The position numbers were made by a program, and so were the translations under genes. Of a stretch of 64,000 nucleotides of DNA, positions 1 through 64,000 are shown piece by piece (the stretch's first letter is position 1; each line of letters starts with the position of its first letter). This DNA comes from Branchiostoma floridae (taxonomy: Eukaryota; Chordata; Leptocardii; Amphioxiformes; Branchiostomatidae): NCBI RefSeq assembly GCF_000003815.2, contig NW_023365701.1, positions 83,782 to 147,781 of the forward strand, written 5' to 3'. Below the pieces are notes generated by a model, which was not told the origin of the DNA, made no database searches, and saw only the letters and a list, made by a program, of their open reading frames with translations.

Positions 1-528
1 ACAAGAACAGAACTTGAAAAGAACAGAACTTGTCAGTTAGTCATCAGCATCTCATAATGTTTTCACTACTTTTAGGTTGCTTGGCTTCATTGATACCAAT
101 TATACATAAAAGGCCAAAGAAGAACAGGGTTTGTCAATAAAATGGTTCTTCTGAAGTGGGGCTTTTTGTCTTCCTGGATGCTTCAACAAAGAAGTCAAAC
201 CCAACCTTTCATATAGCAAACACTAGTAACTATTCAAGTCTGTTTTTACAATTATATCAACAATCACTGTTTATATGTTACAGTATATGTCCCTTTCTGT
301 CTACCATTTAAACTTTAAGGGGCTGGTCGTTCTAAAGTGTTGTTTCCGGTCGTCAAGGGGTAGGTTTTAAAAAATTTCCTAGGCACTCCCCGGCTAAAAA
401 AAATTTTCCTTGGCCCTCCCCTGGGCTCAAAATTTTTTTCCTAGGCCCTCCCCTGGACTCAAAAATCAAAAGTGTATTAACTTTTGTAAGAATAAAAGTT
501 CCCAACATAGGAAGTCTTTTGTATTTAC

Positions 529-3500
529 CTCCTTCCGGATGAAAGGAGGCCCGCCTTCTAAGAAAGGGTAACGAGCTCTCTCTCTCATTCGCTCCCGGCG
601 GGCCTCCTCTCTCCGAGCATCTCTTTCTAGCACGGCTTGATGTTGTTGTATTAGCCTCTCATGCGCTTCTCTCTGTCTCTCTTCTTCTTCTCTCTGTCGC
701 CGTTCTTCTTCTGCTTCAACCTGAAGCACAGAAACAGATTATCTTAGACTTAGCATCTATTTATCATTAAAAGAACAGGATTAACACTTGACAATCATGA
801 AGCCTTTTGCACCCTCTCGGGCACAATAATTACATCCCTTGCATACCTGGGATCTAAAAGAGTATGAATGTAGACTGAAGGTGTCAGAGGGGGAGTTACT
901 CCCACAGTAAGTCCACCCCATTTTGCCATGTCTGAGAGCTGTTTGTGTAAGTTTGGTGGACTTTTATCCAGGGTAAGGCCTTTACACCAATTTAGGCAGT
1001 AAGTCCATCTTCATCAGTCCTCTCTGAGTAAATTAGTCCATTTTCAGATCACTGGACTAACTGTGGGTGAAAAGAGGACTATGGTATGGTCCATGGTAAG
1101 TCGACGTTTATTAGTCCAACGTTCGCAAGGGATATAGCGGGGGCTGTAGCTCTATCACTTTCCTCAAGATTCAGGGCTGAGGTTGGCCCTAGCCTGGGTC
1201 CATCTAGATGTAGTTGAAATGCTCCACCTATGTTTGCTTCTGCTATCCGTCTAGAGACCTGCACGTTCAAACCTTTTGGTGCTAACGTCAGTTAATGAGC
1301 GAATCCAGGAATAGGTTCTAGAGCGCTCGTTCGATGACAACAGGCCCTCCAGCAGGCGGACGGAGGGCTTGTTTGGTGTTGGAACGCCTGTTCGAACAAG
1401 CACTTGAACCCATTCCATAATTCACTCATGTGAAGGGACCAATCAGTGCCTAAAGTACCTAAAATGTCTATGGGACATAGCTCTAAGTCTGTTGCAGTTA
1501 TCTATGAGTAAGTTAAACCTGATTTTGTACAATCTTTATGTTTATGCTACTTTAGTAATTTGTATGATTATGTTATTGAAGTTAATTTGGTTTTGTTGTA
1601 CTTAATGTATGGCTTATGTTCGGGGCTCTCTCAGGGCTTTGAAAAACGACGGCTGAGGCGATGTGCTCTAATCCTGGTTAAATAAAGAATAAGCAAACAA
1701 ACAAGTTTACAGATTTGTGTTGCAGTTAGATTTGAGCACTGGCCAGGGCACGAACGAAGAACTAAAAAAAGAGACACTTACGTGATTCTTCCACTGCCGC
1801 TCTAGATTTTCCAGCGCATCTATAAAAGCATCCATGTCTTCGTCGAGGTGTTCCTGCGGACGCTGGTTCTTGGCTACAAAATTTGTAAAATAATTCTGTA
1901 AGAAATGGAGAAAGTCTTGTTAGCCTTTAAGCAAAAAATGCATGAATTGTAAACAAATTGACTGAAATAAGGATGCCCTATCCTAGTGCTAATGGAGCAT
2001 CACTATCAAGAGTCCTGGGTCAAATCTAGGCACCAGGCTCAGGACTGGTTCTAGCTTTGCTATGTAAAAGGATGCCTAACTCGAACCATAGATTGATAGA
2101 ATGATGCAATTATGGTCTTTCAATGAACCAAGCCTCATGTAAGAGGGTCTGCATGCTCTTTTCCTTAAGGGTAGGCAGCACATTTTATTTCCTGTAATTC
2201 GTAGGGAAAACCATCTTATCTACGTAATTCGTAGCGAGGCGACCAAATTTAACGTAATTGCCTTCCTTGATTTAGCGTAATACGTAGGAGGTTCTTCTGA
2301 ATTCAGCGTAAATCGTTGTTGGGACCCCCCATGCAGACCCTCTAGTAAGGATCACGGCAAGGCCATCTCCATATAGGACTGACAGTGTCTTGAGGAACTG
2401 AGGAGGTTAACTCCTGGGAGGAAATATCAAATCCCTTAAGAAAGCAAGATTTCATCTAGCTGAACTTACCCGCATAGATAAAACCACTTCCGCCAACAAT
2501 GGGTCCCGACCGCGTAAGTAGTCAGCTGCAGGCAAACAACATGATATAACAAATTACTATTAGCTTTGCAGTCCATATGGTTAATATGTAATTGTACACC
2601 TGGTCCAGTGAACTAAACAGACATACAAATGTAACAAGTTGCCCAAAAAAATATTCCACACTGTATAAGGGCTATCTCAACCTAGGATGTAGTTGAATCT
2701 ATCTTGCGAACAGAACGCATCGATGTAACCGTCATTCAGCGTAACGTACCGGCTTTGCAGGCGCGCGGCGCAGCAGCAGTTGATTTTACTATACTGAATA
2801 ACAAGTCACGCCAAACCTTTCATAATCTGCCTGAAAATGTTGGTTAAAGCTTTGAATCTAGATAAGTTGTTCCTACTGCACTCGAGGACAAGTTCTACTC
2901 TGGGACAGTTCTAGGAATTTGTCATTTTAATTGTTATTGGGTGGGCTGACTATTCTCTGTTTGAAGCCAGGGGCTTACAATAGGCGCTGATCGCAAAGGT
3001 CTGGAGTGAGCTGCCATTCGACGCCACTCAGGTGACCTCAATACGACTGTCGCAAGTTTCTGGAGTAAGCTGCCATTCGACGCCACTCAGGTGACCTCAA
3101 AACGACAATTTCAAATATTAATATCATATATACATGAGGTGATACTTACAATCTAGATGGTCGGGACCCATCTTGTCATATAACAGCTTCCTTGCTTTCC
3201 CCTGTCTGTTGTTATCGTCAAACGCCAAAAGGCCCATCCTCAAACACGCGTCCAACCCCAGAATGGGAACTTGGGGGCCGCTGGTCTTGATGCAGAACTC
3301 CAGGTGAAAGGTCAAGGGCCCACGAACGATCGACGCCCGCCCTGTCCGCGCCGTCAAGACCATCTCCCCGGACGCCAGGTCGATGGCCTGCATGTGTTCG
3401 TTGGTCGCATTCCTCCCAAACTTCTGCAAGGTGTTAAAGAAGGATAATGAATGAGTTGGATTATACCATCTTAAAACCCATACAGGAGAAAAAAACTACA

Positions 3501-6424
3501 TTTGTGATGAGTGTGGGTACTGGATGGCTCACAAGTCCACCTTAGCCCAACATATGAGAACCCACACGGGGAAAAACCCTACAGGTGTGACCAGTGTGAC
3601 TATTCTGCAGCAACGAAATCATCCCTTAATAGGCATCTGAGCAAACACACAGGTGAGAAACCCTAGTGAACACTCGTTCCCAAAACTCCTGCAAGTAGGG
3701 AATGAAGGAAGAAATGAGTGTCATGAATGAGTCAGGTCAGCACGTACGGGATGGAAGGCAGATTCTCACCAAACGTACGTAAGTTGCAAAAATAAACTAG
3801 TGAAAGGCATTTTTCTGTTGTTAGTAAACATCATGTTACTAGAACCGGCCAGGGAGAATGGAATCTCACTTTGGGACAGTTTGAATGTCCCCTTTGGGGA
3901 CACTTTTCTAGTCTCTACCAGACTCCGGATTGCTGGAAAAATCGTAGAAATGGAACAAATACAGGAGTAAGCCGGCCAGAGGAATATAACCGGCCAAGGA
4001 ACAGCACGCGATCCGCGGATATCCGGAGTCTGGTAGAGACTACACTTTTCGGACAATAGTAGAAAAAGTTTCTTTCCAGGCCTGAACCTAGAGACAGCTC
4101 AGCTACGAACAGTTGTGTTTCCTGTTTCCATAATAAAAAAAAACTGCTGACCCTAGCCTTTTTTTGGGTGGGTAGTGGAGTCGCGTTGTTTCCAGGTAGG
4201 ATTTTATCCAGCCTGCTTCTAATTCAAGTAAAATACTGCTTGTTCCATCGAATGAAGGATACATGTAATGTTAGCCACTGATTTGCAACATGGTGCACAA
4301 CATTTAAGTTTGACATTGAAAATCAAATCTTAAACATGCTTACCCTGAAGCCCTCCATACTGATGATGTTCTTCGGTGACCCGGTGTCCAGCACGAAGGT
4401 CAGCCGCTCAAACGGGCGACGATACATGGCGATCAGAACGTCCGCACACAGATGACCCTGATGTTCATTCTCCCCTCTGTAAACCCTGCTGACTGTAGAA
4501 AGGAAGAGACAGAAACATGGTGATCAGAACGTCCGCACACAGATGACCCTGATGTTCCTCCCTCTGTAAACCCTGCTGACTGTAGAAAGGAAGAGACAGA
4601 AACATGGTGATCAGAACGTCCGCACACAGATGACCCTGATGTTCATTCCTCCCTCTGTAAACCCTGCTGACTGGAAAGGAACAGCCAGATAAGGAGGCTT
4701 TTAGCTAGGATTTCATCATAGGGTGTCCAAATTTCTTGCCGTTCGGTGAGCGCTGCAGGCACAAGTATTGTAGGGGGTCTGGGGACATCCTCACTCAGAA
4801 AATTTTGAAATTTATAACTCTCTGAAACACCATTTCCTACATTTTGAGGTGCAAATTTGGGGGTATGAAGCAAATTTACTGTCAGACAGGCCACATGTGA
4901 CCTGTAGCATCCCTGCTCAATCAGAATTTCATGCATGTCAAAGGATCTTCTCCCAGTGTAAGGGCGTACAATTTGAGTTATTTTTTTAACAGGGCGTACA
5001 ATGTACGCCTGTATGCCCACCTGGCTAAAAGCCTGCTCACAAATGTAGGTCCCGATTGGTGGGAAAAGGTGTAACAGTGATGTTCAAGCCAAACCGACCA
5101 TGATAAATGGTGCCAAAATGTCTGCTTCTAGTCGCCTCTTACATATATATTGGTTCCCATGCCGACTCTGTGAGTAACACTGCAGGTTAGAAGATGTGCC
5201 ACACAGGGATAACGAACTCGAAGATTCGAAGACAAATCTTTACTAGAAAGGTAATATTTGCAAGCAAATACAGAATATTACCTAATCACATGTTGTTGTC
5301 TAACACTGGCAACTGTTTTGTTCATTCTTATTTGAACACATTTCTAAATGTAGTGACCCGAGCCCCTCTAGATCTGACATTTGCTACATTATGTAACCGA
5401 ACACCACATGGTGCCTGCTACTTTACCGGTTACCATGGTGACAGCCGTCTGGTCCAGGTCGTTGACCTTATTTGCGCGGAAAAGAAGAAGAAACAAAGCA
5501 AAAACAGACATGTTCCCTTCTGTGAAGGTAACATAAAAAGAAAAAGGGTGTACAGTGTGGATTCAAGCACCACCAAACCGACCATGCCAAATGGCTCTGA
5601 GCCTTTTGGCATAGGCATTTGTATTGCTGGGTTTGTGATCTGGCAGCCCGGATTGGGCGCAGGTTCGAATCCTGGATATTGCCTAAAATCTGTTTCTACT
5701 CGCCTCTTACAAAGGGGCAATGCCGTGCAGTTCATGGACTGTTTTTTTTTTTTTCCTTTGGACTTGACAACTTGCAGCTTTTTGGGGCCCGGTGGGGTAT
5801 CGGGTTAAATCCAAGTTGGACTTGACCCAGCAACAAACACATGCCACAAAAAAATTTTTTTTTTCTTATTTTTCTTGTTTTCTTGTTTTTTCTTATGGAG
5901 AGAAAAAGTTTCTTCTATAAAGAAAGGTCGAGAATAATCAAGAAACCCCCAGTAAAACCTTTGCCTGCTACTTCCTACATGAAGATTTTCATTCTTGTTT
6001 TTCTTAACTGAAGAAAATATTTCTGATATAATGATCACTGATAAGAATGTTCAAGAAATTAAAGTAAAACTTTCTTTTCCAGTCTTAACACAAGATTTGC
6101 TTCTTGTTTGTTCAAATGGAAAATATTGCAGAATCTATCCTAAAGATTATTATTCTTGCCATGCCGTGACCTGGAAGGAAAGATGATCGGAATCTGTACG
6201 GTACCTGTGGGGAATACCATACCTCTGAGAAAGATGTCCAAGGGACATTGAAGCGTAAGCAAAATAATTACATACTGGTTGTGCAGAAGAATTTCATTAC
6301 TTCTAATATATTATTCTACCAAACGTATGAAATTATTTTAAAAAAAAAGATACCCACCAGTAGCTTCCCTCTGGCGCATGTTGAAAGGCTGTCGCACCAT
6401 GGGGCCTTCTGGTGGATCTTCCAT
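529..6424 (-). CDS. Retropepsin-like and coiled-coil protein, multi-exon, 3' end outside window
   Basis: I do not recognise an orthologue. Coding exons, in transcription order: 6358-6424 (start MEDPPEGPM), 6205-6224 (20-nt microexon), 4344 to about 4487, 3150-3423, 2470-2525, 1782-1895 and 529-720. The last ends at a GT donor, so the gene continues to the left. Phases agree across the last five exons. The 5' edge of the 4344 exon is unresolved because the first plausible acceptor (CAG before TCAGCAGG) does not match the phase-0 end of the microexon, so another exon may be missed. Two exons carry an aspartic-protease-like signature (see separate entry). The 529-720 exon is almost all Glu, Arg and Gln ([20 protein letters not shown]) and should form a long charged helix. 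With several introns this looks like a host gene with a retropepsin-type fold, not an intact retroelement. Confidence 0.7.
1590..1700 (+). mobile_element. LINE-like 3' tail fragment
   Basis: The stretch ends CCTGGTTAAATAAAGAATAAG followed by CAAACAAACAA, a poly(A)-signal and short-repeat tail typical of a truncated non-LTR retrotransposon 3' end. No coding remnant is visible. It lies in an intron of the retropepsin-like gene. Confidence 0.4.
2700..2790. repeat. Dispersed repeat with CGCGGCGCAGCAGCAG core
   Basis: The segment with GCGTAACGTACCGGCTTTGC followed by a GC-rich CAGCAGCAG core recurs at 45418-45480, and inverted at 62880-62975 (TGTGTTACGCCGAAGG). The copies share the core but have diverged. 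Likely a short non-autonomous element; its ends are not resolved. Confidence 0.5.
3474..3665 (+). pseudogene. C2H2 zinc-finger fragment, frameshifted, in an intron
   Basis: Reading the plus strand gives the linker THTGEK, finger [19 protein letters not shown] and then MRTHTG. One base is lost in the next linker (ACGGGGAAAAACCC where the intact gene at 14756 has ACAGGAGAAAAACCC). The reading frame shifts, then resumes as [19 protein letters not shown] and ends in a stop after GEKP. About two and a half fingers remain, antisense to the host gene. The close match in DNA wording to the gene at 14756-15692 suggests a recent fragment copied from that family. Confidence 0.85.
3909..4042. mobile_element. 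hAT-type MITE with 8-bp target duplication
   Basis: Inverted ends TAGTCTCTACCAGACTCCGG and its complement enclose 134 bp. The flanks CACTTTTC (3901-3908 and 4043-4050) are identical 8-bp direct repeats, as for hAT transposons. It has no coding capacity. A second copy with the same ends is at 18309-18482. Confidence 0.85.
4431..4680. repeat. Three tandem copies of an exon-acceptor junction, about 90 bp each
   Basis: The segment starting GATCAGAACGTCCGCACACA occurs at 4431, 4522 and 4609. Each copy runs through the 5' part of the retropepsin-like exon into its upstream intron (CTGCTGACTGTAGAAAGG in the first two). The copies differ by a few bases and a short indel. Only the copy joined to the rest of the exon (4344-4487) can encode the protease motif; the other two lie upstream in the transcript. 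Confidence 0.85.
5040..5790. repeat. SINE-like repeats near 5' end of the retropepsin-like gene
   Basis: Position 5663 carries a good Pol III B-box (GGTTCGAATCC), and the element ends in a T-rich run at 5740. A related block near 5090-5150 shares CCAAACCGACCATG and CGCCTCTTAC. I do not see a convincing A-box at the right distance, so the tRNA origin is uncertain. Confidence 0.4.
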
Positions 6425-7259
6425 CTTTGATTCTGTAAAACATTGTCAACATTGTTCAGTAATATGACAATACATCATCATCATCTTCAGTCCCTTAGGC
6501 CACACCAATTTAATTTCTTGGTTCACGGATTTTTTCATAAAAAATATGGAGCGATAGGGCGAAAAAAAAAATAAAAATAAAAATTGTAAAATGGTTGGGG
6601 TAAAGATAAGGGCTAATCCAAAACATAAGGAATAAAATGTTTTCAGCTTGAAAAAAGTACAAAAACACTAATTACTGTACAGTAACAGCACCTATTCGTT
6701 GAAAATTACAAAAGTAGTGTCAGTTTTTATGTTTGTCCCATTCTTCATGAATGAAAAATATAACTGCAATAATAATATCAACATTCTAAGGCGCTTATAA
6801 TATAAAGACCAATTTGCTACACCAGAAAGTTGGTGAATGGTTTCATTAATGGTGAAAATTTGCTGAGTGACAATTTTTATTTTCATTTTGATTTTCAAAA
6901 AAATTATTTAAGGAAGGGTTCCAACATGGTTATCCTTACAAAAGGGTCTGCATGCCCTTTTCCATTTAGTGTAGTGAGCTATTTCAACTCACAGTTAATC
7001 GTTGCTGGCCCGCTATAGCTAATGCAACTTTAAGCGTTATCGCTATATTGTTCGCGTTATTGGTCCACGATTTTTTCCTGGGAGTATTACCACTGTGGTT
7101 ATGGGCTACAGACTACAGTGAGTGAGTGAGAGTGAGTGAACCCCCTACATTGTGAACACCTTTAGAAGCGAAGGTGCTCGAATGTCTGCTCAAGACGCTT
7201 TCTGTCTTAATTGATAATTTAGTACATGTGCCTCTTTTTTTTTTAGTGTCTGGTAAATA

Positions 7260-7466
7260 CTGTAAATGCATTGAAGTTTGCGGGGATTTACTTCTGCAGT
7301 AGCGGAACATGGAGTGTTCGCAGTGGGTTTAAGTTCGCAGTAACGCTGCATAGACATTTCGCATACTTTCTTATATAAAATGGGAAAATATTCCCTGTGG
7401 TTTTAAGTTCACGATGACCACTTTACCGCGAACATAAAGCTACTGCAAACATTTCTACATTTTCAG
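7260..7466. mobile_element. CTGTAAAT MITE, Tc1/mariner-type, copy a
   Basis: Starts CTGTAAATGC and ends with the degenerate complement CATTTTCAG, flanked by TA on both sides. The interior shares the GCGGGGATTTA and CCGCGAACATAAA blocks with the copies at 19040, 25789, 26797 and 40400. Non-coding. Confidence 0.75.
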
Positions 7467-8139
7467 TAGTTAAAAAAAGTTCTAGGGATGTGGTCCTAAC
7501 TTTTTTACTTGATGAGTTCAACAGTTTTCAATGCATGACTAAATCCATGGAATTACATCGAAAGAATCCTTCACAGTAAGTTTGGGACCTATCACAAATA
7601 CTAAGAGTAAGACTAAGAGTGTTTCTATCCGGCAATTTTTCTACTGTACGCCCTCCCAATGTCCAACCCAATGATTTTCTAGCCACAATTCGGAATCCGA
7701 GACGCAACAAATCTAACCGGAGTGCCCTAAAGTCTAGTCTTAATGATGATATACTTATCTTAGCATTGCTGGGGCCAAAACCTGTCCGAAAACCACCCAA
7801 CAAACTCCCAAACGCTACATCCTGAAGTTCGCGAGACATTCAGGTCAAGGGTTAAAGTTGACGGCCGCTGACCTTTACCCACAATGCATCAAGACTGCAC
7901 ATGCGCACTTGTAGGTATGAAATGTCCGCGCTCTTCAAAACGCCACGTTTTACTGTCGTGTAGAGCCGTTACGTGGTAAGTCACTGCGGTAAAATGTAGC
8001 GACTTAAAAATTGTTTTCTCACGAACGTTTACTCAAAGAAGCAATTGAGGTCCAGATCTTTTTTTTATTATTATCATATAGCCAGATGGAGTTGGCCAAT
8101 CAGAGGCCCCCATTTCCCATGGGTTATCAGGCCGTAACC

Positions 8140-8226
8140 TCAAAAGTGGTCAGTTATTACAAATACAAGGAGCTTTTATCAGGTGATAAAAGCTCCTTGG
8201 TTATTAGAATAACCGACCACTTTTTG
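8140..8226. repeat. Fold-back of about 40-base arms
   Basis: AAAAGTGGTCAGTTATTA..CAAGGAGCTTTTATCA is followed at once by a near-perfect complement (TGATAAAAGCTCCTTG..AATAACCGACCACTTTT). A small internal bulge and almost no loop are seen. It may be the core of a MITE; a transcript would fold into a long hairpin. Confidence 0.7.
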
Positions 8227-8511
8227 GACCGCACCATTATACAGGGGACAGTCATGAAATTTTTTTGTACTGTTGTTTGTGTGTAAACCATGCATAACTG
8301 TCAAAAATATTATGATTGATTGGTTATGTTAATTGGGGCTCCACATGGGGAATATATCGATACTTGAAAAGGAATTATGCTGATTTTACACATTTTCATT
8401 ATTGCTTTCTAACGTGATGAAGCCGGTACCTTCCTAAACCACTTTGTATATACGTACTTTGTCGTGCCCATGTGAAAAGGCTCTGCATGGGGGATGAAAA
8501 GGCTCTATATG

Positions 8512-8604
8512 GTGAGATAATCCCTGGTCAGGTGCTACGCTCACTCGGTGGTTTATTCGGTGGTTATCGCGCCTGACCAGGGATTATCTCACCATATACA
8601 CCTC
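8512..8604. repeat. Inverted repeat GTGAGATAATCCCTGGTCAG
   Basis: Arms of about 22 bases (GTGAGATAATCCCTGGTCAGG and its complement CCTGACCAGGGATTATCTCAC) enclose about 40 bases containing CACTCGGTGGTTTATTCGG. Likely a short MITE or one end of a larger element that includes the fold-back at 8140. Confidence 0.65.
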
Positions 8605-10565
8605 AGGGCGGGGCATTAACCCTTTATTATTCAATAGCGGGACTTATTACCATGCGGCATAATCAAATAGTTACATGTAACGTTATCTCTTCCATGCTTT
8701 CTATACCAATGCATGTTCGCCACTTTTTCAACGGTCATTGCCTTGCGAGGACATCATTTGGAAGAAGATGAGTTTCTCATTGTTGTTTTGACTTGTTCCT
8801 ACTTGACAGTATATGTTTGTTACATTTATTTATTTATTTATTTCATCTTGATACAGATGGGTAGCCCCTACAACAGTGCATAGTTGATCAATCGTCATCA
8901 TACTATTAACGATTGTTGGCGATTGGAACCGACTAACTAGCCGATCGACCCATTTTTCAATATCGCCGCCGTATCACTGATCGGTCGGTAGAGTATCATT
9001 TCATAGTTTTGGGGGCTGACAAGAGGCAAATCCGCAATTAAAGCAATGGTTCAAATACAAATATGCGACAGTATCTTGATAAATTGTTTGTTTGTGCCTT
9101 TATTTAAACTCGAAAGTGCTCCGATCGGCCATTTTCGATTTTCGTGGAGGTCGAGCAAACAGTAAAAAAAAGCCATCAATTCGTGTCCATAAGTCTATTC
9201 CTAACCCTTTATATAAAAACGGAGCCCGAAAAATCACGTGGCGAACAGCTGGGCGTGCTAATAAACTCATGTGACGGAATGTGCTCATATACATAAAAAG
9301 GTGACGGCCATTTTGTAAGGTGACACCCGTTTACGACACGGAATTCGACACTGGCTGCTGAAGACGATCGAAATATCAAAATCCCCGTAATAGAACATAG
9401 TATTATCGACAGAACATGAACAAGATAAGGATTCAACAACGAATAACCAATGTTAAAGCTGTTGTGTTACATCGAGTAGCTGTTAAACCGGCTAACAACG
9501 GATAGATGCGACACGCGCCATGTTTGATCGAATATCAACTGAAGGTGATTTTTACCCAAATCTTTGGACACAGCGTGGCCAAAATTAACATTCAACAACT
9601 TTAACGCTTAGCTGGTTTGTTACACTGGCGAAGAGTGGTTATAGCGACTCATAATACGGATAAAGATACTAAGAAATGCTCCGTTTCTGATTGAATTCGT
9701 TTGTCTTGAATCTGTGGCTATGTGCCCAGGTGTAGAATGAAGTCTAGTTAGAAAGAACTGCTTCTCACGGTTCGACAGGGCGTCGTATCGCGCTAAAAAT
9801 GACTGGTGGTTTGAAATTTGACGAACATGCAACACAGGTTACAGAGTCGGTGTTCATTTCTTCCCAAATGTGACCATGCACGGGTAGACTATTGTCAACT
9901 TGTAGACAAACCGCTTATGTAACGACTTCCTTCTAAAATTCCGGCACAAATGGGCAAACTATTGTTCTAGATCTGTATCGTCTTCACCAGGTAAATTTTA
10001 GCTACACCCGGTCGATCGGCAGATTACCTATGAGGCGTTACAGCGGGTCTAGAACAAAACTGGCTAGTGAATAACAAGTTACTTTCAAGCGCTATATCTG
10101 TCTCGTCAAGTAAGACATACATGTACATATGGAAAACTTTAAATTATTATGCCGGATTTTACATATATAACTTCGGGCAAGATTGCCTGCAACAGAACGT
10201 CGTCAATGATTTTTTCAACAGACAAATAATAAAACAAACCTCCTCTGTCGAATATCGGCACAACTGGCAAAGTTTGAAAGGGAGCATGCGCGAGGTTCGT
10301 TAACGCTTTGCTTCATGGGAAATTGCTCATGAGGTTATCTTTATTCCAGATTCTACAGTAAAAACTATTAAAAGGCAAATGCACTACAAAAGCACCTAAT
10401 CTAAAACATATGTGGATATTCCAAGGGCTTTATTTTTGCCATAATCTTAATAAAGCTAGTACGCTAAAATGCTAGGCAGGGCTTACAAGTAATTAGATGT
10501 CCAATCAAAGGTCGCCTTTCTTCATTTCATTAGGGAACAGTGCCTTAATGTTCTAACGAGGGACA

Positions 10566-10719
10566 TTTGCATATAAATATTTAGTTCACTTTCGCAGCAC
10601 CTAAAGACCAAAACGACGCCATTTTTCACACGTACAGTTCACTCATGATCAAGGCTTTTCGCAGTTCACCCAAAGAGGCGATATCATCATAATCCGGCCT
10701 ACTAGTACTACAACACCAG
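10566..10719 (+). promoter_or_regulatory. Possible promoter and non-coding first exon of the zinc-finger gene
   Basis: ATTTGCATATAAATA (from about 10568) combines an octamer (ATTTGCAT) with a TATA-like box. About 145 bases on, CACCAG followed by GTAACTT makes a good splice donor at 10719/10720. The enclosed ATG opens only a 15-codon frame. The next matching acceptor I recognise is at 14755, before the zinc-finger exon. This is a context guess; no transcript evidence is available. Confidence 0.25.
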
Positions 10720-11834
10720 GTAACTTACGTTACATTACGCCCTAGGGCGGGTTCCTATAGCGTTGTTGAGCGTAGTTTGTTCGTTTATTGTGTAGAAATG
10801 TGTTTTATCTGGAGGCCTTCGTGGAGTGATTTTTATTTGGTACTCAGTAACCCTAAGTCATATTTTGGCCCTTCAGCCTAATTAACTGCTGCCCTTACTT
10901 TCATGCGTTGTACAATGATTACTTGATGTTTTTGTCTGGAATTGCTGACATGTTTTGAACCTAAATATTGATTAGATGCAATCTGACTATATTCATTTCA
11001 CATATACCTTATGCATATCTCAATATTAATATAATAAGCACTTGACAATGTTGCTACCTTCAAACACCTTGCGCATCGCGCAGAAATATTTTTTCGGTAC
11101 AAATTTGGTATGTACGCATTCAGCTAAGACCAATCTACAACATCCTGTTGAGACTATATCTATAACTGTAACTAGAAGAAAGATATTTTATGATATTTAC
11201 AAAATTTTGACAAAAGCAGACCCTTGGAAATATTCTTCCGTGGCCAGCCAGAAAAAGTACTGTGATGTAGGCTAAAACAGATTATAACGAACATTTATAA
11301 AGATCGCTATTCTGTAATGGTTATATAGACCCACTTTGGAAGTTTATTATCTATTATTGTTTTCTTAAGCATAACGTTATATCTTATACATACAACTCTT
11401 TCATATTGCGAACAGGGCATTGCAAGTTTGACAATGGCCTTTTATTTCGCTTCTTTTTGTGACAATTTTTCTCTTCCCTTCGGAAACATACGGCAATTTT
11501 TTTTGAAAATGTGGCCTTTCTAGTTCAATTTGTTTCAATACACATCCTAGCTTGGATATCCAGACAGCCCTGTGTGGTGACCATTCACACTACACGGGGT
11601 GCCAGGTACCTTCTCACCTGGCCCAGCAGCACCCCACCTGAAAAGTTTTCACACTAGGTGGAGAGAGGGCAATTAGTGAACAATAGGGAAAATCTGTGAA
11701 AATTGGGGTCAAAATTGGTTGCTATGCGTTGCTAGGGGAGCCAACACCCACTTTGCTGGGGGTCCCTCAACATGACTTAACCGCTGAGAGTAGCTTTGGC
11801 CAATTTTCTGAGTTAGTCGTGCAAATCTATCGCT

Positions 11835-11965
11835 TACAAGTCATAGGTCATTTACTAGACTCTTAGACATCTTCCAAAATCCAGCAACGGGCAGGAAACG
11901 ATTTTGGAAACGGGCAGACGTTTCAGGTAGCATGGACTATCCTTGGTCAGTGACACTGTTAAGAT
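11835..11965 (-). mobile_element. Penelope-like repeat fragment with degraded hammerhead core
   Basis: On the minus strand, CAGTGTCACTGACCA is followed by a potential stem and then CCTGAAACGTCTG. It belongs to the family at 24670-24840 and 31730-31860. The first core box reads CTGACCA instead of CTGANGA, so self-cleavage would be lost. Confidence 0.5.
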
Positions 11966-12029
11966 CTTTATGAATTGATTTGTAAGGCCACTCCAATTTA
12001 GTATCTTGGTTCGCGGATACTTGTATCTT

Positions 12030-12215
12030 GGGACCGCGTGGCGTACTGGGAGAATATTCGGCCCGTGTCCGAGAGGTTGCGGGTTCGAATCCAACTGCCG
12101 TGTCACCGATCTTGTGCCCTTGGGAAAGGCACTTTCCTCACTTGACTCAGGTGAAAAAAATGAGTACCTAGCTTCGGCTGGGGCCGTCCCTCGGATAGGA
12201 CGTTAAATACAGACT
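12030..12215 (+). mobile_element. tRNA-derived SINE
   Basis: An A-box-like GTGGCGTACTGGG and a B-box GGTTCGAATCC stand at tRNA-like spacing. They are followed by a non-tRNA body (TTGGGAAAGGCACTTTCCTC). Similar bodies appear in degraded form near 46370 and 56810. It is a Pol III-type retroposon and not a functional tRNA gene. Confidence 0.7.
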
Positions 12216-12374
12216 GTGCCATTATGATCAACATAATGATCATGGGCACTAAAGGAAGAAGAGAAGGATACGTCGCTTCTATTTGTTTCCAAATTTGAAA
12301 AAAAAAAATTCCCATGAGGTATGACTCCATTCAGTTACGTTCATCTCCCGTATAAACGGTTTGTGACTGATTAG

Positions 12375-12480
12375 CCTGACTAAAATCGCGCTCCTAGCGG
12401 CCGGCCCTATAATATTGCCGCCGCCCTAGGAGGAGGGGGTCATTAACCCCAGCCAGCGAGAGATTGTGTAAACACAGTCT
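12375..12480. repeat. Dispersed repeat, second copy at 47408-47515
   Basis: Both copies share GCCTGACTAAAATC, CTCCTAGCG, AACCCCAGCCAG and GAGAGATTGTGTAAAC in the same order, with a diverged middle. Likely a short non-autonomous transposon; its ends are not determined. Confidence 0.6.
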
Positions 12481-14194
12481 AGTGACTGATGACGTTACGT
12501 TTAGTTTGTCAGCCTCAAAATCCACCCGGCATATTCTTATTCAAGACAATACTATTATATATTATTTGTTTGAAAATTGGGGCTATATAATTAAACCAGG
12601 GACCCCACTCATATTGAAAGTTTATGTTTTTCTGTCCATCTTTCCCCGGTATTTTTGCTTGTAATTCGCCATTTTTTGTCCAAACGTGGCTTTTTGAAAT
12701 CCTGGCGGCACTCGCAACATATCGGTCGATCTCGCTATGATGCTATAAATTTCATGTTGTTATTGGGAGAAAATAAGACGCAATTCTGATGTTTTGAAAT
12801 ACAATTTTATATCAACAAATTTGACAGTCTCGGCTTACATCGTAGTAAAACACGCTAATCAGAAAACAAGTCATACCAGCCGCGGGATGCAGGAGAATCC
12901 CGACCCCGTGGCCCGTTTAACTTTGCTTCCCTTGCCATATAAGTTTAATTGATGCCACAAAGTCTCCCACAGGGCAGATATTGTCGAGGTAAACATCAGC
13001 TCGAATTGCGAAACATGGCGGCCAGAAGCAGACGTCGTGAGAGTAAAAATAGCAACATATTCCTTATAGCCGATTGCGATCTTTAAAATGATACCGAAAA
13101 TGCGTAAAAACATTAAGTATTTGGGTAACGATTGACACGGTACGGAACGCCATTTATGTTCTCAGGGATTCGTATTCAAAAATATTAAGGTGTACTATTT
13201 TTCCAATTAAGGCCACAGCAAGTAAATTTTATGGATGACATCCACGCGCTCATTTAGTTTCGCCTGATTTCAGAAAAAAAATTGTTTCTTCTTCGGAGAG
13301 GGTCAACATGACGAGAAAGTACCAAAATGGGAAAATCTGTTGTGTTGTATTGTATGTACAAGTTGCCAAACACTGTATCCTCTACAGTTGTCGTGCAATA
13401 AAGTTCTTCTTCTATCCTAAAGATTGTAATTGTTTAAGTGATACTAGCGAGGTAGCTGTAGTTGTAGAAATAAAACTTGCTGGCTTTCATGAGTGTAGTT
13501 GCCGGCTTGATAAGTGATACCAGCCTACCACACTAGTGTCACTTTTACTACACTCAGTTCACTTCTTGAATACAGAAATGGATGATTTGTTGTCTGTGGT
13601 ACCATTTTTTTTGTCACCTCAGTTCTTGTTACAACGTTTATTGTGTCTATTTTGAAAATTTATCCATCTTTTTTTTTATCGCCCTATCTCATTATTTTCG
13701 CAGTCTGCATATATGATGGCATCCACATAAATCAATTGCTGTGGTCTGTTTTCTAGCTTCAATCAGTAACATATTTGTTATGTTCGGCCTGAAGCGCTTG
13801 GCTACTTTTACAGACGAGCTCTGTTTACTACATTGGGCGGAAATGCGGGTATTCGAAATCAGCGAACTTTGTTTTCGGCAGTATGGAGCAGTATTTTAAG
13901 CATAGAATTCTATTTGTTGTTTTTGGGATGTTAAATATAGATGACATGTATATGTTTAACATTATTTTTTTTAAATTACATGTAGAATTTATGTCAACAT
14001 GCAGTCTTGCGTGTAGTTATACTGATAAACTATTTCTAGCTCATGTATACCATTGGTTCAGGTCTGTACGAAAACCCATAGCAACACGTGTGTACCAGCC
14101 TGTGCACCGCTCACACACCAGCGTGTGCAGTACCCACACACCGCGAACACGCGCGTTTACACTGCTCACACACTTCAAACACCAGCGTGTGCAT

Positions 14195-14410
14195 CACACA
14201 CACACACACACACGCGCACACACATACACACACACAGACACACGTACACATAGACACACACATACACACACGCGCGCACGCACACACACGCACGTACACA
14301 CACGCGCGCACACATACACACACGCACACACGCACGCACAGACACACGCACGCACAGACACACGCGCGCACACATACACACACGCGCACACACACACACA
14401 CGCGCACATG
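14195..14410. repeat. CA/GT microsatellite with CG interruptions
   Basis: An impure (CA)n tract with CGCG and TACA interruptions. It keeps several frames open by chance on both strands, giving Thr-His or Cys-Val runs that are not genes. The flanking sequence contains imperfect ACCAGCGTGTG repeats (14117-14192 and 14420-14463). Confidence 0.9.
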
Positions 14411-14755
14411 TGCACTTCAAACACTAGCGTGTGTACCGTACACACATCGCGAACATCAGCGTTTGCTCGAGCTCTGCCTACACACTTCGTACAAACGTAG
14501 CTTTCGTATGGGAGGGCCTGACCGTAACTTGGGTTGGAAACCGTACCGTTGCTTGCCTCATATTCTGTTGCTTGAGTGACGACTATTCGGCATATCTTAT
14601 TACATCGGGATGTCTAACCTGCATCAACGTATCATTGGTTCTTGTCTGTAGATTACTCACAATGTAATGGAAGCAAGCCAGATACTTGAAATTTTCAAAT
14701 TCCTTACCAACTAAATATTAATCTTTGTTACGTTTGTTTGTTTTTCACATTGTAG

Positions 14756-15692
14756 GGAGATGGAACGCCCTCGAACTCACACTGGGGAGAAACCCTACAT
14801 CTGTGATGACTGTGGGTACCGGGCAGCTTGCAAGAGTGCCTTATCCCGACATAGGAGAACCCACACAGGAGAAAAACCCTTCAAGTGTGACCAGTGTGAC
14901 TATTCTGCAGCACAGAAATCCAATTTGGACAAACATCTAACAAAACACACGGGAGAAAAACCCTACATGTGTGGGGAGTGTGGATACAGGGCAAATAGGA
15001 AGTCTAACTTATCCCAACACATGACAACTCACACAGAAGACAAACCCTACATGTGTGGGGAGTGCGGGTACAGGACAGTTTCTAAGTCTAACTTATCCCG
15101 ACATATGAAAACTCACACAGGAGATAAACCCTACATATGTGGGGAGTGTGGATACAGGTCAGCTGACAAGTCCACCTTATCAAAACACATGACAACCCAT
15201 ACAGGGGATAAACCCTACATGTGTGGGGAGTGTGGGTACAGGGCAAATAGGAAGTCTTACTTATCCCAACACATGACAACCCACACAGGAGAAAAACCCT
15301 ACATGTGTGAGAAGTGTGGGTACAGGACAGCTCGCAAGTCCCACTTATCCCAACATGTCAGAACCCATACAGGAGAGAAACCTTACAAATGTGACCAGTG
15401 CGACTATTCTGCAGCAACGAAATCCGCTTTGAACTACCATGTAGCAAAACACGCCGGTGATAAATCCTACATGTGTGGGGAGTGCGGATACAGGACAGCT
15501 TCTAAGTCTATCTTATCCCGACATATGAAAACTCACATCAAACCCTACATGTGTGATGAATGTGGGTACAGGACAGCTCGCAAGTCCGACTTAGTCAAAC
15601 ATCTGAGAACCCGCACAAGACCTTTCAAGTGTGACCACTGTGACTATTCAGCAGCACAAAAATCCTCTCTGGACAAGCATGTAACAGAATGA
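14756..15692 (+). CDS. C2H2 zinc-finger protein, eleven tandem fingers
   Basis: After an acceptor (TTTTTCACATTGTAG) the exon reads GGAG and then ATG at 14760, giving 310 aa made almost wholly of C2H2 fingers. Fingers 1 to 8 are spaced by HTGEKP-type linkers and are probably sequence-specific DNA binders in the nucleus. The link after finger 9 is shortened (THIKP). Finger 10 has Arg where the last zinc His should be (KHLRTR), and finger 11 stops at KHVTE before its last His, so the last two fingers may not bind zinc normally. Two finger types alternate: YMCGECGYR and [10 protein letters not shown]. No KRAB, BTB or other N-terminal domain is visible. An upstream exon could add N-terminal residues. 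The target is unknown. Confidence 0.9.
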
Positions 15693-16285
15693 GAAACCCT
15701 AGATTCGTGGGTGGTGTATCTTTGCAGATGGTAGCTCGAAAGTCTCACTCATTGTAAGAAACATCTTAATGTTATAAACTCTATTCTTGAATAGCGCTTG
15801 TACAATTTGAAACAGCGCCCCAAGCAAGTTCTTCTTTTTTTGCAGTTACTGGTATTTAACTTTTTGTGTTCAAGATACTGATGTTCAAATCTATAAAGAT
15901 TCATGGAAGTTTATTTGATGTGTAAAGTACAATATCTGCTACTGAGTGTATATATATATATATATGCGTAATGAACTGAACTTAGTTTCCTGTAAGAAGC
16001 TGATGAAGAAGATTATGGAAATATCAATATCAACTTTCTTTGAATACATGTATAATATTTTGTTTTTCATCATTAAAAGAGTTATGTTCTCAAATGTTAA
16101 TCGGCTTGTTGTGTTAATTATGTGGTTCCTATAGTGTACACGTAGTTTTTTGTTTAATATAGAATTCCTATTTCTATGGCACCCTTCCAAAAATTTAATA
16201 TGAAGTGGTTATGTTCCTAATTCTATTCCAATGGTCATCAGCAAACCATTGGGCAGGGTAGTATTTGAGCAAAAACGGCTATTCC

Positions 16286-16620
16286 AGATCTACCCAAACT
16301 CTACCCCTAGTTCTAATTCAGATCTACCCAAACTCTACCCCTAGTTCTAATTCAGATCTACCCAAACTCTACCCCTAGTTCTAATTCAGATCTACCCAAA
16401 CTCTACCCCTAGTTCTAATTCAGATCTACCCAAACTCTACGGTACCCCTAGTTCTAATTCAGATCTACCCAAACTCTACCCCTAGTTCTAATTCAGATCT
16501 ACCCAAACTCTACCCCTAGTTCTAATTCAGATCTACCCAAACTCTACCCCTAGTTCTAATTCAGATCTACTCAGTCTCTACCCTAGTTCTAATTCAGATT
16601 TGCTAAAACTCTACCTCTTA
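16286..16620. repeat. 34-bp tandem repeat, about nine to ten copies
   Basis: The unit begins AGATCTACCCAAACTCTACC and continues CCTAGTTCTAATTC, repeated head to tail. The central copies look identical apart from one 4-base insertion (GGTA at 16441). The last two copies are diverged (AGATCTACTCAGTCTCTACC, then AGATTTGCTAAAAC). This is a minisatellite, expected to be length-polymorphic. Confidence 0.95.
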
Positions 16621-17670
16621 CTTTAAATTTGCTCAAACATAGCTTAAAATTACTTCTATCAGTTTTCTGTATGCATATATCAACCTCTAGCATAGTTCTA
16701 AAACAAGAAACAATATATCAGTCTAGAAGATGAAATATGATAACCAATTTGAGTATCTTTCTTTTAGAACTATTATTTTTAATTTGGAATTTGAGTCTTG
16801 CTTTTGAAGTGAATACTAGTAGCTAGTTTGGCACTTTTTTGAGAAATACAAAAGCTGATTTACAGTTAGTAATATTTTCTTCTTCCTACTAATTATAACT
16901 TCATTGAAGGCTTTGGACAATACAGCAAGGTTTGACCACACACAACACGTATAAAATACATCTGAAGTTTTTTCTTCTAAAAACTACGTCTTCTATAAGA
17001 TTACATAGTTGAGGAATGCTAACACATTCCAAAGATACCTCCAGGTTACAATATGAACAACAGATATTGTATAATATGTAACACTGAGACTTCTAACCCT
17101 GAATTCATGCAACACACAAAATGCTGAGTAAATACTTCAATCGAAGAGTGCAAATAGTCAGAATGAAAAACACATCTTTTTTATTTGGTTTCCTTGGTCC
17201 ACTATGCTGTACCACTAACTATCCCTTACTGTACAATCTGAAAATACTTCACATATTGCCAGAGATTATAAAATCTACTGAATAAGTATATATATCACTG
17301 TACATACTTCTAGATCCAAATACACAATACAATACAATAGCAAGAACATAGTTCAACTCTAGGATAAGATGTAAAATAAGCCGTAGCTTCTTTCTTAAAT
17401 TTGAACTTAAAAACATTTCATTTATTGCAAATAACACTCCTACATTGGCACATTACAAGTGGAACTTTTAAAGTTCTTTAAAAGCTATTTCAAACATTTA
17501 TACTAAGTAGTATCCGTAACAGCATACTACACACAATATTGCAGACAAAACAGCTTACAGCAACAAAGTATGATGTAATAATTATAACAAAATGTTCTGT
17601 TGGAAGCACATTCAACTTATACTGAGTTTTTAGAACTGCATGATTTTTTATAAACTCTTGGGCCAGTAAT

Positions 17671-17837
17671 GTAGTCTCCAAGCAGACCCTACGGTGCCTT
17701 AGAGATAGTATCAAAGCTGGCCAAGGAGTATAGTCGGCCAAAAGGAGTCAAACGGGCACCGGAGCCGCTATACTAAGTCCCTGGCCAGCTTTGATACTAT
17801 TTCTAAGGCACTGCCGTAGGGTCTGCTTGGAGACTAC
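17671..17837. mobile_element. hAT-type MITE with long inverted ends
   Basis: Ends TAGTCTCCAAGCAGACCCTA and its complement are followed inward by a second paired block (GATAGTATCAAAGCTGGCCA), so most of the 167 bp is palindromic. The flanks CCAGTAAT and CCAGTAAG form an 8-bp target duplication with one mismatch. The TAGTCTC ends resemble the elements at 3909 and 18309. Confidence 0.8.
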
Positions 17838-18308
17838 CAGTAAGGCACAAAACATGTGAACGCCTGTCAAAAAAGGTGATATATATACTAGACAGCTCGT
17901 TTTCTGATTGGTCCAAAATTCACTCCACTGACTTTTTTGGTCAATTTTTTTGGACTCGTCCAGCAATACATGGTATTGTACCAGTCTATATGCATAAGTC
18001 CCCACACCTAATAGATACATGACAAAGTAACAGAAACAATGGGACATTTTGAAATATATATATACGCCCCTGATAAAAAGGACTCCAACATTAGGGAGTA
18101 TGGCCAAGGGTCTTTTTAGTGACACAACAACCCATTACTTAATTTTTCCCACCAAAGAGCACAAAGTAGACAATTTAAAGGCAACCTAAGCAACATTAAA
18201 GCATTAAAAGTGGAAATACAACAGGATAATTTGGCTGCTGATATTGACATCTACTGCACTATATCCCCACATTTACATCATTATTTCACACTTTCAACAG
18301 TTAAATAC

Positions 18309-18482
18309 TAGTCTCTACCAGACTCCGGGTTGCTGGAAAACCGTAGAAATGAAACAAATAGAGGAGTAAGCCGGCCAGAGGACTATAGCCGGCTAGGGAA
18401 CAGCGCGTGACCAGTCATAAGTAAAAAAGCAATAAAAGCAACAACAACGGTTTTCCAGTGACCCAGAGTCTGGTAGAGACTA
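18309..18482. mobile_element. hAT-type MITE, second TAGTCTCTACCAGACTC copy
   Basis: Inverted ends TAGTCTCTACCAGACTCCGG and CCAGAGTCTGGTAGAGACTA enclose 174 bp. It shares GGAGTAAGCCGGCCAGAGGA with the copy at 3909. The flanks GTTAAATAC and GTTAAAAC look like a decayed target duplication. It lies just beyond the CRACR2A stop codon. Confidence 0.8.
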
Positions 18483-18520
18483 GTTAAAACGGTGCAGAAG
18501 GCTTCCCTTATTATTACTCT

Positions 18521-21500
18521 CTACATCTTACAGCATCTCTTCTCCCTGACAGCTTCCTCCAAGTTCAGGGCCTTCTCCATCTGCTGGTCTTCCTTTTCAC
18601 ACAGTTTCCTGTTAAAAAATGATGATTCGTAAATTTCCAAACAAGTTGACAGTTCTCCGTATTTCATGTGAAAAGTATGCAATGGGCCAATCCTGTTGAA
18701 TGACATATCAAACAAATAGAACCCCCTATTCTATTTCTAACATCCAGTTGGGCAGAAATGGCCAAAGAAAAATGCCTTCTTTGTTGAAGAGTATAGTTTT
18801 GGGAGGGTCAGAGCAACTGCATAGCATTTAACATAGTTTGTAGGATGTGCGTGTACAGCAGGGTATGTATAAGAGATGGGACTCAGCACTAGTGGACTTG
18901 CAATTGCTTGTAGGGTCCTATAGTTGGCATATAGCACAAGCTCAAGGCATAAAAAGAGTGAAAACCTTAGGCCAGTTTGTATGGCTAGTCGGGCATGGCT
19001 CTGCGTAGGAAAGACCATTCTAAGGAAACAAGAGAGTTACTGTGAATGCAGAAACATTTGCGATGGTTTTCGTGTGGCCGCTTCACCGCGAACTTAAAAC
19101 CACCGCAAACATTTGCCCATGGTAGTAAGAGACTACAATACATGCTACCGCGAATTTAAAACCACCGCGAAAAGCCCTTTTCCCGCTACGGCGAAATTAA
19201 ATCCCTGCGAACTTAAATAGTCATTTACAGTAGTACCTACCCTGCCATGTGTAGTACAGCCTCTGTTATGTCCTGACTCATACATGTACACACATTTGTT
19301 TCCTTAAAAATGGTCTTTCCTACGCAGAGCCATGCCCGACTAGCCTATACAAACTGGGCTAAGATTTTTAAAGAGACAAGAGAATTAGTACCTACCCCGC
19401 CATGTGTAGCACAGCCTCTGTGATGTTCACTCCAGTCTTGGCACTGCTTTCAAAGAACAAGGCATCATATTCCTACAGAGACAAGAAAAACAGACATTTA
19501 AAAATCAGTACATTTTTGTAATGCAACATTTTGTTGCTTGTCATGTATGCATGCTCCACAAATTAGAGTTGTTTGCTATGCTGAGTTCTTACATGTATAC
19601 AGCAAACATGCTTCATACAATTACTACTTAGGAATCCGTAAAAAAAGGTATTGTAATCAGTTGGTATGTTTGCTTGTATGTCTTGGTGTGTGTCTGCAGT
19701 TATGTGAATATTGCAGCCTGCCAGGATGTTAGTTGGAAATGGTGTAACAGGATACTTGAAGAATTGGAAGTCACGATCAGTGTTTTGGCTTTGGTCCATT
19801 GTTGCAGATGACCATTAGAACTAACGTTGATTTTGGATATCTAATGAACATTTATTTCTCAAAAAGTAGAAGCATTATTAAGACAAATCCATTCCAAGAC
19901 AATGGTTTGAATGTAAAGAAACATTATCACTGAAATCAGATGACCTTGACCCCCACTGACCTGTGCCAGTCTTTTTGCCACGTGACTTTTGACCCCTGAC
20001 AGGTCATTCTCCAGGAGCAGGTCGACCTTGTTCCCCACCAACATCAGAACGGTGTCCTCTGACGTACCCTCCTGTGGAACGGGAATCAGATCAGGTATTG
20101 TGGGCCAGCTTGTCAAGCACGAAAAAGCTGATAAATATAGAATACAACATGGTGTATTCCGTATCACCCGAGGTACAAGCCCGACCGCGGGAAGAATCGC
20201 CCGACCGCCGAAGGCCTGAGGGTGATCCGACCCGCGGGAGGGCTGGGACCTGGATGCTGGAACACGTTTTGATGCAAAATGCACCAGAAGTTGAGAAAAT
20301 GTTGTCTCCTCGAACAAAAGATTGTAACAATAGCAATTATTCTAACATCCGAATCTGGTATTCGAATTTTTGACCGTGCCGTATTCGACCCGTTGGAAAT
20401 AGTTTGATTTATTTGAAGGAAGCCCGTGTGATACAACTTAGAACCCGTATGATACTTAAAGTTATCACACAGCCCGGAACACCTGTATCAAACGTTTTCA
20501 CAACCCAGGTATGACATAATGGCTAATATATTAGGGGTGAGTACCGGTACAGAAAATTCAGATACAGGAATGGTGCAGGTTAGTGCGGAATTGGAGCTGT
20601 GCAGGTATTTCTGATGTCTACCTGCACCTAACCTGCACTGGTCCATGTGTTGGGTTTTATACATAAATGTCCTATAATATATTAGCTGTATATGGATTGT
20701 TATTAGCTGCATTGACTGTTACCACCTAATATAAGTTAATAGATAAAAGTACAATGTATATATATAAAAGAAAAAATAGCAATGGTTCCTCAACAATTTT
20801 ACTATGATCCATACTAAATTCGGAGTGGTGCAGGTAAAATTTGTCTGGTGCAGGTAATTTTCAATGCTACCTGCACGAGTGCAGGTATGCAGAAAAAAGT
20901 ATTTTGAGCTCTGCATATACATACCTGTATACTCTCCATCCAGCTCCTGACACTGGTGAAGGTTGGTTCAGTTGAGACGTCGTACATGATGATGACTCCG
21001 TCCGCCTTACGGAAGTACGACTTGGTGATGCTGCGAAACCTGGTGTAGGTATAAATACAAGAAACACAGTCAACATCCCTGCATTGTTTTATTTGCAAAG
21101 CCATGCCAGAAGGCTTATTGCAATTGCACAGTCTCAGTAAGAGTAAAATGATAGTTAAAGAGTACGTAACACTAATGTCTAATCAACTAGTATAATGGTT
21201 AGATTTGACATCTTCTTTGAAGGCAGTGGTTTGCTGCCAGTGCCTTTTCCTGCAGATCTAGAGGTTTGACGATTTAGGCTAATACCTGAAGCTCCCTCAT
21301 ACACGGGGCTGTTGATTTGGAAAAGTCACCAACCGAAATGACGAATACGATCCCTTACATGCATAACATACAACAGACAAAATAAAGAATTCTGTAACCT
21401 ATCCACAGATCCACAGAATTTGACCCATCTTGAGGTAAAGTAGTGGGGTCATTTATTACTTACGCCAGGGGATGTTTCTTTTTATTTCTGAATCAATGTT

Positions 21501-24500
21501 TAACAAAAATGTTCTTTTGATTAATTCTTTTACTGCACTGTTTCAAACTGCTGTACCAATGATTTTAAGCCTTTGTCAGAATAACAATAAGTGTAGTACC
21601 AACAGGATAAGCTAGGGGACGCACCTCTCCTGCCCAGCGGTGTCCCACAGCTGCATGGTGATCTTCTGGTTCTTTGCTACTACTGTCTTCAGATGGAAGT
21701 CCACACCTAAATAAAAGCAATAAAACTAGAATCATTTGGTCAAGACAATGGTACAGCTTTGTATTTTGCAGTGTTCTAAGACTTGCGGCTTGCTCCTCTG
21801 CACACAAGTCTTGTGTTTAGCATAAAATAACCTTCAATAATTGTATGTTATATAAAATGAAAAAAGTGAAAACCATTTGCACTTCATAACTTTAGCCAGT
21901 ATAATAAAAAAATACACACATTATGAAGAAAACTATACTTTCTTTGTAAGCCATAAAATGATAAATTGAAGCAATGACAACTAGACAAGTGCATGTTACT
22001 GTAATGATTTTTCTGCATACTAAAACAAAGTCAACAATTGCTCAGAGTAATTAAATAACCTTCCTGACGAAGGTCGACGGATGTGCGACCAAAAATTCGA
22101 GGTAAGCAATTTGTTGAATGTCAGTTATAAACTCCAACATGGATTATGCCAACACAGACGAACTTCCATGCTAAAGTCAACAATAGTAATGTCCAAGCAT
22201 GTTAAAGTGCCCCACCTATGGTAGATGAGAAGGTTGCCTTGTAGTCATCATGACACACCCTGTAGATGAAGGTGCTTTTCCCCACACCAGAGTCGCCTAC
22301 AAACACCACCTTAAACATCCGTGCAGTCCCGGGCGTGTCCTGGGATAAAACCACAGAGGAGCGATTCAGATTCAAATGGACTAAAGGAATATTAATTACA
22401 TCTCAGCTAAAGGTATGTTTGAAACATCTTTTTGACACCAACAATTTCAAACACTCTGCATTATCTGTACTGTAACTGTGTGCCAGGGCTGTCTTCAGCT
22501 TTAAATCGTTTTCAGTCCTGCCAAGGAGGTCCTGCTAATATTGTTTGGGAGCTCATGATGTTCACTTTAATCGTAATAAATCTGTCATTTCATGTAATCA
22601 AGTTCAGATTGTTGGGATGATAAGGGTGAACTTTTTGTCTGTCCCAACAAACAAATGTCCATCCCAGGACAGAGGGACAGGTCCTGGAGACCAGCACTGT
22701 GCATAAGTTTCCAATGGACTACAGAACTTCCCGAATGCAAACTTAAAGTCTCACAAAAACCTTATTTCCCCTTCTACTGCAAAGTATTCCCCACAAATAT
22801 ATGTAATACTATATAATAATTTACAGTTGTCTACAGTTAAAAGAAAAACCTTACCTACCTGTTCAGCTGTAGTGCTGCCTACTGTGTTCCCTCCAACCGG
22901 TTGTCCCCGCGGTTCCCCGATATCAAACATTTCCTCCTCGCTATTCTCTACGCTATCCCTCAAATCACCGTGGTTCTCTTCCGCTACTATCCTCGACTGC
23001 CGTGAAAGTTGTCTGGACGGATGTCGCCTACTAATACTACGTTCTACTGTTGGATTGATGGATTGAAGATCGGTTGAAATCACATCTGTTGATTCGTTGT
23101 CCTCGTCAAATGAATTCTGCGTCAATTCTTCCATGATTACATCATACTCTATCCCATCATCCTCTATTTCCAGGGGGTCTAGGTGCGAGGGGAAGCTGTG
23201 GAGGACACCTTCTGTCCTGTGGTGAAAAAAAGGAAAAAAAATAGCAAACAAAGAAATAAGTTGTTGATGAAGGTAATATTACATTCAGTTAAAAAGATAT
23301 GCCGAATAGCAGTAAACTGTTACTCATCAAATGAATTATGATTTTGGAATGGTCAGCAAACAAACAAGTCTCAGACCTTAGGCATAGACTCTATAAACTG
23401 AACTTTATAGTAACTAGTTGTGTATCCAAACGTTGTAATATATATAGCTGCCAATTGTCTTTCGTCTTCTTAGCAAAAAGGGTTTCTTTTTACATGTATT
23501 TGCAATGAGGATGAAAGAGGATTGGCTGCTATGTCATATGTTTTGATACCAGGCAACTTTAGAGCAACTTTGAAATCTACTTTCATACTGGATTGACATT
23601 GGTCTTGAATTTTATGTCATCTTTTAATATGTTATGTTAGTAATACCTTGAATGTTAGACAATGTACAAGCAAGATAATACCAATTACAGAAGCCATGAT
23701 AATTTATAATTTTTTTACTTTATTCAGTGAATTATGTATCTCACCCTTGCAAAGCAGTTTTGTTATCAGAAATGCTTAAAAGTAAGCAGCAATGCTTTCA
23801 AGTGGCCCCGTATTGTAGGATTGGAAGGTTAATGTTTTGGTCATTTGCTTTGCACAAAATAAGTCAGACTATCATGTTGCCTTTTATTCAAGTCATAGAG
23901 TACAAAATGTAATGTTGACTGCCAATACACAGTACATGATTGTCTGAAAATTATAGGATTTGCACATATCAACTTGTCAAAATTTTGTTTTCAAAATTGC
24001 ATAATCCTTCAATAGGGGCCTGTAAGTAAGAAATTGTATCTTTAAGTTAATATTCATGTTAAAGTCAGACTTAATACAGATTAAGCGAAACGGCCACCCA
24101 ACAAAACACCAGAAAACACAAAGGAAAGATACAGTCACACTTCAACAAAAATCGGTCAGCCAACAAGTCTGTTTTAGGCAGTAATGCGCCTCAGGTGTTC
24201 TCTTCTTTGCAAGCTCCGAAGAGAACTTTTTTTCTGTCTGTTTCACAGAAAAAAATATAACAGTCTCTGCTTTAAGTTTGGAATTCCACTTTTCCCATTT
24301 TTACAAGTGCTAATATTTTCAGTATAAAAGCACCTGGTCCAAAAGTCTTTACATATGATTGACAAGTATGATGTACAGTTGTGAAATATGATAATATTTA
24401 TAACTTTCATGAATATTGATTTTAAGAATTTTCTTCCTGTAGGAATTCTTGCAGATAAGTTGAGGGTCAAGCAATGACTGAACTACAGGGGGGATGAAAA

Positions 24501-27500
24501 TGGGTCAGAGTTATAGCTTCAGGGGTCTTTTACAAGTCTTGTCTGCGGCTCAGTCAACTTAAAATAAGACTTCTCTGACTCGTTCATCGTGAAATTTTAA
24601 GAGGTTGGACTATGTTTGGAGGATGCAGAGTCTTGTTAAAAATGATAATCAAAAGCAGATTTCTTTTGATTTTGAAAATCAAACGACCTTCCAGTGATAC
24701 GTCGATGAAGGTTAGACATCCAGGTAATAAGATATGCCAAAAAGCAGTTACTCAAACAACTGGATATGATTTTTGAAACGGTCAGACATTTCAACTAGCA
24801 TCCACTAGATTTCATCAGTAACACTGAAGTGATCTGGAAGAAACTGGTCTTTTATACCTTAACTACAGTGTATGAATGAAGACAATTTAGCTGTCCAATA
24901 GAAAACATGTAAGACAAGGTCTAGGTGAAGACCATCCAGTGATCATCAAATATGGCTGAATTGAAGTTTGCTCACTGAGTGTGACAGGAGAAGAATAGAT
25001 GTGAGGTATTAATAAAAGAAGACACAAAACGTTAGTTGCAAACGTAAACACAAACACCAACGAAAAAGGGGCACCTCCCAACACTAGATGCAGGTAGGTA
25101 TTTACTCAGGGAAGATCCTTGTCTGGCTAGCGGGGCTGGTCTGGTCTCCGTGGTTACGGGGACTTCACGTTTCTCACCTCGACTGTTCTGTGGGGAACAT
25201 AGCAAAGTTTTAGATACATAATTTATCATCAAATAAATCAGCAACCAGTACCAGTCAAATCAACCCCCTGCCCCATCCTATAATTTCTAAGATTTGGAAA
25301 TGCTGTATGGTAATGGCCGAGTGGGTAGAGTGTTTGTCTTGCGTTCGGTAGGTCGTGAGTTCGATTCCCGGCCGAGTCATACCAAAGACTTTAAAATGGT
25401 ACATGCTGCCTTCTCTGCTTAGCACTCAGCTTCTGGGAAAGAGTATGGAAGTTGACCACATGCCACTACCAGTGGACTAGCCCCCTGCTGTAGTGATTGC
25501 ACAAAGTTGTGTGGCCCAGGGCTACTGAAATGGAAATTGGTGCTGCCCTATGCGCCATCAGGTGCGGGAAGGACTTTGACTTTTGAGTAGAACCTATGTT
25601 GGCCATTGCACCAGTCTGGTAAAATTGCCATTATAATTACTGGGTGCAATGGCCAAAAAGGGTTGAGAGTGTTCACCTTGCAGTCATTTGAGTCATAACC
25701 AAAGACTTAATCAACATCATGGCACTTGATGCAGGACAACGCATTGATTACAATCAATTGTAGGCAATAAGTGACTCTGAACAAAATACTGTAAATTTAA
25801 TGCATTTAAGTTTGCGGGGATTTAATTTCGCGGTAGCGGGAAAAAGGACTTTTCGCGGTGGATTTAAGTTCGCGGTTACACCATAGACTGCAGTTTAATA
25901 CCTTAGTAGAAAAAAGTTCGCGGTGGTTTTAAGTTCCCGGTGAAGTGGTCGCCGCAAAAACCGCGAACATTAATCCACCGCGAACATTTCTGCATTTACT
26001 GTTACAGTAGTTCAATAATCTTGAAATTACAAAATTTTTAAGGATTTAGGATACATAAATTCCATACCTTTCTTATTGTTTCATATTCGTCTTTGTCATC
26101 TCTTAGCTTTTGGTTCATATTCCTGAAAAATAAAGCAAAAAGAATAAATTAATGTAAAATTAATAAAATAATAACAAAAATATACTTAATTCAAAAACTA
26201 GATTTTCCAATAATAACAGTCCTGTTTTTTTTTTTTGCTTCCAACAGACTATGACTTTACAAATTAACGAGGAACTTGCTGCAATCAAGGAGGTTCTTTT
26301 TTAACCTCCTTGGTGCTATACAATATCTGATTCATCAAATCTATGACTTAACGCTTAAGTTCACCTTTATCCGTAGGGTAACCTATATCCGTTCCTTTAA
26401 AGAATGATGTATTTAGGGAAATCAAGTCGACAGATGGTGGTTTCAAACTGTCATACTTTAGAAATTGTACAATTTGAAACTACCTCCCATCGACTTGATA
26501 TCTCTGGATACCCTATTTAGCAACACAACAGATATAGGTTATCCCCGGGGATAAAGGTGAACTAACGTTACATTGTGATAAACCTTACTTGAGCAGGTCC
26601 AGTTGCTTGACCAGACTTTCTCTCTCCTTCACCATTCCTGCTGTCACTCTCCAGGCAGTCCTGAAACAAACATCCGCCAAACGTCACAAACATGCCTCAA
26701 AAACTTGTCTGCTTTCCAAGTGTATATTAAAAATCTTACCAACAGACATGATGCTTGCAAGGTCTATTCTCTGCACTGCAAAAAAGTTACAGTAGGTACA
26801 GTAAAATACAGAAATGTTTGCAGTGGTTTTATCAGGGCTCGAAGTTAACTATGTCCCGATGTCCCGGGGCCACTAAAATTTAGGCCGGGACAACTGAAAA
26901 ATCTTTTTGGGACACTTTTGGGACAATAGGAAAATAATCAACGAATCAACATCAGAATGTCCGATCTCCCCGCGGCCCGCGGTTGTCAGGCGTGCGTACT
27001 CTGACTTACAGTTGTTGTAATACATAATTTCTGAAAATAGGGTTGGGACAGTCCATCCTCACTTCGGGACAGTTGAAATTTATTTTTGGGACAATGCTGG
27101 GACAGTAGGGAAAAAAGTTAATTTTGAGGCCTGTTTTATGTTTGTGGTTTTCACGGTCCGTGGCCACTTAACCGCAAACTTAAAACCACCGCAGACATTT
27201 TTTCCATGGCACTGTGAGAGACTACAGAGCATGGTGCTACCACAAACTTAAAACCGCCGCGAAAAGTCATTTTTCCCGCTACCGCAAAATTAAATTTCAG
27301 CGAATTTAAAGGGAGAGAGGGAGGGAGGGAGAGAATGAAGACTGGTTGACCGACCTTGTTTTCCGTTTCCTCTCAGTGTCTGCCTTCTCCTGCCACTCTT
27401 GTACCTCAGCCATGGGGAGGGAGGGACAGATGGAGCAAGGGAGGGAAGGAGGGGGGAGGAAAATGAGGGAGGGATTGATGGTGGGAGGGATGGAGGGAGA

Positions 27501-27596
27501 GAGAGAGTGGGAGGACTGGTGGACCAACATTGTTTTCTGTTTCCTCTCTGTGTCTGCCTTCTCCTGCCACTCCTGTACCTCTGCCATGGGGAAGGA

Positions 27597-27652
<56 letters not shown>

Positions 27653-30600
27653 AGGAAAGGTTGACAAACCTTGTTTTCTGTTTCCTCTCAGTGTCTGCCT
27701 TCTCCTGCCACTCCTGTACCTCAGCCATGGGGAGGGAGGGACAGATGGAGAGAGGAATGGATGGATGGATGGATGGATGGAGGGAGAAGGATAGAGAGTA
27801 TATATTATATAGGAGGAAAGGTAATAACCAACCTTGTTTTCTGTTTCCTCTCGGTATCTGCCTTCTCCTGCCACTCCTGTACCTCAGCCATGGCTCCCTT
27901 CAGCCCACTCAGGGAGCTGTGTAACTTATTCTGTAACGCCTCATTGGTCTGTGGGGAAAACATATCAACAATGTTAGCTTAAACAAAGCATAGACACTAT
28001 CATATATGTTATATTTGGCCCGGTTATAATGACCCGTCCTGAGGTGTATATTAATTGCCATAATTCATTGGCGGTTCCTATAACCTGGTGACCGAATGAA
28101 CGACCAAGTGTTAAGCTTAGCCAACAAAGACAAACACCACTGTTTGTGATCTATCCTGCACGTCTGACATGTTTGAACCGCATCTGCACTATTTTGGATC
28201 CGTCCCTGACTGTGTGTATACCGGTCAATTTCCTGTGTATGGCTTCTTCTGATTGGGTCTAGTTTTTCAAAATCATTTGAGACTTGCAGGAATTCTATGT
28301 GACTGTTACAGTCATAACAAACAGGAAATGGGGACTTCTGACTGCTTAATGTTGCCTGGCTATATGATTACTTTAAACAATAACTTTAATTTAGTTTTCT
28401 ACTCATTCAACATTACACTATTCAATTTTTCCTTCTCCGTTACATACATTCATTTGTTTAGCAATTATTTTTTCATTTGCAATTATTGGTAGTCATTGGG
28501 AATAGATATACAATGAAAATGAAGATGTTATCAACAATCGTCATAATTCATTTTGTCATCCCTACGTATCACTTCCGAGGTCATCCCTATACCTATTACT
28601 TCCAAGGTCATGGAACATTATGAAGGTCATTGTTACTTACATATCCATTGTCATCACATATTCAGAATAAATAAAGCATTCACAGCTAAGAAACAGTTAA
28701 ACTCTACTTTTAGTTGATATACCATTAGCCTTAGGATAAACCTACAAAACACTGAAAGTTTAGCCCCAGGCCAGTTAGAAGATCATATTTAACTACACCC
28801 TACCTGATAGCTACATCTAGCACGGACAGCTTTCATGTGCAGAAAGCGCCAGTATAGCCAGGCCAACACACAGAACTTTACCGTACAGTCCAGCAGTTCT
28901 ACTACAGTCACAAGAACCAATCCCACGTCTATGGTAAACTTCATATCCATGGTGGCAGGGGTTACCGACATGCTTTTTTTGCTAACTCTAGAAAGGTGGT
29001 CGGATGATTCAAACGCTCTATGTACAGCTGGTATAGACCAGTATTTTAAATCAGTGATGCAAACACGGGCCAGTCCATTTTTATGAAGACGGGTCAAAAT
29101 ATTTCTACAGTGACTGTCATAAAAAACTAACATGGTGAATGAAAAAAAGAGTCATGACCACTAAATGGTACATTTTCTAATGCCATGGATATTAAATTCC
29201 ACTTCAAAATATCATATTTTGCATGCAATATTGTGTGCCACCCCTGTCAGGGCAATGATGGTATAGTCCATCTAAGGGTGTTGTAACGGCATGTGGGTTT
29301 GTCACCTGTCCAACTGCTTAAGTCATTTGCATACTGTGTTTGGAGCTGTTTATGGTACAGGCACATCCGGTTTTCTACCAACAACTATATTTTGTGTGTC
29401 TGTCAAATGTCTGAATAATGACACCTAGCTTGAAACCAGGCACGTATTATATTGTACAACAGGGCTCAAAATACCACCTGCATATGCAGGTTAGTGCAGG
29501 TAAATTTGGAGTTGTGCAAGTATTTACATTGTATGATATCTACCTGCACCAAACCATATTGGTCCATGTACTGGGTTTTATACATTAAATGTCCTGCGGT
29601 GTAGGCGTATACGGATTGCTATTAGCTGCATTGACTGTTACCACTTATAAAGTATGAAAAAAAAGCAATTATATAGTTCCTGAACAATTTTAGTATGATC
29701 CATACTTCCTAAATTCAAAATGAGTGGTGTAGGTAATTTTCAATGCTACCTGCACCAGTAAATGTAAGGATGTATGCATAAAAAAGGATTTCAAGCCCTG
29801 TACAATGTACTGTTGCAATTGAGGGAAAAAGCTGCTTGCTTCCAAAAAAAGGGCATTTTTATAGGGAGCAACAGTTACTTTTGAACAAGAAGTTACTTTA
29901 AAGTTATTCTCATGACCTACATTTGTAAATCTATTAATAATTCAACAGCACAGATATCTATTGTGTTTTTTTCTTGCATGATGATAATTATGTATTGTCT
30001 GGCCACAACTTTTCACCTCAAGTGAACTTTATGGTCCTGCCTTTCATAAAACGTTGATATAAGAACAGCTGTGCTATAACAACAGCAGCCAGTTTCTAGT
30101 TCAAGCATGTATTAAAGAAAGTCATAAATGGGACATTCTTAAACATCATGTGCATGCAATTTAAATGAATCAGATATATATTTGGGAATGAATTGTTATT
30201 GAAAATTAAAAAACATATGAAAATTTATGAGGTGATATCAAATATTTGTAATGCTCTTGTAGTTCCCTGTCAAGAGCTTGCCGGACCTTATGATTCATGT
30301 TTTCACGATAAATCTTATTGACTTGTCAGTTTTGTGATCACTACTCAACATTATGTGGTCCAAAGCATGTGGGAGGCTGGCAAGTCAGCAACAAAACACT
30401 TCAATCTTTCTATTGGCATTTCCTTGTTGCCAAGTGTTTTTAGGCACAAATTGTGACTTACTTATAATATTTTATTCAAACGGGAGGGGCAGGTCAGCGT
30501 CCCAGGTTATAATGCACTAAACAGATTGTTAGTACATGTAGCAGGGAATTATATAAGTGAACATGGCAGTTCTTGGTCAAGAATCAGCAGTTTTGTATAC

Positions 30601-33600
30601 TTCAAAATAATTATAGATTTCTCATATACTAACTTGAAGACTTTGAAAGCAAGGAATATATAAATTATGTACTAAGTCTTCATTATAGATCTTATAGACC
30701 ACTTGTCTGATTATTGTAATTCTGCAAAACATCCAGGTTTCAAATCTCATATTTTAGACATGTTGTTTCATAATTTGGTTGAAGATACAACTTATCTGCG
30801 GGCCTAGGAAAGAAGAGGACTGCTATAGGTTGAATGAGACAGACAGTACAGTAGTTAGTCTTACCTTGGTGAGACTCTGGTTGAGTTGTTTGGTCTGAGA
30901 CTCAGACAGATTCAGCTCCTGTAGTTTCTGCTCAAGCTGCATGAGAAAATGCAAAGACTTTTAACAGAGCTCAAACAGAGGTTGGGCCACCAACTGCATG
31001 TGACCATTGACACTAAAATAAAACTGGTATGTGATCACATTCAAGTGATTACACCATAATGATTATAACATCAAATTGAATGGACATCAGGGCTCTAGCC
31101 AGCGTCCGTTTTTCCGTCAATTGACGAAAATTTGCCGAGTGTGACAGAAATTTTTTAAAACCAATCCGTCAATCTTGACAGACAAAAATTCTTGGTGCAA
31201 GCTACAGGCGGCTTGGGGACGCCGTCCACAGTCGGAAAGCCACACATAGTGCTATAATTATAAATTATTAGTGTTGACAATGTGAGTCGGCGTTCCTTTG
31301 CATACGATAATCTCATTAAAACCCGTTCAAGGTCTAGGTTCAGTCCTTCTTACTAGAATTATTATAGTGCATTCTATGAACTTGTGTCATGATAGTGAAA
31401 ATTAGTTTTCGCGGTTTTCGCGACGATTGGAATTGGCTGACGGAAAAAAAATTCGAGCTGGCTAGAGCCCTGCAGTAAATATCAAATACCTGTCTCTGTC
31501 TCAGCAGTATGTCATGTAGTTGGCTGTCTTTGGCCTCTAGTTCCATCTTCAGATCTTCATAGGCCTGTTTCTCTTTGGATAGTTCCTGCAGGTTTGAGTG
31601 GAAAAATTGTATGCTCCAATGAGTAGTCTGAAAAAACGGTGTAAGTAAAGAATGTTTGAAAGCAAGCCTGAAGAGGATTGCTATTTGAAACTGATTTTCA
31701 AAAGTTACATATGGTCTCCTTAAATAATATGTGTTTGTACACCAAAAGGCAGCAACTGGATATGCTTTGGACACGGTCATATGTTTCAGATAGCATCCAC
31801 AATCTTTCATCAGTGACACTTTGAGTAACTGCTTTTTGGCGTAACCTTCATTGACAAAATATGTACTTTATAGTATCGTTCAAAAATGTAAATTTTCAGT
31901 CACCTCTGACTTTATTTTGTCCTTCTCCATCTTGATCTGTTGTTCCATCTCTTCATACAGACGTTGGACCTCCTCATCATGTTCACTAGATTTACTGGGG
32001 AACAACAACCAAATTTTTTTGGTAAATTCGATGCATCTTAATGTTTTTGTCTTCTTCTGCAATATTCTATTGGTCCTATATACAAACTTAAGGTAAGATT
32101 ATGGTGCGTGGAGACTTGACATTAATAGGTGGGAAGTGCCACAAAATTTTAACTGATATTAAGTTTTTTGCTTCAAAGAATGTATATCATACAGTAAATC
32201 TTGAAATGTGCATTTCTATTTTTACAGTTTTACTACAAAAACTAATGCTACAAAATCCCTACCTATCAACCTTATTTTTTGGGGACAGATACAGGAAACA
32301 CAACCTTTACAGTGGCCTTAGCACACCTTAAATCTACAGTTTTTCAGAAATGTTTCAACCTTAAATATCTCCATTTCCCTCCTATGCAAAATTAAGTCCC
32401 AGCCAAAATGAACAATTACATAGCACATTAGCAGTATGATGAATTCATAATATAAAAAACAAACCTTCTTAAGACATCTTCCAGTCTGCTGTGCTCCTGC
32501 TGTTTGGACCTGAGATCTACCACCATCTTACGCAGGAAGTCTTCAAAGTTGCCGAGAAGTTCTGGACTGTTGAGGTTGAGCTGGAGCCACATCTCTCGCA
32601 CACGCTCGTAGCTGGGAACAGATGGAGAAGGGAATAAAGGCAAGAGAATGATTGATTTGTAAAACATTGCAGTCTATAGGCTGTATTGTGTAATACATTA
32701 CAAGGGAGAGTGTTGAACTTCACATATCCTCGTTATTTCCTTTCAGATTACAATTTCAATGGCCGTCCATAGCTGAGGACAGTTGGAGAAGAGATGAAGA
32801 AGGGAATACATTAGCAAAATGATTGTCTAATTCAGATCTCTTACTTATATATGCACATTGGTTAAGGCTATGTTATGTTTTGAATAGCCTCATAATTAGT
32901 CACCTTAAGCTGTCAACAAGGGTGACAATGAAACAAGAATGTTTTTCTTTTGCTTTTGTGATGATTTCTATGAAAAAAATCTCTTTTGCATCTCAGGAAG
33001 ATTAGCTCTATGAGCCAAAGGGTATCACAATAAACTCAACCAATTTTCTTGTAAAATGGCCCCTTACTTTTTCCAAGATTTCTTCTACTTCTACTTCTAC
33101 ATACTACAGGGCAAGACCCCACATGAGGCATTTAATACCCAGGAATTGCAATCTTTGGAAAAAAGCATAGTTGATTTTTTTCATGAGGTTGTCCTCATTT
33201 ATTTTTCCTGTTGCTTTGTTTTTCTGTCAGATTTTTTGGCAAACCTTTTTAATGTTCTCTGACTCTGGGAGTAGATTGTTACAATTAAATTTCACAAACA
33301 AAAATGTGCTTTGGGTTGATTTCAAGCCGACTCACTTCTCCAGCAGTCCCACATCTATCTCCAGACTGTCCATGAAGTCCTGAAACTTCTGCAGTGCCTG
33401 GTCCTCCCCTTCTTCTGCCTCATACACCTGCACCTGGGGGGCGGAGTCTTCCTCAACACTGCTGGTCTGGTCAAACCCTAGGAAACAACCTGTACAACAA
33501 CAACAACAATAGCATCAACAATACGGATTTCAGTCCTCCCCTTCTTCTGCCTCATACACCTGTACCTGGGGGGCGGAGTCCTCCTCAACACTGCTGGTCT

Positions 33601-36600
33601 GGTAAAACCCCAGGAAACAACCTGTTTAACAACAACAACACAGATCTCAGTAACCTTGTTACAGTAACTTTGATAACGTCTGTCTTGTACACCTGTACCT
33701 GAGGCACTGAGTCCTCCTCAACACTGCTCATCTGGTCAAACCCTAGGAAACATCCTGTACAACAATAACACAAATTTCAGCACTTAAACATAAACTCAGC
33801 AAAGATGTCTATTGTAAAGGTTTAAAGTTCTAGGATTTGAAAAGGCAAACTTTAAGGGAAATCCAAAAATTGAATATGACTTTTGGCTGATGATACCGCA
33901 AAATTTTACATACTTGTCCGTTATCTTTATACTTAACAATTTCTATCAAACCCAAGGAAACACCCTCTAGGCACAGCAACACAACTTTCAGCACATTGGT
34001 TGATGTTTGCAGTAGTTATATTTATCTGTTAACTATATGACACCACAAATCTGCATTGCTACTTTCATGAAACCCCTGGAAAGACCCTGTACAGCAACAG
34101 CACAGGTTTCAGCACCAAGCAATCCAAAAGAAAAATTTGAACTGTTTTGTTGTTATAGAGGCCTTTACTTTCTCAAGATTATCTTGATCACCTAGATATC
34201 CTAAGTGTATATACTTCATTTTCAGATGCTGATAATGATGTGGTAAGAATGTGATCAACACAGATTTTAGCACCTTGACAGAATATCATGTAATGGTATA
34301 ATTTAGACTTGTGGTGTAATTTGCAGGCACCACACTAAATGGTAACATTATGCTTAGTGGTGTACTAATTGAATACCTCGCAAAGTTCATTCATACAGTA
34401 GACACATACTGGGACACTTTTCTATTGTGGTTCCAATGTATGACTGAAGGATACACATGGAAACCCAATGGAAAACATAGCTAATATCCACCACCAATTG
34501 CTCCACCCACAGACACACAAGGACCTGCCAGCCTGCTGTCTGCTGATGTCACGGTGGCATGGAGTGAGTCAAGTAGAATCAGGACAGAGGCATGATGTTT
34601 GCGGATAGAAGACTTTATTCGGAGCTCTGGTAAACACGTCTTTCTCTGTCGGCTTCTCTTGGTTGAATCCCCCGTACCCTCATACCTGTCACTTCTCCCG
34701 ACCCCTCTACATCTGGTCCCACTTAGTCCGGTGACATTCCCCACACCAGGGGTTAACAGTGACTTAACACGCTGTCACCTCGTGACACCCTCGTGACACC
34801 TCACCCCTCATTTTTTAAAACAATTTCCACATTGTTGACAGCTGTTATCAATTATTGATTACCGGGACATATTATCAGGAAGATCATCACCGCTTTTCTT
34901 TTACATACTTCTATACAATACTACTAATTCTTCTACAATGCAGGTCAGCGACATTTACAAAACAACAACAAAAACATAACAATTTACAACAACAAAAGTT
35001 CATCAATGGTTGCCAGGTGTCCCGCGCCAACTTCCTCCTCGGCGACCGGCTTGCGCACTTCCGGGTGTGTCCCGGAACCACAGGGAAACGACAGGGACCC
35101 CTCTGCCCGTCGGGAAAAGGCTTGTCTTGTCAACAGAGGCCTCCCGGCTGGATGCTCCCACGACGACGACTCTCTTACGACGTCGGGCCCTCGGGGCGTC
35201 GTTGTCTGCCGAGTCGTGCTGCGGAGTCTCGCCTGTAGAGGTTGGGGTCGGACAGGACAACGCAAAGCAACCACTGACGCACATACACCGGTCTCCTAAT
35301 CTCGACACCTCACCTACGTCTCAACTCTTCTCTACCACTGCTCTCGCTTCTACCTCTCGACATACATATCCTCAATACATAAACACAAACATACAGACTT
35401 TCCGACAACTACATGAAACGCCGGACACCCCTGACCTGCTATGGAAACATCATACGAACTACACATTACTATCCCGGGGAGTAAAACCCATATGTTCTAT
35501 CTATAACAATTCCATCTCTATCTGTCTATCTTACATCTAAACTGACCCATCTGGTGACTCCCCCCCACTGACTTCCGCCACGTCCAATCTATACTGTATT
35601 CCTGATAGCACTGACATAAATTATCTAACGTTGGTTGCCTACATTCTAACAAATCTAAAACTACTACAACAAAGCTGAACAAAGTAAGTAACAGAACTAG
35701 GCCGGTGTGCGCGGTGCGTCAATGATATTATGCGAGCCCACCGACCTTCCTCCTGTGTCTCTCTCTGCCCGGGCCGGGCGCTCTTCCTCCGGTCACCGCC
35801 GCGTGGCCGTCCTGCCCCTGCCCTGCTGCCGCGCCCGCCGTGTGGCCGTACTCCGCTCCCCTCGCTGCTGCTGTAGGCCATTACTGTCGCGGTCATCATG
35901 ATCACAAGTCGCTTCGAGTCAGTCTGCATCTCTCGGACGCCTCCCCTCCTGCTTCCTCTCGCTCGCCTCGGCCACCGACACTCCCTCGCCGCCTTGCCCC
36001 TAGCTGGTCAACCCTGCGGGCTCGGTACTCCGGGCCGGCGCTCTCTGAGTCGAAGTCAGCCTGCGTCTCTGTACACCTCCCGTTTGCCTCTGTCCCGTCC
36101 GTTGAACCTGACTCACCCCAGCCGTACTACCAGATGTCACGGTGGCATGGAGTGAGTCAAGTAGAATCAGGACAGAGGCATGATGTTTGCGGATAGAAGA
36201 CTTTATTCGGAGCTCTGGTAAACACGTCTTTCTCTGTCGGCTTCTCTTGGTTGAATCCCCCGTACCCTCATACCTGTCACTTCTCCCGACCCCTCTACAT
36301 CTGGTCCCACTTAGTCCGGTGACATTCCCCACACCAGGGGTTAACAGTGACTTAACACGCTGTCACCTCGTGACACCCTCGTGACACCATGCTCTCCTCC
36401 TAGGAGTGACTGATGACCATGAAACTCATGAGAAAATACATTGGAATGATAGTCTCTAATTGGCGATAAGGAAACCTTTCCAATACATATCCTCCAAAGC
36501 AAACAATATGAACCCTCTGACTTGGGAAAAAGGGAAGATACACACAGGGGATATTCCTGTTCTGCTGGGTGTGTTTCTTGAGTGTTTCCCCTGAGTTTCA

Positions 36601-39600
36601 ACTATTGAACTGAGCTTTATCATCGTGGAGCAATGTCTGATTAAACAATGTTCTACAATAAGCTCTTTCAATGTTTGTCCTTACCGAAGCCATCAGTGAA
36701 CTCCTGCATGGTGAGGAAGCCGTTCCCATCCTGGTCCAGATGGTCAAACACATCCTCCAGCTGGTCTGGGCTCAGGGGCAGCTCTGGGACTAGTCTCTGC
36801 ATAAAGACAGAAACAAATAAAACATGATCTCAAAAGTCTAATCTTAGAAAAAACAGCAAAGTCAAACACATCCTCCAGTTGGTCTGGACTCAGGGGCAGC
36901 TCTGGTACTAGTCTCTGAATACGTACAGACAAAACCTTGTTTAAGAAGACAAAGTCTGGAGATGTTTTTATGAAAACACATGCTTATTGGTCTGGACTAG
37001 TCTTCTCTGAATACATATAAAAACTTGTTTTAGAAGAGAAAATCAACGTGTATTTTTCATGAAAACATTCAAATTGAAAACACATCCTTAAGTTGGTCAA
37101 GCCAGGGGCACCAACCTCTGGATGCTTAATGTTTATTTTCCATCCTTTTTTATTTGAAAAAAATTGTTTGAGATAACTGTACAATTATCGCCTAGTTTAA
37201 GGCTGCAAGTTTATTTTATCAATAAACCATTTCATTGATTCATTGATTGATTGGTAGTGGTACAAATCATATATCTCAATACTTGGCAATAGTGAATTTT
37301 GAACATTTTGTGTGGCAAATACTTTGGAATGTTCATTAGAAGACAATGATATGTTATACCCTTGTGTTATGGTGACATCTAAACATGTACAATTGTTAGG
37401 CTATCAGCAAAACCAAAATATTTGAACTTCTTATTTGTTGTTTGTACACTGTATACACAAAGGCCCAGTATAGCTTGAAAGTTTTGCGTTTCTGAGTCCT
37501 TTTGGAATTCTCATATCACTTCACTTGATAATATACCTGGTGATATAGTAACATCCAAACATTTACAAGTGTTAGCCTATTGCCAAGGGTATACAAGAGT
37601 CGATATCCTTAGTTACATAACAAATACTTCAGTAGAAATATCAATGTTTGAAGACACCCACTCCTTTTTTATTACCCAAGCCTTGACTTGTTGACATTTG
37701 GCTCTTACAAACACCTACCCCTTACAGCGATGAAACTTTTGAACACATTAATACCACTTCAAGCTGTATAAAGGGGACCTTTTATCAGACTAGGCAGAAA
37801 AACTAGATGAAATGTGAAAAGAAGTGACAACAGATAAAAACATAAGAAAGGGAGGATTTGCTGTAAATGTGAATGGTGAAATGCCTGATTATGAGGATAT
37901 TGAACAGCCCCCCTGGACATTTAACTTGTCACCTTGGCATCTGTATAATGTAACTTTGGCCTTTTTGCTCACTGTGTATTTAAGTTAAGCTGTGGGTTCG
38001 ACTCAGGCAAAGCCCCCTTATCTGTCAATCAAAAATCATTCCGATCCACTTTTTAGATATTTTCACTATTGTAAATCATCCAGCATATGATTCACATTTC
38101 ATGACAAATTTTGCCAAAATTATACTTTTCCCATATTTTTCACTATAGTCACATCATATCAATTCACATGTTTTTCAGGCTTCCAACCAAAGTCACTATG
38201 AAGGTCACATTACTAGTATACACCTGCTACCTGTGGTAGCGAATCCCTCTCCCATTATATGAGATCCAGCGCTGCTACCACACAGATAACAGTTATGGTT
38301 CCCCTGGTACTTATTAAGGAATTGTAACTTGATTTACAGTAACTTTGACATGTTTAACCTTTTTTCCAGTTATATGTTAGGTATTGACTTTCTCTAAACC
38401 AGTTCCTTTTAGTGATACCGAGAAAGAGTACTTGTGCCACTGTCAATAAAAGCGACTCAGTACAAAAAGTAATGGCCAGCAAAATTGTATAATTTACTAT
38501 GAGCCCAAAAAAAAAATCATCTATGTGCAAGCATGTCCAACTCCCACAGGATGGGGAACAACAGACGATAAACTGGAGAGTGAGAGTGAGTGTGTGTAAA
38601 AAGGCTCAGAGAGATGGCTAGAAAAAGAGTGATACCAGTTTATGTAATTTGAAATGTCTAGAAGTCATCTTTGTATCTTATCCAGTAGCAGAGCTTGATA
38701 TGTCTTGATATGTCTTGACATACCTGCATGTCGCATATAGTGATGAAACCCTTAGAGGGTGAAGAAACAGAAGCCTTATTCTTAAAGCTGGAGGGATACC
38801 CTTTATTCCTATTCATGGCTTTTCTGCTTCAGATGTATTTCCTGGAAGAGACGGCCTCCCGACTTGAGGGTACGCACCCTAGAATTGGGACCCCAAATAA
38901 ACTGGGGTGTGCACCATTATCCAGCTTTACGTAGAGCTTGATTTGTCCTGACATACCTGCATGTCCCGTTTGGTGATGAAACCCTTAGCCTCCTTGTCAC
39001 ACAGAGAGAACAGCTCCTGGGCCTTCTGCACCATCATTTCCTGTAGCTCCTCTGTAGACAGGGACACCTCTGTAGACTGGGGGGAAAATTGAACAGATAG
39101 ATCATTGCTACTGTACTTTAGCAAGTGTATCATACAACATGTACATGTACATAAAATGTTTCATGCTAATGTACACAATTCTTTCATATGTCACTGAAGG
39201 TTAGACGTCAAGGTAATGAGATGTGTCAAATAGTAATTACTCAAGCAACTGGATGTGATTTTGGAAATGGTCAGACATTTCAGGTAACATCTGTCGGCGA
39301 TTCTGCTATTTTTCCTCAGTCTCAAACTCAAGAGAGCTTGTTCAAGAGCAGGTTTATATATCTCTTTTGCATATCAGTTAATAGTTAATAGGATATTTGC
39401 AATAGTTCCTTTATAATATGTTAAATCAAGATTTATGAAGGACTCACAGAACTTTTTAAGACTAACTAATGCTACCACTCAGTGTTACCTGACCTCAGTG
39501 AGTCCATTGTCATGTACACAACAATGTCCCTTGTGTAAAAGGAAATTACGTAACTATGTTATGTTCAAGGATATGAAACCTGGCCCCAAATCAATGCATC

Positions 39601-40699
39601 TGTGAACAGTTTAGCTGTTGTGGCCTGCACATAAATGGACTCTTTGTGATCTCCCCACAGCTGTTACAGCCACTGTGTGTCCATTGTTAACTCTTTTGTG
39701 AGCAAAAATGGGTTAAATCTATAGGAATTGAATCCATTGATTCTGAAAAATTGCACAGACACTGAGGCAGAATTAGAGTCATAGTACTTAACTGTGAGTT
39801 AAAGTTTAACTTATGAATAAGACCATAAAGCAATTAGCTTGATTGGTTGTCTGAGCAGAAGAAAAATGGACAACTAAATATTGCCCGTCATGATATATGA
39901 ATCGTGTTAATGACTCAGTTTTATCAAGGACAAGCCTTTAAGTTATTACTGCAACATACATGTAGCAATTTTGAACTTTGTAAATCAGTGGAATATGTAA
40001 ATAAAGCCATTTCATGCCATCTAGCTTTGTCTAAAGAGTTACAATAATAGTGGCATGAAAAAATAAAAATATTGTTATGTGCCACAATCCAAGCTACATT
40101 GTATATACCTGTTTCAAGTGTTTCTAAGCTTGACAAAATTTCTTACTGGGTGTTGATAATAGCTCAATATTCTTTTCTTGGAAGTAAATATAAATTTTGT
40201 ACCTGATTTGATTCTGTGTCAGATACAAAATGTAGTTTGAAGCATACATTTACAGAATGATATGATACTGTATGATAATGATGTGTTTATCTGTAAAAGA
40301 ATATCTAAGCTATCTGCTGCAGTGATCATCTCTTAAGAAGTGTAACCTTTGTCTTTCACAAATATCCTGAAAAATCCACACCTACGCCCACACATACTAC
40401 TGTAAATGCACAAACTTTCGCTACATGGTTTAATGTTCGCGGCTTTCGCAGTGACCACTTCACTGTGAACTTAAAACCACCGCAAACATTTTTCCATGGC
40501 AGTAAGAGACTACAGTGCAGTGCTACCGCAAACTTAAAACCACCGCGAAAAATTCCTTTTTCCCGCTACCATGAAATTAAATCCCCATGAACTTAAATAT
40601 TTTACAGTATCTCTTTCGAAGTACAACCTTAATGCCTTTCACAAATATCCTGACAAATCCACACCTACGCCCCCACATACTAACCTGTGCAGCGGCCAT
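18521..40699 (-). CDS. CRACR2A: CRACR2A-type EF-hand, coiled-coil, Rab GTPase
   Basis: Nineteen exons join in phase to about 701 aa, close to the long human form (about 730 aa): 40685-40699, 38957-39076, 36685-36796, 33336-33477, 32465-32611, 31904-31994, 31490-31585, 30865-30936, 27833-27948, 26589-26660, 26068-26122, 25075-25187, 22859-23216, 22216-22339, 21625-21706, 20925-21039, 19961-20071, 19396-19472 and 18521-18608. Order: two EF-hands, coiled coil, acidic-serine linker, Rab GTPase, C-terminal CCKM. In the family, Ca2+ binding and coiled-coil contacts tune store-operated Ca2+ entry, and the Rab part works at vesicles. EF-hand and coiled-coil wording ([27 protein letters not shown]) favours CRACR2A over its relative RASEF; RAB44 is a third relative. 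The donor of the 25075 exon (GTGCCC) is weak and was chosen because it alone restores phase. Introns carry many transposons. Confidence 0.92.
18967..19364. repeat. Inverted 60-bp arms around a duplicated Rab exon junction and a MITE
   Basis: The left arm, TTAGGCCAGTTTGTATGG.. (18967-19026), pairs with the right arm, 19300-19364. Between them lie a copy of the intron/exon junction of the G5 exon (GTACCTACCCTGCCATGTG, 19231-19285, donor side, with about 35 coding bases) and MITE 19040-19230 inserted in that copy. The real junction follows directly to the right of the right arm (19365-19440). Confidence 0.8.
19040..19230. mobile_element. CTGTAAAT MITE, copy b, with TA target duplication
   Basis: CTGTGAATGC to GTCATTTACAG, flanked by TA (19038-19039 and 19231-19232). 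Removing the element and one TA leaves GAGAGTTAGTACC, which matches GAGAATTAGTACC in the paralogous sequence at 19381-19392. The insertion is therefore a clean Tc1/mariner-type event. Confidence 0.9.
20548..20914. mobile_element. Non-autonomous element shared with 29460-29800
   Basis: The two copies match over about 330 bp, for example GGTCCATGT.TTGGGTTTTAT, ATTAGCTGCATTGACTGTTA and TAATTTTCAATGCTACCTGC. Both contain GTGCAGGT motifs repeated in both orientations near the ends. This copy has lost the CAGGGCTC start and abuts the donor side of the Rab exon at 20925. Confidence 0.75.
22010..22150 (+). mobile_element. Penelope-like repeat fragment with hammerhead-like core
   Basis: CCTGACGA, then AGGTCG..CGACC (a 5-bp stem with a 9-base loop), then AAAAATTCGAGG. 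The box layout and the TTCGAGGT continuation match the elements in AATF introns. The GAAA box has become AAAA, so it is probably inactive. Confidence 0.5.
22859..25187 (-). other. CRACR2A: Acidic/serine-rich linker exons
   Basis: Exon 22859-23216 encodes a low-complexity acidic segment ([15 protein letters not shown], then [16 protein letters not shown], then [13 protein letters not shown]). Exon 25075-25187 adds a basic and Ser/Pro-rich piece. It is probably a disordered hinge between coiled coil and GTPase, and a likely site for phosphorylation or proline-dependent partners. The linker is poorly conserved in the family, so only its position supports it. Confidence 0.75.
24670..24840 (-). 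mobile_element. Penelope-like repeat with hammerhead-like core
   Basis: On the minus strand, CACTTCAGTGTTACTGATGA is followed by a CTAG..CTAG stem with loop TGGATG, then TTGAAATGTCTGACC. The conserved core boxes CTGATGA and GAAA are both present. The tail (ATCCAGTTG.TTGAGTAACTG and then CCAAAAAG in complement) is shared with copies at 31730, 39185 and 56215. Confidence 0.6.
25312..25580 (+). mobile_element. tRNA-derived SINE
   Basis: A tRNA-like head has an A-box TGGCCGAGTGGG and a B-box GAGTTCGATTCC spaced as in tRNA, followed by GGCCGAGTCA. Unrelated body sequence follows (TTCTGGGAAAGAGTATGG .. GGCCCAGGGCTACTGAAATG). It sits in a CRACR2A intron. It could be mistaken for a tRNA gene, but it lacks a complete acceptor stem. 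Confidence 0.75.
25789..26007. mobile_element. CTGTAAAT MITE, copy c
   Basis: CTGTAAATTTAATGC to GCATTTACTGTTACAG, flanked by TA on both sides. It contains GTTTGCGGGGATTTAATTTC and CCGCGAACATTAATCCACCG as in the other copies, here in the opposite orientation to copy b. Confidence 0.8.
26797..27308. mobile_element. CTGTAAAT MITE, copy d, split by a nested element
   Basis: The left part (TACAGAAATGTTTGCAGTGG) and right part (GTTTGTGGTTTTCACGG .. GCAAAATTAAATTTCAGCG) form one MITE of the CTGTAAAT family. It is interrupted by the CAGGGCTC element at 26833-27133. Confidence 0.75.
26833..27133. mobile_element. CAGGGCTC element nested in a MITE
   Basis: Ends CAGGGCTCGAAGTTAACT and AGTTAATTTTGAGGCCTG are complementary. 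TTTTAT flanks both sides (26827-26832 and 27134-27139). The interior has repeated GGGACA motifs in both orientations. hAT-like ends; no coding capacity seen. Confidence 0.8.
27300..27800. repeat. Partial exon copies interleaved with GA-rich simple repeats
   Basis: Three copies of the 3' part of exon 27833-27948 plus its donor lie at about 27350-27415, 27528-27590 and 27665-27735. Each encodes [16 protein letters not shown] on the minus strand and ends ACAAG before GT. They alternate with GGGA-rich, (GA)n and (GGAT)n tracts. None has an acceptor whose phase fits the neighbouring exons, so inclusion would shift the frame. Confidence 0.85.
28804..28950 (-). CDS. Candidate alternative first exon with hydrophobic N-terminus
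   Basis: Within the intron between exons 30865-30936 and 27833-27948, TGCCACCATGG is a full Kozak match. The ATG at 28948-28950 opens 49 codons ending in CAG before a GTAGGG donor at 28804, phase 0. The following exon 27833-27948 also starts in phase 0, so the splice is in frame. The peptide is rich in Leu, Val, Phe and Trp ([19 protein letters not shown], then [10 protein letters not shown]) and is followed by basic residues (MKAVRAR). It resembles a membrane anchor or amphipathic helix, though Glu, Asp and Lys interrupt it. If used, it would give a form without EF-hands but with the last coiled coil and the Rab domain. It could also be an internal exon or a chance frame. Confidence 0.45.
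29460..29800. mobile_element. CAGGGCTC element, GTGCAGGT-rich
   Basis: Ends CAGGGCTCAAAATA and TTCAAGCCCTG; flanks share TACAA. The interior is the same as 20548-20914. hAT-like termini without coding capacity. Confidence 0.75.
31088..31472. mobile_element. CAGGGCTC element with long inverted ends
   Basis: CAGGGCTCTAGCCAGC and GCTGGCTAGAGCCCTG are perfectly complementary, with a further paired TTTTTCCGTCA/TGACGGAAAAA block inside. It spans 385 bp between two coiled-coil exons. No matching target duplication is visible. Confidence 0.8.
31730..31862 (-). mobile_element. Penelope-like repeat with hammerhead-like core
   Basis: On the minus strand, AAAGTGTCACTGATGA is followed by a weak stem with loop TGTGGATG, then TCTGAAACATATGACC. 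Core boxes CTGATGA and GAAA are intact. The CCAAAAAGCAGTTACTC block lies 5' of the core here but 3' in the copy at 24670, as expected if the source unit was tandem. Confidence 0.6.
33525..33760. repeat. Two partial copies of exon 33336-33477 at its acceptor side
   Basis: Segments at 33530-33625 and 33690-33762 repeat the intron end and first part of the exon (minus strand: CCTAGGGTTTGACCAGA, or a CCCAGGGTTTTACC variant, then SSVEEDS). They lie upstream in the transcript. Each is followed in the plus direction by ACAACAACAAC-type sequence, also seen beside the real exon, so exon edge and adjacent intron were copied together. Confidence 0.85.
34547..36386 (-). mobile_element. Non-autonomous LTR retrotransposon with identical LTRs
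   Basis: Direct repeats 34547-34798 and 36135-36386 (252 bp) look identical and begin and end TGTCAC/GTGACA. On the minus strand each LTR has CCGAATAAAG, a poly(A) signal, which sets the orientation. TGGTAGTACGGC two bases after the 5' LTR could be the primer-binding site, and AATGAGGGGTGAGG before the 3' LTR the polypurine tract. The interior is only 1336 bp, GC-rich, with no gag, protease, RT or integrase motif. No convincing target duplication is found. It lies in a CRACR2A intron. Confidence 0.85.
36862..36922. repeat. Partial copy of the second EF-hand exon, acceptor side
   Basis: ACATCCTCCAGTTGGTCTGG..CTAGTCTCTG repeats 36748-36799 with a few changes, about 115 bp upstream in the transcript. 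It covers the acceptor and the first 15 codons ([10 protein letters not shown]) but not the Ca2+ loop. Confidence 0.8.
38520..38612 (+). mobile_element. LINE 3' end fragment
   Basis: GTGCAAGCATGTCCAACTCC..GGATGGGGAACAACAGACGA resembles the 3' end of the LINE remnant at 63540-63815, and also ends in GAGTGAGTG-type repeats. No coding motif remains here. Confidence 0.6.
38690..38758. repeat. Partial copy of the first EF-hand exon, donor side
   Basis: AGAGCTTGATATGTCTTGAC.. repeats 38931-38989, which spans the donor (ATGCAG before GTATGT) and about 30 coding bases (GFITKRDMQ). It lies 230 bp downstream in the transcript. Substitutions in the coding part suggest it is not used. Confidence 0.8.
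39185..39300 (-). mobile_element. Truncated Penelope-like repeat
   Basis: Shares CACTGAAGGTTAGACGTC, AGTAATTACTCAAGCAACTG and GGTCAGACATTTCAGGTAAC with the copies at 24670 and 56215. The first hammerhead box is missing because the copy ends in unrelated sequence after ACATCTG. Confidence 0.55.
40335..40683. repeat. Duplicated start of intron 1 with a MITE in one copy
   Basis: About 70 bp ending CCACACCTACGCCC.CACATACTA occurs at 40335-40399 and 40610-40682. The second copy runs straight into the MAAAQ exon. The first is followed by MITE 40400-40607 (CTGTAAATGC .. ATTTTACAG, TA on both sides). Confidence 0.85.
40400..40607. mobile_element. CTGTAAAT MITE, copy e
   Basis: CTGTAAATGCACAAACTTTC to ATATTTTACAG with flanking TA (40398-40399 and 40608-40609). 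The interior is close to copy b, including CCACCGCAAACATT and AAACCACCGCGAAAA. Confidence 0.85.
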
Positions 40700-42994
40700 G
40701 TTTGCGCTCCACTTGTCCCTGTATCCGTCCCGACTTGTTGGACTTCCTGCCTGACTGTGGAGTGAACACAAACACTAGAGCTGTTACCATGTCATACCGA
40801 TCAATGTCTCTGTCTAAACAGGAAATATATGCAACACACACAACAGCTGTGGAGTCTCCGTTTGTCCTTGTGTCTCATTTTTTCTTGCACTAATGTTTTA
40901 ACAAACACTCGTGCATAGAGAATTGCCAAATAAATTACATGAGAAGTTGGCACTGGAGTTCACACGTATACTTCGGTTACCCAGTGCACTAGCAATGTGG
41001 TCTGGCCGCCTTGCTCCTACATTGTCTAGTTTCTCAATAGGAAATTTAGATCAATGAAGCTCACCACTATAGAAAAACAGGTGGTTTTTGACACTATTCT
41101 GGACAAGTAACCACACTCAAAAACATTGATTGATGTTTGACCCTATTTCGCACCTTGAGGATCGCCAATCTGAAGGATATTGCTCCACAATCATATCTTG
41201 CTGCCAAATACTTTAAGTTCAAAGTCAACACGGTCTCTGATGGAAAATTTAGATTAAAACGTGGCGGGCAAAAGTTCAGGGCCAAAACAAAGTTCCATGT
41301 AAGTAAATCGTGCTTTGATGTACAGCAATATTGCAATTCTTACATTTGATGTGATCAATATTTCCTAATTCTACTAGGAATTTGAAAATTTGGGATTTCA
41401 ATTAATGTCTTTTATACAAGTTATGGAACAGTTACTGTTAAGACCTAAAGTAACCGTACATGTGTGGGTGGAGCGATGACTCATTGCATGCTCCACTCCC
41501 ATACAGGCCATTTTTTAAAAGCCGGGCCAAGACAACCTGCAGCCACTCACACAACTGCAGACACACACCAAGACAAGCAAACAAACAAACAGACTGAAAC
41601 AGCATCTGACTCTATTTTCCCCCCCAGTGCAGCTCTATGATGGGGTTCGAATTTGCGTGGTATAATGTTTTCATCAAGATAAATAAATCTGTTTTTTGTC
41701 TAAAGAATGAATTATTCAAACCGTATCAAATATGTGCACTAAGCGGGGTTCTGAATAATTGATACATGATGTAGACAGCTTACGATATAGGATTGACAAC
41801 TTTTGATTGATTTGTTTGATTTAATTTGATTGGTTTGTCAAAATGCTTTATAGGTGAATGAATGGCCTTTAAAACAGGGACAAATACAAGAATTACTAAT
41901 CAAAAATTTAATGTCAAATCCTAATATTTTTGGCTCAGGGTAAACTGAAGCACCAAAAGAGAGAGAAACATTCAGAAAGCTCAGATTAAGAGTCATTCCT
42001 CAAGCAGAGGAGCAAATATATTTCCAAACCAATTTTCTGTAGCCAAACAGAATTAAAAACCCTGACCACGCCCACCCTTAGGATTAAAAGGAAAACAATG
42101 GACAACACACAACAACAAGAGCTTTCTGCAGTCGCCCCTAAAATTAACAAACTGTTGCAGCTCTTTCCGTTCCAGTTTGGCGTAAATCTATGCAAAAATG
42201 TGGGCAACAGCCCAACCCCTTTGTACAAACTAAATACCGTGACTTGCTGGGTCTGGTCTGTAAGCGTACCGTTAACTTAATTAGCAAAACAACGATCCCT
42301 TTACACACTCCACCAACCTTCAAACACCGTCTATCACTAAAAAAAATATATTTCTTACGATTTAGATGAGAATTTCTGTGCTCTGTAAGGCTGGGAACAC
42401 TGTAGACTGGATAATGGCGCCGCAGGAACCGAACAAACAGCTCCACACCTTGGGAAGAGTAAACAAACCCCCACCCTTACCCTAACACGTTTACCTGCAT
42501 GTACCGGCCTGCGAGTGGCTTCAAACAAACTTCATAGGAAAGTTCTGAGAAGAGCCGCCCAGGAAGAAAATAGGGGTGAAAGGGACATCAAATATTCTTA
42601 AAACGTATTGTTCAAACATTTATGACATTATTTTGAAACAAAAAAACATCATATTCTATACTATTTAATGAGATTTTTGTCCTTTTTTTTTCATTTTGTA
42701 CATAAATAAAGTATATTATTATAATATTATTGCTAAGTTATCCCCTATTATCAAATGTAAAGTTCCATATAGTTGGGTTAGTTCATCTTTGCATGAGGGT
42801 CCCAATTTGAGGTATTGATAGGATATAATTTTACATTTAACTAAATGCAAATATTTGCAAATACTTTTCTACTTTATTTTCAGGCTTTAGAATTCTAAAA
42901 CTATAATTGTGGCTTGATTTTGAGATTTTTTTCTAGTGCTCGCTTGCAGTAGAAGATTCCCTACCGGACTAATGGTAAAATCCATCAAACCAAG
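40700..42994. other. Shared upstream region of CRACR2A and AATF
   Basis: Head-to-head spacing of 2.3 kb between the two start codons. No TATA box or classic element is clear. I see no supported coding exon; a minus-strand CATGCAG/GTAAACG junction near 42493 could be a non-coding exon end. 41640-41690 has a short LINE-like tail (AAGATAAATAAATC). Confidence 0.4.
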
Positions 42995-45900
42995 ATGGCG
43001 TCGCTAGCGGACGAAATTGCCAAACTCACCAATCCTGCACCCAAAAGTATCGACCCAGAGGACGATATTTACACTGGTAAGTACGGAAATACTATTTCTG
43101 ACATGGTGTAAGACTTGACTTTCATTTACATGCTTTGTAAGATGCCGTAGATCAGGCGTGTTGTTGATTTTCAGTAGTAAAGTTTGTGTGCATGCACACA
43201 CGTGTTTCACTTTCAGGCTCCCACACGTGTGTGTATTATAATAGTCACATAAATTTGTGAATTACTTTGATCGCAACGTCATAGATGCTGTGTTTTAAAG
43301 CCAGACAGGATTTCCCTGCTACCATAACAAATGTTTCATCGTCGAGATAAAGAAATTTTGATATTCCTTTGTTATTCTAATTTTGGAATGAAAATGTTTA
43401 CGGATGTTCACATACAAGAACGTGGGAACAACAAATCAATGTCCCATGATTGTGATAGCAAGATATCATGTCACATTGGCAGCAGTGTATTTTTAACCCC
43501 TTTAATTTTTAATTGGTTAATAACCTTTATTGCACATTCATGCCCTTTAGGCCTATAGGGCTAAGTACAGATATATATACTAGTATATATATATAGTAAG
43601 TTGTAGATACAAAAGGTAGTAATATAGAACACACCATGGTTTCTAAGACTAATCTAAAACATGGGTTCAAAAAATATTCTAATGTGTTTGTTCGGTTTCT
43701 TCTCGTTTCTTTATGACACTGATCTGAGAGGAAAGAAAAGTTTTTGCATAATATTTTTTTCCATTGTTTTTGGCTTCAGTTCAGTATGCAGTAAAGATTT
43801 TACTTACCTTGCATTATAGCAGCCAGTAGGTGCTTTTGTAACCTGAGTTATGAAACAACTGATATTAAAGAAGACAAAAACAATATTTTGTAAATTGTTT
43901 CTGGCTTCATCTCAGTTTTATATACTAGAATTTTCCTCATGCTTAAACATTATCTTATCTAGAAAAATCTTGAATATATAATATATATTCAAGATTTTTC
44001 TAGATAAGATAATGTTTAAGCATGAGGAATATATCTTTCTTTGTTACATGCCATATCATTTCCCTTGAAGAACTCATCATTATTTTCATTTCCCTTGAAG
44101 AATTATTTTCATTTCCTTTAATTTATGTCTGCAACAGAAACATCAGCTAAAGTAGCAGACAGGTTTGAGGAGTATGATGATGATGATGATGATGACCCCA
44201 GACGACCTCAACACAAACAGCCCGTGTTCCTCAGTAGCCTGGATACGAAGTATGCTGGTAAGGCCACCTCAAGGAGCGCCCTCCAGGAAGACTGGGGACA
44301 GGACGACTCAGGTATGGATACATTTACATAAAGAAGATTTAGAGGAAACAGGATCCAGCTTTTCATGTTGAGAGAATCTCTCTTAAGTCTTCCTTTACAC
44401 TTCTTAAGGCTGGAAGTACTATAACAGGTGACGGTTTGAAACTCCAAGTCCCACAAGCTAAGATTAAGACTGTAACAAGATGATAGTCATTCAGTGTCAG
44501 AACTGCAAAAGACTGGAACTAATTATTACACCAAGAAGTATATCACGTAAGAACTTGAAGGGTGCAGAATGGTATTTGACAGGCCTGAATGTTGTCCTTT
44601 CCAAAGACAGTCCTCAGAGAAATGATTTTTGTGTGGCAATAACACCAAGTACATGTAGTGGGCCAAATGGGGTCGTCCATGTTGCAAAAGACAAGCAAAA
44701 TTGTACTGAGATTATGTTTTTTTTTTAAATTTCAGATGATGAAGGACTGGACCCGAGTCTTGTACAGCCAGCTTTTCAAATAGAGTCTTCAGATGATGAT
44801 GATGATGATGATGATGCTGTTGATGAAAATGATGATGATGAGGAGGAGGAAAAAAGCTCACAAAAGGACACAAAGCAGACTAGTGACGTAACCTTCAACC
44901 CAGGGACTTTCACATACCAAGATGACTCTGATGAAGACATGTATGAAAGTGATGCTGATGATGATAAAGATGAAAGTGACAATGATGAAGAAGAAGAAGA
45001 AGAAGAGGAAGATGAGGATGAAGAAAATGAAAGTGAAGAAAGGGACAGTCAAGAAGGAGAAGGGACAGAAGCGTGGTCGTTTTCTACACCACAAGACACG
45101 ACCCAGGAGCTGGCAAAGGCTGCTGCTACCAAGTGTCAGCTTGGTAGGTGTCACAATAGTTTACATGATGATCTCGTAGTTTTGAACAGTACCAGTTTGT
45201 GAAAAATATAAAGTAACTGTTATAAAGTATGATATAACCTTTGATATAGACACAACTTGTAGTCATGTAAATAACGCAGTATTCAAATACAATTCAACCT
45301 CAGCAAGACTAAATAGATATTTTTATCAGTTGTAGTCTGAGATTGAATTGTATTTGAATATTGTTGACCTAGATATATAATTACAACCTAATAAATGTAA
45401 CCCTGTAACTGTTTCTATACTGCCTTCGGCGTAACACACTAGCTTCGCAGGCACGCGGCGCGGCAGCAGCTGGTTATATTAGTTCTTGTATTGACTAGTG
45501 TATTTTACATAAAAATTATTAAAATGCATCTATTTTCCTATATTTGGAAGTAACTAACCCACCTGTACCTGCTATGATTGACAGGTCTGTGGGACAGCCT
45601 ACTTGAGAGCAGGATCAAATTACAGAAGGCCCTCCCGCTGACCAATCAGCTGCCTCAGCCAGACAAAAGGTCAAGTTTCATCAAGACAGGAGGAGACCCC
45701 TTCACAGCAGCAGCAGAAGCAGGTCAGTTTATTTGATTTGATGATTTTTTAAGTACTGTTATTTGTATGTTGTTAACATTCAGATACTAATTGCCATTGT
45801 TTACATATAAATGGGGACGTTTGGGCTTCCAAGGGAGGGACAGAGACATCAACATGATTTTGAAAATCTGTCTTGTGTTAAAAAGAATAGTAATACATAC

Positions 45901-48900
45901 AAGTCAAACTGTACAATTGGCCACTTTTACATACTGGCAAGGACCACCAGGCTAATGTGGCTACGTTTTGTTGGTCCTTTTAGATAATTTTCCCCTTTAC
46001 ACAAGGATCAAGAATATCTACAGTGATAATCTGTCTACTGTGAATATTTTCTTTAAGTCCCATCAGTCAATACCAGTGTTCTTGTCAAGTATGAGAAGTT
46101 TAAATTCAGGAATTCTCTAATTGTTTTACAGGTGCAGCATGTCTGCGAGGCCTCCTAGATACCCTACTGGAACTGCAGCATGAACTTCTGGAACAAAACC
46201 CAGAAACTTCTGCACTAACAGGAGGTGGTCCGAATGGAGAAGCAGAGTAAGTTGAGCATTTCTGAATTATAACATTTTATGTCTGTTTAGGTAGCGTTCT
46301 TTGGTTGTCAAATAGTTTTTCTGTATATGTAAATGGTTGTTAGAGAATCTACAGGTTTTGAATTTTAATCCCTAGCAGGTCCTTGGCAGTCTTTGCACCT
46401 ATTTCCTCACTAAACTCACATGAAGCTTTGGTAAGGGAAGTCCTCCCAGATAGGACATACAATGTATGTTGGTCCCGTGTTTGAGGAGAGCCAAAATTTA
46501 GGTACATTGAAGAACCCATCAAACATATGAATAGGGGTGCCAGTGTGAGTGGATAAAAAATGTACAGTCTGGTCTCCAGTTTGACATCTTGAAAAGGTGA
46601 TAGTCATCTTTTTTGTCAATATCCTTCCACAAATGTGTCAAATCTTGATTCAAATAGTATTACATTTCTACTTCTTAGTGCTTCAGATGAAGAAATCACC
46701 AGTGAAGAGAGTGACTCGGAGTCTCAAGCAAAGGAGAAAAAGCCATCAAAGAAGAGACGACATGAAGAAGTTTGTGATTACCCAGAATGTCTGCAGAAGA
46801 GACACAAACTCACCCAGAAGTTCAACCTTTCTACTATAGAGAAGTGGAGCGAGAAGACAAAGTTGGCAAGTGGCAAGTACAACAGCAAGGTAAGGTAGAG
46901 CTGAATAGTTAAATTAATGTTTTTTACTTAGCATGAAAGCTCATCTGTGTTGATAGAATACATATTGAAATTTTTCAACTGTAGTACAACACAAATTATT
47001 CTCACCTCGAATTTTCAGTCGCTCTTCCGTCGACCTTCTTCAGGAGTGACGATTCAGTTACTCTCATCACGTGACTTAGAGACACGTGATTCGAGTAACG
47101 AAGGAAGAGCGACTGAAAATTCGAGGTGAGAATAATTTGTGTTGTACTACAGTTGAAAAACTTCAATATGTTTTTTACTTGTTTGTTTGTTTGATTTCCT
47201 CTAGTGAATTCATACCTGTATGTAATGAAACCTGTACAGGTGACCACCTCCACATACATATAGACCAGATTGTATCAGGCTCCTGAGTGGTCTTCTTGGA
47301 CAGTTTTGACTATGAGTGCATTTTTTTTTTTTAGTCCTCCAACAATGTACAATCCCACAATACTGGAAAACAGAAGAAAAAAGATACCCTATAGCCTATA
47401 TCTAAGCCCTATATAGCCTGACTAAAATCACACTCCTAGCGTTACAGTTGCCACCACCTCGAAGAGGGGTTTGCTAGTATTAACCCCAGCCAGTGAGAGA
47501 TTGTGTAAACGTTGGCTACTCCATATGTACATGTGTATCAGACTAAAAAATCTGGCATCCGCACATACTTGTACATTTTGACTCTACCACTTGGTCTTAC
47601 GTCCTTTCCTTTCATTGCCGTCATCTAATCATCTGCCATGCCTTTTCTAGGCTTTCAGCTCCTTCAACAAGTCTGTGAGTGAGCAGATTGACCAGATCCT
47701 GGGGGACCAGGACAGGCTGGTGAAGAGGACTCAGCTGAAGAGGTCATCCTACAAGGTGCTGGGGAGGGGGGCAGACAAGGTCAAGGCTGAGGAACAGGTG
47801 AGTGGCGGGGAGAGTGATTTCCAAATATGGGGTGGAATGCAACATTATTGGAAAGGGGAGAGAAAAGCCTAAAGGCTTGTAAATGTACAATGTACTTTTA
47901 AGTTTAGGGATGGGTTTTTCCCTTCATTACGCAATGGTGGGATGGGGATGATTTTTATTGGTGAGAAAGGGGACAGAGAAGTAGATGGAGAAGTCCATGT
48001 AAATGTGCCTTTGAAATTAATTCAATGAAAGGTTGAGAAAGGGGATATTGGATAAAGGAATAACATTGATGAAATAGTAAGCTACATTAAGTCCAACTAT
48101 CAGATGCTATATGTACATGATTTATGTTAACAAATTGATTGTGATTCATTCTGTTTCATTTTTTGTCATGAAGGTTAAAAAAAAGATTAATTTTTCAGGA
48201 TCTCCCTGCCAAATTTGACCCACATCTGAAGGAGTATGATGAAGAGATATTTGATGATGATGATTTCTACCATCAGGTGGGTTTTTAGATTTGCTAAGAA
48301 AATATTCAAACAACTGGACACTGCAGTAAATTCTGTAAGTATGCATACCATTATGATGTCAGGAATACTCTCAGTTACTTGAATTAGACATACTGTAGCA
48401 AATCATATTTAGAATAGAAATATTGTAATGTAAAGGAGCTTTACTGGCTTTGTTCAGAAATTTTTTTTAAAAGAAAATTCTGTAATACAGTAGTATGAAT
48501 GCTTGGTATAGTTTAGTAAGCTGTTCTATGATTAGCTGAACCTCCTCCATTTTTCTCCAGTTACTGAGAGAACTGATAGAGAAAAAAACGACGACCGATG
48601 ACCCGACCGAGCTGACTAAGCAGTGGCTGGAGGTGCAGAAACTTCGCAAGAAGGTCAGGAAAAAGGTCGACACAAGGGCGTCCAAAGGAAGGAAGATAAG
48701 GTACATGTACATGCCTCTTTCATAATACATGTATCTAAGGATGCTGTAAAGAATGTGTAGCACTCATTCTCTACCTGTATTATCATCTGTTTTTCCAAAT
48801 GTAGCTTGGGCTTGTACGTAGATGTTGTGTCTATATGGCACATTGCCAGATGCCTCTGGACTGTGCTAGAACAGTATAGATTTGGAAGTTGAAAATTCTT

Positions 48901-50294
48901 CCCTTTTTTATGTGTCAGTTCTTGTGTATTTAGTCCTTTAAGTTTCACAGTCATTGTAATGATCTTTCTAGATCACTTCTTCATGAACCATTCCCTGAAG
49001 GTGGCCTTGCATGTACATGTACCGTCATAGTGTGTTAAACCCCATTGCATCCTGTACACTACATTCGTATGTGCCCAACATGCTGACAGACTTTCCAAGT
49101 TTTCTAGAATGTAACCAATGGACCATGGCTAAATTCTCTTAAAGACAAGGAAGAGTATAGCCTGGAGTCCAGTCTTGTTAGCTTTGTTCTGCTCCCGAAG
49201 GTCGCTACACGCCAACAAGACTGGCTGCCGTTAGGATTCAAACGCTTGACGATGACGATATGCGACCTACTAAAATGCGAGTAGAGACCTTCGTAAGCGG
49301 AACAAAGCTAACAAGGCTGGACTCCAGGCTAGGAAAAGTATGTCGGAGAACTTTGACATGATCATGTAAACTTTAAGGTGTTATTCATATCTGTATATTG
49401 TAATTATACATATTTGTATACTGGAATGCTGACTGTATTTTGATATGCCCCCCTCCCCCAGGTATGACGTCCACCGGAAGCTGGTGAACTTCATGGCTCC
49501 TGTACACAACATGGCCATGTCTGAGGAGGGCTGGTAGGTCAACACATGTCTGAATTTATCCGAATGAAAGCTCATCTGTGTTGGTAGATTCCATATTGAA
49601 AAAAGTTTAAACTTTGTTCCAACACTAAAAGAAACTCACCATAAATTTTCGGCCGAATACTCGTTGAACCGTGATGGTGGCAGGTTTTGCCTTTCCGCCA
49701 TTTATGATTCGCTGCTACCTGACGTCATCCGACGACTTCCGGATTAGTGCAGCGAGTCATTTCATCTGAAGAAGGTTGGAGTGTTCGGCCGAAAATTTAT
49801 GGTCAGTTTCTTTTAGTGTTGGAACAAAGTTTAAGCTTTTTTCAATATGTCTGAATTTAGGCATTACTTTTAATGGAAAGAATGAAGAAACTGTAAACTT
49901 TGAAATGTTTAAAGTATTATATATTCACAGATGAGTGCAGTGATACATGTAGCATCAACACACTTTAATTATGCATGCATTGTGCTACTACAGTTGTTAT
50001 AACCACATATCTAAACCCTGTAAAATAATCTCCCTGCCAACTTAATTTGCAGCTAATTTTCAGGTAGCCTGAATACCATCCGCTGTAACCTCTCTGTAGC
50101 CTGAAAAGATTGAACCAGCAGTTATTAGGTCCAAGCTGATTTTTAATCATCATTTTGTAAAGTCCCTTACTAACACTGGACTCCTTTGAAGGAATTGAAA
50201 GAACTGACATTCTGTGTAAATTTTTTCTTTCAGCAATGAACTTTTCAGCTCTTTGTTTGGGAAGAAAGAGAAGAGCAGCAAAACAGAAAGATGA
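42995..50294 (+). CDS. AATF: AATF/Che-1, nucleolar ribosome-biogenesis and stress factor
   Basis: Eleven exons join in phase to 541 aa (human about 560): 42995-43076, 44138-44311, 44736-45143, 45585-45722, 46132-46246, 46679-46889, 47651-47797, 48199-48276, 48561-48700, 49462-49533 and 50234-50294. The start (CAAGATGGCG) gives [11 protein letters not shown]. The N-part has VADRFEEY and [14 protein letters not shown], followed by long Asp/Glu runs (exons 2 and 3). The middle has [15 protein letters not shown], the AATF/Che-1 domain. The C-terminal TRAUB/Bfr2 part has [18 protein letters not shown] and [14 protein letters not shown], ending in [13 protein letters not shown]. The family acts in the nucleolus in 40S processing (yeast Bfr2) and, in animals, as a transcription and apoptosis regulator. 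Introns carry two hammerhead-bearing repeats, a MITE and a perfect palindrome, none touching an exon. Confidence 0.96.
43933..44029. repeat. Perfect 97-bp palindrome
   Basis: Two 48-bp arms are exact complements around a single central base (43981). The left arm starts TTCCTCATGCTTAAACATTA and the centre is TATATAATATATA-rich. It lies 110 bp upstream of AATF exon 2. Such a palindrome can extrude as a cruciform and is usually unstable or recent. Confidence 0.95.
45418..45480. repeat. Copy of the CGCGGCGCGGCAGCAG dispersed repeat
   Basis: CTTCGGCGTAACACACTAGC followed by CGCAGGCACGCGGCGCGG, homologous to 2700-2790 and to the inverted copy at 62880-62975. In an AATF intron. Confidence 0.5.
46930..47167. 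mobile_element. Penelope-like non-autonomous element with 13-bp target duplication
   Basis: ATGTTTTTTACTT flanks both sides (46917-46929 and 47168-47180) exactly. Inside, a long inverted repeat (ACAACACAAATTATTCTCAC and its complement) frames, on the minus strand, CTGAAGA, a GGTCG/CGACT stem and GAAAATTCG, a hammerhead-like core. Its first bases (ATGAAAGCTCATCTGTGTTG) are shared with 49559-49846. Confidence 0.75.
47405..47520. repeat. Second copy of the CTGACTAAAATC dispersed repeat
   Basis: Homologous to 12375-12480 at both ends, with a different middle. Lies in an AATF intron. Confidence 0.6.
49158..49331. mobile_element. MITE with TAGCCTGGAGTCCAG ends
   Basis: Inverted ends TAGCCTGGAGTCCAG.CTTG extend about 35 bp (TTAGCTTTGTTC.GCT). 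The flanks GGAAGAGTA and GGAAAAGTA form a 9-bp near-identical duplication. hAT-like; in an AATF intron. Confidence 0.85.
49559..49846. mobile_element. Penelope-like non-autonomous element with 13-bp target duplication
   Basis: ATGTCTGAATTTA flanks both sides (49546-49558 and 49847-49859) exactly. Long inverted arms (AAACTTTGTTCCAACACTAA and complement) frame, on the plus strand, CTGAAGA, a GGTT/GGCC stem and GAAAATTTATGGTC (49770-49807), a hammerhead-like core. It shares its first 30 bases with the element at 46930. Confidence 0.75.
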
Positions 50295-51281
50295 CGACAA
50301 CAGTTCATCATCAGGGAACTTGGGTTGGGAAGTGCAGTGTATGAGCGCCTCCTATTGGTGTTTACCAGTACTGCACACTACACTACATTGCAGTAGGATT
50401 CAGTTCAGAGTGGTTATATCTACAAGTGGCCAAATGTGCATGCACTATACATGAAAGCTACGTTGAAGACACATTTATGTTTTGGATTAGATAGTATATA
50501 AATCCTGAAAGCTTTGTATTTCTTGATCAATGAACATTTCCAGGTTGACTATGCTTACTGTATCAAATCAGGGTGCTTTAAAAGCCAGATTTGTGATGAT
50601 TATGAATTGTGAGATTGTAATGTGATTGGTCTGTACCTAACCTTATATGGTTATGAAAGATAATGCGCTGTGATTGGTTTATTTCTAACCAATCAAATGC
50701 CTACTCCTATAACTGTACTAAGTCTTCATATTTATTGTAGTCAAAGACAAATGCTTTGGAGTAAAAAAAAACATGTCTTGTATTCAGCCAGCAAAATCTG
50801 AATATACAAGTTATCGCTAGAATCAATCTTAATTTTGCACTTCTGTACATCAATTATCATCATCGGTTGACGTGCTTACACATGACAGGGTTATACCACC
50901 CCTCAATTGTTCTCGTCATCATCATCTACAGCAATTGTATACATAGTACACATACATGTATTTCTCTTGACCATGATATGTATGTACACTCCGAGAAAAA
51001 GATAAAATGTACTGTTTTTCAATAGGATTTGGTCCAAGTCTGATTTTTTTACAGCTAACTAGTCCTGAGTTCTATGGAATGTTTTAAAAATCTTGGTTAC
51101 ACTGACAAGGTCTCCAGTAGCACAAAAAGCTATGTTCAGCTAAACATGATATAATTGTAGTCTGGTTTTGGCTTCTTCCTATTTTGCTCCAGTGCTAATA
51201 GTCCTAAGTAGAATTATGTGTTACAGACTGGATACTTGCATAGATGTTATATCTACACACGTTAAAAACTTGGGTAGATCT
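50295..51281. other. AATF 3' region
   Basis: 3' UTR and spacer sequence, AT-rich. No second gene is seen. The first 200 bases are probably 3' UTR, but I cannot fix the cleavage site. Confidence 0.4.
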
Positions 51282-51307
51282 TACAGTTATTTGAGTGTTC
51301 TGTCACT

Positions 51308-54154
51308 TCTCACCTTCTCACCCTGACGCCTCTAGGCCTAAGGGCCTGTGAGTTGTCAGCCTCTGGACAAAGGATCTCCATTCTCCTCTTTCTGATGTCT
51401 TGTCCTTTACTTTATCAAAATCTGGTTCTTCTTTACAGGTTATCTCCTTGATCTGATCGATCCATCGTTTCCTTGGTCTGCCTGCCGGCCTCTTCTTTTT
51501 TGGTTTCCAGTTGAAAATTCTTTTGACATCTCTGTGGTCTGGCATTCTACACAAATGTCCGAACCATCTCAGCTGGTTTCTTTCAATCAGTGTCAATATA
51601 GGTTCAACAGACAACTTTTGACATATGAACTCATTTCTGATTCTGTCTAGTTTGGTGACTCCAAAGATGAGTCGGAGCACCCTCATCTCAGTGGCCTGTA
51701 CTCTGCTTTTCAGTTTTTTGGTCAGAGTCCAGATTTCGCTTCCATAAAGTAGTACTGGCCTTAAGATGGTTGTATAAATACAGGTTTTGACGTCCTTGGG
51801 TATGCTTTTCTCCTTCAGGAGAGGGTACAAAGCACATAGATTTTTCGTGAATTTTATAATCCTGTTGTTAACTTCTTCTTCGATCGAGTTATTTGAGGTC
51901 ATTTTGCTGCCTAGGTAGTTAAAAGAGGTCGTTTCTTTGAGGACATAGTTGTTTATAGAAATGTTGCGGTAACTTCCTCCTTGATTTCGACTCACTCTCA
52001 TATACTCAGTCTTCTCGTAGCTTAGTTTTAGACCAGCTGTGGTCAATTCTTGATCCCACTGGGTCATAACTCTTTGTAGCTTTCGCGTGCTATTTCCAGT
52101 TTGTGCAATATCATCTGCATACCCAAAGCGTTCAATTTCAAAGTCTTTCCGTTCTATGTTTTGTATAGTACGGTTAAAATAGATAATGAAGAGGAGTGGA
52201 GAGAGGACACTTCCTTGGCGTACGCCAGTGTTTGTTTCAAAGTAGGTAGTTCCTCCCAATACAGTACTGCACTGGTTCTCATAAGTACTTCTGATGGCTT
52301 TGAGGAGTCTGTTGCTAATGCCCGTTTCTCCTATCACTTTCCACATTTTTTCTCTCGGTATGCGATCAAACGCTTTCTCTAAGTCGAGGAAACATATGTG
52401 TTGATCAATGGAGTATTCCCAGCTCTTCTCTAAGAAAAGTCTCAGTGCTGCTATCTGGTCAACTGTTCCCCTGCCGGGTCTAAACCCACACTGGCTTTCA
52501 CTAAGCAGGCTCTCTGCCTTTTGCCTTAGTCGTCTTTCAAGGATTCTTTCATACAGTTTGCCAATGTGGCTCATGAGGGATATACCCCTGTAGTTTTTGC
52601 ACTCAAGGGGATCTCCTTTATTCTTAAAGATGGGGCAAATAACAGACTTATTCCATTCTGTCGGTACTGTGCCTGTTCTCCATGCATGGTTGAATATGTC
52701 TAGTAACAGGTTTTCCATAGTTTCTCCCCCAGCTTTTACCACCTCAATAGGAATTTCATCAGGTCCTGGGGCTTTGTTGTTGCTTGTGAGTTTTAGGGCT
52801 GACACTACTTCCTCTATTGTAATGGGATCGTCCAGTTCTTCTGTCATGGCAGGCATTTCCTCTGCCCGTTGGGAATCATGTACAACATCATTAGGCTCTT
52901 CACCAACGTTTAACAGTTCTTGGAAATACTCATTCCATCTATTTGTGATGTTACTTTGTCCTGTTATCAAGTCACCTTCTCTACCCTTTATGGTGGAGTT
53001 CTTGGGTTTGTCATTACTCCTGTTTTTATAGGCTTTTGACATACTGTATAACAGTTTTTTTGTTCCTTTGCTGTCTTTCTGTAAGTCTTTTCCTATGTTA
53101 TCCCACATTTCTTTTTGGGCTTGTCTCTTTACCCTGTTGACCCTGTTTCTCTGTTGTACGTACTTTGCCCTGCTTTCAGGTGTTCTTTCCTTCAGCCATT
53201 GTTTAAAACATTTGTTTTTCTCATCTACTTCCTCTTTAACTTCGTCAGTCCACCAACCAGTTCTTTTCTTTTTGGGGTTACCCACAACAGTCATTCCTAC
53301 TATTTCATGTTGGATGTCTTGGAGGCAGGTTTTTAAAGAGTTCCAGTGTTTGTCTACATCATCTCCATTTATGTTGTTTTTCTCGTCATGGAGTCTCTCT
53401 TCGATGTTTTCTCTAACACTTGCCAGATTTTCAATTTTGACTCTTTTCCTCACTATTTTCTTTTCAGGTTTTGGTAGATGTATTTTCATTTTTCCTCTTA
53501 TCAGTCTGTGGTCTGAGTCAAGTGATACTGATGGAAAAGCTTTCACATCTCTGATAATGGATTTCTTGTTTGTAAGTATGAAGTCTATTTGTGACTTCTG
53601 ATCATATTGGTTAATATGAGAGTTATATCTGTACCATGTGTATTGGTGGCTTTCTTGGTGATCGAAGTATGTGTTCATTACAGCGAGGCTGTTTCTGAGA
53701 CAAAAGTCAATGAGCATCTCCCCTTCCTCATTTCTCTCTCCCACTCCGAACTTGCCAATCACTCCCTCTACTACATCACTACCAACATGGCAGTTCAAGT
53801 CTCCCATGACGATAATGTCACTTTCATTTGGTAGACTGTCAAGAGTGTCCTCAAGTTGCTCAAAGAAGTGTACTTTTTCTTCTCGTGGTCTGCCTTGTTG
53901 TGGCGCATATGCCTGGACAAGTGATGTTTTATATGAGTTTATATTGAGTGTTACTACAATGATTCTGTTGCTCACATATTCTGCTTTCTCTATGTATTTG
54001 GAGAATTCTGGGTCTAGGAAGAATGCTACTCCATGTCTAGTGTCCTTTTCACTTCCAGAGTATACTAGTTCATACCCATTGTGCACAGTTTTTCTTCCGT
54101 TTCCTTTCAAGCGCGTCTCAGCAACTCCTAGCACTTTAATATTACGTTCTGCCA
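51308..54154 (-). mobile_element. 5'-truncated non-LTR retrotransposon, RTE-like
   Basis: The insertion is bounded by an exact 26-bp target duplication (51282-51307 and 54155-54180, TACAGTTATTTGAGTGTTCT then GTCACT). The element's 3' end (minus strand) is a short GGTGAGAA repeat directly after the stop codon, as in RTE-type LINEs that end in microsatellites and not poly(A). An intact duplication and an open frame point to recent insertion. The 5' end is truncated within the endonuclease. Confidence 0.92.
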
Positions 54155-54185
54155 TACAGTTATTTGAGTGTTCTGTCACTATCAT
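51318..54185 (-). CDS. Endonuclease-reverse transcriptase of a LINE (955 codons open)
   Basis: An APE-type endonuclease occupies about residues 11-235: Glu23 in VAETRLKG, GDLNCHVGS at 128-136, SDHR at 224-227. Reverse transcriptase covers about 470-740: DLEKAFD at 601-607, GVRQGSVLSP at 654-663, YADD at 689-692. A C-terminal RWFGHLCRM and GRPRKRW region follows. It nicks target DNA and copies its own RNA onto the nick. The first ten residues come from the flanking target duplication, so the apparent start codon is host DNA; the first endonuclease strand is missing, so the enzyme is probably inactive. The C-terminal motifs suggest the RTE clade, but no alignment was possible. No stop or frameshift interrupts the frame. 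Confidence 0.9.
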   Translation of the reverse strand: MIVTEHSNNCMAERNIKVLGVAETRLKGNGRKTVHNGYELVYSGSEKDTRHGVAFFLDPEFSKYIEKAEYVSNRIIVVTLNINSYKTSLVQAYAPQQGRPREEKVHFFEQLEDTLDSLPNESDIIVMGDLNCHVGSDVVEGVIGKFGVGERNEEGEMLIDFCLRNSLAVMNTYFDHQESHQYTWYRYNSHINQYDQKSQIDFILTNKKSIIRDVKAFPSVSLDSDHRLIRGKMKIHLPKPEKKIVRKRVKIENLASVRENIEERLHDEKNNINGDDVDKHWNSLKTCLQDIQHEIVGMTVVGNPKKKRTGWWTDEVKEEVDEKNKCFKQWLKERTPESRAKYVQQRNRVNRVKRQAQKEMWDNIGKDLQKDSKGTKKLLYSMSKAYKNRSNDKPKNSTIKGREGDLITGQSNITNRWNEYFQELLNVGEEPNDVVHDSQRAEEMPAMTEELDDPITIEEVVSALKLTSNNKAPGPDEIPIEVVKAGGETMENLLLDIFNHAWRTGTVPTEWNKSVICPIFKNKGDPLECKNYRGISLMSHIGKLYERILERRLRQKAESLLSESQCGFRPGRGTVDQIAALRLFLEKSWEYSIDQHICFLDLEKAFDRIPREKMWKVIGETGISNRLLKAIRSTYENQCSTVLGGTTYFETNTGVRQGSVLSPLLFIIYFNRTIQNIERKDFEIERFGYADDIAQTGNSTRKLQRVMTQWDQELTTAGLKLSYEKTEYMRVSRNQGGSYRNISINNYVLKETTSFNYLGSKMTSNNSIEEEVNNRIIKFTKNLCALYPLLKEKSIPKDVKTCIYTTILRPVLLYGSEIWTLTKKLKSRVQATEMRVLRLIFGVTKLDRIRNEFICQKLSVEPILTLIERNQLRWFGHLCRMPDHRDVKRIFNWKPKKKRPAGRPRKRWIDQIKEITCKEEPDFDKVKDKTSERGEWRSFVQRLTTHRPLGLEASG

Positions 54186-55070
54186 ACAAAACTACATAGA
54201 ACAGTCATACTGACCAAGAAAGTATCATCTTTCTCAATAATTTTTGCACACAATGATTTTAAGTGACAACAGTCTTCAGACATTGAATACTACCAAGTGC
54301 CTATTTTAAACTTTAAAAGTACATTGTAGTAAATTCATTTAATATTTCTTTAAAAATTCATAATGCACACTTTTGGTTTGGTCCTTAGATATTTAAGTTG
54401 ACTAAAAAAAACATTTTTCAAGGAATTCAAAGAAAAAAGCCAACATTCAAAGTGACATGGCCCTAAGCATACTTCAGGTCCTATTGCTTACTGTAAAATC
54501 GTAAAACTTTCACAGTGGTTTAATTCATTTTGCGCTGTGATTTCTGTACTGGAACTCAAGACATCAAGAATGTACATTTCCAACGTATGACTACTGTATT
54601 GGCATTCTGTCAAAAGAAAATTTCGATACAGCAGAGACATCCATAAGGCCTCCTTCAGTCAATATTGTCCATGGTAAAATCCAAAATGACATAATTATAA
54701 GCCCTACTGGCTATGGCTGGATAGTCCTACCATAGAATAACACTGCTGCAAAAGTAAACAAATTTACAGTATTCTAGTGTCTAACTCTGAGATCAGGTCC
54801 AAGCTGTCTTAATCTTAATGCAAACTTTTTCAAAAGCAAATTTAAATACAGCAGAAACATTCGTTAAGGCTTCCTTTGATCAACATTGACCACAGTAAGA
54901 TCGTTATATCAGCCCTATTGCTTCAGCTATGGCTGGATAGTCCTATCATGAAATAAAACCACTGAAAAATTGTACAGCATTCTAGTTTCTAACTCAGCTT
55001 TCTTAACCCTTGAAGATGCACTAGGCTGCTTTCTAGAACTACACAAATTGTACAGTGTCTAACTGTAAAA
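54186..55070. other. Spacer and probable 3' UTR of the ANKAR-type gene
   Basis: AT-rich, no coding exon. It contains two related blocks (around 54610-54660 and 54835-54900) sharing CAGCAGA.ACAT and GCCT.CTT motifs, and a duplicated tail of the last exon (TTCTTAACCCTTGAAGATGC at 54999-55035 and again at 55085-55120). A CTGTAAAA fragment of the MITE family may lie at 54492. Confidence 0.4.
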
Positions 55071-58000
55071 TCACGTCCAAGCTTTTTTAACCCTTGAAGA
55101 TGCTCTAGGCTGCTTTCTAGAACTCCGACCGCCATTTTCCTCCTCCTTGTGTGTAAGAGTTGCCATGCTCTTAGACACAGAGATCATTGCTGACTTCTCG
55201 CGGCGCCTCCTGTCCCTTGTGTTGATGATTGCAGGCGCAGACACAGTCCTGGGGCCGGGCTTGTCTCGCACTTTGGTGGTGGATGTCAGGCCGATGGCTG
55301 TGTAGGGTCGCGCATATCCTGAGGAAAAATATAAATCAAACAGTTTTCAAATTTGAGTGAGTTTTACAGACCAGTATAGGAATTCTACAAACTCTTACTT
55401 ATTACAGAAAAGATATAAAATGTATTTGGTTTTCATTTACAAGTTTTCTGATCCAAACTTTACACTAACAATTTCCCAGAGGATTATACTAAAGGCAAAC
55501 ATGTAATGACCAAACACAGGTAACTGTTAGGTTATATTTTTGTACTGCAACCATACTAAAGCTTTCATACAAATGTAGCTGTTACAATTACTGTTACTAT
55601 TAACAAAGTAAGTCCTTGCTTTGCATTATTTGTATAACGTACATGTATCTGTATCTGTAAAATGAATAATTTAACTGTTAATATTGTCTAGTTACCAGGG
55701 CTAGCCCTGGGCTAGCCTCCGACTAGTTGGGTAGCCCTGGCTGTATGGCTTTTTAAACAGCTAAATAAATCAAATCAAACTGTAACAGTACCTCTTGATC
55801 CTGGATACTGTATAGGAGGGCCTCCATTGATCTCCAGACTGAAAAACAATGAAACAGAAAACATTACTAAAAGGAACTAACTGTAGGGAGTATAACAACA
55901 GATAAAACTGCATACAAACATTTAGTGTACAAACATCTACTTGACAATGTGTAACTACCTCTGCATATGGACCACATACATGTAGCCATTGTGGCCACTT
56001 TTGGTGATCCTGTACATAAAAGCAGAAATACATGTACAGCCTACTGTGAAATTGAGAATCTTCTAAATACCCCATGAGTCTTACAGTACCTCTTACCACT
56101 ATAAGCGTGTGATCGGTCTTGCTATTTCTGTATTGTCTCAATCTCAAATGCTACAAATGTGACAAACAGCAAAATTAAGTCCTACTAAAGTTAAACGATT
56201 TTCAGTACTCATCTCTGTGAGGGCAGTACTGATATGCCAAAAAGCAGTTACTCATGCAACTGGATATGATTGTGGCAACGGTCAGGCATTTCAGGTAACA
56301 TCCACTATCTTTTGTAAGTGACACTGAATAAAAATGCTACAAACTCACCTCTGTGAGGGCAGCCCCACCATTTTGGCCATCCTGAACGTATCTGTGAACT
56401 CCATGCTGATGCGAGCGTCCTGACCCATATTCTCTACCAGCACATCGTACAGACCCGGGGTGTTCCGACACAGGACCAGTAGCTCGCGCCCTGCCGTTCG
56501 GTTAAAGGTCAGGTAACCAAGGGCAACGGCAGCGTAGAAACGAACCTGGAAAGGAGACGTGATGAATCTGAGTCAGGTACAGTATAAGCTGTTTTTAAAT
56601 GTTTTTATCAAAATTGCACAGTCACCCCATTTGGCGTATTTCGTGTGTGGTACAATGCAAAGTTATTCAGCTGAACCACACCGGTTTGGGATTTAAGGAT
56701 TTCGTACAATTAACAGAAGTGTGTGGAAATCCGTTGTAAATTTAACTGGCATCTGCTGTATCTGGTTTAACGGTTGTTGATTAAAATTTAAAGGCTCTGG
56801 GTTCCAATCCCAAGCAGGCCTCAATGTTGTGCATTTGGGAAAGGCTCTTCACATCAAGTCCATTTCTTCACTCAACTCTGGTCAAAATAAGTAGTACTAC
56901 CAAGCTTCAATTAGGGATGTCTTTCTAGATTAGATGTAAAGCAAAAGGTACCATTTTGACGATAGGAAAGCTACACCTTTGGCACATTTAACTTTTAAGA
57001 ATCTAAATATGTAAAAGAGTAGAGGTCCTTGTGGTGTGATACTACTGAAGATGGTCTACCAGTTATTAAACACAACTGCTTCAATCTAGCCTATGAAGCT
57101 TACAATACAGTGGAACTTGTAAGAAGAAATTGTATGTTTGTACCTGGTCGTTATGAGAAGACAGATGTTCTGTTAACAGTTCCACGGCTCCACACGTCAC
57201 CATGGCGTCTGGGATCCCTGCTCTGGTGTGGGCTAGGCTGCCCATCAGGCTCGCTGAGAATGAAAAATGGACATAATTATGTTTAACTTCAACACTTGGT
57301 AACACATCTTACTGCACTGCAGTGTATCATACTTCTGCCACAAAGATACAGCTACATTGTTTATGGCTGGATTCATTCCTTTGCAAAAAGCAGGTTATGC
57401 CTTGCAACTGATAATTCAAAACATAATACAAACCTCTAGGATCATGCAAAAATTCAGTAAAAGTATTTATCATACAGTTTGTGAAATACTATCAACATAT
57501 TTCTGCTCCCATGGCAGTCGAGTAATTAAGGGGTGCAAACATTGTAAAATTCCACCAAATAGAATATTCTTCCCAGATGTTTTGAGTTTTGGTACATGTA
57601 GCCCTGCAAGAGTAAAGTATTTGTACAGTAAGACTTTGTCTACATTTCAGACAATGTCACTGAAATTCCACTTTGTACATTATCTTTACATTAGTTGTAT
57701 TTATAATTTTGCTTTCTGCTATAAATACTGTCTTTTTAAAGACCATTAGTCACCTGCTAAAACCACCGTGTTGTCATCATCTGACTGCAGTAGCTCCACC
57801 AGCTGTGTGACCCCGCGGGCTGTCAGCATGACCTGGTCCTGATCTACAATCACTCGGGCCAGCACCACAACCTGTACACATAAACAAACACATTTTTAAA
57901 GGGCCTGCATTAGAAAGCTGTCATTTACCCCTGAAATGAAGGCAAGACATCATGGTCAGGTTGGAAGGTTACTGTATGTCCAGCAAAAGAAGAAAACACA

Positions 58001-61000
58001 CTCAGGAAATTCTTGAAAACAAACCGATATGGCAGACTTCATCCCTTGACATACAATGTAGACCAGGAAAACTGACAAGCAGAAAAGAACAGTGTCAGCA
58101 ACACTGTCCTTTGTACAAAAATACTTCAAAAGAGTATTTCCAAAATTTACAATGATGACTGTCCTTGGTACTGAATTACACTTGTCTTTGGCTCTGATCT
58201 GTTCTTCTTTCCTACCATTTTTAATTTTTACTTCTACGTTATGAATCCACCAAATCACGACTCACGTGGAATGAAGCGTGTGCCTGGTAGGCTTCGTTCT
58301 CTGACAGTAGGAAGGGCTCAAATATGGCCAGCGGAATCCCGCCCAGCTGCCTGATCTTGTACTGGTTTGCAGTGTTGTTGAAGACGTATGTGGACAGGGC
58401 AGTGCCTGCTCTCAACTGTACATCCTGGGGGAGATCAGGAATTTAAGATGCATTTCTTAGCATTCATTTATTCTTCAATCATAAATATCCAGCATCCTGT
58501 TGGAAATTCCGATTTGAATTCTTCAAAGCAAAACCTACTACATTGTGTAATGTAATTGTATAATAACCTAAGTGTAATAGATCAAAAACTAAAGCTAAAT
58601 GCTTCTTGTCAAATATAGTAATAGTCAATCACTTCTCACCTAACTATTTACAGGACAGATTGTCTTATCATTCAAGATGAACTTTGACCAAGACCAACTC
58701 ATATTTTCATTGAGTTGGTGTCATTTTTTTTTAATCGCATTCAATTTTCTCACTAACATTTTGGCTACTTTCTGCTTAATATAGATATTATAGAGACAAT
58801 ATCATAATATATTAAAGGAAGGTAGCCCAAATCTTGGACAAACTGGCTGTGGCAGTGAAGAAAATCTTTAGTTGTATATCTTAGATGAGGACATGTTTAC
58901 CTTATTACTGGAGTGGAAGAGCTGTAACAGGATACTGGGTGAGAACGTCTCCTCCTCCTTCAGCACCTCCTGGATGTCCTTGTTGTTCAGGGAGATACAG
59001 GAGAGAGCCAGGACTATCTCCACCTGAAACACAGTCAAGACAGAGGTAAGCATTGTACAGTGCATCCTTTTACTGAGACATCTGAGCAACTTTCCAAAGA
59101 ACTGCAGGAGTCTATGTTGGGGTTCATGGCAAATAATGATTGACTTTACCTTAATTGCAAAGAAAACAGCTATGTTGTTCTTGTGACTGGAGGGAGCTAT
59201 ATACCCAATAATTAACACATTGAATGCTACAACATTGATTTGAACTCTGACCATTGAAGACGCCACACACATGGCGAAACTAGTCTGGTGGTGGGCTTAT
59301 TTAAAGTAGTTCTGAATGGGAACCATTGGGGCTACAGCGTCTTTTCTGAACATGTGGTGTGAGTGTGTACAGTTGGCCTGAGGTTGTCCACTACTACTTG
59401 CAAATTGAATGATAGATGTTTTAGAATTGAAGTTACCATGATTGATATGTCCAAATGAATTGAAAAACCTACCACTATGTGACCACATCTACATGGCCAA
59501 TATGATTCCATAGATAATTTTTCCATTGAGAATCTGTCTATAGCAACTACCTGTCCAACCAGACCAGATTTCATAGGTCGCCTGAGTTATTCTTGAGTTT
59601 TCACAACTAAGAACAAAAAGCGTTTTACCTGTAGTATCTCATTTGATGTACTCCCTAAGATTTTACACAATGTAGATATGGCCTGCTCCTCTGCTATCTT
59701 CCCTTGGGTCACCTTATTGCTACTGTGGGCAACACCTGTGGATATTTGAATAGCATCAGTCTTTGACATTTTGTACTTTTGTAGGTACAAAATAATGCAA
59801 AGGTGTAACTACTAAAACACTTATACATATCTTGCATCTAGAATCACTATCAAACAATGCGTTATAACACACAGTTCAACTTGTTCCAGAATTTTATAAC
59901 TTAGTCTGTTGTTTTCTGCCATGGAAAAGTCAGGTTTGACTGAATATCCTAACTCATATTTTGACTAGAGAGGCAACATTTTTGCAAAAATGCATAATTT
60001 CTTCTCTCTAGCATTGCGTCAAGCTACTTGCATACAACACTATACCAGCAGGCTAGCCCCAAAGTACTGTGTATGGGTGAAAAAAAGAATTGGGGCTAAG
60101 AATCTGAGTAGCCCAACGTGATAGCCCAGGAAGCCAAGCCTCGTACACAGCACAGCCCTTTCTGTATGCCCTTTCTGCCAGGAGGAAGAACGAAAAAGAA
60201 CACACCTGCAAAAACAAATTGTTTTCTCCTTCTGCACTAAGACAGGAAGGGTCCTCACCTATACACAGAGTACCCAGGGCCTTGATAACAGTCAGCAGCA
60301 CTCTCTCAGAAGTCTTGGAAAAGATATACCTTCTTTGGGGCTTTATGGAGTTAAATTATGTACTAGCCTGTTCCCAACCTCAGGTCGTTAATGTATGTAT
60401 GTAGGTACATTGTATGGTCCTCACCTATACACAGAGTGCCCAGGGCCTTGATAACAGTCAGCAGTACCGTCTCAGAAGTCTTGGGTGATCTCAGCAGTCG
60501 CACCAACGGCTGGATCCCGTTCTCACGACAGATCTTGTTTTGATACTCGATACTCGAGCGGCTCAACGCAATGATTGCCAAACAGCCTATAACAGGAGAA
60601 AATGGCAAAAGGTTTACAAAAATCTTCGAAAAGTTCGAACTGTTTATTTTATCCAATAGTGTACATTGCCATTTGCATCATCAAGTATTCATGCAGGATA
60701 AAATTTTCCTTCATTCAACACCAAATAGAACACATCACAGATGTGGCAAGACTTTTTACTAAAAATCACCGACAGACAGATACACATGACACAAAATGAT
60801 ACTTCAGTACTTGACATATCATATCTAAACATCGATAGGCATGTATGCCAAGCTGAGAGCTGAACATATAAGACTGTCTACTTACCCACATATTGCAGTT
60901 TCTCAGACTTTAACAGCAGCATGTCGATCAGCTGGGGGATCCCGATCTTCTCTGCGATCATCCTCTGCTGCCGCGGTGTGCTGCCAGCCAGCGCCCACAG

Positions 61001-64000
61001 CGTACAGGCACCCTGTTCTTTTACTTCTACAGACCAGACCTGGAGAGGTAAACACACAATGTCATGTCTACTATGGGTAACAGGCATACAGTACATACCG
61101 GTAACATTGTGCACACAAGTCCAGCCAATGCCATGAGTGTACAAGTCCCATTCTTCAGCTTCAACAGATCAAACCTGAACATAAAAAAATACTGAGTCTT
61201 GTCACAAGTTTGTTATGGGGTAACAGATATTGTATAGACTACAGGATTGTCCAACCAATGACCAGATAGTGTTCAAGTTCCCCATTCTTTTGTCAACGTG
61301 AACCTGGAAACATGCATGTTACATTTTTCCTTATATAAGGACACCAAATTTGTTGCATCTCCGGCACTTTTTACATAAATTAAAATGCATGGTTTTTCTT
61401 TTTGGAATGAAATGTTACCTTCAGCAGTTTGTTGAGATATTTTGGTGCATCGAGATCCAAGATGGCCGCCTGACTGGTGCTGTTGTTCTCAGCGATGGCC
61501 TCCAGCGCGCTTGCGGCCTTCACCTGAACTGTCACGTTACGCCCCCACACCAGCTCGACTAGCGGCCGCACCGCGCCCTGATCCACCACCTTGTCCTGGT
61601 TGTCCTTGTGTCCGGCACAGATGGACGCTAAAGCCGCTGCAGCCGCCGCCTTTAGAATGTCTGTATGAAATGAAATGAATGTAGTTAAAGTCAAGTCAAG
61701 TCTGAAGCAGAAGCATTCAATATACAAATGTCCAACTTATATATCACCATCAAATGTTACACAAAATCTAAAATATATGGTGCAAAAAATGCCATAAGAA
61801 TAACTAATCCAGAGTTATGGTAAAAATCAAAAGTACCTTTGAAGCAACCAGAGGATACAAACTTCAAGTTAGAACTCTGCAAAAATTTACCATTACATCT
61901 ATATGTTAGTCATATTTTCATCTCTCATGCCGCAACATCTTACAAGAAAGATTGGGCTAAGCCCTATTAGGTACTCTGAATAAGCTTTACTCTGCTATGG
62001 TAACATGAACTTGGCATCGGTTTCAATTTTGGCAACATAAAGAATGTTTACCTTTTCAGCACCAAGGACAAACCCAACCCTAACCTAAAAGTGTTACTGG
62101 AGCACCTTGACAAGTGCAACCACGTAACTTGGCACACAAAGCAGACCACAAACCTGAGTCCACTCCGAGGAACTCCACCAGGGGTTCCAGGCCGCAGTTT
62201 TCTGCCACAGTGCTCTGGTTACCGTGGTTACCGGTGCACAGCACCCGCAGCGCGTTGACGGCGTTCACCAGGACGTCCTCCAGCTCTGACTCCAGCAGGT
62301 GGACCAAGGGGGGGATCCCGCCCTGGGAAAACAAGGACATTTGAAAATAAAATATAAAAGCACATTGTCAACCATTTGGTGTGAAGGCTGGCCGACTGCT
62401 GCCTACCCCTGCATCATGGACCCCAGCAGCAGTCACTCACTCACTCACTATCCATGGTTAGATTATACTGCTGCTGGAATCCCTGATGCACGGGTAGGCA
62501 GCAGTCGGCCAGTCTTCACACTCAAACACAGGACCTCTGCCTTTATGTCCTATCCCAGAGTTTGTTCCTAATGGAAGCTACTAGTAGATACTCATTTTCA
62601 GTGACTGATAAAAGTGTGGATCTTATATAAAGCACATGACCATTTACAAAACTTATCCAGTTGCTAGAGTATCTTTTGTATTGAGCATATCTTTGCCAAT
62701 TAGTAACTGGATGCTTTGGGAAGAAATGACATGGAAGACAGAGAAAAATGCAGTTGAACTGTGTTTTAGATGATACTGAATAACAAGACTTAGTATCAAT
62801 TATCTTGTAAAAACACAACCAGCCTATAGTGAGTTTTATAGACCGCTTGCAGATAGATGTGCAAAAGCTAGGTGTGACGGGTCATTCGGTGTAATATAAC
62901 CAGCTGCTGCTGCGACGCGCACCTGCGAAGCTGGTGTGTTACGCCGAAGGGCGGTTATACCGGCTATATAGATACAGATACAGACAGATACAGCCTGAGA
63001 GCAGTGTACCGTACCTGTGCAGATATGGACTCCTGGTTATCGTCCACACACGCCAGGTCTGACAGGATGACGGCAGAACGGGACTGGATATCGTCCACAG
63101 CCGACCCCAGGAGACGGATGAGCACGGGGGTGGCGTTTGCGTTGGCGATCTCTCGCCTCACGGGCTCGTGTTCGGAGATGTTGCACAGAACGGAGGCGGC
63201 CAGAGCCTGTAATATCTCGCTATCGTGTTTGAGAAGCTCCACCAGTGCAGGGATGGAACCTGTGGAAGCATATCCATTAATAGTGCCATCAGGATGGTAA
63301 ACCACAAGTTAAGATAGGCTAGTTACTAGTTCTTCCGGATACATGTCAACTTCATGAGGTTGAAGACTCTGACACAGTGCAGGGACACAGTGCAGGGGCT
63401 TCGGTGTAGACGAGGTGGTTGCTACATTATTGCGTGTTTTGCAATTTGGCTTTCTTTGTGTTTGAAGAAGAGAGAGAGTTAACATATAACTAGGCTAGTG
63501 CATAGGACAAATGAGATTTAACACTGACTTAACTACTATGGTATGGCCATCTCCATAGAATGAAAGAAGAGAAGTGGCCAAGAAAGATCACTACAATGAC
63601 CATAGAGGGAAGGAACCCACATGGACTACCACGCAAGAGATGGACTGACAACAAAAGGGAAGATCTTCATCTTCTCAACCTACACAGTGCCAACCCTAAA
63701 GACAGAGGCGCCGTCAAGCCTCCACATCTACGTGCAAGCCTGTCTAACTCTTGCCGGATGGGGAGCAACAGAGGATAAACCAGGTAGGGAGTGAATGAGT
63801 GAGTGAGTAACAAAAATGCACCTGTTAGATTAAGGAGGCTGTATGGATCGGAACATCTACTCCTGTAATGAACTATGAACTATTTCCCAGTAACTCTATG
63901 CCATGATCACTAAATCTAGAAGTTAAGCTCTTTGATCATTTTATGATACCACCTACCGGCTGCCAGCATGGCTTTCCAGTGCTCCTCCCCAGACACAGAG
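55071..64000 (-). CDS. ANKAR: Armadillo-repeat protein, ANKAR-type, C-terminal half
   Basis: Fourteen exons join in phase to about 708 aa, 5' end outside the window: 63957-64000 (partial), 63015-63259, 62154-62322, 61419-61660, 60886-61039, 60425-60586, 59629-59735, 58901-59023, 58266-58424, 57754-57871, 57144-57253, 56349-56545, 55792-55838 and 55071-55318. Successive ARM repeats are clear: GSIPALVELLKHDSEILQAL, GGIPPLVHLLESELEDVLVN, GAVRPLVELV, IGIPQLIDMLLLKSEKLQYV, GIQPLVRLLRSPKTSETVLL. The tail (RPYTAIGLTSTTK .. SSRVKKAWT) is basic and probably disordered. ARM solenoids bind partner peptides; ANKAR's own role is poorly known. The ankyrin part expected upstream is not in the window, so ANKAR rests on ARM wording and length. 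Another ARM-only protein cannot be ruled out. Confidence 0.85.
56215..56335 (-). mobile_element. Penelope-like repeat, degraded core
   Basis: Shares GATATGCCAAAAAGCAGTTA, GCAACTGGATATGATT and GGTCAGGCATTTCAGGTAAC with 24670-24840. The first box reads CTTACAA instead of CTGATGA, so cleavage is unlikely. It lies directly beside exon 56349-56545. Confidence 0.55.
60251..60319. repeat. Partial copy of an ARM exon, donor side
   Basis: GGTCCTCACCTATACACAGA.. to AGAAGTCTTGG repeats 60416-60484, which holds the donor and about 60 coding bases of exon 60425-60586. Four substitutions separate the copies. It lies downstream in the transcript and keeps a GTGAGG donor. Confidence 0.85.
61086..61316. repeat. 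Two decayed copies of an ARM exon acceptor side
   Basis: 61117-61176 (CCAGCCAATGCC..GTACAAGTCCCATTCTT..AAACCTGAAC) and 61255-61312 (GTTCAAGTTCCCCATTCTT..GAACCTGGAAAC) resemble 60985-61045, the 5' end and acceptor of exon 60886-61039. Identity is visibly lower than in the other junction copies, so these are older. Confidence 0.6.
62379..62521. mobile_element. MITE with GTGTGAAG ends
   Basis: The left arm GTGTGAAGGCTGGCCGACTG continues CTGCCTACCC and pairs with the right arm GGGTAGGCAGCAGTCGGCCA..CTTCACAC. Further inside, CCAGCAGCAGT pairs with ACTGCTGCTGG. Total 143 bp, in an ANKAR-type intron. No clear target duplication. Confidence 0.85.
62880..62975. repeat. Inverted copy of the CGCGGCGCAGCAG dispersed repeat
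   Basis: ATATAACCAGCTGCTGCTGC and GTGTGTTACGCCGAAGG are the complement of 45418-45480. It is followed by GGTTATACCGGCTATATAGATACAGATAC, and a short GATACAGA repeat. Confidence 0.5.
63540..63815 (+). mobile_element. LINE 3' remnant, RTE-like C-terminus
   Basis: In one frame GHLHRMKEEKWPRK and then GLPRKRWTDN are recognisable as the C-terminal motif pair of RTE-type LINE proteins (compare RWFGHLCRM and GRPRKRW in 51318-54185). A GAGTGAGTGAG tail follows. It is a 5'-truncated dead copy, antisense to the ANKAR-type gene. Confidence 0.75.

Follow-up and report, generated by a model that had tools for sequence, protein, structure and literature searches.

The duplications known from amphioxus as 'mirages' were first reported in 2002 (Canestro and others, as cited in passages of PMC3087553 and PMC3902484). 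They have been described in Adh3 and in the globin genes BflGb6 and BflGb9, and invoked for PGBD5, troponin C and other loci, in those same passages (PMC3087553, PMC3902484). Splice sites of PGBD5 are overlain by repeats of 60 and 108 bp, which re-sequencing supported (a passage of PMC3902484). Where the two papers treat mirages, they report or suggest that splicing is regular, that length is unstable and that the mechanism of origin is unclear (PMC3087553, PMC3902484), and the passages of the globin paper report concerted evolution within one globin mirage and propose that mirages feed intron gain (PMC3087553). Within the portions of the amphioxus mirage literature searched, we found neither a genome-wide mirage count nor a test of junction preference, and the mirage passages of PMC3087553 and PMC3902484 name neither RASEF nor ANKAR.

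Two related systems lie close to mirages. Intron gain by tandem duplication has been proposed elsewhere (Rogers; Gao and Lynch 2009, both as cited in a passage of PMC3087553), and in a potato gene a new intron was born of a duplication crossing an intron-exon boundary (a passage of PMC4974935). The boundary-crossing duplications described below likewise carry splice signals, as the potato duplication does in that account (PMC4974935), but our gene models require no new intron. A general route to small tandem duplications is the fill-in of break ends by Pol alpha-primase (passages of PMC8355091). The products are short tandem duplications, as here, but that work concerns human and mouse cells, and its available portion mentions neither lancelets nor any preference for junctions (PMC8355091).

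We examined a 64-kb stretch of lancelet DNA, hereafter the window, which is free of N bases. Building exon models from splice signals and open frames, we modelled 49 exons over four genes. A retropepsin-like multi-exon gene (RETP; 529-4492, minus strand) has 5 exons and is incomplete at both ends, and its aspartyl-protease matches are weak and fall under the Pfam cut-off. The RASEF orthologue (18521-40754, minus strand) joins EF hands to a Rab GTPase over 19 exons in a single open frame, and its closest solved relative is 2p5s, 'RAS and EF-hand domain containing'. AATF (42995-50294, plus strand) has 11 exons encoding AATF-Che1 and TRAUB domains. An ARM-repeat gene, which we take to be ANKAR-like (55071-64000, minus strand), has 14 exons and a 5′ end beyond the window. 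In the final exon set, GT or AG stands at 93 of the 93 junctions of the four genes, and the exons join into open frames, so the exon edges on which an earlier sequence-only reading of the window had relied are sound.

Local duplications were sought by self-comparison with a low-complexity filter, keeping same-strand local pairs with starts 20-1500 bp apart and scores of at least 30 bits. The real window gave 56 such pairs, a count that includes satellites and a zinc-finger array, whereas each of six shuffles gave none; chance cannot account for local pairs of such strength. A full local alignment scan returned 58 segment pairs. None is a copy of a whole exon, as the sequence-only reading had observed, and with units of ~40-130 bp few would be expected.

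Eight gene-body loci have a duplicated unit across a splice junction, four on the acceptor side (4.4, 33.4, 36.7 and 61.0 kb) and four on the donor side (19.2, 27.8, 38.7 and 60.4 kb). That reading had listed about nine junction copies. Its four acceptor-side sites (4.4-4.7, 33.5, 36.9 and 61.1-61.3 kb) all yielded aligned copies, and its donor-side copies at 19.2, 27.4-27.7, 38.7 and 60.25 kb are 88-95% identical to their sources. The ninth, a supposed donor copy at 40.35 kb, is purely intronic, since its repeat begins at intron position +3 and crosses no junction. In seven of the eight loci a single alignment row extends 8 bp or more to either side of the junction, and the 61-kb locus was established through a multiple alignment. 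Five loci (4.4, 27, 33, 36 and 61 kb) hold at least three copies, the source included, in head-to-tail, minisatellite-like order. The loci at 19, 38 and 60 kb have just two copies with a spacer of ~97-180 bp, and are spaced duplications, not clean tandem ones.

All eight loci lie on the minus strand. The RETP acceptor mirage (4421-4689) consists of the source acceptor, belonging to exon 4344-4492, and two tandem copies that are ~92% identical, with a unit of ~87-91 bp (~66 bp of exon and 23 bp of intron). Among the RASEF acceptors, the largest array spans 33401-34115 with a unit of 132 bp: the source (33401-33508) is accompanied by clear copies at 33533-33640 and 33679-33780 and by decayed ones at 33940-33994 and 34063-34115, and the 33.4-kb pair is 82-86% identical over whole rows. 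The second RASEF acceptor array (36743-37098) pairs a source at 36743-36811 with a copy at 36861-36929, and an additional older copy, partly deleted, lies at ~36991-37067. The acceptor array of the ARM-repeat gene (60985-61345) has its exon start at 61039 and old copies near 61174 and 61303, in which 16 and 23, respectively, of the 53 exon bases differ from the source. These copies fall under the 30-bit cut-off; full local alignment found them as a copy-copy pair only, and they were tied to the source by multiple alignment and codon comparison.

On the donor side, the RASEF mirage at 27337-27893 comprises the source exon end (27833-27893) and three copies (27651-27726, 27526-27600 and 27344-27413) that are 90-95% identical and separated by GA-rich spacers. 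The other two RASEF donor mirages, at 19231-19426 and 38704-38988, each have a single copy: 19231-19271 against the source 19386-19426 (93%), whose exon ends at base 19396, and 38704-38755 against the source 38937-38988 (88%). The ARM-repeat gene donor mirage (60250-60484) sets a source of 60 exon and 9 intron bp (60416-60484) against a copy at 60250-60318 that is 94% identical and lies across a 97-bp spacer. Around the 19.2-kb locus, a dispersed repeat (19065-19232) starts where the donor copy ends, and inverted arms at 18961-19031 and 19296-19368 (~73 bp, 93%) enclose both the copy and the dispersed repeat; this is the strongest inverted-repeat pair near any of the junction loci.

Two weaker junction copies, also on the minus strand, had escaped the sequence-only reading. 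A borderline acceptor copy (32609-32808) involves 21-25 bp at the acceptor of exon 32465-32611 and at 32770-32808, and a borderline donor copy (56207-56362) matches its source at 19 of 20 bp (source 56343-56362, copy 56207-56226), with the donor GT changed to AT. The 56.2-kb pair flanks a dispersed repeat (56231-56328).

The structure itself is already known from lancelets as mirages, and the present loci lie in other genes. As in the described cases, the units are tens of bases to ~160 bp long and span an exon-intron boundary, arrays run head-to-tail in minisatellite-like fashion, both acceptors and donors are affected, the copies are intronic and many retain AG or GT. The loci here differ in occurring in a RASEF orthologue, an ARM-repeat gene and a retropepsin-like gene, in that several copies are older and more decayed, and in that three loci are two-copy and spaced. 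We consider it probable, with good confidence, that the loci are cephalochordate mirages: short local duplications, with units of ~40-130 bp, that chanced to cross a junction, arose as small duplications, grew like minisatellites and decayed.

Under this explanation, each locus would probably have come from an ordinary small-duplication mutation, either fill-in during the repair of a break or slippage and template switching in replication, and the loci at 33, 27, 36, 61 and 4.4 kb would then have expanded to 3-5 copies through minisatellite-like turnover. The junction still attached to the remainder of its exon would stay in use, while intronic copies without that remainder would decay. We infer splicing at the real site and neutrality of the copies. 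A tandem duplication across a junction always leaves one junction on the whole exon and places the other copy, with half an exon, in the intron; on this geometric reasoning, nothing special is needed to explain where the copies lie, why young ones carry the splice consensus or why half of the exon is lost. Some observations sit less easily with the mirage explanation, namely the spaced two-copy loci, an AG/GT better kept than intron, a third-position lean between copies and synonymous-only exon differences at 36 kb. In addition, as described below, the excess of junction loci survives a modelled detection bias, which suggests that something beyond chance placement may act.

An assembly artefact would produce a similar picture if two diverged haplotypes had been joined end to end, doubling conserved exon edges. 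Lancelets are highly heterozygous, which makes such an error conceivable. One globin mirage was misassembled in a published draft, according to a passage of the mirage literature. Several copies have, however, decayed far past what separates alleles, with as many as 23 of 53 exon bases changed, and carry non-synonymous changes and deletions; five loci have 3-5 copies in a row; the window is without N; and in PGBD5 re-sequencing spoke against an artefact (a passage of PMC3902484). We therefore consider this explanation very unlikely.

We next considered whether exon edges are preferred sites of duplication, as the sequence-only reading had suggested. Across the gene body, 8 of 15 local-duplication loci cross a junction, whereas 1.7 are expected when the observed unit lengths are placed randomly over its 42,920 bp (P ~5e-5). 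Leaving out the 61-kb locus gives 7 of 14 (P 4e-4). In the subset of more similar pairs a junction is crossed by 7 of 10, against 1.1 expected (P ~2e-5); this subset is nominally at least 85% identical yet includes the 33.4-kb pair with its lower whole-row identity. The 15 loci count the 54.6- and 55.1-kb rows as two and leave out intergenic pairs, the zinc-finger array with its 3.5-kb fragment, the 34-bp satellite at 16.3 kb, pairs within dispersed repeats (19085, 25852, 27171 and 40468), a GAT-rich pair at 44157, extra rows of counted loci and the borderline pairs at 32.6 and 56.2 kb; the excess would become stronger if the borderline pairs were counted as junction loci and weaker if they were counted as non-junction loci. 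Put differently, 8 of the 93 junctions carry copies over 43 kb of gene body, and junction-crossing units are ~3-5 times as frequent as random expectation.

Such an excess could be a detection effect only, in which the conserved exon half of the source keeps junction pairs recognisable for longer than others. In line with this, in every one of the 7 junction units with a single-row alignment the exon part is the longer one, and a decay simulation, in which the source exon took no indels and changed four times more slowly than neutral sequence, moved the expected share of junction loci from 14-15% up to 15-20%. That rise amounts to 1.05-1.37-fold, against an observed excess of 3.8-fold, and the excess persists in the more similar pairs, where the bias should be least. 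We thus regard detection alone as a possible account, if a somewhat unlikely one. With an expected share of 19%, a binomial test of 8 of 15 gives P 0.003, and with 25% it gives 0.017; the detection-corrected excess is ~2.8-fold (P ~0.003, post hoc).

The excess would be accounted for if exon edges were genuine duplication hot spots in this lineage, with transcription-, splicing- or chromatin-linked breaks or template switches concentrated at junctions. The counts given above favour this, as does the small size of the simulated detection bias, and mirages have been reported from several unrelated amphioxus genes in the passages cited, but those published cases stem from single-gene studies. The present counts come from one window and 15 loci, are post hoc, and have P values that are optimistic because the window was chosen for its pattern. 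By point coverage, local copies cover 6 of 93 junctions, modestly above introns (4.0-4.2%) and exons (4.9-5.8%) and below intergenic DNA (8.6-8.8%; thresholds 30-32). Intergenic points include the zinc-finger array and the satellite, intron points include the copies themselves, which partly explains the weakness of the contrast, and the 27-kb junction goes unflagged, probably through the low-complexity mask. A common breakpoint motif is not apparent by eye. We therefore find the hot-spot account doubtful as it stands: the claim that exon edges are preferred held up as a count within the window, but with a post hoc excess and weaker point coverage it is unproved in general. The same reading had noted that AATF has no copies, and indeed none was found there; the observation is uninformative, since none of eight loci falling among 20 of the 93 junctions has P ~0.14.

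Only tentatively would we propose that small local duplications have genuine hot spots at the exon-intron junctions of lancelets, giving a constant stock of duplicated splice sites from which intron gain and intron sliding could draw. If junctions are preferred, duplicated splice sites would be arising naturally and continually in lancelets, and the origin of new introns and of shifted exon edges would become testable by counting young copies in a population. If they are not, mirages would be plain minisatellites that are noticed when they lie on exons.

A further proposal was that selection maintains the copies because they act as decoy or regulatory splice sites, delaying or redirecting splicing. 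The sequence-only reading held that copies keep the splice consensus while losing half of the exon; this applies to most of them, with AG or GT retained in 16 of 18 copies and two copies without it. In the second 61-kb copy the loss of AG is an alignment gap, and an AG lies nearby in the sequence. With weight matrices derived from the splice sites of the window itself, 11 of 18 copies score no lower than the lower quartile of its real sites, and several would be predicted to be credible cryptic splice sites. The bases of the splice dinucleotide matched the source in 33 of 36 cases, and intron bases 3-8 positions from the junction did so in 78 of 108 (P 0.02), a difference that favours decoys at first sight; a better match of AG/GT than of intron is, however, expected even for free copies, because the AG/GT of the source is itself constrained. 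Exon bases 3-8 from the junction are the fairer yardstick, since the source copy is constrained there too, and against these (94 of 108 matched) the dinucleotides are no better kept (P 0.56). Every one of the 18 copies would alter the reading frame or introduce a stop in the mode of use that this test covers, as an alternative site. The copies also carry non-synonymous changes, deletions and old decay, and published mirages are said to leave splicing undisturbed (passages of PMC3902484 and PMC3087553). Maintenance as decoys is accordingly very unlikely in our judgement, and the copies are more like remnants of local duplication than like functioning decoys.

The differences between copies are in keeping with the mirage explanation of local duplication followed by decay. 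In 13 source-copy pairs, 57 of 107 differences fall at third codon positions and 54 are synonymous, where a constrained source and a free copy lead to an expectation of ~45% at third positions by hand calculation. In 6 copy-copy pairs, which are not independent, 25 of 51 differences are at third positions (P 0.015). The source-copy excess is explained well enough by a constrained source, and the copy-copy excess is weak; overall, the codon-position pattern fits a constrained source with free copies, and some homogenisation between copies is possible. At the 36-kb RASEF copy, 3 of 54 exon bases differ, all synonymously, against 4 of 15 adjacent intron bases, a contrast that hints at conversion or constraint. 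When four loci were pooled, exon and intron divergence did not differ significantly (P 0.23), with the exon stretch of the pair at 4.4 kb shortened to 20 bp to avoid an indel.

Local duplication in the window is not confined to junctions. The sequence-only reading had seen no copies of mid-intron DNA alone, a statement contradicted by five intron-only loci found by local alignment (2991-3106, 26886/27065, 37355/37532, 43750/43882 and 40328/40609). The last of these (40328-40682, minus strand) is the pair once taken for a donor copy, and consists of 74-bp direct repeats, 88% identical, at 40328-40399 and 40609-40682. A dispersed repeat of ~210 bp lies between them, and their length far exceeds that of a usual target-site duplication. 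The 56.2-kb locus resembles this case, with 20-bp direct repeats flanking a dispersed repeat. Further local duplications at 54610-55124 reach the 3′ end of the ARM-repeat gene and its last codons, and the row 55054-55090 spans the stop.

Mobile elements were considered as a general cause of the duplications and rejected. The loci at 40.4 and 56.2 kb flank dispersed repeats, and those at 19.2 and 27.3 kb abut one. Flanking direct repeats beat all 100 shuffles in 2 of 20 dispersed repeat copies, and in a third, at 24.7 kb, they beat the 95th percentile only. Elsewhere in a RASEF intron, 256-bp direct repeats at 34545-34800 and 36133-36388, with starts ~1.6 kb apart, are 100% identical and look like the terminal repeats of a non-autonomous element of very recent origin. 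Beside the ARM-repeat gene, an intact frame of 957 codons on the minus strand (51318-54191) encodes the endonuclease and reverse transcriptase domains of a LINE-type element.

Other repeats in the window include the zinc-finger array (14774-15692), one open frame with an 84-bp period, and a diverged zinc-finger repeat piece within an RETP intron (3467-3666), on the strand opposite to the gene. The 34-bp satellite (16285-16615) lies downstream of RASEF and has ~9.6 copies. The first AATF intron contains an inverted repeat (43930-44032) with 51-bp arms that match at 50 of 51 positions and leave it almost loopless.
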